Shown here: positions 1 to 64,000 of the stretch, piece by piece | Position numbering within the stretch: the stretch's first letter is position 1 | Layout: every line of letters starts with the position of its first letter | Source: Amphiura filiformis | Lineage: Eukaryota; Echinodermata; Ophiuroidea; Amphilepidida; Amphiuridae | Direction: 5' to 3' | NCBI RefSeq assembly: GCF_039555335.1 | Contig: NC_092628.1 | Span: 67,374,292-67,438,291 of the forward strand | DNA length: 64,000 nt | Notes under the pieces: model-generated | Databases searched by the model: none | What the model saw: only the letters and a program-made list of their open reading frames with translations | What the model was told of the DNA's origin: nothing | Translations under genes and position numbers: made by a program

Positions 1-294
1 TTCCATCCATGGCAACAGTCATGCTATTTAAGGATTTTTCCAATCTTTTACCCAAAATGTCACATTTTAACTAGCGATTTCTTTAAAACTATATGGAGTA
101 GATGCTCCGTATTTGGTGTGCAGAATACATCAGGCATGGATATTTAATGAACAAATCATCACTTCATACTTCATACAATACATTATCTATGCCCGTGGAA
201 CGGTGGCATAGATATTGTATTTGTTGTGTTTAGTCTTCGACTTCTCCTTCTCCTCCTCAAGACCACTTCTTTGCACCCCTCTAGCTCAGGAACT

Positions 295-570
295 AAAGTA
301 GCCCCGGGGCCCATACTTGGTACAATGATGGCCCATGACCCCTAGAAACATCCTAGGGTACCCTCGACCCCAGAGGTCAAAGGTCATGGGCTACAGGGGG
401 CAATATGTGTAAAATTTCAAACAACTCTAGCCTAAAAACTATAGCGCCCTCAGGGTTCAAACTTGGTACAATAATGGCCTATGACCTTAGAAGTATGCTA
501 TGCTAGCCGCAACCCTAGAGGTTAAAGTTCATATGCTTTAAAAAGCAAAATAGGTACGACCGGTTAACAC
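295..570. repeat. Two diverged tandem copies of a ~146-bp unit
   Basis: The word acttggtacaat followed by atggccyatgacc recurs at 315 and 461, each followed by a 'ctagaggtcaaaggtcat'-like stretch. The copies are clearly related but diverged. No coding content is seen. Confidence 0.6.
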
Positions 571-710
571 AGCGTATCGTAATAGATAGTATTTTGGTAG
601 CTACCTGTATTTGCAATGATGAAGGCTTCAAATATACGTCAAGACGTACAATGGGGTTAAGAGGTTATCCGCTTAAAGGGGCACAATATTTTGGGATTAA
701 AGGGGCATTC

Positions 711-1215
711 TCCAGTTTGGTGGTGTTTTAGAGAGAGTGTGTGTCTGGTGGAGTATAAGAGAGAGTGAGGGTCTGGTGGGGTATTAGAGAGAGTGTGGTC
801 CAGTCTGATGGTGTTTGAGAGAGAGTGAGGGTCTGATGGGGTATAAGAGAGAGTGAGGGTCTGGTGGGGTATTAGAGAGAGTGTGGTCCAGTCTGGTGGT
901 GTTTTAGAGAGATTGAGGGTCTGATAGGGTACAAGAGAGAGTGAGGGTCTGGTGGGGTATTAGAGAGGGTGTGGTCCAGTCTGGTGGTGTTTTAGAGAGA
1001 TTGAAGGTCTGATGGGGGTATAAGACAGTGTGAGGGTCTGGTGAGGTATTAGAGAGAGTGTGGTCCAGTCTGGTGGTGTTTTAGAGAGATTGAGGGTCTG
1101 ATGGGGTATAAGAGAGAGTGAGGGTCTGATGGGGTATTAGAGAGAGTGTGGTCCAGTCTGGTGGTGTTTTAGAGAGAGTGATGGTCTGGTGGAGTATACA
1201 AGAGTGTGAGGCTTT
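711..1215. repeat. Minisatellite with ~88-bp higher-order unit
   Basis: The landmark gtggtccag occurs at 795, 883, 971, 1060 and 1150, a spacing of 88-90 bp. Each unit is itself about three ~29-bp subunits of the type 'agagagagtgagggtctggtggggtat'. The array is purine- and TG-rich on the plus strand with no reading frame. Confidence 0.85.
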
Positions 1216-1389
1216 GATAGGTTATCATTTATCAAATGAAAGCTTAAAACAAGGGCTTTCACATTGCGCTCACCAAGTTTTCGTTTGTGAATAGGGGAAA
1301 GGGGGTCATGGGGTTAGGGTTGGTCACGGGCATAGATATTCGTGTTTGGTCAAACACAACTGTGGTTTCTAGTTAGATTTATGATTGTT

Positions 1390-1830
1390 GCCACAAACCA
1401 AGCACTTTGGCTTCAGTCAGTTCTTATGTGACATTGTGGTGGTAATGGTTTAGACTCTTGGTGGGATTCAATTTTAAATGATTGTCCCTAGCCTATTCAG
1501 TGAAATTATCAAGATCATCCTGAATTGAACTCGGCAAATGTCGAGTCATCAACATGTTTCCAATACTGACTACCGGCATCTTGTGCAGTATCATTTAGGA
1601 TTTGAAACCCAATGGGCCACATTTTGTACCCTGGGGTACACCACTATGAAAAAACTGTGTTGTTTGAGAGCACATTATTATACCTAACACACAGTTGATG
1701 GTTGTTGAGGAAGTCACAGATCCAGGGAACAATGGATCTACGGACTCCATATCTATGATCTTACCAAAGAGAAGCATGTGTCAACAAGTGTGAACACCTC
1801 TGAGAAATCTGTTAGTACCACTGTCCCTAT
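1390..1830 (-). pseudogene. Decayed LINE reverse-transcriptase fragment
   Basis: On the minus strand, around 1595-1777, the translation contains SGVPQGTKCGPLGF. This resembles reverse-transcriptase domain 4 of non-LTR retrotransposons (SGVPQGTxLGPxLF). Further along, about 1430-1560, broken frames give a TFAEFNS-like stretch and NHLKLNPTKS, resembling the region after the catalytic YADD box. Stops and frameshifts break it, so it is a dead copy. The clade (CR1/L2/Jockey group) is not resolved. Confidence 0.7.
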
Positions 1831-1965
1831 GTTATTAATTCATCAGGTAGGTAAGATGGCAATTCTTTTATTTATTATTTCTATTATCGATTCTTTATTT
1901 TTTAACCCTTAATTATATATCTGACATTTTTCTGGAAATAATTCTGTTATACCCTGCACACAAGT

Positions 1966-2011
1966 ATAACCCTTATCCTAACCCTAACCCCAACCCCAAC
2001 CCTAACCTTAA
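1966..2011. repeat. Interstitial telomere-like repeat
   Basis: About 45 bases of CCCTAA/CCCCAA repeats, the C-rich strand of TTAGGG with several TTGGGG-type variants. Echinoderms and other deuterostomes use TTAGGG telomeres. The short, degenerate tract lies next to a fold-back element and is more likely an internal insertion than a chromosome end. Confidence 0.7.
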
Positions 2012-2149
2012 AAAATAGGGTGCGCAGGGTAAACCAGAATTGTGATTTTTTTCTGGTGCTTAACATGCTTAAGGAATCGGATATTAACATTTGCACAGTA
2101 ATTTTTGTAGGAGCTAAGAGTACATCAGACATATAAAATTGCATTCTGC

Positions 2150-2600
2150 ATACGAGGAATGTCCTGATATCAAATAATTTTGATTTTTTGAAATTTGCAA
2201 TATTATACAAATTTTATGACAAATTATCAAAATTTTATATTTTTAAAATTTTTGATATTTAACACTCCTCAAAGTAAACTTTCTAATCTAATGATCTGGA
2301 TGAAAAGCCGATGATCAATTAAAAATTTTGACCTTTCCTATTGATATTGATATACATTTTTTCCAAAAAGACCTATTTTTTGTGTTTTGGGGAAAATTCC
2401 ATACAATACGAAAGGTCAAAACTTTCAATTGATCATCGGCTTTTACCCACTTTTTAAAGTACTTAAAAGTACATATCATTAGATTTATAAAGTTTACTTT
2501 GAGGACTGTTAAATATCAATAATATCAATTTTGAATAATTTGCCGGAAAATGTGTATTATATCACAAATTTAAAAAATCAAAATCATTGATGTGTCATGT
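2150..2600. mobile_element. Large fold-back (inverted repeat) element
   Basis: The left half (about 2160-2345) and right half (about 2405-2595) are imperfect reverse complements. Examples are gatcaattaaaaattttgac against gtcaaaactttcaattgatc, and a tactttgagga-type block against tcctcaaagtaaa. The centre is near 2375. It lies just upstream of the first recognised DCXR exon of the left copy and is absent before the right copy. No coding capacity, so probably a palindromic MITE. Confidence 0.7.
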
Positions 2601-3029
2601 CCCACAAAAAATACTGTCCAAATGTTGCTACCAGAGCATTTTTTTAAATTCTTGTTTCATTAGGTATTGGTCGAGTCACAGCCACAAAGCTAGCAGAGTG
2701 TGGAGCCAGGGTGATTGCTCTTAGCAGAACACAGGCAGATTTGGACAGTCTTAAACAAGAGGTATATATTCAGTAGTAATGTATTTTGTTTCTGTAACAT
2801 TTTACATGTAACTGATTGTATTAGTAGCTGTCAACTATCTTTTATAATTACTGATGTATTTGATCTCATACTTTCTATGCATTGTAAGTTAATTTGGTCT
2901 GACTGTAGTTTTAACAAAATACCAGAAATCTAAAAGCAAAGATTAACCCTAATAGTACTAAACATCAAAAAAACACAATTCACAAAGCCTATGGACCGGC
3001 AGGTATCCCACATGATGCTATTGGATCAT

Positions 3030-3190
3030 ATTGGCCGGCAAAGCTACACCCCCGTGGCAAGGTAGGCGCTTGCACGTGTCTGGCACCCGAGGGGTCGGTG
3101 GTTCGAAACTGCACCCGAGAAAAACATTTTTTTTCTCTTCTTTTTTTCTTTCTTTCTTCCTTCCTTCTTTCCTTCCCCCTCGCCAAAAAG
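3030..3190 (+). mobile_element. tRNA-derived SINE in DCXR left-copy intron
   Basis: A tRNA-like promoter: a box-A-like segment around 3054-3068 and box B ggttcgaaact at 3110-3120, followed by a pyrimidine-rich tail. It is missing from the matching intron of the right DCXR copy (11053-11324), so it was gained after the duplication. Confidence 0.6.
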
Positions 3191-4276
3191 CAGTGAGGGC
3201 ATTAGGATTAATAACCATCCCATTCCAGGATACGAGCTATTCATTCATTTATTTTTGTGTCTCGTCTGAACTCTGTTGTAGGCCTATGCTATATCTATTT
3301 CTGTATGTATGTTTTATCAATTTGGTTAAAGTTTTGTAAAATAGATGCCATTCCAAAATTATCATTACTAGGGGACTCAAAAAAGGTCACATACATGTAA
3401 GGGTCAAATTCTAAAATCCAAATAGCTGTGATTGGGCTCAAATTTGGTGGATATAAATGCAAAGAGGAGGGGAACATGTTAAGAGGTTACTTGAGGTCAA
3501 AGTTCTTGTAGGTGTGAAATTTCAAAATTGCTCTGATTATGCTCAATATTAATTAAATTGTGAATAATACCTTCTGCAGCATAGTTGCTCTTGTTTAATA
3601 AAGAATCGTTTTATTCTGACAGGTTCCTGATGTAGAAACGATATGTGTTGATATTGGTGATTGGGATGCAACTAAAGCTGCCTTGGAAAATGTGGGACCA
3701 GTACATCTCTTAGTTAACAATGCTGGTATTGTCAAACGACAAGGTTTCTTTGACATTACAAAAGATGTTTTTGAAGAGTAAGTTTCAATTTCTCAATTAT
3801 ATTTGTAAAAATTAGATGAATATAGATGATAACATTTAATTTCTTATCAGTTATACAAATTGAAGTGCATACCTCAAAACATTGATACTCTTGATAATAC
3901 ATACTCACTATAGAACAGCGTGCACGATAGCTGGGCATAAACAATGTTAATGCCCGGTAGCCCGGATGTCAGATCGTGCATGGAGTAGGGAAAATGAAAG
4001 AAAATCACATTTTTAATAATGTTACTTGTTATTTTTTGTTATTATTTTGATGACATAAGAATCACAAAATGGTCTGGTAAGTATGAACAGGAAAGCAGCC
4101 CTCAAGCATAAACAACTGTTTAGTCATGAAAATATATGAATGAACCCCTAAATCAAGGACCCACAACAATTTTATTATTGATATGATAGGAATGTATACA
4201 GCTACATGTACATACACAATACATGATCCTTGATTTAATGTTGTTTACTTTTTTCAACAGAACAATCAACATTAAT

Positions 4277-5100
4277 AGTCAGGCTCACATCACACACTAT
4301 AGGTGGCGCCTGTACGGTCCAAAAATGGCTTTACTGTAGGGCTCAATGGAAAAAATTACTAAAAATTAATTTTGACAACCAAAACCTAAGTGATGTTGAC
4401 TTATGTAGGTACTGGCATGATACTGGATTCATAAACTATCACATAGTGCAATCCATGTTCCACCAAGTGGACACTCGATTTAGCTCAAAAGCTATTTGTG
4501 TGTAAATCAAGACCATCCAAAACAGCTTTCTTACAGTAAAGAATAGGAGGTCATCTGGGGTCACATACAGTAGTGTACATTGTACATGTGCCTGCTGTCA
4601 CAATTTCACACACAAAATTTTGGGCAATTTGATGACACTATTTTTGTCTGTAACTTCAAAAGTATATGCACTAGAAACATGATTGACCCCTTATTGTTTA
4701 GGTAATTTAATTCTCTTTCAAATCAAAGAACTTTCAGCTAAAAATATTGAACTTCAAAATTTTATGAACATCCCTTAGAACAGGGCTCCGAATAGCGGGC
4801 AAGGCCACATGTGGCGCGCCGTGAGCTTCCCGAGTGGCATGGCGCCGTTTAGATTTAAAAAATAAAAATAAACAATGTAATTCCCATGTTATCCTGGTAA
4901 AGACAGGCTAAAATAGTACAAAATGTTTCACCAAATGGCGTCATTTGCACCTTAAATTTAAAAAAAAAAATCGATAGCTTCAGAGGGGGTAACCCCCTCT
5001 TGCTACCCCCGCGAATTCGCAGCCATTGAGTGGCGCTTTGCAGTTTTTTTTAAATTTAATGTGGCGCTTCAACAAATCTATTTGAGGAAGCCTGCCTTAG
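4277..5100. mobile_element. Nested transposon insertion splitting a DCXR exon
   Basis: The exon word aacattaat occurs at 4268-4276 and again at 5101-5109. The right DCXR copy has it once (about 11896-11904). The 824 bp between is therefore an insertion with a 9-bp target duplication. Without the inner hAT-type element (4781-5094 plus its 8-bp duplication) the outer element is about 502 bp. It has no clear terminal inverted repeats and no reading frame. Confidence 0.85.
4781..5094. mobile_element. hAT-type MITE nested in the exon insertion
   Basis: It starts CAGGGCTCCGAA; the reverse complement of its end starts CAGGCTTCCTCA. It is flanked by the exact 8-bp repeat ccttagaa (4773-4780 and 5095-5102). 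An 8-bp duplication with CAGG-type ends is the hAT hallmark. At 314 bp it has no transposase. Confidence 0.85.
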
Positions 5101-5282
5101 AACATTAATTTGAGAGGCATACTTCAAATTTCACAGGTGAGAAACTTTAATTTCAATTTCATCTTTTGACATTACATTAAAGAGACATTACATTTTAGCA
5201 TGTTTGATCGACGAATATGTAAAGAATTCAACTGGAATAGCATAACAATTGAAATGGCAGCCAGTTTTCAAATGACAGCGAG

Positions 5283-5409
5283 CAGTGGCGGCACCGGGAT
5301 GTTTTGTTCGGGAGGGGGCATTGAGGGGTCAAAGGGAATTTCAGGGGGAGCAAAATCAACAAATTTTGCCCAAAATTGTTGCAAAAAGTGGAACTTTGTG
5401 TGATTTGGG
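5283..5409. mobile_element. Short hAT-like fragment (CAGTGGCGGCACC type)
   Basis: Begins CAGTGGCGGCACCG and is flanked by the 8-bp repeat acagcgag (5275-5282 and 5410-5417). The corresponding stretch of the right DCXR copy (about 12070-12100) lacks it. The right end does not mirror the left, so the element is probably internally deleted or truncated. Confidence 0.65.
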
Positions 5410-5730
5410 ACAGCGAGATTCCACAGTCTTTCATACCTACCACATGTTTTATATAGAGAAGAAACGATAGGAATATTTGTCATGAGTGATGTTGTATTGC
5501 ATAATCGTCTATTGACTTGCTTCAAGTTTTAAAGGACATACTCCATTTTGTCTAAATTTAAGCCATATCTTGTTCCTTCTTTTGTATCTCCTAGATAATT
5601 GCCAAAGGCATGGTAGAGAGAGGTGGAGGTGTCATAGTCAATGTGTCAAGTAGAGCATCCAAAGTTGCCGTAAATCAGCAAATGGTCTATTGTAAATAAA
5701 GCTGAGTTTATTCTTTTGAGGGGTTGTCAA

Positions 5731-6265
5731 ATGCTCTTACATAATTTAATATACTCATTGAAATGCATTCAAAATGCTGCTGCCTGGCTTGTTACATTGA
5801 CTAAGAAGCACAAACACATAACTCCTATTCTCCAATCCCTTCATTTGCTGCCTGCAGAGAAGCACATCATATATAAACTTATGCTTCTTACATTCAAATG
5901 CCTCAACAACCTGGTACCTGACTACTTATGTAACCTCATAACCATCAAGAAACCAACTCGTGCTCTCAGATCAAACAATACCACCAACTTGCAATGCAAG
6001 ACTGTCAATACTGTTACTTACAGCCAGAGATCATTTTCATATTCAGCACCGGAACTGTGCAATCAACTCCCAATTCATGTCAGGAATTCCAAGTCTCTAA
6101 ATCAGTTCAAGAGTTCACTAAACTCTCATCTTTTCAACATTTGACTGTGTGTTTTGTCTTTGCATATATTATGTGTAGTTTAAGTTGTAGTGTAAGGTGT
6201 TCAGCGCATTGGGGTCATCTGGCGGAATGCGCTTTATAAGCATACCATTCATTCATTCATATCTT
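5731..6265 (+). mobile_element. 3' end of a CR1/L2-type LINE
   Basis: An open frame at 5716-6144 reads as the C-terminal part of a non-LTR retrotransposon reverse transcriptase: LHLLPAEKHIIYKLMLLTFK, then LNNLVPDYL, RSFSYSAPELCNQLP and LKSS-like SLNQFKSSLNSHLF. The element ends in an (attc)n tail near 6245-6260, usual for CR1/L2 elements. Comparison with the right DCXR copy, which lacks it, places the left junction at about 5730. It is 5'-truncated, hence inactive. Confidence 0.85.
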
Positions 6266-7320
6266 TTTCAGTTTGTTATACTTAATATCTCAGTATTCTA
6301 TAGTTTGCTTATATGCTATTTGTATTCTTAAGTGAGCCATCTAGGCTGTAGACAAAATATAAGAAGCAGTCGACAGTGGCGTACATATGCAGGGTGGCTC
6401 TAATGGGCCTTACAAGGCTAGCCAACACCAACAGGAAGCAACCAAAATTGTCATGTGAATCAAACTTTTTTTAGCCAATTAAACACAATTTATTTGGGGC
6501 TAAAATAGTGTTTAACTGCAAATGGCTAGCTAAATACCAATGTCACCTTGATTTTAAGCTAAAATGGTGTAAAATTTTAAACTGTTCATACTCTTCATAT
6601 TTACCCAATGTATAGGTGCAAGTAAAGGTGCATTGGATAGTCTTACTCAAGGGATGGCATTGGAACTTGGACCAAAAGGGGTAAGTACATTTTAGTTTGA
6701 TTTTAAACCGGAACACTGCTTTTTGCTATCGGAAGTTAAAGAAGCAATGAAAAAGGAGAGAAGGTGAATAAAGAAGTCACTTGGCACCCCCGCTGTGAGA
6801 CAATCTGTTTGCTTTGCTCAATCCGCCTTCTGGGATTGTAATTTTGGCTGCCCCATTTTTGGTCACCTTGCTACGTGCCTGCATAAACCTAAGAACAAAA
6901 TTACACACATACTCATCACTGATATGTATGTTTGCAGTTTTTCACTCATAGACTATATGACAAAGCCCTCCATCAGCATCCCTGGTGTCCTGCTACTCTT
7001 GTGCTATGCCCTAGTTGTGAACTGGTTACTTGGATGAATGGTAGGGTTTTTGAAAAGGTTAAAGAAATCAAAAATTTAATTCCATCTAAGATTCTTTCCC
7101 ATTTGTAAGCATGAAGCATGAGTACCCATATGACTTAGAAACAATGCCCCACTAATGCATATGATCTTGATATTTTAATTTTGATACAGATCCGTGTGAA
7201 TGTAGTGAATCCCACCATCACCATGACTCCAATGGGAGTCAAATGTTGGAGTGACCCTAAGTTGTCGGATCCAATTAAACAAAGGATACCATTGAGGAGG
7301 TTTGCTGGTAAGTAGACTTG

Positions 7321-7793
7321 TCTCGGTCCCAGCCGGTTTGTGTTCCTCCGTCACTAAACAAACCGTCTGGCAACAACCGTGAAATAATGATCGCTGATTG
7401 GTTAATGAATTTCCAAATAAAACTGTTTTCAATTGGCTGTAGGATGTGACTTGTGTAAAGTGACACTAAAAATCATATGCCCCACTATTTGTAGATACCG
7501 CAAATGCAAAATATACGCTAGCTCACACTTACTGAGGCGCCAATCATCTGATATCACCTTTCATGTCAGCGACTAGCAGCATATACTCACGTACGTTGTG
7601 TGGATTTATGTAACCGCATAGCTGTCCATCAACAGCTGCATGCGCTGAAGCCCAGCGCTGATTGACAGACAATTCTGAGTCTTATCATTTTCTGATGACG
7701 ATGATGGGCCAATCAGAAAAGACATACTATGAGGTTGTCGCCAGACAGTTTGTTTAGTGACGAAGGAGCACAAATTGGCTGCGACCGAGACTA
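7321..7793. mobile_element. Long-TIR MITE that duplicated a splice donor
   Basis: The first ~55 bp (ctcggtcccagcc...) and last ~55 bp (...ggctgcgaccgag) are inverted copies with few mismatches. The element is flanked by gtaagtagacttg at 7308-7320 and 7794-7806. The right DCXR copy has that word once, at 15311-15323. It is 473 bp, non-coding and inserted right behind exon 6 of the left DCXR copy. Confidence 0.85.
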
Positions 7794-8059
7794 GTAAGTA
7801 GACTTGCATGATCTCAGTAGAGGTAGGAGAGGGTAATTCAAATGCATCAGATTTGGATAAGAAAGAGAATTCTGTCAAAGGTGTTTATTTTTGTTTAATT
7901 GACTTCTCAGCTATAAAACACTCAAACTTGACAAAAGTAGGCTACTGATATTCAAAATGTGCCCCTGTTGTTTCATCAGTGAAGCAATCATTCTCTTAAT
8001 TTTTCTATTCTATTGGGATTATCATACTGAATCAATTTGGCTTTGATGTGTAAGTTAGC

Positions 8060-8316
8060 AACATAAGCATATATCCCAGATAAGGGGGGTATGGTCCATA
8101 CAATCCCCCCCCCCCCCCATGTTGATACCTATATGTGGGTTTCTAACCAAATTAATCTCATATTTGTCCAATTTTAGCCAAGAAGTGCCGTTTTTTGCGC
8201 TCTTCCCACAAATTTGTTCCACTTTTGCACCATAATTCACCATTTTATCTTCAATATGGCAAAACAATTTTCCAACGCATGCACCCCCCAATGTCAAAAA
8301 GAAATCTACATCACGG
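8060..8316. mobile_element. hAT-like MITE remnant shared by both DCXR copies
   Basis: Contains a 'catagatcccagataag' type left end, a poly-C run with 'tatggtccatacaatc', and an aaaaagaaatctac right end. The same family occurs in reverse orientation, with a perfect target duplication, at 41824-42163. A counterpart in the right DCXR copy spans about 15583-16310, so this insertion predates the gene duplication. Confidence 0.6.
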
Positions 8317-8569
8317 GTAAGCAATGCGATTGTAATTTTAATCTTGTTCTTTCTTTCAGAAACTGAAGAGGTTGTTCACACCATCCTCTACCTATTGAGT
8401 AACAAGAGCTCATTTATCAATGGAGCCTCATTGCTAGTTGATGGGGGATTATCAGCTGCTGGAATATGATAGAACTGAGTTGATTTAAATTTTCATACAT
8501 AATTATGTTACAAGGGTGCATACCATTTCCAAAAAGACTCAATTTTGGATGGGAAAACTAGTCCAGCTT

Positions 8570-9885
8570 TCCACTACTCATAGCTACGCTTTCTATATCT
8601 GTAAAATACTGGTGGAAACTTAATGAAAAATGTATGATATGAATGGTAATGATTCTCTTGTAATTCAAGCACTTGTAGATAGCAGAAAGTTATTGTGTAC
8701 TAATATTTTTACATGGTTGACAGGAATGAAAAATATATTTCACCTTATCAATAGGATCAGGGGCGTAGCCAGCTTTCTTGGTCAGGGGGGGCAAAATAAA
8801 ATTTCAGGGCACAGATGAAAAAAATTGCACTTGCATCATACAATACATATACCGGTTTTGTTTTTAGAGAGACTGTACATGTCTTTGAGCTTCCAAAAAG
8901 GCTAAACCGGGATGATGTGTGCACGTAGCGTGCAAAAAATGTGTATTTTACACTATTTTCGCCCATACTCAGGATGAAAAGGGCTTTTATAAATTGACAA
9001 TGTGCGCGTGCAGCACACAAAAAATTTGTATTTTACACTATTTTGGACCATAATCAGGTTGAATTTTGGTGGAAAAGAGGCTCCTTACCCCTTTTTGTTT
9101 CCTTTGCCCTCCAGATTTTCTCTTTAATATTTTGTCAGAGGGGCACTTTTTTCATTTATTTTTTGTCAGGGGGGCACTCTGCCCCCTGCTGGCTACGCTA
9201 CTGAATAGGATTAATATTTGGAATAAACCAAATATGATCATCGCCTCTTCTAATTTTAATGAAAGTATTGTATCTAAACTTCAAATTATTTACAGCAAAC
9301 TTTGGGTTAATCATATTAATAATTTTAATCCTAAATGTTATTATCACTAAAAGATCTTCTAGAGCTTCGTTCTGTAAATTAAGAATAAGCTCCCATAATC
9401 TCATAATTAAAAGGGGGTGTCACTACTTAATTCAAATTTTAATCCAGAGAATAGAATTTGTACACTTTGTAATTTAAATCAGGTGGAGGATGAATTTCAT
9501 CTTGTAATGATATGTCCTTATTATACCAATGACTTGATTTATTATCTACAATACATGAAATGTATGATATAGAAAATGATATTTTCATACTTCTAATGAG
9601 TGCAAGTGACTTTGACAGTATCACTCCAATAACCAAGTTCACGTACAAACATTGACTTATAGATATTAATAATTTCACTTCATAACTAAGTGCCAATATG
9701 TTTTTTACAGCAGCGACCCGTTATATTTTCATTCCAGGACTCAATACACCATGGACATGGGCGCTGCCATTATTAAGACTAATTTATCTTTCTTTTATAA
9801 TAGTAATCATTTGTACTTCTATCTTTAATATTAACTAAATACCAGTTTGTTTGGTGAATGTTAATAAAATATTGATTAATAAACT
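8570..9885 (+). mobile_element. Decayed LINE 3' fragment in DCXR left-copy 3' region
   Basis: The 3' sequence of the two DCXR copies matches up to about 8570 and resumes at about 9886, so about 1.3 kb is inserted. Broken frames around 9360-9540 give KLRISSHNLIIKRG and then RICTLCNLNQVEDEFH followed by a CPYY motif. This is the Cys-rich C-terminal segment typical of some LINE polyproteins. An internal hAT MITE (8758-9203) interrupts it. Confidence 0.65.
8758..9203. mobile_element. hAT-type MITE (CAGGGGCGTAGCCAGC ends)
   Basis: Left end caggggcgtagccagc; right end gctggctacgctactg. The exact 8-bp target duplication aataggat lies at 8750-8757 and 9204-9211. It is 446 bp, non-coding, and nested in the LINE fragment. 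Confidence 0.9.
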
Positions 9886-9970
9886 TGAACCAGAATTTGT
9901 AGATAACAGAACTCGGCTTTGCATTGTTAATGTTGAACATGTGTGTTATTGACAAAATCGTTTGTGATCA

Positions 9971-9976
9971 AATAAA
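9971..9976 (+). terminator. Candidate polyadenylation signal, left DCXR copy
   Basis: AATAAA just after the segment (9886-9950) that matches the 3' UTR of the right DCXR copy. The LINE insertion puts it about 1.5 kb from the stop codon. Confidence 0.4.
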
Positions 9977-9989
9977 TTTTTGCAACTGA

Positions 9990-10950
9990 CAATCATTAAA
10001 ATGATGGCCTGTTAAGACAATGCTTCTGATGCAAAATGCTGACTGACCCTGCTGACCACATTTTATTAGGAAAGGGCAAACAAAAATGAGCAAAGGGTGT
10101 TGAAGAATAAATGATATCACTACACAATCTTTTGCCAGCATGCTTGACTAGGTACCTTCGTAGTCGATGACAAGATTCTGTTGGGGTAACACATCGTGTA
10201 GTGAGCTGGAAATAGTATTTCACGTTGTGTCGCGACATTTTGTTGTTTATGAGTTGCCAAATTAAAGTTTCAAGTGAAGTTTATAACACCAAGTATTCTT
10301 CCTGTTTCTTCATGTGTGTTTTGCGAGTTATTCCTCGGGATAAGTTAGAAATCCATTGGCCAGCTATTGAGGTGTGTTTCAAGTCACCACGATATCTTGG
10401 TGACTTCTTCATAATACTTGTGACCTGCTAATTTGTACTCTTGTATTTAGTTTAACATGGGTAACAGGAGCAGATTATATAATGCAACTCCAATATAGAA
10501 GAAATACCATGAAATGAAATTACCAGAGATACAAGATACAAGGTAACAAGCCCATCCATAAGGGGACTGTCATTTTCTTTGGAAGGGGGTCCGGATTGGG
10601 GTTTGTAGATTTATTTTATTTATTATTTATACTAAATAGGGAGGGCATAATATTTTACATCCAAAACAGGAGGGGTCATAAAATTATCAAGGCCTAAGCA
10701 CACAATATTTGCACTGTGTGTTGTATGCTCATTCTTTACACCTAACAATCAAAATTTTAATGCACTACCAGTCAACTTAGGAGACACATTTCTTGACCTT
10801 ATGGGAATAATTTGTTTTGGATCTGTGTGTTGGGGGTGTGGGGGTCATACAAGTCATACATCACAAGTCCCAGAGTGCCTCTCGAGAAGCAATCCATTTT
10901 TTAAACCACTAATTATATATTTAACATTTTTCTTTGTAATTCTTGTTTTA
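9990..10950. other. Spacer between the DCXR copies
   Basis: No gene seen. The missing first DCXR exon of the right copy should lie here or further upstream, but no TGA(G/A)xGIG-type coding stretch was recognised. A 9-bp inverted repeat (aagtcacca / tggtgactt) lies at 10381-10406. A partial end resembling the Harbinger-like MITE of 23134 (ctgtcattttctttggaag) is near 10566. Confidence 0.5.
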
Positions 10951-10954
10951 TTAG

Positions 10955-13900
10955 GTATTGGTCGAGTCACAGCCACAAAGCTAGCAGAGTGTGGAGCCAG
11001 GGTGATTGCTCTTAGCAGAACACAGGCAGATTTAGACAGTCTTAAACAAGAGGTATATACTTAGTAGTCATGTATTTTTTTCCTGTAACATTTATTTACC
11101 AGCAAGTGATTGTGATGGTTTCCAGCCAGTGGTGGCACTGATTTTGCACCCCCCCATTCACTTCCCCCTCTGTAGGTTAGGCCAAAGTATTCTATACTTT
11201 GGTTAGGCTGTCTAGTTTTGATAAAGTACCAGACATTTATGGATTGATAATGGCCATCCAATTCCAGGATATTAGCTTATGTCCTTTCATGTATTTTTAA
11301 TGAAGAATTGTTTTATTCTGACAGGTTCCCGATGTAGAAACGATATGTGTTGATATTGGTGATTGGGATGCAACTAAAGCTGCCTTGGAAAATGTGGGAC
11401 CAGTACATCTGCTAGTTAACAATGCTGGTATTGCCAAACTACAAAGTTTCTTTGAGATTACAAAAGATGTTTTTGAAGAGTAAGTCTCAATTTCTCAATT
11501 ATATTTGTAAAAATTGGATGTATATAGATGATAACAATAATTTCTTATCAATTATACAAATTGAAGTGCATACCTCAAAACATTGATAATCTTGTTATTA
11601 CATACTCATTATATAGCAGTGTGCCTGATTGGCCGAGAGCTGGACATAAACAATGTTAAATTTTTTAAATAATGTTAATTGTTATTTTTGTTATTAATTT
11701 GATGAAATAAGAATCACAAAATGTTCTGGTAAGTATGAATGAGAAAGTGGCCCTCGGGCACACACAACCATTTGATCACAAAAATATATGAATGAACCCC
11801 TAAATCAAGGACCCAAAACGCTTTTGATAGAAATGTACAGGTGCATACACAATCCCCTTGATTTATTGTTGTTTACTTTTTTCAACAGAACAATCAACAT
11901 TAATTTGAGAGGTGTACTTCAAATTTCACAGGTGAGAAACTTTAATTTCAATTTCATCTTTAAAGAGACATTGCATTTTAGCATGTTTGATCGACCAATA
12001 TGTAAACAATAGAAACTATGCAATAATCCAACTGGAACAGCATAACAATTGAAATGGCAGCCAGTTCTCAAATGACAGAGAGACAGGTCTTCAGATCGAT
12101 TCCACAATCATTCATACCTACCACATGTTTTATTTAAAGAAGAAACGATAAGAATTTTTGTTTTTACTATTTTGTACTGTGTGATAGACAACAGGCAGGT
12201 CCAATATTTTATCGTAGTGGATACCGGCGTGGCTCATTCTTAGTTATAAAATATTATTTTATAACCATAACCTATTTTATTGAGCACAAATTACCATTTA
12301 CCGTTGCCATCATAAAAACTCCTCATATTCTAAAATAAACAAAACTTGTTTACAACTTCACATCTTCAGTTACGCATACTGCAATTGCCTGCAAGTATTA
12401 TATACTTGGTCTGCACATACAATATGCTATACACATACCCCTACGACTATTGAAATGATGTTGAGTCTGTCATCATGAGTGATGTCGTATTGCATATCCT
12501 CTATTGACATGCTTCAAGTTTTAAAGGACATATTCCATTTTGTCTAAATTTAAGCCATATCTTGTTCCTTCTTTTGTATCTCCTAGATAATTGCCAAAGG
12601 CATGGTAGAGAGGGGTGAAGGTGTCATAGTCAATGTGTCAAGTGTATCATCCAAAGTTGCCGTAAATCAGCAAATGGTCTATTGTAAGTAAAGTTGACTC
12701 GTTAGCTGAGTTTATTCTTTTTGAGGATTGTCAAATTCAATGGAGAGTAATAAACCATAAACGAGGTATAATTCACTTACAAACAAATAATATATTTATT
12801 ATGTTTATCAGTTTATTATACTTATATCCCAGTATTCCTTAGTTTGCTTATGCTGTTTGTGTTCTCAAGTGAGCCATGTAGGCTGCATACAAAATAAGAA
12901 GCACATGGCAGTAGCATAAAAAATTTTTTTTTAAATCAATTTTGGATTTATATAGCACCTTTTCTCCAGATCTTAGAGGACTCAAAGCACTGTAATTTTG
13001 CTGCCATGGTGAATCATCACAATCAGATCGCATCAACTAGGCTAGTTGCTGCCACCAATTATCTGTGCAGCTCCCCAAATTCCATCGGGTGAAGGAAGTT
13101 TTTGATAACCAAACACTTCAAACGCTTCAACTTGCCAACAGATGACCTTATTACTATCTTTTCTGGGTTCGTACCTCTCTTACCTGCGTCTCCCTCCCCT
13201 CTGTTCCACCCTGGTCTGACCATCGACGAAAGTGCCGCTTTGGAACGAATCCAGAAGAGAGCATGTAGGATCATTGTTGGCAAGCAGTATACAACCTATG
13301 ATGAGGCACTTGAGCTTTGTAAGTTGCCAACCATGTATGAGAGACGTGAGCAACAATGTTTGAAGTTTTTCAACTCGCTTTTCAAATCTGAGCGTTTCCA
13401 TAGTTGGGTACCGCCAAAGAAGAGCACCGTTCATGGCAGAGTTTTAAGAAATTCTGACCAATTGGTCGGTTCCAAGGTGTAGAACATTGCGTTGTCAGAA
13501 AAGCCCTCTGGTGTACATGGCCAATATGTGGAATAAGAAGACTCCTAGTTTTTAGCTTTTTAGTTATTTTACAAGGCTATATTTGCATTGTCACTCCCAT
13601 CTCCACCAAATTTTATAAACATTATTATGTGCAATATATTTTCTGTTTCTCACATTTAATATGATCTTAATATGCTAAGTAATTCATTTATGAAAGTATG
13701 TGTGTGCCGAGAAGGAGTTTGAGTATGTAGTTACTAGTGCATGAGTAGAGAAAGAGTTTGAATAAGTGGTGTGTAAGGTCAGTGGGTGTGATCTTGTGGT
13801 AGTGATTGTTTATGAGTGGATATGGGATGCAGAGGTGTGTGTGGTGATGTACATGTGGGTGAATGGATGAAAATGAATGTGTGGATGTTTTAACTATGTA

Positions 13901-16461
13901 ATTTGCTCTTTTCTTCATAATTTTGCTGTATTTATATGTACATTGTATTTTAACATTTATACTTAAATGTATTTTAATATTTTTATATGTGTGTACTTTT
14001 GTAAAATTGTTGCATTTCAGTTTTTATACTGCTATGACAATTGTGTAATAAACCTTTAATGAATGAATGAACTAATCACTGATTTTTGCAGTGATTTTAG
14101 CATACAGGTAGGGAGAGGGTCTTACAGGGATAACTCCATTTACCAGGAAGCAACCACAATTGCCATGTGAATCTTCTTTTTAGCCCATTAAATAACTTTG
14201 TTTGGGGTTAAAATAGTGTTTAACTGCCTGCTAAATATCAATGTCACCTTGACATGCAGTGGTGTGCTTGGAGGGGGGGGGCAAGGAGGAATGGTTCCCA
14301 CTTGAATTGGTCAGATGGGGAATATTTTCAGTTGGTTGGGGAATTGAATATTTGGTCTGTTGATAAATTGAAAAGAAGGTGAAATGATCAGCTGGGCAAA
14401 ACAGGAAACTGGTCTACAAAATGTGGGACCATGAACTCAATCGATCCAATTTTATATCAAAGTTTCCCCCTCAAATAGCCAACTGTGAAGGTTTTGAAAA
14501 GCACAAATCCAGGGGCTTCCTGGAATGCTGTGCTCACACCAGTTGCCCTAAGGGCTTCACATTCACACCCAAGGTGCTCGCCTTGTGTGCTATGCAAATA
14601 GTGCTCTTATTTAGTATTAAGTCAGTCAGACATGAAGTCTTGCGCATGCCACCACCAAAATGATGCCCACTGGGAAATGTTTATCTTTGTCGCCCCTGAC
14701 AACTACCCATTGATACATACGCCAATGACGAAGCATTACAATTCCTCTATTTACCCAAATGTATAGGTGCAAGTAAAAGTGCATTGGATAGTCTTACTCA
14801 AGGGATGGCAAATGAACTTGGCCCAAAAGGCGTAAGTACATTTTATTTTGATTAATGTTGATTGACAGAAACCCAAGAACAAAATTACACACTAATATTC
14901 ATCACTAATGCATATATTTGCAGTCATAGACTATGACAAAGCCATCTATCAGCATCCCACGCTTGGTATTTTCAATTTGAGTGTGTGTCTTGCCACTCTT
15001 GTGCCATGCCCTAGTTGTAAACTGGTTACATGGATGAATCATAGACCCTAGAAAGGAAGGGTTTTTAAAAAGGTCAAGAAAGAAATTGGAAATATAAAAT
15101 TCCATCTTAGATTCTTTTCCATTTGTGAGCATGAAGCAGTGACAATGCTTTACTATTATGCATATTATCTTGATATTTTAATTTTGATACAGATTCGTGT
15201 GAATGCAGTGAATCCCACCATCACTATGACTCCATTGGGAGTCAAACTTTGGAATGACCCTAAGGTGTCGGATCCAGTTAAACAAATGATACCATTAAGG
15301 AGGTTTGCTGGTAAGTAGACTTGCATGACCTCAGTTGATGTAGGAGAGGGTAATTCAAATGCATCAGATTTGGATAAGAAAGAGAATTCTGTCAAAGGTG
15401 TTATAGTTTTATTTAATTGACTTATGAGCTATACAACACTTAAACTTGAGAAAAGTAGACTATACCAATATTCAAAATGTGCCTCTGTTGTTTCATCAGT
15501 GAAGAACTCATTCTCTTAATGTTTTCTATTATATTGGGATTATCATACTGAATCGACTTGGCTGTGACGTGTAAAGAAGCAACAAAGCATAGATCCCAGA
15601 TAAGGGTGGATGGTCCATTTTGATAACGGGATGGTCCATACAATCATCTCCCAATGTTATACATATACATGTACATGGGTTTCTGACTAAATTAACCTCA
15701 TTATTTGTCCATTTTAGCATTTTAGTCATGTTTTCTTTTGACATACCAAAATAGTGAATTTTACTAAGCCTCGGGCGAAGGTGGAGTTGGAGGTAATCTA
15801 CAGCTGCAGGCAAGAAATGGCAGAAAAATAGTCTCTGCCAAAGAATCTAAGCAAAAACACCATCACAGTGCTGAGGCATGCATTTCATTGACAATTCCCT
15901 CACTTCAGACAAGGCTCCAGTATCACTGTCACTCTGTCTCATGCCATGTGCCGAAGGTGGTAGGGGACACTCACAAGAGGGCAGATGGCTGAAATCAGAA
16001 AAAAATATCATAGCCCTGAAGGAGGGATGATTGGTGAGTGAGTGTAATAGTAGTATCTGGCACGTGCAGTATGTAGTCTGCTGTGACTTGAATGGGGTGA
16101 AGATTAAAATGCAATGTTTCCACTCCCAATCCATGGATGTTAAGGACATGCAGCAAGTCTATTTTAGCCTAAAAAGTGCTGATTTTTGTCCTCTTCTTGC
16201 AAGTTTGTTCCACTTTTGCACAGTAATTCACCATTTTATCTTCAATATGGCAAAACAAGTTTCCAACCCTATCCATCCCCAATGTTAAAAAGAAATCTAT
16301 GCCACAGGTTAGCAATGATATTGTAATTTTGATATGTTTATTTTTCAGAAACCGAAGAAGTTGTTCATGCCATTCTCTACCTATTGAGTGACAAGAGTTC
16401 ATTTATTAATGGAGTCACATTGCCAGTTGATGGGGGATTCTTGGCTACTGGAAAATGTTAG
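10955..16461 (+). CDS. DCXR: L-xylulose reductase (DCXR)-type short-chain dehydrogenase, right tandem copy
   Basis: Seven exons: 10955-11052, 11325-11479, 11889-11931, 12587-12683, 14767-14831, 15193-15310 and 16349-16461 (stop TAG), all with GT..AG borders and matching phases. They encode about 228 residues; with a short missing first exon (Met to TGxxx) this fits the ~244-residue family length. Visible motifs are GIGRV (Rossmann NADPH loop), [10 protein letters not shown] and [10 protein letters not shown] (both close to vertebrate DCXR), LVNNAG, VNVSS with the catalytic Ser, YCASK with catalytic Tyr and Lys, VNPT, and a C-terminal LPVDGGF. The enzyme reduces L-xylulose to xylitol in the glucuronate pathway, and alpha-dicarbonyls, in the cytosol. 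Introns are the same length class as in the left copy but carry different insertions. Assignment to DCXR rather than a generic carbonyl reductase rests on the two near-identical segments. Confidence 0.9.
12894..13075. repeat. SINE/MITE fragment of the 'tatagcgcc...aaggcgctt' family
   Basis: Contains gatttatatagcacctttt and later ctcaaagcactgt. Related pieces lie at 21296-21545 (atatagcgcc ... aaggcgcttta) and 39755-39832 (ttataaagcgcat ... atgcgctga). The insertion is specific to the right DCXR copy. Confidence 0.5.
13080..14072 (+). mobile_element. 5'-truncated LINE (reverse-transcriptase C terminus)
   Basis: An open frame at 13102-13482 includes [35 protein letters not shown] and LKFFNSLFK, the thumb/C-terminal region of CR1/Jockey-group reverse transcriptases. 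Non-coding sequence and an (aatg)n tail near 14058-14072 follow. It lies in the fifth recognised intron of the right DCXR copy and is absent from the left copy. Its family differs from the LINE at 5731. Confidence 0.85.
15719..16160. mobile_element. Insertion with 8-bp target duplication in a DCXR intron
   Basis: The word attttagc lies at 15711-15718 and 16161-16168. The left DCXR copy has the site once (about 8173-8180). The 442 bp between is therefore a later insertion into an older MITE remnant. Terminal inverted repeats are not obvious and there is no reading frame. Confidence 0.6.
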
Positions 16462-16662
16462 AACTGAGTTGACTTAACTTTTCATACATTATGCTACAAG
16501 GGTGAATATTATAACATTTCCAACAAGACTCACTGTTGGAGGGGAAAACTAGTCCATATTCTTCTTCTTTGAACTTGAACCAGAATTTGCAGATAACAGA
16601 ACTCAGCTTTGCATTGTCAAATGTAGATTTCTATAGGAATGTATGTGTGTGTGGATGGATGA

Positions 16663-16668
16663 AATAAA
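16663..16668 (+). terminator. Polyadenylation signal, right DCXR copy
   Basis: AATAAA about 200 bp after the TAG stop and just past the block shared with the left copy's 3' region. A plausible transcript end. Confidence 0.55.
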
Positions 16669-16734
16669 ATATTAAAGTTTCAATGAAACACTCATAGGTG
16701 AAGAGTTCAAGCACAGCAAGCAAACTTAGGACAT

Positions 16735-16800
16735 AGATGTAGTATGAGCGAGACAAGCGAGTGGTCTGGGGTTCAAGTCCCTGCATAGGTTGGTATGTCC
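16735..16800 (+). mobile_element. tRNA-like SINE fragment
   Basis: A box-B-like ggttcaagtcc lies near 16771-16781 after 'gcgagacaagcgagtggt'. It does not fold convincingly as a complete tRNA, so a SINE remnant is preferred. Confidence 0.35.
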
Positions 16801-16849
16801 AGAGTTTTTACTCTGGTATATCTGCCTATGCATGTCACGTTTCCATTTG

Positions 16850-17960
16850 TAAATTCATGTTTAATTGTGCTAGTGTGCGATGCGTAATTCTTCTTTCCCC
16901 TTTATATTGATATATTAAGAATAACGATTAAGCATCATTAATTTGATCTTGTGCACTAGTTTGTAATGTTTCCTTGTTCCAGTGTATGATGTGTAAGCCT
17001 CTTCCCTTGTTTGTAGAATGAGGGTTTTCATGTTATGGTGTTGTGGGCGCATAATTTGACGTTGGAGGTCATCTGAGGTCAAATTAACATTTTATGGTTG
17101 AAGTTTTTATAAAATGGTCTCAGGTGAACAGTACACATCTCATTGCAAGCAAACTTGGAGCATAAGTGTAGTATAGGGTATTCAACTCAGGATGTATCAA
17201 TGTGTCACATGTTTTTTATCCTTAATATTTTATGGCTAGAGCTGTTCTCTACTTGTTGTATACTGAAATATGGTTGGTCTCTACCTTTTTAAATAAACTA
17301 AAACTAAAACTGATCAAACGTAAACTCCGTATTAGTCTCCTGTAAACTTACAACCTATTCAGTGATTTTCTCATCCGGAGGATATTAAAATTCATCAAAA
17401 TTCCGATATTGGCACATTGTTAGCATCATAGATGTGCTAACATAGCATGCTAGTGGTTAAGCCGAAAGCTGAGTATTAAAGAAAAATAAGATATTTTACA
17501 TGAATCTGTAATTTCTCTACTTAAGTAGAGAAATTAGCTCTACATGTATTTGAATGGGACTTCAACTTTGTCAACTGATGTTTTCCTTGTTTTTTGCCAA
17601 GTGTTTCATTTCAAAAATACCTAATGACAATTTTAATGACTTACCCTTCACAAGGTTTTTTTTTACACTTTCGCTGGGATCACTGAATAGGTCTTTAACT
17701 ACCTCATAAAGCATTATTAGCGTCTGCACTAGCCTCTTTATGTAAACTTAACTACCTCATAAAGGTTTCCATTATGTACTACCCCTGATTAAGGAAAAGG
17801 AAACATTTTATGTTTTTGAAACATCAGGTTCTACTAACTTTATTTATCAACTTGATAAGTAAGTAAACTAGTAATTCTGTTATTTGGAGTACAGCATCTT
17901 GTAGCAAGAATGCTGCTTATTCCATAGACAATATGGTTGGATATCCTTGATGCTAATGTA
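16850..17960. other. Non-coding spacer with a duplicated block
   Basis: No gene seen. Sequence at about 17285-17620 (from 'aactgatcaaacgtaaac') recurs at 23107-23800, interrupted there by a MITE, and more loosely at 22790-22840. The block starting at 17600 belongs to the tandem duplication described with the satellite arrays. Confidence 0.6.
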
Positions 17961-17967
17961 GGATTAA

Positions 17968-18517
17968 TATATCAAGGCTGTCCATCATGCAAATGCTTAG
18001 AATTGATGTAATACTTACCACATCAAGGTTATCCATTGTGCAAACACTTTGAAATGAGATCGAAATATCTGATAGCAAAGTTGATGGTAACGTAGACTTA
18101 CCACATCAAGGTTATCCATTATTCAAACACTTTGAAATGAGATCGAAATATTTGATAACAAAGTTGATGGTAACGTAGACTTACCACATCAAGGTTATCC
18201 ATTATTCAAACACTTTGAAATGAGATTGAAATATCTGATAACAAAGTTGATGGTAACGTAGACTTACCACATCAAGGTTATCCATTATTCAAATACTTTG
18301 AGATGAGATTGTAATATCTGATAGCAAAGTTGATGGTAACGTAGACTTACCACTTCAAGGTTGTCCATTGGTCAAATACTTTGAGATGAGATTGTAATAT
18401 TGGATAGCAAGGTTAATGGTAAGGTTTAATGGTATTGTAGACTTACCATATTAAGATTGTCTATTGTTTAAATACTTTGAGTTAAGATTGTAATATTTGA
18501 TAGCAATGTTTATGGTA
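17968..18517 (+). repeat. 83-bp satellite, array A (about 6 monomers)
   Basis: The monomer runs 'gtagacttaccacatcaagg', then 'ttatccattattcaaacact', then 'ttgaaatgagatcgaaatat' and 'ctgatagcaaagttgatggt'. This is the same family as the arrays at 19745, 21050, 21553, 25560 and, reversed, 30473. Each monomer contains a short imperfect inverted repeat, ttgatggtaa and ttaccacatcaa, around a cgtagac loop. Confidence 0.9.
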
Positions 18518-19310
18518 GACTATGCCATAGTCGATTTTTGATAAATAAAAATATGTTATTAATCATGATGAACGCATTCAGTTGAACTCGAAATTATACT
18601 GATATTTATTACATCAAAATACTAGTATAAAATGGTTATGAAAAAGTTTATATAATTATATTTGTGACAGTAAAAGTAAAGTATACGTAGGCTTATATTA
18701 TTGAATGCAACATATCATAATGGCATAACTATAATGGCACTATAATACTGAACAATTCTAATTTTAGAATCTGCCAGTTTATTATCTAAGTTAAAAATCG
18801 ACTATGGACTTTCACTTTTAAGCAGAACTTTACCCGGACTTCGTTCTCTAAAACACACTGTCAATCATACTTGTTTATCAATCAAATCTAACCACAAGCC
18901 TAAGCATGGTGGTACAATACCAACTTTCGCGCCAGCACAAAAGCGCCGCATTCCATAGATAGTGGTGTACCATGTATAGTTAATGGCAATGGTACGTGTC
19001 GGGAGGATTTAAACAATAACGAGATCTGGGCGACCAATCACAAGCTAGATTCATTTAAAGATGCATTACATCATGACCAATTTTAGTTAGGCCAGAAATT
19101 GGCCTAACTCTCCATAGAGTCCCGTGTTAAAAATGTAAACTGCAATCCAAAGTCAGTAGTCCACTTGGGAAGCTAATAAACAGAGGGAGTACGGTGACTG
19201 AAAAGATCAGATGTGAAAATCTATCAATTGTGCACAAATAATTGAATCAGAGTTTTAAGCTTAAATGTAATAGCCAGAGTATGCACAATTGGCAAGTGGA
19301 CTACGCAGAA
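18518..19310. mobile_element. Insertion within the satellite, containing two inverted-repeat pairs
   Basis: The duplicate array B runs straight through this point, so about 0.8 kb is inserted here. atgtttatggta occurs on both sides. Inside, catagtcgattttt (18526) pairs with aaaaatcgactatg (to 18806), and gtagtccacttg (19157) pairs with caagtggactac (to 19302). No reading frame. Confidence 0.6.
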
Positions 19311-19375
19311 GTCTATGTTTATGGTAATATAGTCTTACCACATGGTTGTTCATTGTGCAAATACTTAATGAGTAA

Positions 19376-20372
19376 AGTGTTTCATTTCAAAAATACCTAA
19401 TGACAATTTTAATGACTTACCCTTCACAAGGTTTTTTTTACACTTTCGCTGGGATCACTGAATAGGTCTTTAACTACCTCATAAAGCATTATTAGCGTCT
19501 GCACTAGCCTCTTTATGTAAACTTAACTACCTCATAAAGGTTTCCATTATGTACTACCCCTGATTAAGGAAAAGGAAACATTTTATGTTTTTGAAACATC
19601 AGGTTCTACTAACTTTATTTATCAACTTGATAAGTAAGTAAACTAGTAATTCTGTTATTTGGAGTACAGCATCTTGTAGCAAGAATGCTGCTTATTCCAT
19701 AGACAATATGGTTGGATATCCTTGATGCTAATGTAGGATTAATATATCAAGGCTGTCCATCATGCAAATGCTTAGAATTGATGTAATACTTACCACATCA
19801 AGGTTATCCATTGTGCAAAAACTTTGAAATGAGATCGAAATATCTGATAGCAAAGTTGATGGTAACGTAGACTTACCACATCAAGGTTATCCATTATTCA
19901 AACACTTTGAAATGAGATCGAAATATCTGTTAACAAAGTTGATGGTAACGTAGACTTACCACATCAAGGTTATCCATTATTCAAACACTTTGAAATGAGA
20001 TCGAAATATTTGATAACAAAGTTGATGGTAACGTAGACTTACCACATCAAGGTTATCCATTATTCAAACACTTTGAAATGAGATCGAAATATTTGATAAC
20101 AAAGTTGATGGTAACGTAGACTTACCACATCAAGGTTATCCATTATTCAAACACTTTGAAATGAGATTGTAATATCTGATAGCAAAGTTGATGGTAACGT
20201 AGACTTACCACTTCAAGGTTGTCCATTGGTCAAATACTTTGAGATGAGATTGTAATATTGGATAGCAAGGTTAATGGTAAGGTTTAATGGTATTGTAGAC
20301 TTACCATATTAAGATTGTCTATTGTTTAAATACTTTGAGTTAAGATTGTAATATTTGATAGCAATGTTTATG
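19376..20372 (+). repeat. Second copy of a ~1-kb segment (tandem segmental duplication)
   Basis: From 'aagtgtttcatttcaaaaat' this copies 17600-18517 almost base for base, at an offset of about 1.78 kb. It includes the flanking non-satellite 400 bp. The copies differ mainly in satellite monomer number. Confidence 0.85.
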
Positions 20373-20670
20373 GTAACATAGTCTTACCACATGGTTGTTC
20401 ATTGTGCAAATACTTAATGAGTTGAGACTTTGCTATATCTGATAGCAAAGTTGATAATGTAGAATTTTTTACATCAAGGCTGTCTATTGTTAAAAAATAT
20501 ATGTACTTTGAAATGAGATTGTAAAAATTTGATGGTATCGTAGACTTACCACATCAAAGTTATCAATTGTTTAAATACTTTGAGATGAGATTGAAATATC
20601 TGATAGTTGATGGTAATGTTCACTTAATAATCAAGGTTGTCCATCATGCAAATACTTTGAGAAGAGATTG
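19745..20670 (+). repeat. 83-bp satellite, array B (about 11 monomers)
   Basis: Same monomer as array A. The first monomers are nearly identical to each other (aaatgagatcgaaatat variant); later ones diverge and change length. The array ends at an inverted-repeat element. Confidence 0.9.
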
Positions 20671-21055
20671 TATCACTCATATATAAATTCTAGACAGCTT
20701 ATTGGTTGATTACCATTCAATATTTTTGCCATCAACCATCGTAGTTCGATAGTTTTTACCATCCCAATGACGCTTATACCGTGCGATATATTTGGATCTT
20801 TCACATCTTGGCTATACTTAGTTTGAGAAAAGGTCGCTTCCTGGCACAATTTGCGCATGCATTGTCTCTTAGAATCACTAATTTACAGATATATGAGCGA
20901 TCTAAAGCAAATTATGAACTGTCTTATTTGTGTAGTGGTCAAAATATAATCACTATGAAAGATTGTTCCAGTCCACTTGCCGTTCCAGCTCATGGAATGG
21001 AACTATCCATCTTTTGCCTCATAATTATATTTCAAAAATCACATAACTTAGACTT
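20671..21055. mobile_element. Composite fold-back element, copy 1
   Basis: Begins tatcactcatatataaattc and contains a palindromic block around 20945-21045 (gaaagattgttcc ... ggaactatccatctttt). A related, better preserved copy is at 22147-22605. Both sit inside the satellite domain. Non-coding. Confidence 0.6.
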
Positions 21056-21296
21056 ACAACATCAAGGTTGACCATTGTTTATATACCTTGAGATAAAATT
21101 TAAATATCTGATAACAAAGTTAATGGAAATGTAGATGTAAGTTGTAACAGATCAAGGTAGTACATTGTTCAAATACTTTGGAAATGAGATTGTAATATCT
21201 GATAGTTAAGTTGATAGTAACGTAGACTTACCATATCAAGATTGTCCATTGTGCAAATACTTTGAGATGAGATTGTAATATCGGATAGCAGAGTTG
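21050..21296 (+). repeat. 83-bp satellite, array C (left part)
   Basis: About three diverged monomers ('gacttacaacatcaaggttg', 'gacttaccatatcaagattg'). A microsatellite-linked insertion (21296-21545) then splits the array. Confidence 0.8.
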
Positions 21297-21545
21297 ATAA
21301 TAATAATACTAATAATACTAATAATAATAATAATAAAGATATTATATAGCGCCATATGCAGAAAAGCCTCAAGGCGCTTTACAGAGAAAACAATGCAAAA
21401 CCTTAAAAACTACCAAATATAACTTAAACTTACACGTCATGATACAACATGATAATATACACAAAATACAATAATATTACTATAACATGATAATATAGAA
21501 AGCAATTAAGTATAGGCAAATTGTTTTTAAAATCAATACAAGTAG
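21296..21545. mobile_element. (TAA)n-associated short element inside satellite
   Basis: An aat/aac-type triplet tract is followed by atatagcgccatatgcag and then aaggcgctttacagag, an inverted pair (tagcgcc / ggcgct). Same family as the pieces at 12894 and 39755. It interrupts a monomer between 'agttgata' and 'gttgatggtattgtagac'. Confidence 0.55.
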
Positions 21546-21552
21546 CAAGTAT

Positions 21553-22080
21553 TGTGACGTTGATGGTATTGTAGACTTACCACGTTAAGGTTGTCTATTT
21601 AAATACTTTGAGATGAGATTGTAATATCTGATAGTTAAGTTGATGGTAACATAGACTTACCACATCAAGGTTATCCATTATTCAAATACTTCGAGATTGT
21701 AATATCTGATAGTTAAGTTGATGGTAACATAGACTTACCACATCAAGGTCATCCATTATTCAAATACTTTGAGATTGTAATATCTGATAGTTAAGTTGAT
21801 GGTAACATAGACTTACCACATCAAGGTTATCCGTTATTCAAATACTTTGATATGAGATTGTAATATCTGATAGTTAAGTTGATGGTAACATAGACTTACC
21901 ACATCAAGGTTATCCGTTATTCAAATACTTTGAGATGAGATTGTAATATCTGATAGTTAAGTTGATGGTAACATAGACTTACCATATCAAGATTGTTCAT
22001 TGTGCAAATGGATGAAATTGGATATCTGATATCAAAGTTAAAGGCTTTGTAGACTTACCACATCAAGGTTGGCCATTGAG
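21553..22080 (+). repeat. 83-bp satellite, array C (right part, about 6 monomers)
   Basis: A homogenised variant with 'tgatagttaagttgatggta' and 'acatagacttaccacatcaa', distinct from arrays A, B and D. Array subfamilies are therefore locally homogenised. Confidence 0.9.
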
Positions 22081-22146
22081 GCTGAGCTGAGATAGTAATT
22101 GGTGTATATGTGATACCGATGATTTAATGCAACTTGGTACTTTTGT

Positions 22147-22605
22147 CTGATATTATATCACTCATACATAAATTCTAGACAGTTCATTGGTTGATTACCA
22201 TTTATCATTTTTACCATCACCCTCTCTGTGTGATAGTCTTTACCATCATAGTGCTCTGCCGTAGTGCGCCTGCGCCAAGCCGTGCGCTGAATCTTGGACT
22301 CGCCGATTTAGTTATGGGGTGGACCCCAAAATGTGAAGTATACTCACGGCAAAACATGGTGTTATGTTGATGAAAAAATGTATTTCCTACCTTAAATAGT
22401 ATTTTAGTAATAGAATTTATGCATGAGTGATATAAAACAAATATTAACTGTCTTAAATTCGTGTATAGGTCGAAATATAATCACTCGGTGAAAGATGTAT
22501 TGTTCCATTCTTCCGGCTCGTGGAATGGAACAATCCATCTTTCATCTCGTGATTATATTTCGACCATCACACTCATAGACAGTTAATATTTGTATACTAT
22601 TAGGC
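22147..22605. mobile_element. Composite fold-back element, copy 2
   Basis: tatatcactcatacataaat (22147) pairs with atttatgcatgagtgatata (to 22433). Directly after lies a ~170-bp palindrome: acaaatattaactgtct (about 22438) pairs with agacagttaatatttgt (to 22589), and gattgttccattc-like arms meet near 22515. No reading frame, and related to copy 1. Confidence 0.7.
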
Positions 22606-22609
22606 AAAT

Positions 22610-23130
22610 CACCAGCTGGCATTTATTCCGTTGATCTCCGAGTTAATGCTATTATGTAGACTTGCCATATCAAGACAATCAAGTTTTCCATTGTAACTAC
22701 AAAAAAACACACACCTTGAGGTGAGATAGTAATATTTGATGTTGAAGGTGATGCTTTAGTAAGCTCGCTGTGTAAATCCAGATAATAAAGTTCTGATCAA
22801 ACATAAACTATGTATTAGCCTCCTTCTGTAAACTTGACTACCTCATCATCACCAGCCGTCCATGGATAGAATGAAGGAAGCAGTAGAAGTATGGTGGCCT
22901 AATGTAATGTCTGTCCCACTTGTTATGTCAGGTCTGTCTTTGTCTACATGGTGTCTTTGTCTCTGCTTTGTTTTGTATTTCGTTATTACTCTTAGGGTGG
23001 CCAAAGTGTTCTTGAGCTTTGCTCTTTTTTTTTGGTCATCCTTCCATTATGTATTATCTATCTTTACATTGAGTTGTTTATATGGTAATTGGTAAATAGA
23101 TAAACTAAAACTGAAACTGATCAAACGTAA
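22610..23130. other. Spacer with a single diverged satellite monomer
   Basis: One monomer-like stretch (gtagacttgccatatcaag ... gagatagtaatatttgatg) lies at about 22655-22750. A diverged copy of the 17285 block follows. No gene seen. Confidence 0.5.
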
Positions 23131-23133
23131 GGG

Positions 23134-23544
23134 GGCTATCATTTTCTTCGGAAGGGTGGGTCCCAAATTTTTTATGACCCCCCTTCCGCCTACACAGACT
23201 CAAGACAAATTATTCATTGCTGGAACAAAGGTGCGGAGGGCACCAAAACTTTTAGAGCGAGGAAAGTGTGTGGAGTGTGTTGAAATTTCAAATGCGCAAA
23301 ATTTTTGCATAATGTTTATAACGAAAGATTGTGCGCACATTTTAATTGTTAAGTTAAAAGAATGTGTGTGAATGCGTGCACAGCGCACGAAAATTTTGAG
23401 TCACCAGCCCTTAATAATTCTATAACCCCCCCTATTTATTTTTGGGTGTTCAAAAATTATAACCCCCCCCCTTATTTTTGGTCTACAAATTCTATGACCC
23501 CCCCCATGTATATTTGGGACCAATTTCGGAAGAAAATGATAGCC
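23134..23544. mobile_element. MITE with ggctatcattttcttcggaa ends (Harbinger-like)
   Basis: The 20-bp end (23134-23153) is mirrored at 23525-23544. The related empty sequence at about 17309-17340 reads gatcaaacgtaaactc, so the insertion lies at TAA with TAA on both sides. A 3-bp TWA target duplication is typical of PIF/Harbinger. Poly-C/poly-G-rich inside, without a transposase. Confidence 0.7.
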
Positions 23545-23549
23545 ATAAA

Positions 23550-25100
23550 CTCTGTATTAGTCTCCTGTAAACTTGCAACATATTCAGTGATTTTCTCATA
23601 GTAAAATTAATCAAAATTCAAATATTGGCACATTTGTTAGCGTCATAAATGTGCTAACATAGCATGCTAGTAGTTAATTGAAAAGCCGACTTTTTACGTG
23701 AATCTATAATTTCTCTACATGTATTTGAATGAAGGACTTCAAGTTTGTCAACTGATATTTTCCTTGTTTTTGCCTAATGTTTCATTTCACAAATACCTAA
23801 TCAGGGCTGGGGTATCTTTCCATATCAAAGTTTAAAAATCTGTCAATTTCCTTATGAGGGGAAAAGTTTGATTTTACAATATTTCGATATTATTTTTTAA
23901 CCTTGTAACTTTATTATGATTAACATAACTGTATTTCAAAGCGTCAAACTATATCATTATTTTGTCCCAACAAATATAATCCAGGGAATAAAATATTCAT
24001 TCATATGTTTATTTATTTTATTCAACCTGGGCCATTTCTACTGGTGCACATGCATTCTAATAATTTGTCTATAATACCTTATACAAGCATCAGCAAGCAC
24101 AAATTGTCACAAGATTTGAAAAGTAAATAGCCTATGTACACACTGAACACAATGCACATACAAGCTGTAAAGTACATAACGAAGCTGTCAGTATAAAATG
24201 ATATATATGACCTTCACGATGCTAGTATTAATTTAGCCCAAAGATTAGGAAAACTAGCAAAACTGGTGAACTGGTACTGTTCAAATAAAAACATCTGAAA
24301 ATCTTTCTATAATTATTTTGGTTATTTCTTTTAATACAAACACATTACTGCCTATGACAACTTTATCGTATTACTTACATATCAAAATCAAGTAATCATT
24401 ACAAAACTCGCCGTTAACTATCACCTCTGTGGGTGTTTGGGTATATAACCGGCACGAATATTTTCTCAACACTGCGGCATGTGAAAAAGTAGGTCAATAG
24501 TCGGACAAATATAGGGCGCCCAAAAATACACTCATCTACTCTAGGTTCCAGAGTAAAAAAATAAGTACAGCTTGTCTGTACGCAGTGCGATACTACTCAT
24601 ACATAATCAGGCCTGCACTAAGAAGGAAGAAGTCAGAATTGATTTTACTTGTAGATCAAGATAAATATGTAAATTGGGATCCCAAAAATTTGGCCTGTGC
24701 GAAAAGGGGGTAAAGATTTTTTGGCAGGCCGAGAGAGGGTGGGGGCATGTATTTTTGGCACGCCGTTTGGAAATTTTACTCCCCCCCCCGCCTCATAATT
24801 ATTGCACAGCCCCTTTTAAGGATGCGCTTAAAAACAACATACTAAGACAGAAAGTTGTACACCCGGGTTGTACACAACTTAGTTTACTCTCAAAGTGAAC
24901 ATCTTTTCATTCTGATAGTAGCGACAAGACCTGACTGTCCACTACTCATCAAATACGAGATCTTTTACGCCGGGGTATAACCCGATTTAAAAACAGTCAA
25001 AAACTTTTGAAAACTTGCTGCAACACATGAACAGTGATGATAGTGTTGACGAAATGTTTTGCCAAACTGTACGCCAATAATATTTTACAAAATTATTTTG
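23550..25100. other. Non-coding AT-rich spacer
   Basis: The first 250 bp repeat the 17330-17600 block. The rest shows no exon, no long frame and no recognisable element apart from a C-rich transposon-like scrap near 24780-24830. Confidence 0.5.
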
Positions 25101-25117
25101 ACAACATTTTTAACATT

Positions 25118-25176
25118 TTTTTTAACACAAGATAGTGTTTAAAAACATATTTTAAACACTATCTTGTGTTAAAAAA
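25118..25176. repeat. 24-bp perfect inverted repeat with 11-nt spacer
   Basis: The left arm (25118-25141, ending in acaagatagtgttta) is the exact reverse complement of the right arm (25153-25176, starting taaacactatcttgt). Variants of 'gtgtttat' recur to 25290, so this is probably the end of a DNA transposon remnant. Confidence 0.7.
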
Positions 25177-25559
25177 TATAAACATCTTCATATTTCTAAA
25201 CGTGTTTTGGTGTTTATAAATTAACATCCCTATACCTTCACTGTACAAACAAGTGTTTATGAAGTGTTAAAGTGTTTATTAAGTGTTGCTCTGCTGTTTT
25301 TGCAGTGTACTATGGGGTCTTCAACTCAGGACGTATCAATGTATCAGTGTTTTTATGCTTTTATGGCTAGAGCTGGTCTATACCAATTCTGTGTCTATAC
25401 CTGATGTATACTAAGAGCTGGTTTCTGCCCTTTTATCCCTAGAAAAGGAATGGTTTTATCTATTCCAAATGTCAGGTTTTACTACCTTGATTTATCAACT
25501 TTTTGGCGTTTCATAAGATAATTATTCTGGTATTCTGAGTACAGCATAATGTAGACTTC

Positions 25560-27415
25560 CCTTGTAAGATTATTCATTGTTCAAATACTTTGGAAATGAG
25601 ATTGTAATATCTGAGAGCAAAGTTGATGGTAACGTAGACTTACGATATCAAGGTTGTCCATTGGTCAAATACTTTGAGATGAGATTGCAATATCTGAGAG
25701 CAAAGTTGATGGTAACGTAGACTTACCACATCAAGGTTGTCCATTGTTCAGATACTTTGAGATGAGATTGTAATGTCTGATAGCAAAGTTGGTGGTTACG
25801 TAGACCTACCACTCCAATGTTGTCCATTGTGCAAAATACTTTGAGTTGAGATTGTAATATCTAATTGCAAAGTTGATGGTAACGTAGACTTACCATTAAG
25901 GTTGTCCATTGTTGAAATACTTTGTGATGAGATTGTAATATGTATCATAGCAAAGTTAATAGTAACGTAGGCTTACCACATCAAGGTTGTCCGTTGTTTA
26001 AATACTTTGAGACAAGATTGTAACGTCTGATAGCAATGTTGATGCTAACGTAGACTTACCACATCTATATAGGTTGTCCCTGGTTTCAATACTTTGAGTT
26101 CAGATCGTATCTAATAGCACAATTGATGGTAACGCAGATTTTTCACATCAAGGTTGTCCATTGTTTTAATACTTTGAGTTGAGATTGTAATGTCTGATAG
26201 CAAAGTTGGTGGTTACGTAGACCTACCACTCCAATGTTGTCCATTGTGCAAAATACTTTGAGCTGAGATTGTAATATCCGATAGCAAAGTTGATGGTAAC
26301 GTAGACTTACCACATCAAGATTGTCCATTGTTCAAATACTTTGAGTTGAGATTGTAATGTCTGATAGCAAAGTTGGTGGTTACGTAGACCTACCACATCA
26401 AGATTGTCCATTGTTTAAATACTTTGAGTTGAGATTGTAATATCCGATAGCAAAGTTGATGGTAACGTAGACTTACCACATCAAGATTGTCCATTGTTCA
26501 GATACTTTGAGTTGAGATTGTAATGTCTGATAGCAAATTAATGTGGTTACGTAGACCTACCACTCCAATGTTGTCCATTGTGCAAAATACTTTGAGCTGA
26601 GATCCTAATATCTAATTGCAAAGTTGATGGTAACGTAGACTTACTACATCAAGGTTGTCCATTGTTCAAATACTTTGAGATGAAATTGTAATGTCTGATA
26701 GCAAAGTTGGTGATAACGTAGACTTACCACATCAAGGTTGTCCATTGTTCAAATACTTTGAGATGAGATTGTAATATCTAATTGCAAAGTTGATGGTAAC
26801 GTAGACTTACCACATCAAGGTTGTCCATTGTTCAGATACTTTGAGATGAGATTGCAATGTCTGATAGCAAAGTTGATGGTAACATAGACTTACCACATCA
26901 AGGTTGTCCATTGTTCAAATACTTTGAGATGAGATTGTAATATCTGATAGCAAAGTTGGTGATAACGTAGATTTACCACATCAAGGATGTCCATTGTTCA
27001 AATACTTTGAGATGAGATTGTAATATCTGATAGCAAAGTTGATGGTAACATAGACTTACCACATCAAGGTTGTCCATTGTTCAAATACTTTGAGATGAGA
27101 TTGTAATATCTGATAGCAAAGTTGGTGATAACGTAGATTTACCACATCAAGGTTGTCCATTGTTCAAATACTTTGAGATGAGATTGTAATATCTGATAGC
27201 AAAGTTGGTGATAACGTAGATTTACCACATCAAGGTTGTCCATTGTTCAAATACTTTGAGATGAGATTGCAATGTCTGATAGCAAAGTTGGTGATAACGT
27301 AGACTTACCACATCAAGGTTGTCCATTGTTCAGATACTTTGAGATGAGATTATAATGTCTGACAGCAAAGTTGGTGGTTACGTAGACTTACCACATCAAG
27401 TTTGTCCTTTGTTAA
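25560..27415 (+). repeat. 83-bp satellite, array D (about 22 monomers)
   Basis: The landmark gtagactta recurs at 83-bp spacing, for example at 26718 and 26801. Local variants alternate: gttgatggtaac, and gttggtggttac with cctaccactcc. This suggests a two-monomer higher-order pattern in the first half. It ends at 'tttgtcctttgttaattc'. Confidence 0.92.
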
Positions 27416-27419
27416 TTCA

Positions 27420-28010
27420 AGGCAGTATCAGTGACTCGCGAAATCTGAAAATCGACAAAATCATCAAGATTGTTGCATTTTTGTAAAAAGAATAGTTGTG
27501 TTAATATATCCTGCAAGTGATATGACCGAAAACAACCTAATAATGGTAGAATGTCACATTGTGATAAATTTTTGGAGACGTTGTCCGTACTGACATTTGT
27601 GGAATTGAATGACATTTTACATTTATTAACACAGCCGTTTTCTTCTCTCGCCAATGATTTCATATAAAAAGGAAACACCTAATGACAAAATTTTGAGTTA
27701 TCCTTCACTTTTAAGACCGTTTATTATTAAACTCCTTCTGACCTTCCGGGATGAAGGTTGGAGAAATTGTTTTAATTTCGGACCATGCATCAGATAATGA
27801 TGAACCATCTTTCATCAAAGTGATAATTCTTGGATCACATGTCCCGGTGTCTCTAGATGAAAATAGGCCAATTTTGCAGATTTGGGCATTTTTGGCATGA
27901 AACCAAAACCACGTATTTATAGTCGAATACCTTTAATTTCAAACTGATTCTGTTCATGATACTTACACTTCATCGATATCTCAAGGTTCCTCTAGGGTGT
28001 GTAAATTCAG
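27420..28010. other. Unique non-coding stretch between satellite blocks
   Basis: No gene or element recognised. The longest frame, on the minus strand at 27412-27678, resembles nothing known to me. Confidence 0.4.
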
Positions 28011-28016
28011 CAGACT

Positions 28017-28190
28017 TGTAACGAGTCATGACTCGAGACTCGACTTTTCAAAAATGGAATGACTCGACTCGGATCTTGACATTTTCCCCATAGAGATTGT
28101 ACAGTGACTCGAGTCATTTGACTCGACTCGAGCAATTGCTAGAAATGACTCGACTCGACCATGAAATGACTTGACTCGTTACAACTCTGG
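28017..28190. repeat. Cluster of GACTCGA / TCGAGTC words
   Basis: In about 170 bp, gactcga occurs many times in both orientations (gactcgagtc, tgactcgactcg, cgagtcat). The half-sites are self-complementary, so the stretch can form many alternative hairpins. It looks like a degenerate simple repeat. Confidence 0.7.
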
Positions 28191-28226
28191 ACTAAATTGT
28201 ACATTGCGCCAAATATATCTCAATTA

Positions 28227-29052
28227 TATGTGACCCGGCAGCACAAATGAGCCGTAAATTCCCTAAATTGTATTCTGAGTTACGGTGTAAAATGTGTACG
28301 AAGGTCGTATTCATCGGTAACTTAAGCTGGCCCGACATCGATCTCATTTTGATAGTGAAAAACTAATCAATTATCCTATTGTTGAAGTGGATAATAAGCT
28401 TCTACCTTAAATGGCTATACACCGATCCGAGAAGCGTTTACTGTATTTGGCCCTCTATTGACGGAACCACAGGTGTACCAGTGCGGGAGATTTAATTTGT
28501 TCAATCAATTCATGATCGTGTATTGAAAATCACTGTTGTGTACAATTCTGTATAGCATACTAAAAAGAAATGGATGGAACCCCCGACCTTGGTACACCGC
28601 AGTTTTACGTCGGGGACACCGCAGTAATGGCCTAGTCGGATTGGTGTATAGAACTTTTAATAGCTCTGGTCTTTGTTTGCTTTTGCTAAATCCTGTTCAA
28701 GTGGTGGGTTACCAGGCATTGTATTTTGTATAGGTATGCATAACCAACAATTAACAATGAGAGAACTTTCTTAAACCTCGTTGACTTGGGGATGATTTGA
28801 AATGACCGCCAATTATGACTGTTTGATATTTATTGCCAGCAATGTGGAAAAACAGACACATGTAGAAACGAAAAAAGCTATAATTTTGTTGAAGGAGCAA
28901 AGTTTAACAAACCATAACCCCGCTTTTGGATATCGTTTGAAGTCAAATGATATACCATTTTTAAGTTTATGATGTTTATTTTTTAAACACGGAATATAAC
29001 AAAATTGACCGGGGGAGGAATTTACGGCTCATTCGCCGTGGACGGTCACATA
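28227..29052. mobile_element. Inverted-repeat element with tgtgacc ends
   Basis: The left end (28229-28262: tgtgacccggcagc, then aatgagccgtaaattcc) is mirrored by the right end (about 29014-29050: ggaatttacggctcatt, then gtggacggtcaca). TA or TAT borders both sides. About 825 bp, no convincing transposase frame, so non-autonomous. Confidence 0.75.
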
Positions 29053-29059
29053 TTTCAGT

Positions 29060-29810
29060 TTATAGCCTGATGATCATATTTCAAGGCAGACAAGAAGAGC
29101 TACTGGTTTTATTATTTCTATGGAGGTAGTTGGTTGCTGATATGATACTTATAAACAAGTTATTGCCCATTTTAGTATCAGAAAAAGCTGGTGCCAGATT
29201 GAGACATGCTCATTTTTGTACTGACAGTCACGTAGAACACGTTACACTGCTCTAATATGGTGACATTGTGACTCCTCTGTTCTGCTTGGTATTCTACATT
29301 GTCGGCAAAACTGAAAATGAAGACTCTGAATCATTGCCGAACAAATTAGTAAGAATCATTTTGAGCTTTGAACCCAAGGTCGAATGTGGGTCCAACAGAA
29401 ATGGCTTAACTAGGCACGCTGAATTTTGATAATGGTGTCAAACTTTTTTAATGAAAGAGCACCTAACTTCTTATTTTTTTTATATAATTTCTAATAGTCA
29501 TTACCTCAAAAAAGGGCTACACAGTAAGAATTCCCGGTATGCCGCTTTACTATTCTACTTTATTGAATTCTACACTGGTTTTGGTCATATATTTTTGATA
29601 ATGTTGATTAATGGTATAATTATGTAACAGTCAAAGAAATAGTATAATAGCCTTCCATAAGAAATATAAAGATCTTCTTCCCTTATTGAATAAATTATAG
29701 ACCCGCTTTCATTGTTGCCCATTAATTACAAGATGTTTGCCCAGAAATGAGCAAATCGCTTAAAGGCGTCTTTGCTCTGATTATTAATCAGCAAATCAAT
29801 CTTGTTTTCT
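29060..29810. other. Non-coding spacer
   Basis: No gene, repeat or element recognised. Confidence 0.4.
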
Positions 29811-29813
29811 TAA

Positions 29814-30003
29814 AGGGTAAGTCTACGTTAGTATCAACTTTGACTTCATAGTCGTCAATAACATTATCTCCTTGATATTGATAAAGCCTTTGATAGTGTC
29901 AATCATGACTTTTTGTTGCAAGTTTTAAGATATTTTAATTTTGATGATAACTTTATTCATTGGATTAAAAAACTTTATTCTCAAAGGTTATGTTATATCA
30001 CAA
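29814..30003 (+). pseudogene. Satellite fragment followed by LINE reverse-transcriptase piece
   Basis: 29814-29853 is a partial reversed satellite monomer (ggtaagtctacgttagtatc). Directly behind it, 29868-30003 translates as LDIDKAFDSVNHDFLLQVL, then RYFNFDDNFIHWIKKLYSQR, matching reverse-transcriptase domain 3 of non-LTR elements (xDxxKAFDSVxH). The satellite resumes at about 30473, so retrotransposon debris and a MITE interrupt the edge of the array. Confidence 0.8.
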
Positions 30004-30053
30004 AACCCAATGACACGAAAGAAATTTTCATGATTGCCCGATTTCTCCATATT

Positions 30054-30472
30054 TATAATGAAAGACAAAGATAAAAAGAAGCGTCTGACGTCACTGTCAA
30101 TCAAATTCTCTACGATCCTTGATTGGCTAATAGCGCGTATAAGGAAGGTCGATTCATCTGGCTGGTGCCGATCGGAGAAAAGGAATAGCAGTGAATGGCG
30201 AAAAATACGTACTCTTACAAGGCAAAAAGCAACTGTTCTAGGCATTGTTGACATGGTGCCTTCGCCAAAGAAAGTTTCCTACTATTAAGACCTAACTTTT
30301 GAGATGGTTTGTATGTTTAAAGGTGAAAAATTAACAATAAGACACCGGTTTTACCGCCGTGTTCAGCAACTCATATCATCACGACACTTGTAAACAAACC
30401 GTGCTCGGAGTTTGATTGACAGATGACGTCAGACGCAAACTAGTCTTTTTATCTTTGTCTTTCATTATAACT
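30054..30472. mobile_element. MITE with long inverted ends at the satellite edge
   Basis: tataatgaaagacaaagata at the left is mirrored by tatctttgtctttcattata at the right. The arms continue inward with gcgtctgacgtca / tgacgtcagacgc and gtcaatcaaa / tttgattgac, about 50 bp in all. Non-coding. Confidence 0.8.
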
Positions 30473-32945
30473 CTGGCTTCACATATACAATCTCATCTCA
30501 AAGTATTCACACAGTGAACATCCTTGATGTGGTAAGTCTACGTTAGTATCAACTTTGACTTCACATGTTACTATCTCATCTCAAAGTATTCACGCAGTGG
30601 ACACCCTTGATGTGGTAAGTCTACGTTAGTATCAACTTTGAGTTCACATGTTACAATCTCATCTCAAAGTATTCACACAGTGGACATCCTTGATGTGGTA
30701 AGTCTACGTTAGTGTCAACTTTGACATCACATGTTACTATCTCATCTCAAAGTATTCACGCAGTGGACACCCTTGATGTGGTAAGTCTACGTTAGTATCA
30801 ACTTTGACTTCACATGTTACTATCTCATCTCAAAGTATTCACACAGTGAACACCCTTGATGTGGTAAGTCTACGTTAGTATCAACTTTGACTTCACATGT
30901 TACAATCTCATCTCAAAGTATTCACACAGTGGACACCCTTGATGTGGTAAGTCTACGTTAGTGTCAACTTTGACATCACATGTTACTATCTCATCTCAAA
31001 GTATTCACGCAGTGGACACCCTTGATGTGGTAAGTCTACGTTAGTGTCAACTTTGACATCACATGTTACAATCTCATCTCAAAGTATTCACACAGTGGAT
31101 ACCCTTGATGTGGTAAGTCTACGTTAGTATCAACTTTGACTTCACATGTTACTATCTCATCTCAAAGTATTCACACAGTGGACACCCTTGATATGGTAAG
31201 TCTACGTTAGTATCAACTTTGAGTTCAAAATGTTACTATCTTATCTCAAAGTATTCACGCAGTGGACACCCTTGATGTGGTAAGTCTACGTTAGTATCAA
31301 CTTTGACTTCACATGTTACTATCTCATCTCAAAGTATTCACACAGTGGACACCCTTGATATGGTAAGTCTACGTTAGTATCAACTTTGAGTTCAAAATGT
31401 TACTATCTCATCTCAAAGTATTCACACAGTGGGCACCCTTGATGTGGTAAGCCTACGTTAGTATCAACTTTGACTTCACATGTTACAATCTCATCTCAAA
31501 GTATTCACACAGTGGACACCCTTGATGTGGTAAGTCTACGTTACTATCAACTTTGACTTCACATGTTACAATCTCATCTCAAAGTATTCACGCAGTGGAC
31601 ACCCTTGATGTGGTAAGTCTACGTTAGTATCAACTTTGACATCACATGTTACTATCTCATCTCAAAGTATTCACGCAGTGGACACCCTTGATGTGGTAAG
31701 TCTACGTTAGTATCAACTTTGATATCACATGTTACTATCTCATCTCAAAGTATTCACGCAGTGGACACCCTTGATGTGGTAAGTCTACGTTAGTATCAAC
31801 TTTGACATCACATGTTACTATCGCATCTCAAAGTATTCACGCATGGGCACCCTTGAAGTAGTAAGTCTACGTTAGTATCAACTTTGACTTCACATGTTAC
31901 TATCTCATCTCAAAGTATTCACACAGTGGACACCCTTGATATGGTAAGTCTACGTTAGTATCAACTTTGAGCTCACATGTTACAATCTCATCTCAAAGTA
32001 TTCACGCAGTGGACACCCTTGATGTGGTAAGTCTACGTTAGTATCAACTTTGACTTCACATGTTACTCTCTCATCTCAAAGTATTCACACAGTGGACACC
32101 CTTGATATGGTAAGTCTACGTTAGTATCAACTTTGAGTTCAAAATGTTACTATCTCATCTCAAAGTATTCACACAGTGGGCACCCTTGATGTGGTAAGCC
32201 TACGTTAGTATCAACTTTGACTTCACATGTTACAATCTCATCTCACCCTTGATGTGGTAAGTCTACGTTAGTATCAACTTTGAGTTCACATGTTACAATC
32301 TCATCTCAAAGTATTCACGCAGTGGACACCCTTGATGTGGTAAGTCTACGTTAGTATCAACTTTGACTTCACATGTTACTATCTCATCTCAAAGTATTCA
32401 CACAGTGGACACCCTTGATATGGTAAGTCTACGTTAGTATCAACTTTGACATCACATGTTACTATCTCGTCTCAAAGTATTCACACAGTGGACACCCTTG
32501 ATGTGGTAAGTCTACGTTAGTATCAACTTTGAGTTCAAAATGTTACTATCTCATCTCAAAGTATTCACACAGTGGGCACCCTTGATGTGGTAAGCCTACG
32601 TTAGTATCAACTTTGACTTCACATGTTACTAGCTCATCTCAAAGTATTCACACAGTGGACACCCTTGATATGGTAAGTCTACGTTATTATCAACTTTGAG
32701 TTCAAAATGTTACTATCTCATCTCAAAGTATTCACACAGTGGACACCCTTGATGTGGTAAGCCTACGTTAGTATCAATTTTGACTTCACATGTTACCAGC
32801 TCATCTCAAAGTATTCACACAGTGGACACCCTTGATGTGGTAAGTCTACGTTAGTATCAACTTTGACTACACTTACAATCGCATCTCAAACTATAAACAC
32901 GATGATAACGTGCATGTAATAATGTCTACGCTGACATCAACCCTG
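30473..32945 (-). repeat. 83-bp satellite, array E, reversed orientation (about 29 monomers)
   Basis: The landmark ctacgttag recurs at 30538, 30621 and 30704, exactly 83 bp apart. The monomer is the reverse complement of the family at 18-27 kb: 'catctcaaagtattcac', 'cttgatgtggtaagtctacg' and 'ttagtatcaactttgac'. One monomer near 32245 is internally deleted. Every plus-strand monomer carries a consensus-like splice donor word, gtaagt. Confidence 0.93.
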
Positions 32946-33593
32946 TGATCGGATCTTTCTCTTGTAACGAAATACATCCACGTATTTGTCCACTGGAATT
33001 GAATTAAGACCAATAATGACTTCGCTGTATTTTTAATCCCCTAGTCATCGTCACGCGATATCAAGATTTATCCACAATTAAGCTGAAAATGTAGATCAAT
33101 ACAAATTAATTAATTAATTAATTAATTAATTAATTATAGTAAAGAAGTATCTAAGGCATAAACGAAATACGTGATCAAACTTATCCCGTACAGACATAAA
33201 TTATGGATATCTTTGCCAAGAATCGACAGATTCCTACCTTAATTAGTTCAGATGCTACTAGAGTGAAACCTTTTAGTCTAGCTCTGATTACTATGATTAG
33301 TAAAGCCACGGATATCTCATGGCATTAAAGTATCAATAAAAAGACCTTTTCAGTCTTAATTACTAAACATTAATAATTCAATTCTAATAACGCCAGTACT
33401 CTCATAAAAATAATGAGTGCAGAAGACTCTTTTGGATTTGGAAGTCACGCCACTGTTGCCAAGCATATAGTTACTAATTGACCGCTAGCCGTTCTACAAC
33501 GTCTACTGTTGGTATTTTCTTCAATTATCTGAAGATGTTAATCCAAAATTAATTCAATTACTGCAACACATTCATTGCTCTGATTACCTTACC
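32946..33593 (+). promoter_or_regulatory. Upstream region of the receptor gene
   Basis: 650 bp between the satellite and the receptor start codon, expected to hold the 5' UTR and promoter. A (taat)n microsatellite lies at 33104-33136. No clear TATA box or initiator could be picked. The first exon's 5' end is unknown. Confidence 0.3.
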
Positions 33594-34479
33594 ATGGCTG
33601 GTAAAAGTCTGAACTGGCTATTGGTAATTGTTATTTACGGATACAACGCAATTGGAGCTTTCACTTGTGACATGGGTAAGTTGTAGGGTGTTTTTGATGG
33701 ACAATGTGACGGACCATACAGAATAACTTAGTCTCAGTGTAACAATGAAATCATTGATCAAGAAATCTGATGGAAAGTACTTATTATGGTGCTCCTGGTT
33801 TTGAAGTGAATATCATAATCATCAATTCAATTCTTCACGATGTAATCACAGGGGTATTAGTATTTGAAAAAGGTAATGATCATTTTCAACAATGTAAATG
33901 TGGTTTATTTCACATGTTCCCCTACATGTAAGTTTTTGGGGATTAGGAGAGGAGGAAACGTCCCGAGCACGTTTTTCGAGGGAGGTGATTTTATAACCAA
34001 TGTTATTTGATTCTTGTTAGTTTGCCAAGCAGGATGGCCAGTTATGCCACGTGGGAGCGAAGATAATCCCGGCTTGACCATGGTTGCCCCAGATAAACAT
34101 TTCACATGTAAAGGGCAAGTTACAACATGGCGTTACTTCTGCAAGGCATCCAATCCGTTACGAGCAATAGTATTCAGGCCGGTAGAAGGATCAAACACCC
34201 AATTTCTCATCGTTGGTATCAATGATATACCAGCAGGAGCCATTGGGACAGACGTCACCTATACCGTACCAGAATTTGAACGTATTACAGTTGAAGCAGG
34301 TGACGTAATTGGATGGGCATTTGGTAGTGCAGTTTTGGCATGGAATCTTGGAGAAAGTGTTGTACGTATTGTAGGTGGTAATTTCCATGCTGGGCTAGCA
34401 ACGGATGAAATCATTACAATCGACGGTTCTCAGTCCAATCGTGAATATTCCATCGAAGCCGATGTTGGTGTCCTGGAAG
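33594..34479 (+). CDS. Receptor exons 1-2: signal peptide and unrecognised N-terminal module
   Basis: Exon 1 (33594-33675) encodes a Met followed by a hydrophobic stretch, LNWLLVIVIYGYNAIGAF, a good secretion signal cleaved before or near the Cys. Exon 2 (34021-34479) encodes about 152 residues in a single phase-1 exon. It starts VCQAGWP; the middle has ITVEAGDVIGWAFG, preceded by TYTVPEFER. This reads as a compact all-beta, jelly-roll-like module, but I know no family name for it. The start was chosen for the signal peptide and 'accATGg' context. Confidence 0.75.
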
Positions 34480-37400
34480 GTAAATATCTAGTATTAATGT
34501 GATTAGGGCCGTTATTATGTCTATCTTGCCGAACATGTTGCCTATAAGATTAAGAAACTCATATAACAGAACCGCAATGCTAAGTGCAAAATGGGTTTGA
34601 ATATTGCAACATTGCGAGGTCGATTTTACCATTGGTGAACAATGGTGCAAGTTAAATTTTAACATTGAAATATACGAGTCAAATGTGACTTGCATTTCAC
34701 ATAATTATCATGTTCATTGTCATCGTAGTCATCGTCGTAATCATCATTAATCAGTTAGCTTTATATTCAACAAGCATTCAATGTAATGATATTGTGAACA
34801 CATATTGCAAGACGATTTGGTCGTCAGAAAGATTATTTTACTTTGGCCTTCCACTTATGTGACAATAGATGAATTCAATGCATTTGTCTGTCTTCCTTTT
34901 TTAAAAGATATCTAAGCCTGATATATGTAATAAGAGAAGAGATCTATTATAGCATTTGTAATTGTTTTTTATTTTTGGCAGGTTTCTGTATTGAGTATGT
35001 ATTTCCGTTACCACGCACATTCATCATAGATGGTAATGTTTATCCTCCACATGTATTCCTCACATCACAATCAACGGACATGATCATCGCTACCATCTAC
35101 ATTCCTGGTTTGAATTTTGAAGAGCAACACACGATTAACTCGGGTGAAAGTAAAGACGTGGTTCTCAGTCGGTTGGTGCTTTTAACGACAAGTGGTATAT
35201 TTGACAAGACAGTCATCATACGTGCTTCAGGTTAAATAGGATTTTCTCAGTTTTCATATTCTAATATTAAGGCGTTACTAATTTTGCTGCGCCAACAATT
35301 GCAAGTGACCAATTTACTTAAACTGCTGAATGGACAATTACTTGTACGTTGAATCGATTGGCAGACAGAAACATCATATTATTTAGGGTTTAGCAAATAC
35401 AGAGTAATATGTATGGAGTTGTAAGTAATACGGGTAGCTTTTATGGAGTTTAAAATAATGGCGGTGTTATCATTGATTCTAATTCCACATTATATAGATG
35501 ACTTTTTCATACGTCCTGTTTAGTCTAAACGGCGATTAGACTAAACAGGACGTATGGAAAACCGAACTGTAATCAATGTCAATGATTGCTTTGTATCTAC
35601 TTATATATAGGTCTTATAACTGTCATCAGTATTGACAACCCTTGGGGTGGTGGTGATGCATTCCAAGTTTTACCAACAACACAACTCGGTACCGAATATT
35701 ACGTACTCACATTACAGCAGTATTTTGGCGGATATCCATCATTCTTCAGTTTTGCAGCTCTATCTGAGAAAACCAGCGTGAATTTTACCACAAAGGCAGG
35801 AGAGTACCATGAGATTGTTTTAAATGCTTATCAAAGCTACCGTTTTGATGGTGCGTTATATGAAGACGTGACAGGGACGTATATACACTCCGACAAACCA
35901 GTTTCAGTAGTCGCTGGGACTTACACCCGTGGTCCAGGGCCGCCGTTTCATTGCTGCGATGACGGAGTTTTAGAGCATATTTCACCTGTCCGGAGCTGGG
36001 GATATAAATTTGTGCTTGCACCTTTTTCTGCGGTGACTTGTGGATATGCCTATCGCATTATCTCGTATGAAAACGCAACCATTATCCTATCACATTTGGA
36101 AGGTAGGAAACATAATATTGTCCATATTTCATTTAGGAAAGTATATAGAACCACACAAAACAGGGTTGAGTTGGGTGCTTGGATTTATTGGCGCTATACC
36201 GGTTGCCAGTAAGAACTAAGTCGAATCAAACCAACTGTACGTAATTTCGTCTGGGAACGGTCGGAGCTCGAACCCAGGCGGGACATCAGTGTTGCGAAGC
36301 AATTATAGACCCGCTACACTAACCCGCTCCCCCGGATGGGGCCAGGTGAAATAACAGAATTGTCATGATATATAAACACATACATAAACCATGTTTATTT
36401 TGGTTACTTTTCAGAACCAATTCAGCTTGAAGCAGGTGGTATTTATCATGGGGATATCACATCCAGTGTAATGATCATGATTTCTTCTACCAAGCCCATT
36501 GTTGTCGCCCAGTATATCAAATCCTTCACTACGTGCGGTATTATTGCTGAACCAGCTATGGTCATGGTCCCCGCCGTCGAGTCATTCTTCACCAATGTCA
36601 CTTTCCCGGTGTTTGAATTCACCATTGGTGGTGCCCGATATTATTTCATTAATGTTGTGATCAGTTGCGAATATGTTGACGGACTGATTCTTGATGATAT
36701 GGAACCAATGTCTGAATGGGATCATCTGCGAAGTGATGATAATAACACGTGCGTTGTTAGTGGACCAGTGGCAATTGGAACGCATTCGGTTGGTCATGCT
36801 GATCCTTCAGCCAAATTTGCCGTGTCAATCTATATGGTTTGCCAATGCTTATCTTCTTACGCATTCCAAGCAATAGCGGCCCCGTTTACAGGTAAGAATG
36901 ATCATTGTGAAAACAAATATGTGTGGACAAAATATGCTGGTAAAATTGTAATGAACAAGATAGCTTACTTTTCAGATGGTCGATGATCAGGAGGCGTAGA
37001 CGTATAAATTGAATTTGTGATTATACACTAAGCCAAAAAAGAAACTTGAACAAGGTCCTTGCACAGATGATAGTTCCCAAAGACTAGTGGAATAGTGTGG
37101 AACAATACCTGTTTTTTAAAGAAAGTCCGTAAAAACGGAAAGCAGCACCGTTTTGTAAATTGTCATCTGTTCAACGATTCTCACAGATTTCTTATGCTGG
37201 GTGCCAATTATTGGGCAGAGAATGTGGTCCAGGAAGCTGTTCAATATTCAGTGCATTTTGATGTGGTGTCAGTTGGACAACTGCTTGGTTACTGACATGT
37301 GTATAGAGTAGAGTATTGAGGCAATCCTGTGGTAATTTTGGTTAATTTTGATGGACAGGATTTTAAGATAATAATATGACCTTGTGAAAAATGGTAAGTT

Positions 37401-40400
37401 TCTTTTTTGGCTTAGTGTATAGTTCTTTAACTATTGGCTTTATAAAGATGGTTTTTATAACCTAGTTGCTACCTCAGTTTTCAATCTATAGAATGTTTTT
37501 AATGCACGTGGACATCGCATTGCTATATCTTGTCATTTATAGCTTCGATCAACTTCGAAGTTTCTGCAATGTCCGTTTATGAATCTTCGGGTACGGCTTC
37601 TGTGGCAATTACTAACAAAGGCCCAGGGACTGGAACTGTGTGTAAGTACCGGTTAATATAATTCTTAATAGTCGGGACAGATGCCTGATTAAGTCAATAA
37701 AGTTTGATGTTTGGTCCATGTTAAAATGTTCTCCCGTCGGATTTATCAGTCTTGAGTTCAAAATCTTTGATGAAAACCATTGTTTGACAGAATCTCCTTT
37801 GCTCTTCTTGACTCCCTGCTTGTTCTTGAATAAGTTGATACTGGTCGCACCGTACCGAAAGTGACTATGTCAAAAATGTTTAAACAGATTTTTGGACTGG
37901 AGAATCAGATTCTTATCAAAACAAAACATATCATTATGGTATTTTAGGGCTTACATGCCCTGATAACTCTTTTAAGATACATTGTTTTGCAACGGCACAA
38001 AGGGCCCTCAACCTGTCGAGAGGACATCCATCCATTGAGTTATTTTTCATTCATTTTATATTGGTTGTGTCGTTACCCAGGGCCGGATTTACCATAGGGC
38101 CAGATGGGCCAGGGCCCAGGGCCCCAAATTTTTAGGGCCCCCAAAATTGCCCTGTGTTGTGTGCATCTTCCATTTTAGCCGAAAAACACCATGTTTTGTT
38201 TTGGGCCAAAATAGCCTACAAAAATTGGCCTATTAAATAGCGAAGTCAGTTCGGTCTAAAATTTCGCGCAAATGTCCTGGTAAAATTTACAACTGGGCCA
38301 CTTGAGTGCACATGCCTTCCTCACGGTGCGTTTGGGGCCTCCAAATTTTAGCCTGGCCCAGGGCCCCCAAAACGGTAAATACGGCCCTGTCGTTACCTCT
38401 TATAATGCAAGGAGAGAGCTGCTGGTTGGCCTTTACAAGTGCAGACGTTTCATATAGCCTAATATTCAATCAATTGCGCGGGGCAATTATTTTTATCAGG
38501 TTTGCACGTAATATAGTGGTCAGTTATTAAATATAGCAACAGGATCATGTCACGATTTTTTTTACTACAGATTTTCGAGTGATACCCGAAACAGCAGTTG
38601 AATATGAAGATTACAATGAGCGTTCAGGATCTGAATTGATAATACCATGTGGAAAAAATCTAGTCGACATAGAACTTATTGATGATAACATATCTGAACC
38701 TGATAAATACTTCGTTGTGGAGATAACGGGTGTACAAGTTGGTAGTGGATGTACGAAAACCACCGTTACAATTTTGGATGACGATCGTAAGTCAATGCAA
38801 TTGAAAATTGTGTGTTACATTAACAAATAATATGGGTTTGCTCATTGAAAATTTATAAACTAAATTAATCAAACATGCGAATAATGGGAAATCTCTCAAG
38901 TAGAAAGCACTTAATAAGAGGTTTTTGGATATTTTATTTACTAACCCATTTGTAGTAGGTAAATGGATAGTTATCTACTTTTTAATTGCAATTGTATTGC
39001 CCACTATACAGCATTCGTCGTTTTCAACCAAGATACTGTATCAACTGTGGAATCTTCTGCTAATGTTTCATTACTACTCAACAACACCGGCTCTGGGAAT
39101 GCTACCGTTTGTAAGTAATGAAACAGATAATTATTTTTAGGAGAATATAATTTGCAAACCATGTTACTGTTCAGAAAACAAACACTTGTAAGTTGCGACT
39201 GTTAAGTATATTCACTACCAGATTCCCCCAGAGGTTTACTGTTACCAAACTACTTCATTGGTATTGTAGAGTACCTATGTGGGTACTCTAGAGTATGTAT
39301 CTAAATTACATGTACAGTACAGTACAGTAAAGTACAGTACAGTACAGTACAGTACAGTATAGTACAGTACATACACTGGTACTGGTACTGGTACATATAC
39401 TGGTACATATACTGGTACATATACTGGTACTGGTACTGGATTGGTACTGCACTCGTTAGTAGTTGGTAGTTAGTAGTTGGACAGCAGCGTACCTCTGGGT
39501 TCGGCAGTCATTAATTTTGTATTTCAATCGTTAATTCCGCTGTATAGCCTATAGAACTACTTAACTTGCATCCAATGCAAATAGTAAATAGTAATAAAAT
39601 CAAAACCAAGTTACGGTTTGATCAGCTCGTAATCGGCAGGCCTTTAACATTAATATTAATATATTTTCTTTCGAGAATTGTCAAAAGTATCACGAACTAT
39701 TAATTCAAGTCCTGTACTTCGTCTACTGTATTTAACACACATGACCAGATATGTCGCTTAATAATAATAATAATAATAAAATGCATTTATAAAGCGCATC
39801 AAACTAAAAGGTCACTATGCGCTGAACAACTTAATCACTCTTAATGTGGGTATATTTTTCGGCGTAGTGGTAAAAGCGTAAGATTTCCTGTCGATTACGA
39901 GCTGATCAAAGTGTAGTTATGTTTTTTATTCTAAGCACGAACTTTTAAACAAAGTAAAGTAAATCTAGCAAAACCAAACATTGAAACAATTTACAACTAC
40001 TAGTTAATAAGGGACACCTCCGTAGAGGGCGCCCCAAAACCTTACAAAAGGGCCAAATTTTCTTTGTTTGCGAGTTACGAATTGTAACACAATCTATAGA
40101 CTCAGCACAATGTCAAATTTTTCTGCAGACTTTCAGAAAATTCAGAGCTTTACAATAAAGGTCAATAGAGAGAAAACTAAACAGCAATTTAACACGTAAA
40201 ATCTCTATATCAAAGTATTCGCTACTTGCACGGTTCCGCCATTATGCACTATGTGGGAGAGCCTCGAACTGGCAGCATACATGAATGGGAATTGAACTAG
40301 TCATAACGTTCTGTGTAAGGTTACATAATTCTTCCTTTCATGTATGCTGTCAGTTCGAGGCTCTCCCCGCACATAGTGCATAATGGCGGAACCGTGCAAG

Positions 40401-43132
40401 TAGCGAATAGTATCTTCAACGATGCAGTGATAATTAGTGGACATTGATTGATGTACTCGTTAAATTGAAATAAAAAATAAAAGCACAAATGAGTGACTTC
40501 AAGTACTTCTAATTATCATTCGGTATATGATACGGGGTGATACAGAAAGCTCAAACGCAATGAGCCAGATATAATGGAACTTCTAAAAAAAAAGTATGTC
40601 AACTTCAACGATACAATGATAATTAGTGGACACTCATTGATGTATACTCGTTAAATTGAAATTGAAATAAAAGCACATATGAGTGACTTTCAAGTGCTTT
40701 TATTTAATTAGGCTCATTCAATATACAGAAAGCTCACAAACTTAATGAGCCAGATATAATGAAACATGCGCGGACTTTCTATTCATTCAGCCAATGAATC
40801 GATCGATTAAATTGTTGGGGGATAATTCGTGATAGATTTACTATATTGTTTTTGTTTTGTTGTTGTTGTCATTGTTGGTTTTGTTTTGCTTTTAATACAA
40901 ACAAGATAACTTCTTAAAGGAGGATTTCGTGATCCTAGCATCCTCTTTTTATGACATGTTTCAGTACATATCCACGAAAAAAGCCTATTCCCAAAATTTC
41001 AGTTGATTCCGATTTTGCGTTTGTGAGTTATGCATGATTATGTGTATTACACTGCTCCATAGACAATACGTTGTAATTTCGTTCTGGTGCACCAGAACGA
41101 AATTCAAATTTCACGATATCTTAGCTAAACGAATTAATCTGCAAGAGATATTTTGTACATAAACATTATGTAGCCAGAGGTTTCAGCGATATAAAAATCT
41201 CAACTTTTTTTGAGAAAAGTGGGGGGGATGAGGCTGTGAAATGCCCCTTTAACGTTGCTGTGGTGTTTTCCTGAAAAGGGCGAAGATATTATTGATCACC
41301 TAGTAATATGTATGCTCTTTCAAACATGAAGTTTAACAACAAGCACCACATAATGTGTGGATAAGTCTAATATAGCATAACCATGAATAGTTTCAACAAC
41401 TTTAGTACGCATAACCCGTCTTGAAGAAATTGTTGTTGATACATTTCTGGATTTCATGAAAAAACGGATAAATAAGAAAGAAAGAGTCCCTCTGGCTTGA
41501 TCATTAACCATACTTTTTTTAATTTTTTTTCTAAAGTGCTACGAATGGTAAGCGATTCAGCAATTGCAGGTGCTGATTTCATAATCGATGACGAACCCGT
41601 CTTTTTACCACCTCACTCCGACAGACAGATTTTCATTGCAATAGTGGATGATATTGAATTTGAAATGACAGAGCATTTTAATGTTACCATATATGGAAGA
41701 GATGTTGGAATCGGGATCACGACAACTGTGATTTCTATTTTAGACGATGACCGTATGTTTCTAGTATTATTTAGTATCTGTTTCTTTTACTTCTTTTTTC
41801 AAATAAAAAAAATCATTCGCGTGCAGTGGCGTAGATTTCTTTTTGACATTGGGGGATGAAGTTGGAAAAAAATCTTGAAGTATAGTCAATCCAGCACCCT
41901 TTGGCGACAGAATTAGTTTATGATATAAATTTTTGCTATTTTGAAGCTAAACTGATGAAATATGGTGTAAAAGTAGATTAAATGCGCGCGAAGCGCGCGA
42001 AAATTTGCACTTTTGGGGCTAAAATGGGCAAATATGAGGTTAATTTGGTCAGAAACCCATTATCAGGCGTCAACATTGGGGGGGGATGATTGTATGGACC
42101 ATCCCCCCCTGGCAAAATATTGGGGGGATAAATCCCCCCATCCCCCCGGGATCTACGCCTATGTTCGCGTGATCACTGTTAAAGAAAGATTTTGCTTTTT
42201 AGTTTCTATTGTGTGGTTCTTGAATGTAAGCTGTATGGCTTTGGCAATGCATTAACGCTTCCACGATGTTCTGACTAAGCTGTTGTTTGGCGTGTAGACA
42301 TTTTTCTGTAAATGTGGAAGTTGCAAGCTGGAAGCACAAATTCTCTAATTCCCATTGAATATTTGTATCCAAATTGTGTATTCCAATATTTCTGTACAGC
42401 TGCGATTGACTTCTATGATGAAAGTATTTCTATTAGAGAGGCATCCGGGACTGCAACAATCAAATTTATTAACATTGGCAATGGTGGCGGTATCGTATGT
42501 AAGTAAACGAATAAACAGGACATAATAACACTCCTGTCGTATTTTAATATTTAAGTGACAAAGTCATTGGATAGGGGCCTACACACAGTGGTCTGTTGAG
42601 ATGGATAAGCAATATGACTCATTCAGGGTCTCATCAGTTCTCACAATTTCTTGTTTAAAAAAGAACCACTAACCGCGAAATGTGGATATCCAATTATTTA
42701 CCCCACAGGGCTACAAAGAACCACTAACCGCGAAATAATTATGGATATCCAACAAGCTTACACTATAAATTAGCCCCCGATAGAGGGCAGGGCCTGAAGA
42801 ATGGATAAAAAGTTTTTAAAAAATCATTAAGGTTATTATTGCTTTCTTGCCCCAGTATCAACAAAAAACATCAAGGCCGCAGGGCCGGCAGGCCCGAGGC
42901 GGGTGACTCCCATGCGACGACTAAACACTCCAAATGGGACCCTGCAGGGCAAGAAAGCAACAGTAACCTTAATGTAACATTGACTAAAATTAACCATATT
43001 TACATTTTAACCACTTTTACTGATTTAAACATATGTTAATATTACGAATGAGGATAGGGTGTATTATTATTATTATTATTGTTATTATTATTATTATTAT
43101 TATTAGTGTTATTATTATTATTATTATTATTA

Positions 43133-43166
<34 letters not shown>

Positions 43167-46100
43167 GTTATTAATATATCATCATTTATAGCTTTTAAAA
43201 CTCTGCCTATGACATCGGCCACTGCGACTGACGATTTCGAGGTTGTACTGCCTACATTCATCCCTGTATCAGGTACGTCATCCGTCCTATTCTATGTGAC
43301 TATCATCGACGATCTTGTTGCTGAACCAGATGAACAATTTGGTGTTGAGATTACTGGAACATCAGTCATCGGCGGATATCAAGTTATTAATATTACGATT
43401 ATGGATGACGATCGTAAGTATTATGTAGAGATAGTTAGTGAATATTGAAAATTATGCTTAATGGTCAAACATCATTGAAGGAGTAACGTATTAAAATGGA
43501 TTTTAACGGAAGAAGGTGTGCTTCTCTCATTTACGGAATTCAGAATTCCTCGTTATATTTAAATATAGCGCCAACTATTTAATTGCGTATAAAAGCAAAA
43601 CAAAGATCGACTTCTTAAGAGTGAACTTATCGTGACAGCAAATTGAGGAGCGTAGAAATACAGTAATGTGCCCTATCTTTAACATGCATGTATAATGTAT
43701 AATGCAAATTAGCATATTATTTATTTGACTTCGCGTTACGTCATTATGAATGGGTTATGGTCGGATGTGGTTAAGTGTTTAACTTATGATCGTGTCACTT
43801 CATGTCGGAGTGCTTCAAAGAGCACACGCTAATTTAACCAACCCAGACTCCTTATTAAAATGATCATATTAATAATTCTACATCTGGTCTTAAAATAATC
43901 ATATCAATCATTTTAGTGCGGTGACAGCGCCATCTGTTGTTATTAAGTTTATGTTGTTATGTTTTTTGATACTGGGCTCCCAGCCTGTCAGGGCTTAAAG
44001 ATTCGTAACCTTAACTATGTGTAATCTTTACCTTAACCTTAACTATGCGTAACCTTAACTCTCACTGATGTCCTTTTTACCATGTTTACAAAAATTGGGT
44101 TATATCCAAAAAACGCTGTGTAACCTTATGTTAACGACAACAGATCGCGCTATCACTGCACTAAAATGATTGATATGATCATTCTAGTTAGGTGACTAAC
44201 ATTTCACAAATGTAAACGTTTTACTTTTGAATGTTTAATTTGCATCCGATTATCCTGTCCTGGGTTGACAATTATTGTTTATGATGATTCGGTGGGGGTT
44301 TCAATAATCAAGTTGACATGAGGTATACATTATGTTTGCTGAGTGTGCCAATTTTTTGAATAGGTAATAGACTAATTACACAGGGAACTATGCCCGGGGA
44401 ACTATGATTATTAATAACAAAATTATCTTATGAGCCTGGGACATGATGTTACTAACAGAGATATTCATTCCACCATATCCACCGAAGCTTCCATCAATTT
44501 TGTCACCGAAATCAGTGTAGTAAGAGAATCTGTTGGAGTAGCTCTTCTATTCCTGTCGAACACAGGCTCTGGTAACGGGACTGTTGGTAAGTAGCAATCC
44601 ATCAGGATGAATAAAGATAAGGTGAATCAATGGGATTGAAGGTATCACCTGTGGTGAACTGATATCATGCGCGTATTCCAGTACTTACAGCTATTTACAA
44701 TGGCGGAATAATGGAAATCCGTTTGAACTTAGAGATGAAAATACTTTAGTCCACGAAGATGCCTTCAAAATGGTCGCCAATGGTTTAGCCTTTAGAATGT
44801 CCCCAAATAGTTTAATTGGTTCTTGCGACGTAGGTTACGGAAGAAGGTTGCATGGAAGTGGCGCCTGGTCGAAAATGATAAAGATGGTCGTCGTCTTGCA
44901 AGGATTGGGGCACTCGGAAATTGCAATAATAAGACATACTGTCATTTAAACACATGATGAATACAAAATACAATATTTTTGGTGTGGATCAAGGTCATCT
45001 AGTGCCCTATGATATGGGGTAGCCACGTGACCTTTCGTTCTTCTGAGTCACCAGACTTTAAAGGACGTTTGTCTTCTAAGGCTGGTGATTTCTGCCCTCC
45101 GACACATCCATGAATTATTATCCCACCACCATTTTTCTGAAACCAATCAAATCATTTGGCGCCCATTGTAAAGACATCTGGACATTTTGTGGACTTCCAA
45201 GTCCACAAAATGGTCAGATGCCTTTACTACATCGCTGAAGTTTCTTTGTCTCTGCATTCACGGCTGGTCATTTCCTCCACCCGACACATTCATGAATTAT
45301 TCTCTCACCACCATTTTCCTGATTTCTTGAAGAAACCAATTAAACCATTTGGCGACCAAGGCATCTGGACATTGTGTGGACTAAATTTTCTTTGTCTTTG
45401 CGTTCAAACTGATTTCTATTATTCCGCCATTATTAGCAAGGGAATGCGCGTATGATGTCACCACGGGTGACACCTTCCATCCCATTGATTAGCCTAATCC
45501 TACTCTTTTCATCCAAATAACATTGCCAGCTAGTATGTAATGTCAAATCAAGAGGATATTTAATGACTGTTCAACATAATTATATAGTTTGCCGAATTCG
45601 TTCTCCTTCTTTCAGCGATGTTGCAATACTCTTGGCTAGTCTTCGTAAATCAGAGATGACAGCCTTGTTACTATCGTTGTAGAGATAACAGACTTCCTGA
45701 AACTTACTTTAAATATCACTACGGATATGTTTACATAACAAAGTGTCCTAAATCATGTGTTCGCGGGGCCATTATATAACTTACTAATAATTGTTAGAGA
45801 AAAATATGTACCTTGAGTTAACCATATTACTGTTTCTATTCAGCTGTAGAGGCAACCGATGATTCCGCAAATTCCGTCATCGACTACGATATAAATAGTC
45901 TTGCTAACGTATCACTCGGTCCTCATAGTAATGGACATGCGCCTGTTCATATAGTGGATGATGCATACGGTGAATACGATGAAAAGTTCTACGTGGAAAT
46001 ATCAGGACCAGATGTTGGCAATGGAACAAAGCGTATTACAGTGATAATACTTGACGACGACCGTATGTAGTATACATATAAAATTTATTTCCAATAATTA

Positions 46101-49100
46101 TATGTAAAACTGTGCCATTTTAAAGAAAAGTTGAACGATGATGGTGCTATTTATTTTAAATCTTGTGTGCATCTTTACGAGCGGTAGATACTTGTATAAT
46201 GGTATTAGAACATCAAAAAAAAATTAAAAAAGACTAACTAATGGGAAGGAAATTTTCAAAAACCTTTTATCATGAAATGTAAGGAATAACTTTAAGAGAT
46301 ATATGTAAATAGCGCCCTCTATTTTCACACAAATGTACGGTTTATATAATAAAAATCACAAACAAGCAGAAAAGGTGATTACGCAAATCTATGTTAAAAA
46401 TAGCTAAAGAAATATATGTGAATATTAGGGTGATAGCTGACGGTGTTGTCCAGGTCTAGAATTTAACATTATATAATGTTTTGTGAGAAAAAAATCAATA
46501 AATGATCACATCAAACAACCGTGTCTAGGATTGATCAAAGTAAGCCCCAAGTTAATCTATGTCTATAGCTCATGATGCAGTCATGTCTACAGTAGAAGTC
46601 ATCTCGACCTTTGCAGGACTTAACCCCATTAAAAGCTATTAAACCAAGATAACACTCATTGAAACAGCTCAACTGATTAAATCGGATCTTCTCTGGTTGT
46701 GCACAAGTGTCTGTTTTCATGTGCGATATCGCAATAAAGCTGGTATTCATAGCTTCAGTTGGGTAACCGATTATAAAGGAAACGAAAGGAAACAATGGTA
46801 TGTGTACCTTTGTTCACGAAATGAGACAATGGCGTGCTTTTTGTAAACCAGCATTCTTGAAAATGAGCAACATAATGATTGTTGACTTAACACGGTTTGG
46901 AAATAATTTCTTCATATTTTTGGTGTTATCTGTCGTTTACATATCCTTCCTAAAACACAAAAGTGCGACCCTCTCCAAACACCTAAATTAGCTAAAAATT
47001 TAGGACATGTTACAAAACTATATTGTCTAGAATTTTAGAAGAGTACTTTTAATATTGGCCGGTTATTTTTTCACACAGCGACGTTAACTAGGCAATGTAC
47101 TATTACCTATAACATTAACTAAAACACCAAAGTACGAATATTTCCAAACATCTAAATTAGCTAAAAATTTAGGACATGTTAAAAACTATATTTTCTAGAA
47201 CTTTAGAAGAGTACTTTTAATATTGGCCGGTTATTTTTCACACAGCAACGTTAACTAGTCATATCCCCATACTTTTAACGTAGGGCTATTTGTAGAGGTC
47301 ACGCGTCAATGGGAAAGAGCACTGTGTATTGTGTATAGGAAAACGGACAGTAACTGCAGTATGAAGTTTCATTTCTATTATCATAACATAATTCTAACCT
47401 AAAAGCGGGAATTATGCTATTATGAAGAAAGGTAAAAACTAGTATAGAAAGGATAAACATGGATAGATTTAGCTGATCATGAACAACTATTAAAAGCTAT
47501 TAAAGTCCTGAAGTTCTTTTTCTTGTATCACAAAGGTTCGTTAGAGGAAGAATGCATTGTGTCTCTTGACAAAGCTTATGATTTTGAGTCTGATTTGAAC
47601 TTAGCAGCAGAAGATCAGATTGCACAACTGGAAAATATAGCAAAAGTAAGTTGTACCAATATCAATCTGTGTTCCTTTACAGTTTTCTCAAGGGTTATAT
47701 AGGCCTACATGTACATTATCTAGCTCACGAGGTGAACCAGTTTGTCTGGAGTATACAGCTTTTCAATACTTTCAACTCAGCTATTTTTAAACACAACTTC
47801 AACACTCTTTTTTTCTAAGCTGGTAAAAAGTGGGCTCAGTATTTTTGGCAACGTAGGAATACGTTTTTAAAGAAGTTAACTGTATTATATGAGGGGTATA
47901 TTTTCCGTAGGGTTTATAATGTTTGAATCACAGCACGGTGGCATTGCCTAACAGATAGGGCGTTCGACTCAAAAACACGAGGTTGTGGGTTCGAGTCCTG
48001 ACAGGACTAACATGTTACGTCCTTGGGTAAGACACTTTATTTCGCTTATCCCACTTCACCCAGTTGTAAAATGGGGGATGTTAGGGCCCGGGGTTAGGGC
48101 GTAGTCAGATTAGCGCCGTTTTGGCTGCTAGATGGTGTTATATATCCTAGTGGCTGCGGAATAAATGTAAATCACTTTGATATCCGTTTAATTACCGATC
48201 TAAGGCACATCATAATCTATTTCGTGCAGGAGTTAGTTGAGAATATTCTAAACCGTGTCACGGATGGCGATGACAGAGTAAAGGTAGCATGGTGTACAAC
48301 GGAAGTGATGATTGCCTTGGCGTACCATATACCCACAGGAGATGAGCTTAGAATATCGCTGACAGATAGGGTTCCGGGTGCGTATCCAGCTTCTCCTTTT
48401 ACTTCATTATTTTTGCAAAATTTCTTTTTAAGTCCGTCAGTAAAGTAGATACTATCGCTAGGCTAACATTTTTTCATATTCTTTGAAACCCATGGTCGAA
48501 CCATGATTATAATCCGTGTCATTTTACATTTTGTTTACAGTGTTTGCTGCAGTAGCAAAAAGTTTAGTTTCAGATATGTTTGGTGATAATATAACTATTA
48601 TCATCAATAGTGACAACCAGGATGGACCTTCAGTGAAGATTTTGGGTCAGCAACTTGAAGAGTTTGGCACAGGTATTTTCCTTTAGTTTCTGTGCGCTTA
48701 CTACTCTGATGTTTCTGTCCTGCGTCTATACCGATGGGTGGTTTAAATACCGCCCCTGACGGTTCGTCCCTGATGTACTAAGACGCTATAAACATGGCTA
48801 AAGAGCCCAAACGTATCAATGTAATTGTAGGACCATCCTTTACACTCATTTTGAGGATACAAATTATACAACCTATACATTGCCCGGAGGTACGGTATGC
48901 TATCAAAGTCGAATGGGTAAAGGGGTGCTTGCCACCCAGAAAGTGTTATAATAAAAGCCAAGAATATGATTTTGAGTCTTTATTGGACGAAAGTTCATTT
49001 TTTGCATATCTACAATGTAAGCTACTGTACGTAGTTTACAAAATGTCTCATTTGAAAGGTTTGCGGAGATTATAACATCATTGTGACGTCATACGAGGCA

Positions 49101-52100
49101 TGCTGGTACTTTTGTGGGTATCAATGGAAAGAGGACACCCATAATATCTTACTAATGTTACCAAATAAAAATACATACATCTAGTTTTGAAAATCAAAAT
49201 GCTTGATGAGGGTTAATAATAAAATTTAAATTTTAGTAAACTTAACATTTTGTACAAAAATGTCTATTTTTTCCAATAATAGGTAATACTAGTGTACTGA
49301 TTGTGACATACCTTGGAAGGGGAAATGGAACGTTAGAATCAGCTCAATTATTTATTGATCACGTCAGGTATGTAAAAACCTTTAATTGTCCGAACAAATC
49401 TCCAAAATTCACCTTGATTTTAAACGTATAAATCAATTTATTTTATCCCCCCCCCCCATGTAATGTTGTCCGCAGGAGTAGTTTAGTTCTTAGAATAATT
49501 TGATTCAGGACATTAGTAATTATGTCTACAAATTATATCTACCACTTATAAAACGTTGTGAATGTTAGCATAACATATTATATGTTGCCAGGAGGTTCGG
49601 CGGTTGGAAGGACAACTTTACTGGCTCTTTTGTCCTTGCCATATGCAGTGCAGCGCAAACCCCGAAGGTGTACTGTAACTTGCATCTTTTGTAGGCCTAC
49701 TTATACGGTATGTGATTGGTGAAAGAATAATAGGACCGCTATCAAATATTGATCTGGTAAACTTATCTATTCAATCGTGTGTAGAGCCAAAACGTGAGTT
49801 TTTGTTTTTCCGTAGACAAAGTTCAGAAGAAAGAAATCAAACAATCTTGGTTGGTAGTGGAATACTAAGCATCCAATTCCTGAATAATGGCACAAGGCAT
49901 TCCATTTCACCTTACTTTGACCTACCATATGCGGTATGTGGTTTCTTTATTCATTATCATCATCGTCATCGTCGTCATCATTATCATCATCATCAGCTTC
50001 GAACTTCATTTACAAGCATCATCTTAATCAGAATCGATTAACTTAATTTTCAACATACATGCAGAACTAATATTTATATTGGGAGGTAATCCAGCGGTCG
50101 GAAAGTCTACTTTACTTTGACTTTTTCATTTGTGACAGGAACTGAGTTCAATAATTTTCTTTTATGTGTCTTTCGCTTCTTGCAGAAATCCACGTCCAAC
50201 AAATGCAAGGGAAGGACTGAAACAGATGAAACACCGACATGTGGATTTTGGAATTCAAATATTGAGTAATACTATATAGTCAAGACCATAACATAACAAA
50301 TTCTTTCCCTGAAGTGTTAACAAATGTAATTAGTATCTACCAAACGATTCTATTTAATACCAGAACAATTGTGTTTTTCCGGGTACTTGTACCGTAGTTT
50401 AAAATAACAACCATTTTTACTGGTTTTGAAGGCCGATGTTTAAAGTATTCTTGCAAAGCTCTGTCTGAAGTTTAACGCCACATGAATAACCCATGATGCA
50501 GTCATGTCTACAGTAGAATTCACCGCGACCTTTGCAGGACTTAAACCCCATTAAAAGCTATTAAACCAAGATAACACTCATTGAAAACAGCTCAACTGAT
50601 TAAATCAGATCTTCTCTGGTTGTGCACATGTGTCTGTTTTATATGTGCGGTATCGCAATGAGCTGGTATTTATAGCTTCAGTTGGGTAACCGATTATAAA
50701 GGAAACGCAAGGAAACAATGGTATGTAGACCTTTGTTCACGAAATGAGACAATGGCCTGCTTTTTGTTAACCAGCATTCTTGAAAATGAGAAACATAATG
50801 ATTGTTGACTTAACACGGTTTGGAAATAATTTCTTCATATTTTTTGGTCGTTTACATATCCTTCCTAAAACACCAAAGTACGAATACTCGTATTTCCAAA
50901 CATCTAAATTAGCTAAAAATTTAGGACATGTTACAAAACTATATTTTCTAGAATTTTAGAAGAGTACTTTTAATATTGGCCGGTTATTTTTCACACAGCG
51001 ACGTTAACTAGGCAATGTACTATTACCTATAACATACACTAAAACACCAAAGTACGCATATTTCCAAACATCTAAATTAGCTAAAAATTTAGGACATGTT
51101 ACAAAACTATATTTTCTAGAATTTTAGAAGAGTACTTTTAATATTGGCCGGTTATTTTTCACACAGCGACGTTAACTAGGCAAATCCCCATACTTCTAAC
51201 GTAGGCTATTTGTAGAGGTCACGCGTCAATGGGAAGAGCACTGTGTATTGTGTAGGAAAACGGACAGTAACTGCAGTATGCAATGTTTAAAAAAAGCAAT
51301 TTAGCAATCAATTAATACAATATGAATGTATTGATTCAAATAATTTCCAGCGCATATTCTACCAAAGGATTGGCCACAGGATTGACCAAAATCAAAGATG
51401 GCGACAACGTGTTATCATGCTATTCAAACCATACAACAAGCTTTGCTATTCTGTTGCAAGTTTCTGAGTGTACTGTGGTAAGAAGGGTGACAATTTGTAT
51501 TGCCCATATAAGCATGTTATAGCAGAAATATGTTTTGTTTGGATTCTATAACTATTTCTTCCTCATGTCAGTAATCATGGCTAAATATTTCACAAATCTT
51601 TTGACTAGCAATCAAACCAAAAGCAACATAAACCTCTCAATCAATCAAGGTACAAACATAACACACAGCATGTGATGAAATCTAACCATTTTCACTTCAG
51701 TATCATCATCTTTAAATCGAGAATAGCTTCGCATCATTGGTGATATATTTCCATGCTTTGTTTCCACAAAAAGGTACCACAAAAACACCAAAAGATTCAG
51801 GATATTTTGACGAAGATGTTTTCTTCCATATCTGTCATAGCGCTTATCATCACCATCGTAGTGTTCTTATCATACGAGTAAGTACTTTAGTATATACGCA
51901 CTACAAAAGTATTGCAACATTGCTGAAAAAAGAATTGAACATTGATCCAATATCCTGTCGATTTCACCAAGGTGTCACTTGTGGTAACATCGTGCGCCTG
52001 TTCCAGTGCTAATACAATGGCAAAAAAAAAATGAATCCGTTTGAATGCAGAAACCAAAGAAACTTTAGTCCACAAAATGTCCAGATGCCTTTATTAGAAT

Positions 52101-55100
52101 GGTCGCCAAATAAATTAATCGGTTTCTGCAAGGTATCAGGAAAATGGTTGCGGAAGAGAAGTTGCGCGGAAGTTGTTATTGAACAAAAATAAATAACAGT
52201 CAACGTGATGGCTGACGTCTTGTAAGGGTTGTGGGATTCGGGAATTTTAATTGCAAAATAATAGGGTCACGTGGTTACTCCATAAAGGATATAATAGCAT
52301 TTAAACACGTAATGAACACACAAGTATTTTTGGTGCGATTCAAGGTCATCCGGTATGTGCTAGCCACGAACCGGGCCCCGAGACCTTTTTTCTTCTAAGT
52401 CTTCCAGACCTTCAAGGACCTTTGCCTTCTAAGGCTGGTATTTTCTTGCCGACACATCTATGAATCATTCTCCCACCTTGCATTATTTTCCTGATAGCTT
52501 GCAGAAACCAATTAGGTTCTTCGTCTCTGCATGTATTGAACATATTGAAACGGATTTCAGTCTTTCCACCATTGTAAGCACTAGAATAGCCGCATGATGT
52601 GACACGTTCCACCCCATTTATTAGCTATAATCTTACTTATTTCTGCAAAGAACAGTAAGTCATGTGAAATCGACAGAATATTGGATGAGTGGTCAACTTA
52701 TAGTTTGCGAAATTCTTCTTTTTTCAGCAATATTGCAATACTTTCGTGTAGTGTGTATAATGAAGGTGTGGACGGAGCATACATATGTTTCACTAAATAA
52801 CAAGGTTGCTGCTGCGGATACTGTTGCAGCTGTTGCTGATCCTGATCTACACCTACAAAATACTCAATAATGTTGCAAGAAGCAATATCTAATTGCTGAT
52901 GTTAATATTATAATTCAAATGCAGTGCGTGTGACTTAATTATACGTTGTTAAGATATTGAAAACCTATTTCGGACATGATCAGATCACATTTCTTTAATA
53001 ATATACTAATACCCGATTCGAATTCATAGGTCCCTACGTAGAGCTGAGCGTAACCAACTTCATGTTAATCTTGCGGCATCTCTGCTTGCTGCACACGGGT
53101 TGTTCTTGGCAGGAATTGATAGAACTGAGAACAAGGTGAGAGCTCCAAACTGATCAAAGCCTCATAAGATTCATTTTAGTTTGGGGGAGTTAGAAAGGTG
53201 AACCCGGCAGGTGAACTTTCCATAAGAATGTATACGCAATGCATTTCTAAAAGCTCCTGGATAAGAGCAGAACGATCCGGTGTCCAGAGGTTACAATATA
53301 AATTATATTTTTTGTATCAACGTGCATTGCATATTGGACTTCGGCATACAATATAATAATTATGTTCATAATCCTAAACTTCTGAAGATATGTAGATAGA
53401 TCTGAGGTAGGGAGGGGAGTACTCAAATATTGCTGGTAAGCAAGTGCCGCCTAGCTTTCAAAAATGCGTTCTCCAGATCGGAGTTTCGGGATGGTGGTCT
53501 CGACTATGAGCTTTGTATTACCCTTTTGGCTTAAATGCCTATACATTTCTCAGAAATAAGTGCTTGGACTTCAAATTTGAAGCTAATTTGAGTGCATTTG
53601 GAGAGAAATTTAGCCCGAAATTTAGCCAAAAGGCCCCGAGGACTTCAGGGGTCCCCGGAATGAAAAGAGCTTGAAAAGGGGCATTAAAGGCGGCACTGGC
53701 CCGAATAGTGCAAGGTATATGACATCCACCCAGGTAGGATTAGATTTATCAACGTTCCCTTCTGAATTTGTGAACTAAATTACTCTGTTTGCTTTATACC
53801 TCTACGATATTCTAGATAGTTTGCAAAGTGATTGCCATGCTACTGCATTATCTATTCCTGGCTGTCTTTGGATCCATGTTAGTTGAGGGAATAAACCTAT
53901 ACTACAAAATTGTAAAAGTATATGGTGCGGAGAAGAATCGACTGCCGATTTATATGGGAATTGCTTGGGGATTACCAGCTCCTATCGTAATCGTTACTGC
54001 TGGGATAAAATTCGAGAAGTACACTTCGGGAAACAGGTAAAAACGATGGAGTTGATGACCATGCATGATACTGAACTTTTGATATTGATGATGTCAATAC
54101 TGATGATAAAGTTGAAAAGCAATACAAATGTCCATCATTTTCACACATTGGATTTCAATGCAACATCTTTCATGTTATCTTCCATTTTCTTTCTTTCCTC
54201 TATAGTTGCTGGTTGAACACTGATGATGGTATAATCTGGGCATTTGTCGCACCGGTTATAGTCGTTATCATTGTAAGTATAAAGCTCACGAAAGTAGAGT
54301 ATATCTTGCGGCGGATTATTACATTCCTTAGATTTGTTACATTCTTTCTAACTGATTCTTTGTCAATTACAAATGTTTGTAAGTTTTGTGTATTTTGAGT
54401 TACAGTTATATCGACAACACACATTATGCTATATTTTTGTAACATAATATCACTATTCTCCCAACATCAATATGTCAGAGGCCTTAAAAGCAAAAGAGCA
54501 TTCAATTTTTAACGTGGGTTAGCAATCGGAATGAATAGATTCCGAAAACAACCGATATTTTAATGCAAAATTATCATAATTCATTAACTTACCACTATGG
54601 CTATTGACTAGTATGTTTATTTGGGAAATATTACAACTTGTTTCATTTGTTTGAATTGTAGTGCAACACCTGTATCCTTTTCATGATTGGCTATATTTTA
54701 TATAAGTCTGCTAATGCAGTAAGTGATGATGTGAACAAGATGGCGGGCACCAGGTACGTAAATGTGAATATAAAAGTAGGTGTATTCATGGACTGTGCAA
54801 AATGCGCTTTAATTTGGGTCAATATCGTATTATTCAGTTCCCCTCGGTCCCCTGGCAACTTACAATTCATACCACTTCGTCATTTTCAACATAAATGCTA
54901 ATCCCGGAAATGGTAAAACTACACTATGGTCAATGAGTGCTTCTACTCGATCAAAAATAACCTGTGCAAAATTTTCATTTTATGTTATCAAACGGTTAAA
55001 ATAATTAACGACCTCTAATTATGTAACTCAAACGGTTGCTTTATTTTCTACAGTAATATAATGTACCTATTTTTCTTGCAGAACATGTATCAAAGGCGCA

Positions 55101-57134
55101 TTAATTTTAACCCCTCTACTTGGCACAACATGGCTATTTGGTTTGCTGGCAATTGATAAAGCAGCAATTGCTTTCCAGTACTTGTTCATTCTTTGCAACT
55201 CACTCCAAGGATTGTTCATCTTCTTGATATACTGTGTCATGAATAAAGAGGTAAGTGAAAGACATCAGTCAATTTTTTATCAGGTAGAGGAGTTAGAAAT
55301 CAAGCAAAATATGCATTTGACTGTAAATTTTAAGATCATGACTTTTGAAATGCATTTTAAAAACCTCCGAAAACGGGAGATGATTTTGTTAATATGTTTT
55401 TAATCATGAGCTCTTTGGTCATTGGGTGACCGATGAGAAAATGAAAACTAAAAAGTTAGTATATCAACGAAAATGTTTCTAATATACACTAAGCCAGAAA
55501 AGAAACTTATAGTTTTTCACAAGGTCATACCTTAAAATCCTGTGCATCAAAATGAACCAAAATTACACACAGGATTACTTCAATACTCTACTCTAAACAC
55601 ATGTCAGTAACCAAGCAGTTGTCCAACTGACACAACAGCAAAATGCACTGACATGGAACAGTCCAATAAATGGCACCCAGCACAAGCAATCTGTAAGTGG
55701 AATGTTTCTTGAAGAAAGTGCGTGAAAAAATGAAATCAGCCACGTTCCACACTATTCAACTTACTCTTTGGAAATTGTCATCTGTGTAAGGATCTTATAC
55801 GCATTCTCACAGATTTCTTGTGCTGGGTGCCAATTATTGAGCTTTGAATGTTGCCCAGGAAGCTGTTCAATGTCAGTGCATTTTGCTGTTGTGTCAGTTG
55901 CACCAAATGCTGGTGACATGTGTTTAGAATAGGGTATTGAAGCAATCATGTGTGTTATTTTGGTTCATTTTGATGCACAGTATTTTAAGATATAGGGTCC
56001 ACAACTTATAAGTTCCCCCTAAATATTTTTTTAAATAAATCGAAAAGTATTTGACGAAATGCAAACGTGTAAAAAGATATAAGTAGCCTTATTTGCTTTA
56101 CACATGTGGGCTAAATTATAGCGTCACACGTAATTGGGTTCAGTCAAATAAGGCTACTTATATCTTTTTACACATGTGGGCCAAATTATAGCGTCACACG
56201 TAATTGGGTTCAGTCACAGCGGTTCATTATGTAAAAAAGAGACCGTTTTAAACAGTGTTAAAAGTTGCATCGGAGTCCATAGGAGTCAGATCTCAAACAT
56301 TACAGTAGGCCATGCCTATTCATGTGTTTGTTAAAGAAAACCTGACGGCTATGGACTCAGGTGCAACTTTTAAAACGGCCTCTTTTCTTACAAAATCTTT
56401 TTTTTTTTTTGGCTTAGTGTACATGTAGCATTAAATTCTACCCTCTATTTACGTTATTACCCAAATGTTATACCCGCACAGGTTCAAAACGTTGTCAGGA
56501 AGTCCTTGGAAAATAGCCGATTTTTTGAAGGGCGAAGATCAAACCAAGTTATACCACTTGAGCCAACTTCGGTAACGTACAAGTTTATCTGCTTGCATGC
56601 TATAGAAAAGTTATTACTACCATGACTACTGTTGTACAAAGGAAGAGAGACATTTACAGTGACACAGAAAGAGACGACGAGAGACAGAGTCAGGGGCAAG
56701 AGACACGAGGAGAGGAGAGAGCATGAATTTGGCAAATAATGTAGTAGAAAACTAAGAGTTGTAAAAGAAAACATACGCTACCGTGCCTCCGTGGCAGTTA
56801 CATATGGATTAAGAATTTTCTTTATCTTGACCCAAGGCTTACAGTAATATTATTTGTTTGATTTGTTGGGAGTGGCCTTCTTTTCCTTGATCTTTAAGTT
56901 TCTTTCCATATATTATATTATAGGCTAGCATGCTTATCAACTTTATAGCCTGACTTGGGCATTTAATTGAGCCGGGAAAAAGAAGCAACCTTTTAACAGA
57001 CAAATTCACAACAAATCCAGACAATTGAATATTCATTATTCATTACATGCAATACAGCAATCCATCTTAAAATCATGTATTTCTTCTCTCAACAGTCAAC
57101 CAAGACAACCTCGGTAGTGGCACCAACAGACTGA
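33594..57134 (+). CDS. Adhesion GPCR with IgGFc-binding-type and Calx-beta ectodomain
   Basis: Exons with GT..AG borders and consistent phases: 33594-33675, 34021-34479, 34982-35230, 35611-36102, 36415-36891, 37543-37641, 38571-38786, 39012-39110, 41537-41752, 42400-42498, 43192-43413, 44488-44586, 45844-46062, 47536-47645, 48230-48377, 48541-48672, 49283-49367, about 49726-49933, 50186-50265, 51351-51477, 51774-51877, 53030-53135, 53816-54036, 54206-54272, 54662-54753, 55082-55250, 56482-56571, 57096-57134. The product is about 1600 residues: signal peptide, novel module, IgGFc-binding domain, four Calx-beta domains, GAIN/GPS, seven membrane helices, 40-residue tail. Inferred role: a surface receptor sensing calcium-dependent or mucus/matrix ligands and signalling through G proteins. 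One gene is inferred because every junction keeps frame; transcript data are not available here. The 5' border of the exon near 49726 is uncertain. Confidence 0.85.
34982..36891 (+). CDS. Receptor exons 3-5: IgGFc-binding-type domain
   Basis: Exons 34982-35230, 35611-36102 and 36415-36891, about 400 residues, correspond to the N-terminal domain of IgG Fc-binding protein (FCGBP) and its invertebrate relatives. Matching landmarks in order: VFLTSQSTDMIIATIYIPG, QVLPTTQLGTEYYVLTLQ, TGTYIHSDKPVSVVAGTYT, HISPVRSWGYKFVLAPF, SSTKPIVVAQYIKS, MVMVPAVESFFTNVTF and VDGLILDD. In FCGBP this region begins a secreted mucus protein; here it is the outer part of a receptor. The ligand is unknown. Every junction is phase 1. 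Confidence 0.85.
35504..35561. repeat. 25-bp hairpin just before receptor exon 4
   Basis: Arms ttttcatacgtcctgtttag + tctaa (35504-35528) and the matching reverse complement (35536-35561, one mismatch) surround a 7-nt loop. It ends 50 nt before the exon 4 acceptor. Confidence 0.75.
36240..36335 (-). mobile_element. tRNA-like element (SINE head) on the minus strand
   Basis: On the minus strand: gggagcgggttagtgtagcg (tRNA-like 5' half with box A) ... cctgggttcgagctcc (box B). It lies in receptor intron 4. No full cloverleaf was confirmed, so a SINE or tRNA pseudogene is preferred over a working tRNA. Confidence 0.45.
37026..37417. mobile_element. Mariner-like MITE
   Basis: Ends CACTAAGCCAAAAAAGAAAC and its reverse complement, flanked by TA on both sides (37024-37025 and 37418-37419). 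392 bp, no transposase. A longer relative with the same ends is at 55487-56419. Confidence 0.88.
37543..38786 (+). CDS. Receptor exons 6-7: Calx-beta domain 1
   Basis: Exons 37543-37641 (99 bp) and 38571-38786 (216 bp). The fold signature is complete: INFEVSAMSVYESSGTASVA, then a Y-x-x-Y 'AVEYEDY' loop, IELIDDNISEPDKYFVVEI and the closing TILDDD. The acidic residues at the ends are those that bind calcium in the Na/Ca exchanger, integrin beta4 and ADGRV1 relatives. A mariner-like MITE and a hAT MITE sit in the neighbouring introns. Confidence 0.88.
38078..38389. mobile_element. hAT-type MITE (CAGGGCCGGATTTACC ends)
   Basis: Left cagggccggatttacc; right ggtaaatacggccctg. The 8-bp duplication tcgttacc lies at 38070-38077 and 38390-38397. 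312 bp, non-coding, in receptor intron 6. Confidence 0.92.
39012..41752 (+). CDS. Receptor exons 8-9: Calx-beta domain 2
   Basis: Exons 39012-39110 (99 bp) and 41537-41752 (216 bp), separated by a 2.4-kb intron full of repeats. Motifs: DTVSTVESSANVSLLL, GADFIIDDEPVFLPP, VDDIEFEMTEHFNVTI, ISILDDD. Phase 1 at both outer borders. Confidence 0.87.
39308..39460. repeat. Microsatellites (GTACA)n and (TACTGG)n
   Basis: A run of about a dozen 'acagt' pentamers (39308-39372) passes into 'tggtac' hexamers and 'tggtacatatac' dodecamers to 39460. Intronic. Confidence 0.85.
39617..39911. mobile_element. Inverted-repeat element, copy 1, with nested insertion
   Basis: Ends tttgatcagctcgtaatcgg and the mirror image cgattacgagctgatcaaa. 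A second copy at 63118-63366 lacks the internal (taa)n-plus-'aaagcgcat' piece found here at about 39755-39832, so that piece is a later insertion. Confidence 0.8.
40216..40409. mobile_element. Fold-back element with ~72-bp arms
   Basis: tattcgctacttgcacggtt ... catacatgaa at the left is mirrored by ttcatgtatg ... aaccgtgcaagtagcgaata at the right, with few mismatches and a ~50-nt centre. Confidence 0.85.
40411..40775. repeat. Tandem duplication of a ~180-bp unit
   Basis: 'cttcaacgatgcagtgataa' to 'gagccagatataatggaac' recurs with small changes from about 40602 to 40765. Non-coding, in receptor intron 8. Confidence 0.75.
41075..41104. repeat. Perfect 30-bp palindrome
   Basis: The half-site aatttcgttctggtg is followed without spacer by its exact reverse complement. 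Centre between 41089 and 41090, on a GTGCAC hexamer. Confidence 0.95.
41824..42163. mobile_element. hAT-type MITE (CAGTGGCGTAGAT ends)
   Basis: Left cagtggcgtagattt; right atctacgcctatg. The 8-bp duplication ttcgcgtg lies at 41816-41823 and 42164-42171. 340 bp, C/G-homopolymer-rich, non-coding. Same family as the pieces in both DCXR copies near 8060 and 15583. Confidence 0.9.
42400..43413 (+). CDS. Receptor exons 10-11: Calx-beta domain 3
   Basis: Exons 42400-42498 (99 bp) and 43192-43413 (222 bp). Motifs: IDFYDESISIREASGTATIK, TATDDFEVVLPTFIP, IIDDLVAEPDEQFGVEITG, ITIMDDD. An (att)n microsatellite runs to within about 10 bp of the second exon's acceptor, replacing the usual polypyrimidine tract region. 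Confidence 0.87.
42826..42974. mobile_element. Short MITE with 28-bp inverted ends
   Basis: cattaaggttattattgctt ... mirrored by aagcaacagtaaccttaatg. 149 bp. Just upstream, the sequence around cactaaccgcgaaat is duplicated (42665 and 42721). Confidence 0.8.
43062..43185. repeat. (ATT)n microsatellite before a receptor exon
   Basis: About 40 att triplets with a few gtt interruptions, ending about 6 bp before the acceptor region of the exon at 43192. Confidence 0.95.
43897..44183. mobile_element. MITE with ~48-bp inverted ends
   Basis: aatcatatcaatcattttag and onward at the left is mirrored by ctaaaatgattgatatgat at the right; inside, gacagcgccatctgttgtt pairs with aacgacaacagatcgcgc. Intronic, non-coding. 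Confidence 0.85.
44488..46062 (+). CDS. Receptor exons 12-13: Calx-beta domain 4
   Basis: Exons 44488-44586 (99 bp) and 45844-46062 (219 bp). Motifs: INFVTEISVVRESVGVALLF, SVIDYDINSLANVSLGP, IVDDAYGEYDEKFYVEISG, VIILDDD. The first acceptor (accgaag) is poor in pyrimidines. A long inverted-repeat element fills the intron. Confidence 0.86.
44627..45488. mobile_element. Long inverted-repeat element, copy 1
   Basis: The left 'caatgggattgaaggtatca' ... 'catgcgcgtattcc' is mirrored by 'ggaatgcgcgtatgatgtca' ... 'ccatcccattg' at the right; more inverted stretches lie inside. A relative is at 51964-52612, also in an intron of the same gene. The 99-residue frame inside looks spurious. Confidence 0.75.
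46571..47363. repeat. Dispersed repeat, copy 1 (receptor intron 13)
   Basis: From 'catgatgcagtcatgtctac' to 'acagtaactgcagtatg', about 790 bp. It recurs at 50492-51280 with high identity. Inside are two tandem ~165-bp subunits containing ctaaattagctaaaaattta and ttttaatattggccggttat. No coding potential. Confidence 0.85.
47536..50265 (+). CDS. Receptor exons 14-19: linker and GAIN domain
   Basis: Exons 47536-47645, 48230-48377, 48541-48672, 49283-49367, about 49726-49933 and 50186-50265. The first encodes an acidic linker (SLEEECIVSLDKAYDFESDL) and the next a helical segment (ENILNRVTDGDDRV). Then come VFAAVAKSLVSDMF, TSVLIVTYLGRGNGTLESAQ, RIIGPLSNIDLVNLSIQ and an ISIQFLNNGT-type strand. This order fits a GAIN autoproteolysis domain: helices, then the beta sandwich. 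The donor after 48377 is the weaker gtgcgt. The border before 49726 is ambiguous. Confidence 0.7.
47930..48075 (+). mobile_element. tRNA-derived SINE
   Basis: A tRNA-like head (gcctaacagatagggcgttc) with box B gggttcgagtcc near 47987-47998. It is followed by the body 'ccttgggtaagacacttta', a common SINE core in deuterostome genomes. In receptor intron 14. Confidence 0.65.
50492..51280. repeat. Dispersed repeat, copy 2 (receptor intron 19)
   Basis: Close copy of 46571-47363 in the same orientation, with the same two internal tandem subunits. It ends about 70 bp before the GPS exon. Confidence 0.85.
51351..51477 (+). CDS. Receptor exon 20: GPS motif
   Basis: Together with the end of exon 19 (CGFWNSN) this encodes the GPCR proteolysis site, ending SCYSNHTTSFAILLQVS. 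The usual core is C-x-C-x-H-L-(T/S)-x-F-A; here the His-Thr-Thr-Ser-Phe-Ala order is kept, so cleavage would fall between the two Thr. Several Cys and the second Trp of a standard GPS are missing, so self-cleavage is uncertain. Confidence 0.75.
51774..55250 (+). CDS. Receptor exons 21-26: seven-transmembrane domain (class B2)
   Basis: Exons 51774-51877 (TM1: SSISVIALIITIVVFLSY), 53030-53135 (TM2: NQLHVNLAASLLAAHGLFL, then GIDRTENK), 53816-54036 (TM3 HYLFLAVFGSMLVEGINLYY and TM4 YMGIAWGLPAPIVIVTAG), 54206-54272 (Cys-Trp of extracellular loop 2, then TM5), 54662-54753 (end of TM5, loop 3) and 55082-55250 (TM6 LGTTWLFGLLAI, TM7 YLFILCNSLQGLFIFLIYCV). These are the signature stretches of adhesion GPCRs. 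The Cys before TM3 (IVCKV) and the Cys of CWLN give the conserved disulfide. Confidence 0.93.
51964..52612. mobile_element. Long inverted-repeat element, copy 2
   Basis: Left 'aaggtgtcacttgtggtaac', right 'catgatgtgacacgttcc'. The interior shares 'actttagtccacaaaatgtc' and 'accaattaggttctt'-type stretches with 44627-45488. In receptor intron 21. Confidence 0.65.
55487..56419. mobile_element. Mariner-like element, larger relative of 37026
   Basis: Starts CACTAAGCCAGAAAAGAAAC; the right end mirrors it less perfectly as ttggcttagtg. TA on both sides (55485-55486 and 56420-56421). The left 500 bp form a big hairpin around about 55760. The right part contains a duplicated 'acacatgtgggc...gggttcagtca' unit (56098 and 56170). 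No transposase frame. Confidence 0.8.
56482..57134 (+). CDS. Receptor exons 27-28: cytoplasmic tail
   Basis: Exons 56482-56571 and 57096-57134 (stop TGA). They encode about 42 residues: VQNVVRKSLENSRFFEGRRS, then a Pro/Thr-rich end. The helix-8-like 'NKE/VQNVVRK' start is typical of adhesion GPCRs. The tail is very short and does not end in a standard PDZ ligand. Confidence 0.85.
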
Positions 57135-57228
57135 ATGAGCTGCAATGGGTGTACAAAACTGTACATAGCCTTTGAGCGTGTTTTTCAACTGTCTTTACTT
57201 AAAGCGTGTGCTATTTATATGTTCTTTA

Positions 57229-57234
57229 AATAAA
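57229..57234 (+). terminator. Polyadenylation signal of the receptor gene
   Basis: AATAAA about 95 bp after the TGA stop. A short 3' UTR is implied. Confidence 0.6.
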
Positions 57235-57639
57235 ATCTTATAAATTCTGGATTGTGTACGTATGATAGATGTTAGAATAATCGTTTGTGGCTTGCATTCT
57301 GCAATAAATAAATGATCATATATATAATAGGCCTATTAGATGTTTAAAATGTAATAGTGAATTTGTGTGCACACAAACAAATATGTGAGAAATGTTTTCT
57401 ATGTAATTTTTACAAGATTTTCTTGGCTCTTTATGATCCATTTCAAGAGCATGCAGCATAATGCAGATTTGAGGTGAGCAAGTAGGTTCCAGCTCCACAA
57501 GGTCTGTTTATATTCAGTTCTCATCTAATAACTTTGAATCCCATCAGTGAGCATCAGTTTAGTTTTATTTTCATCAATGTATATATACATCTAATAGCAT
57601 ATTTGTGATTCAGTTATCAAGATGTGCCCCTGTAGCACA

Positions 57640-57725
57640 ACTACTTTACTGCAGTCAAGTTAGCTCAATCAATAAGGCGTTCGACTATGGTGCGAGAGGT
57701 TGCGGGTTCAAACCCTGGCAGTGGT
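57640..57725 (+). mobile_element. tRNA-like SINE head
   Basis: agttagctcaatcaataagg (box A) and gcgggttcaaaccctggc (box B, about 57702-57719), in the right order and spacing for a tRNA-derived promoter. The acceptor stem does not pair clearly, so a SINE is more likely than a tRNA gene. Confidence 0.55.
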
Positions 57726-58090
57726 TTAGTACACTCTCATGGAAAATTAAGTTAATCTATTCAATGCACACTTGTGACTGCTTTGTTTGAATGTGAAAAC
57801 AAAACATTAAAACAACCTTAAACATGAACACATACACTAAACTTGACATATTGTATTATCTAGCTCATTGAAGTATTACATACATGAGCAGTTTTTATTA
57901 TCGTAGTTAATCCATAAGACATAGTCCAAACTGATGCATTTATTATTATTCAGTTACTCATATATCTTAGGACATATAATAAGTTTATATCTATTTATAT
58001 TAGACACACACAACAGGCCAAGATTTAACATAGACTTGGAAAGCATTGTAAGCACATCCAAGCTTGTGTGCTAACTTGCATGTACATATT

Positions 58091-58321
58091 ACAATCTGGT
58101 CCATGGGGGCCAAAGGCGGCAAATTTGAAATTGAGATCAAAAACAATAAAATACATAACGAAATAGATGTCACAAAACTTCATAACTTTAGAACCAAGTA
58201 TACACGCTAGACCTTTGGTGTTTTCAGTAGGCCTATATGAAAGCCTAATGTGTGTAGAAGGTAATGATTACAGTAACTAAATTTTCAAAATGCCTCCTTT
58301 GGCCCCCATGGACCAAATTGT
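58091..58321. mobile_element. MITE with 26-bp inverted ends
   Basis: acaatctggtccatgggggc ... mirrored by gcccccatggaccaaattgt. The arms extend inward (ggcaaatttgaaa / ttttcaaaatgcc). 231 bp, non-coding. Confidence 0.85.
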
Positions 58322-58329
58322 GTCAAATA

Positions 58330-61170
58330 TACTCTGCCAAATTATGGTACATTCTTGTATGTTGTTGTTCTTGTTACTTGACAACCTTAAAGCAAGTTAC
58401 ACAAACTTGTGTAGGCCACAATACTGATAATAGTGGTAGATTTTAAACTAATTGGCTAGTATTCACATAATGGATGAAGAGTTGTTCAATTTTAGGTCCG
58501 GATAAAATTGGCACTACTCTAAATTGATTGAAATTTTTCTGTCTTTCATGTACCATTAATTACAATCTCCCCACAGTGGCAGAATATTAACATTAAAAGA
58601 CAACCATTTAAACGCTAAGGTTTATTGTGTCCTGTGTGACTGTACAGAATTAATGTTACTCCACTCCAGCAGTGAAGTTAGCATGCTTTAGTGAATACAG
58701 GACATGCTACCATTACCATTCATTACAAGCCTTGTGAAATTCACAACAATCTGGCTTGAATAAGACACTTCACAATGACAGAATCGGTCAAAAAGACCTG
58801 GCATTTAAAACACCTTTTGCCAAGGTTCCACCCTGTTCAATATAATCCCAAATGAACCACATTGAGCACAGGACAGCTGAGAAATATCAATTCAATTGAA
58901 GTGTGCTTTCCCAAACTCACTCAGTCCACAAACATGTTACTCATTTTCATTTTCAAAAAATTTAATTGCTCCATTTGATTTCATTTATCATTACAAAAAT
59001 CACCTGAGCCTCTTGGCAAGAAAATTATGCCCACTTAAGTATGACCAAGCAAATGGCAAACATCAGTAAATGAGCAACATGTTACAGTGTACAAGAGAAC
59101 ATGTTGACTTCAATTACAGAGTATCATTTAAGGTCAGCTGGTACACATTTTGGTAACTAGAAATATATTAAACTTCATAAACACCAAGTCAGTTTTGACC
59201 TATCCTATCACACAATAATAACAATGTAATTTTGCAGTGATTTAAAAGGTAGACTATACATTTGTGCGTAATATAAAATCTGTCTTATAACACATCATAA
59301 TCCTCTTTCTCTTTGGCACTTTTATAAAATAATTATTTATAATATCCTGCAACATTTAACGCAGACCAGAGGCAAATTTAAGTTGGGAAAAGTGTAAAAT
59401 CTTTCATCACACCTTTATCTAAATTCACTTTTTTGACATCTGTCTACTTTTTTTGACATTATCCATCTACTTTTTTGATATCATCTTCATGACCTATTGT
59501 ATTGACAACACCAAAAAGTAGATTGGTTGTCCAAAATTGATTTTTTTTTGTACTGCCATTTTATCTTTTAGAATGCAGCTACACTATTAAGATATTAAGA
59601 TTACTCATGTACATATATTAGGATAATGTCTTGGATGTATTGTACATTTGCTTCTGGTTTACTATGTGTATATGACATGGGAAATGCCATAGGCTTTATT
59701 TAGTATAATCCTTTGCCTAATATGATTAATTGCACATGGGATTTCCCATACCATTCCACTGTTTCAATGCCTGTTACATTATATTGGGACAAAATATTTA
59801 AACATACGAGATCAAAGTTATGCCAATAACATAAATGTCAATTGTTGCATTCCCTGCAATTCTGTCATGCCAAAGTACTCTCTTCACCCCCTGCCTAATT
59901 GTGGAAAAACTAAGTTTTTACCATGAGAATGGGAAATATGGCAAACCTCATTTTCACTGTGCCAAAATGGTGACAAACTACCTCAGCCTGCACACTGATT
60001 GTGTGGAATGATGATGTTCTACTTCAAGACTCAAGTATAAATAAGGAGATGAAGGTGCACCTGAGATTTATACTCACCACTATTCCACACAGTCATATAC
60101 ATAGAAGTTTATTTATTTCTCCCATTAATTACAAAAGAACAAGCCAATTCCAAAACAAAACTATAATAAGACATTACAGCAAAATAGTACAAAAATAATA
60201 CTCAAGATGCCCATATATATGCCCAATATACATGTGTCTTAAATAGTACTTTGCAATTTTGGTCATCTGATGATCTTTGGAGTTTTCTAAAAACATTTTA
60301 CCCGACATATTTTCCTTTCCACTCTTCTGGCGTCTGGAATGCAGTGTATTAGTATTACATGTGCTCAACAAATAAAAAAAAATAATGCAATCGAATGTGC
60401 TGAAGGAAGACAAATTAATGCAAACATGAACTGATTGCGGGGTCAGCCATTTTAGAATGTTTTAAGAATTCACACAAGCAAAGTGAAACGCAATTCATGC
60501 ATATTATTATAAAAGTTCCAAGTAACTCAAATATTGCACTAGCTCCAATGCAGTGTTGCAAACTGATGAGAAAAGCACAGCAGATTTGGTCCAATAAACA
60601 AAATAATGGACATACGTGACGCGATCAAGCAAAATGAATCATTGAGCTTCATCACATACCATACTTGTCCTGGTATTCGATAGAGAGAGAGAGAAATCAT
60701 CCCATAGAACATAGATAACCCGTAGGCTACCTTGGGGGAGGGTAACACAGAGCTGACTGACGAGAGTGGTCACTAGTGTTTGCTCCCACTTGGGGAATAT
60801 CCCAACTTCCCAAGCCAAATGCAGCATAGATAACACAACCCTGTTCTTAGTACTTCAAAAGTCTTGAGGGTCAATAACAATATTTGTTCTGTGGCAAGAC
60901 CAGCAATATTTTACTTGTGTTAACTATTTCACCACACCCTTCGGTTAGTACACAACAGTTTCTGTAAACTTTATCTTCAGATTTTTAATCAGAATTTAAC
61001 TTAATAATGTCTATATAAATTTCCCACATCATCCACCTCCCTTAATGATGAACAGACTTTGATGAAAGCCACATGGTTTTCCCCAGCTGCTTCTTATATT
61101 TTTTTGTATCACAAATAATTTTATATACATTATAGCAGAATCCTTTCTTTTTTACATATCAAGTGTACAA
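58330..61170. other. Non-coding AT-rich region
   Basis: No exon, RNA gene or element recognised. The region could be intergenic, or part of a long 3' UTR of the minus-strand gene that begins beyond the window. Confidence 0.4.
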
Positions 61171-61177
61171 GTAAACT

Positions 61178-61734
61178 GCTCCAAGAAAGTATCCTTACAC
61201 TTGGAAAATAATCACAATTTCAAAACTGAACCATATTGAGGTAAAATTGTTTTTTAATAGATGCACTATCTAATCCGGCACATTATGACATCCCATTGAA
61301 TCCAATGTGACTTCAAGAAGCAAAGTTACAAGCATTTGATTAGATGAAGGTCCAGTTTTAAAAGTGACAAACTGGCCTATTCAAAACTCCACGGACTAGA
61401 TATCTGGTTTCAGAGTGGTAAATGGCAAATTTGTGCGTACCTTTAATTTTGAAACAAAAAGAACAAAAGAAAACTGAAACAAAAGAGCTGACAAATAAAA
61501 TGGAAGTTATGAAAATTACAGAGAAGTAAAAGCTGAAATAAATACTGCTTTAAATAAAGCTTCATTGAAGAAACTGTGTAGTCTCTTTGTTGCGCTTGTT
61601 GGAATCTTTTTGCGCCTTGTATAGGCCAGTTTGTCACTTTTAAAACTGAACCTTTGTCTATTCAATTGCTTGTAACTTTACTTCTTTAATGATGGAAAAA
61701 AATCCAAGTGTAAGGATACTTTTTTGGCGCAGTG
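61178..61734. mobile_element. Mariner-like fold-back element
   Basis: The right end is gcgcagtg followed by TA. The left end ctgctccaagaaagtatcc pairs with ggatacttttttggcgcag. The arms run far inward: tccttacacttgga / tccaagtgtaagga, and gttttaaaagtgacaaactg / cagtttgtcacttttaaaac. Non-coding. Confidence 0.75.
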
Positions 61735-61739
61735 TAGAT

Positions 61740-63110
61740 ACTATAGCGGAAGTCAGATTGCATATATAGCCTCATGTGTAATTACCAGAAATCCACTATA
61801 TTGTATTGTCACATGTGCAGGCCAAAAATTGTACCTTGCGAATTGAGTATAGAGAACATGAGTGCTATAGATTTGCACATGCAGTGCTTATTAGCATGCA
61901 TTATTAGCTTATCACATTACATGCAGAACACAACTAAGCACATGCTAATAAAAGTTTGTCAGGTGCATGGCAAACCAATACACAGGTACACTATAATAAA
62001 AGATAGAAATATAAAAACTAGTTTAAATCTGATGTCCCTGTCAACATGGTCAATCAAACTCCTTGTAGCCAATGATTGGTTTATACCACAGTGCACCAAG
62101 GGTAGGCACCTCCCTAGTTATGCTTTGTCAACCAATCAAAATTGGATTCACATTAACATCAGATGTGATCTTGTTTTTATTTCTGTCTTCCATTATATTT
62201 TGTATAAGTGGCATACAAACATGATAGTGGCTACCTTCTCCAGCCTAATGAAATGATTAGTCCCAAATCTGCCCTTGATTACATTTTAGAGCACCTATTT
62301 AATGGTCATATCACAATAACCACTCAAAATTAGGAAGAGATCACATGTTCCAAGTTGGGTTCATGGCTCCTGCTTATATTTTTGATCACCTCCCCTATTA
62401 CCATACATTGGGTCAGTTAACAATTTGCCTAATAGACTGGCAGTATATTTTGTAAGACACACACAAGAAAAGATCAGAGGAATGAAGACAGGATATTAAT
62501 ATTCATACTGAGCAGAGTTTAGACCTGGGTCAAAGCAGGTTTTACATAAATATACATATTATAAATCATAATACATTTTTATTAAATAAAACTTCTGCCC
62601 TCATAATTCAAATATGTTTACTTTATGAGATGCAGCTGCCATATTTTTTCACCCATGGGAGGAAAATCTGAGGTACCTATATTCTTATGACTTCATGAAA
62701 AGGAAATAGGATTGTTGATTTCTGCGCATATAATGATCCCATAAATACTTTTTACAAGTAAAAAATAGGGAGCATCATTAAAAAATGTAAATGCTAAGGG
62801 ACTTTGTCCCTAGCTGATTAAAATAAGTTTTATAATGTGCTACAATGAGGCCAAAGACAGTGCACTTGAATGTGATGCCATTGAAATCAAACATGTGACC
62901 TCCTGCATAATAGTCGGACATCCAAACCTCAAGACCAGTAAGATTATCTCAAAATTTCTCCCATGGGTGATGCCACATCACCCATCACTGATGGGGCAAT
63001 GAGGAGAAAGCAACCGATCTCTTTATTTTAAATCTTACAGCAAACTGCTAATTATCCTTTGCTCTTTGCAAGGGACCAAACCTAAAGATTACTGAACCCC
63101 TATGAATGAA
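61740..63110. other. Non-coding AT-rich region
   Basis: A 160-codon open frame at 61774-62256 has no recognisable domain and looks like chance. No element or RNA gene seen. Confidence 0.4.
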
Positions 63111-63117
63111 TCTACAG

Positions 63118-63366
63118 TTTGATCAGCTCTTAATCGGCAGGCTTTATAACATCGCAGATTAATATCAAAATATTTTCTTTCAAGATTGTTTTGTGACAAC
63201 TCGTCAGAAGTATCACAAATTATTATTTCAGGTCCTATACTTTACCAATTTTACTTGACACGCACAATATAGACCAGACAGGTCAACTATATTACTCTTA
63301 ATGTGGATCTATTTTTCGGCGTAATGGTAAAAGCCTAACATTTCCCACCGATTACGAGCTGATCAA
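63118..63366. mobile_element. Inverted-repeat element, copy 2
   Basis: Same family as 39617-39911: begins tttgatcagctcttaatcgg and ends cgattacgagctgatcaaa. This copy lacks the nested insertion. Confidence 0.8.
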
Positions 63367-63540
63367 AGTATAGTTTCTTTTAGGAATAGGTAAAATGTTG
63401 GATTACCTTCCTCAAACTTTCTTAAGAACATACATTTTTACTCACTTTCGGTTTATTGCAGATGGGAGTGAGGGGCACCCTAGTAACGATACTAGTTAAA
63501 TCTATTATAGGGGTTCATCCATCTTACTGCTTGTTCTCTA

Positions 63541-63747
63541 CAGGCTGTATCAAAATGATTGGTACCAATCAGTTTTCAGTGATGCCTCATTAAAATGCAA
63601 CATAAGATCCACTAATATTTGTTAGATTAATGTGATAAAGTTATACACTATAAATTCTGGACAAAGAGGATCCATTAATGCATTTGAATAGAAGCAGGCT
63701 TTTCAATAAACACCAACAATGGGTACCAATCATTTTGATACAGCCTG
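63541..63747. mobile_element. Mariner-like MITE
   Basis: CAGGCTGTATCAAAATGATT at the left is exactly mirrored by aatcattttgatacagcctg at the right, and the arms continue with ggtacc. TA on both sides (63539-63540 and 63748-63749). 207 bp. Confidence 0.9.
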
Positions 63748-63788
63748 TATCCTGCCATTACATCCCTTAGATAACATACCATGTTCAA

Positions 63789-63973
63789 TTAATAATACAC
63801 CTGTTTGTTCATGCTCATTCCCTTGACTTCCTTTTTTAGTTCTTCATCCTCCTCATACATTTCTACTGAAGTCTTTGTAAACTTGGTCACATGGAATTCT
63901 GCTAGTTTTTGTAGCCATTTGGGGTCTTGGTGCATTACTAGTAGATGTGCTGCAATGGAACGCTTTAAATCAT
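63789..63973 (-). CDS. Last coding exon of an unidentified minus-strand gene
   Basis: On the minus strand a strong acceptor (pyrimidine-rich, then tttgcag) precedes an open frame of about 61 codons ending in TAA at 63789-63791. The product ends with a charged helical stretch: SIAAHLLVMHQDPKWLQKLA, then FHVTKFTKTSVEMYEEDEEL, then KKEVKGMSMNKQ and VYY. The composition (regular heptad-like charge, MYEEDEELKKEV) is that of a genuine conserved protein, but I cannot name the family. The rest of the gene is beyond the right edge. Confidence 0.6.
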
Positions 63974-64000
63974 CTGCAAAAAAACAACCAGAAAATGCCA

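Follow-up and report, generated by a model that had tools for sequence, protein, structure and literature searches.

Does a single gene of the ophiuroid Amphiura filiformis place an FCGBP-type recognition head on an adhesion G protein-coupled receptor (GPCR), or do two neighboring genes only appear to be one? The question arises from a window of 64,000 nucleotides (contig NC_092628.1 of assembly GCF_039555335.1, positions 67,374,292 to 67,438,291 of the forward strand), for which a preliminary description had proposed that exons join in frame from a signal peptide through an IgGFc-binding domain and four Calx-beta repeats to GAIN/GPS and a class B seven-helix (7TM) domain. All positions below are those of the window, and all exons lie on its plus strand.

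Gene model, head, and stalk

Positions 33594 to 57134 were joined by hand into a single gene model of 28 exons, 4,806 nt, and 1,601 amino acids, which begins with the ATG at 33594 and contains no stop codon in the joined frame before the one at its end (57134). The first AATAAA after the stop codon is found 95 bases on (57229 to 57234). From outside to inside, the model encodes a signal peptide, a stretch of about 150 residues, an IgGFc_binding head, four Calx-beta repeats, a GAIN-like region with a GPS, seven helices, and a short tail. The proposed joining of the exons in frame from the signal peptide to the 7TM domain is thus borne out in its domains, order, strand, and phases by an open model of 1,601 residues, and the earlier exon numbering, with its joins 5-6 and 13-14, agrees with the 28 exons found here. 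The preliminary description had also called for a domain search of the predicted protein; in Pfam at an E value of ≤1, four families were returned, each above its curated cut-off, comprising the anticipated IgGFc_binding, Calx-beta, and 7tm_2 as well as GPS. We put the odds that this is one gene for an adhesion GPCR anchored in the membrane, some 1,600 residues long, including the outline of its mechanism given below, at roughly three in four.

Splice sites were chosen visually while the open frames were being followed, and the agreement of phases across exons is therefore partly a matter of choice. Only a single frame is open in 20 of the 28 exons, and every one of introns 1 to 13 is in phase 1. 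For exon 12, an acceptor at 44459 was ruled out, as it gives stops; the acceptor at 44488 restores the frame and yields 99 nt, the length of exons 6, 8, and 10. When the sites were ranked by leave-one-out scoring against the 1,487 GT and 1,281 AG dinucleotides of the gene region, 10 of 54 were weak, namely, the donors of exons 3 (rank 556 of 1,487), 19 (481), and 27 (962) and the acceptors of exons 18 (rank 747 of 1,281), 23 (520), 27 (479), 22 (351), 28 (307), 19 (303), and 25 (246). Two in-frame alternative starts of exon 18, at 49822 and 49816, have a better summed score than the modeled start at 49726 and would cut 30 to 32 residues from the GAIN-like region. The start of exon 18 and the C-terminal tail (exons 27 and 28) are the least certain parts of the model, and the tail past TM7 is the least sure of all. 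Apart from the exons of the model itself, a tblastn search of the window with the model at an E value of ≤10 gave three matches (lowest E value, 2.9), none of which is a convincing tandem copy or paralog.

The head is encoded by exons 1 to 5. Exon 1 (33594 to 33675) carries the ATG and a signal-peptide-like start (residues 1 to 27), with a hydrophobic peak at residues 10 to 28. Exon 2 (34021 to 34479) by itself encodes the stretch of about 150 residues (residues 28 to 180), for which no Pfam family was matched even at an E value of ≤10. Its AlphaFold single-sequence model is of low confidence (mean pLDDT, 38.2) and contains strands only; the stretch is possibly beta-rich and perhaps represents an undescribed domain. 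Exon 3 (34982 to 35230; residues 181 to 263) lies immediately N-terminal of the Pfam IgGFc_binding match, the first and second parts of which are encoded by exons 4 (35611 to 36102) and 5 (36415 to 36891). This match (residues 279 to 567; E value, 2.4e-38) covers profile positions 1 to 296 of 297, so that the FCGBP-type domain of the earlier account is present at full length; the head comprises more than that domain, with exon 2 adding a separate stretch. FCGBP-type domains are present in many animals, and to our knowledge their ligands are poorly known. The name "IgG Fc-binding" is uninformative on the ligand in an invertebrate. No relative of the head (exons 2 to 5) was found among solved structures at an E value of ≤10. 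According to a review, FCGBP-type domains resemble N-terminal regions found in certain bacterial proteins (PMC9354016). A scan of prokaryotic genome contigs for relatives of the IgGFc domain gave 39 pattern matches, of which none was confirmed, and a search of prokaryotic plasmids in near mode with one exon as the query gave no match.

The four Calx-beta repeats named in the preliminary description were recovered by Pfam as four stretches (E value, 2.8e-27). Each repeat is formed by an exon pair of 99 nt and 216 to 222 nt: exons 6 (37543 to 37641) and 7 (38571 to 38786) encode the two halves of the first repeat, exons 8 (39012 to 39110) and 9 (41537 to 41752) those of the second, exons 10 (42400 to 42498) and 11 (43192 to 43413) those of the third, and exons 12 (44488 to 44586) and 13 (45844 to 46062) those of the fourth. 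The repeats have a DD...E...DDD pattern in common. Among solved structures, the NCX1 domains match this part best (E value, 4.4e-8); 10 of the 12 matches at an E value of ≤1 are sodium/calcium exchangers, and the other 2 are fragments of MAP kinase kinase kinase 3 (0.88 and 0.97).

The join between head and stalk

The head and the Calx-beta stalk meet across intron 5-6 (36892 to 37542; 651 bp), and it is here that two same-strand genes, one for a short secreted FCGBP-type protein (exons 1 to 5) and one for a Calx-beta adhesion GPCR (exons 6 to 28), might have been stitched together. Mistaken gene predictions are known to create spurious domain architectures in metazoans (PMC3927609), and some features would suit two genes at this place: translation continued beyond exon 5 ends at a stop after 31 residues, and the intron holds five acceptors scoring at least 4, each of which leads to a very short terminal reading. 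Exon 6 also has an in-frame Met (residue 596), although it lies within the Calx-beta domain and comes without a signal peptide. Against these features stands the space available. A MITE-like element (37022 to 37421), whose 26-nt terminal inverted repeats are perfect, makes up 61% of the intron and leaves about 250 bp for the end of one gene and the start of another. The donor of exon 5 (rank 4 of 1,487) and the acceptor of exon 6 (rank 5 of 1,281) are the best donor and the second-best acceptor among the 27 of each in the model, and they are in the same phase, a match that would be expected by chance in one of three cases if taken singly. Reading upstream from exon 6, a stop is met at 37500 to 37502 with no ATG in between. 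The intron also contains neither AATAAA nor ATTAAA, nor any ATG exon whose phase-1 donor reaches a score of 3, although this is weak evidence, since 41 of 118 ordinary 651-bp tiles outside the gene have no polyadenylation hexamer and 57 of 118 have no ATG exon of that kind. The sequence is more likely to be read correctly as one joined gene, in which four Calx-beta repeats link an IgGFc-binding-type head to an adhesion-type 7TM domain, and what weighs for this reading is the short remainder of the intron once the transposon is subtracted, together with the strength of both of its splice sites; we consider two stitched genes improbable.

A diverged, partly inverted relative of the MITE-like element (about 80% identity in pieces) is found at 55483 to 55992 in intron 26-27.

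The second join, between exons 13 and 14, has lower ranks (donor, 62 of 1,487; acceptor, 32 of 1,281), and its intron is longer (1,473 bp) and contains nine polyadenylation-like hexamers. A signal-like ATG exon with two modest phase-1 donors begins at 46138, from which a short GAIN-7TM form with its own promoter in intron 13-14 is possible. The locus may accordingly give several products, i.e., the full receptor along with a soluble head made by retention of intron 5 or a headless receptor made from the promoter in intron 13-14, which is compatible with a single full-length receptor. The in-frame stop shortly past exon 5 would end a soluble head, the ATG exon from 46138 would start a headless form, and alternative splicing and alternative promoters are described for adhesion GPCRs in the available portions of two papers (PMC13197933; PMC11711277). 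However, intron 5-6 has no polyadenylation hexamer with which a soluble form could end, and the internal start occurs at the background rate, a signal-like ATG exon with such donors being present in 7 of 52 ordinary tiles of the size of intron 13-14. Additional products from this locus are conceivable, and we do not expect them on balance.

Intron 13-14 also holds one copy of a repeat of about 800 bp (46565 to 47363), whose second copy is in intron 19-20 (50486 to 51280); the two are 93% identical, and each contains an inner pair of repeats of about 145 bp.

GPS, putative tethered agonist, and seven-helix domain

Downstream of the stalk, the full-length model continues with exons 14 (47536 to 47645; residues 1010 to 1046), 15 (48230 to 48377), 16 (48541 to 48672), 17 (49283 to 49367), and 18 (49726 to 49933), which encode the presumed GAIN region. 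The GPS is split between exon 19 (50186 to 50265), which carries its first part with the motif CGFW, and exon 20 (51351 to 51477), which carries its second part and the tethered agonist. The Pfam GPS match (residues 1254 to 1298; E value, 2.4e-6) scores 28.4 bits against a cut-off of 22.5. Of the GAIN/GPS pair in the preliminary description, the GPS motif was thus matched before TM1, whereas the modeled protein has no match to the GAIN profile at an E value of ≤10, and GAIN is presumed from the GPS and from position.

The cleavage triplet is HT|T (codons at 51430 to 51438), which keeps the His at P-2 and the Thr at P+1 of the H-X-S/T given as canonical in an excerpt of one study (PMC13062082). 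The sequence directly after the cleavage position, TSFAILL, fits the tethered-agonist consensus TxFxxLM reported in part of another (PMC13197933), except for the last letter, L in place of M. Two GPS cysteines are kept (Cys1256 and Cys1287), and the other two positions are occupied by L1275, in place of the cysteine of the Gly-Cys motif, and S1289, in place of the second cysteine of CxC. Both of these cysteines are kept in five of the five alignments among the matches listed, which cover ADGRL3, ADGRG6, and CELSR1 (8 sequences matched). On the presumed pairing of these cysteines, the predicted GPS is without one of the two usual cysteine pairs, which are usual but not defining for adhesion GPCRs. 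In the portions of the literature at hand, the Gly-Cys disulfide is placed in all human adhesion GPCR GAIN domains and elsewhere in "most" (PMC13062082), and two highly conserved disulfides are said to anchor the region near the cleavage site (PMC13197933). Because the residue at P-1 is Thr, an NHT sequon (N1290-H-T; codons at 51427 to 51435) also overlaps the predicted cleavage site. N-glycosylation is reported to be needed for the cleavage of ADGRE2 constructs that lack the full 7TM domain (PMC12488864), and a sequon at the site itself might therefore either favor or hinder cleavage.

With one cysteine pair lost, Thr at P-1, and a sequon over the site, cleavage appears doubtful from the predicted protein. 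The receptor may not cleave itself and may signal, if at all, without dissociation of its fragments; the replacement of two cysteines that are kept in all five of those alignments and the placing of NHT over the site favor this possibility, whereas the retained His at P-2 and Thr at P+1 oppose it. F1258 presumably opposes it as well: one study names as important a Phe by which the His is held in position (PMC13062082). Judging by the numbering, that residue is probably the Phe of CxFW, which is kept here as F1258. We regard an uncleaved receptor as a serious possibility, at somewhat less than even odds.

The seven helices are encoded by exons 21 to 26: TM1 by exon 21 (51774 to 51877), ICL1 and TM2 by exon 22 (53030 to 53135), TM3 to TM4 by exon 23 (53816 to 54036), the ECL2 cysteine and the start of TM5 by exon 24 (54206 to 54272), the end of TM5 and ICL3 by exon 25 (54662 to 54753), and TM6 to TM7 by exon 26 (55082 to 55250). 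The cytoplasmic tail starts in exon 27 (56482 to 56571) and ends with the stop codon in exon 28 (57096 to 57134). The class B assignment is confirmed by the Pfam match to 7tm_2 (residues 1318 to 1549; E value, 7.1e-54) and by a PDB search of the seven-helix part, which returned 114 sequences at an E value of ≤0.01 with ADGRD1 as the top match. Among the best 60 of these 114 matches, ADGRD1 (1.3e-57) and ADGRL3 (1.3e-55) are far ahead of the best secretin-type receptor (3.6e-27), and no ADGRV is included. By its 7TM domain, GPS, and agonist, the predicted protein is an adhesion GPCR.

Comparison with known proteins and proposed mechanism

The receptor resembles ADGRD1 and ADGRL3 in its 7tm_2 domain, its GPS with H-X-T, its agonist-like TSFAILL, and the aligned cysteines before TM3 and in ECL2. 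It differs from them in having no HormR match, in lacking one GPS cysteine pair, and in the domains of its head and stalk. With ADGRV1/VLGR1, it shares Calx-beta repeats directly ahead of a GAIN-like region and a 7TM domain, but it has only four repeats, an IgGFc_binding head, and a tail ending in PTD. The ADGRV1 ectodomain also includes EPTP repeats and a LamG/pentraxin domain, for neither of which the modeled protein has a Pfam match up to an E value of 1. The contrast with ADGRV1 that had been drawn for this locus is fair as to domains, and Calx-beta alone is insufficient to make the receptor an ADGRV relative. The likeness to FCGBP lies in the full-length, N-terminal IgGFc_binding domain; FCGBP is a secreted mucus protein, whereas the protein modeled here is a predicted membrane receptor with no Pfam match at an E value of ≤1 to the VWD-C8-TIL repeats, which make up most of FCGBP, as an excerpt of a review states (PMC9354016).

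Immune-type heads placed on adhesion 7TM domains are described, in the available parts of the reports, for amphioxus, with shuffled SRCR, C-type lectin, and Kringle domains among others (PMC2246102), and for a sponge, with SRCR (PMC4302439). The receptor here would be the result of the same kind of event. Such events are thus already known, although the present pairing may be novel; those parts do not name IgGFc_binding as a head of these receptors (PMC2246102; PMC4302439). The legend of a sponge figure names IgGFc-binding, Calx-beta, and GAIN among the domains found in several classes of receptors, GPCRs with a GPS among them, leaving the carrier protein unspecified; that figure may already show a similar receptor (PMC8242945). 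No description of an IgGFc_binding adhesion GPCR was met among the papers listed by the literature searches, which cover the field in part. IgGFc_binding, Calx-beta, and an adhesion 7TM domain are probably a real domain combination, and a moderately surprising one.

We infer the function of the receptor, including binding by the head and signaling, wholly from the predicted protein. Introns 1 to 13, all of which are in phase 1, point to exon shuffling in that phase as the most likely way in which the FCGBP-type head was added. The four Calx-beta repeats would form a stalk, probably stiffened by calcium. The head may bind a surface, mucus, or microbial ligand, and the stalk would transmit pull or binding on the head to the GAIN-like region, where TSFAILL would be released or exposed and would switch on the seven helices; the loss of one GAIN disulfide may ease the release of the agonist. 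Genes annotated as FCGBP are found in a coelomocyte cluster of an echinoderm (PMC11925454) and appear in a study of sea-star wasting (PMC10320347), as far as the available parts of these papers indicate, which would fit a possible immune role of the receptor.

More broadly, some invertebrates might possess a membrane-anchored FCGBP-type sensor in which the mucus/opsonin-type IgGFc_binding module is coupled directly to a G-protein signal through a force-bearing Calx-beta stalk, and in which a dropped disulfide and a sequon on the cleavage site tune GAIN for an easy or glycan-controlled release of the agonist. This generalization is speculative, and we consider it unlikely in this full form. A cell could in principle sense whatever sticks to the head module, and the receptor, carrying an FCGBP-type domain, would offer a direct readout of candidate mucus or microbial material as G-protein signaling. 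It would illustrate how, in animals that lack antibodies, recognition by a mucus-type module could be linked to a fast signal. The predicted GPS would also provide a natural test of how far GAIN tolerates the loss of a disulfide while still holding or releasing its agonist.

A tRNA scan found no tRNA. Elsewhere in the window, two regions on the plus strand (10651 to 11061 and 15055 to 15315) resemble fragments of a gene for a short-chain dehydrogenase, with matches to adh_short (0.0026) and adh_short_C2 (6.6e-05) that are both below the Pfam cut-off. A possible coding exon of a neighboring gene on the opposite strand lies at 63792 to 63974 on the minus strand and has no Pfam match. A reverse transcriptase fragment of LINE-like appearance is present at 29862 to 30071 on the plus strand, where the match to RVT_1 (1.2e-06) is just below the cut-off.
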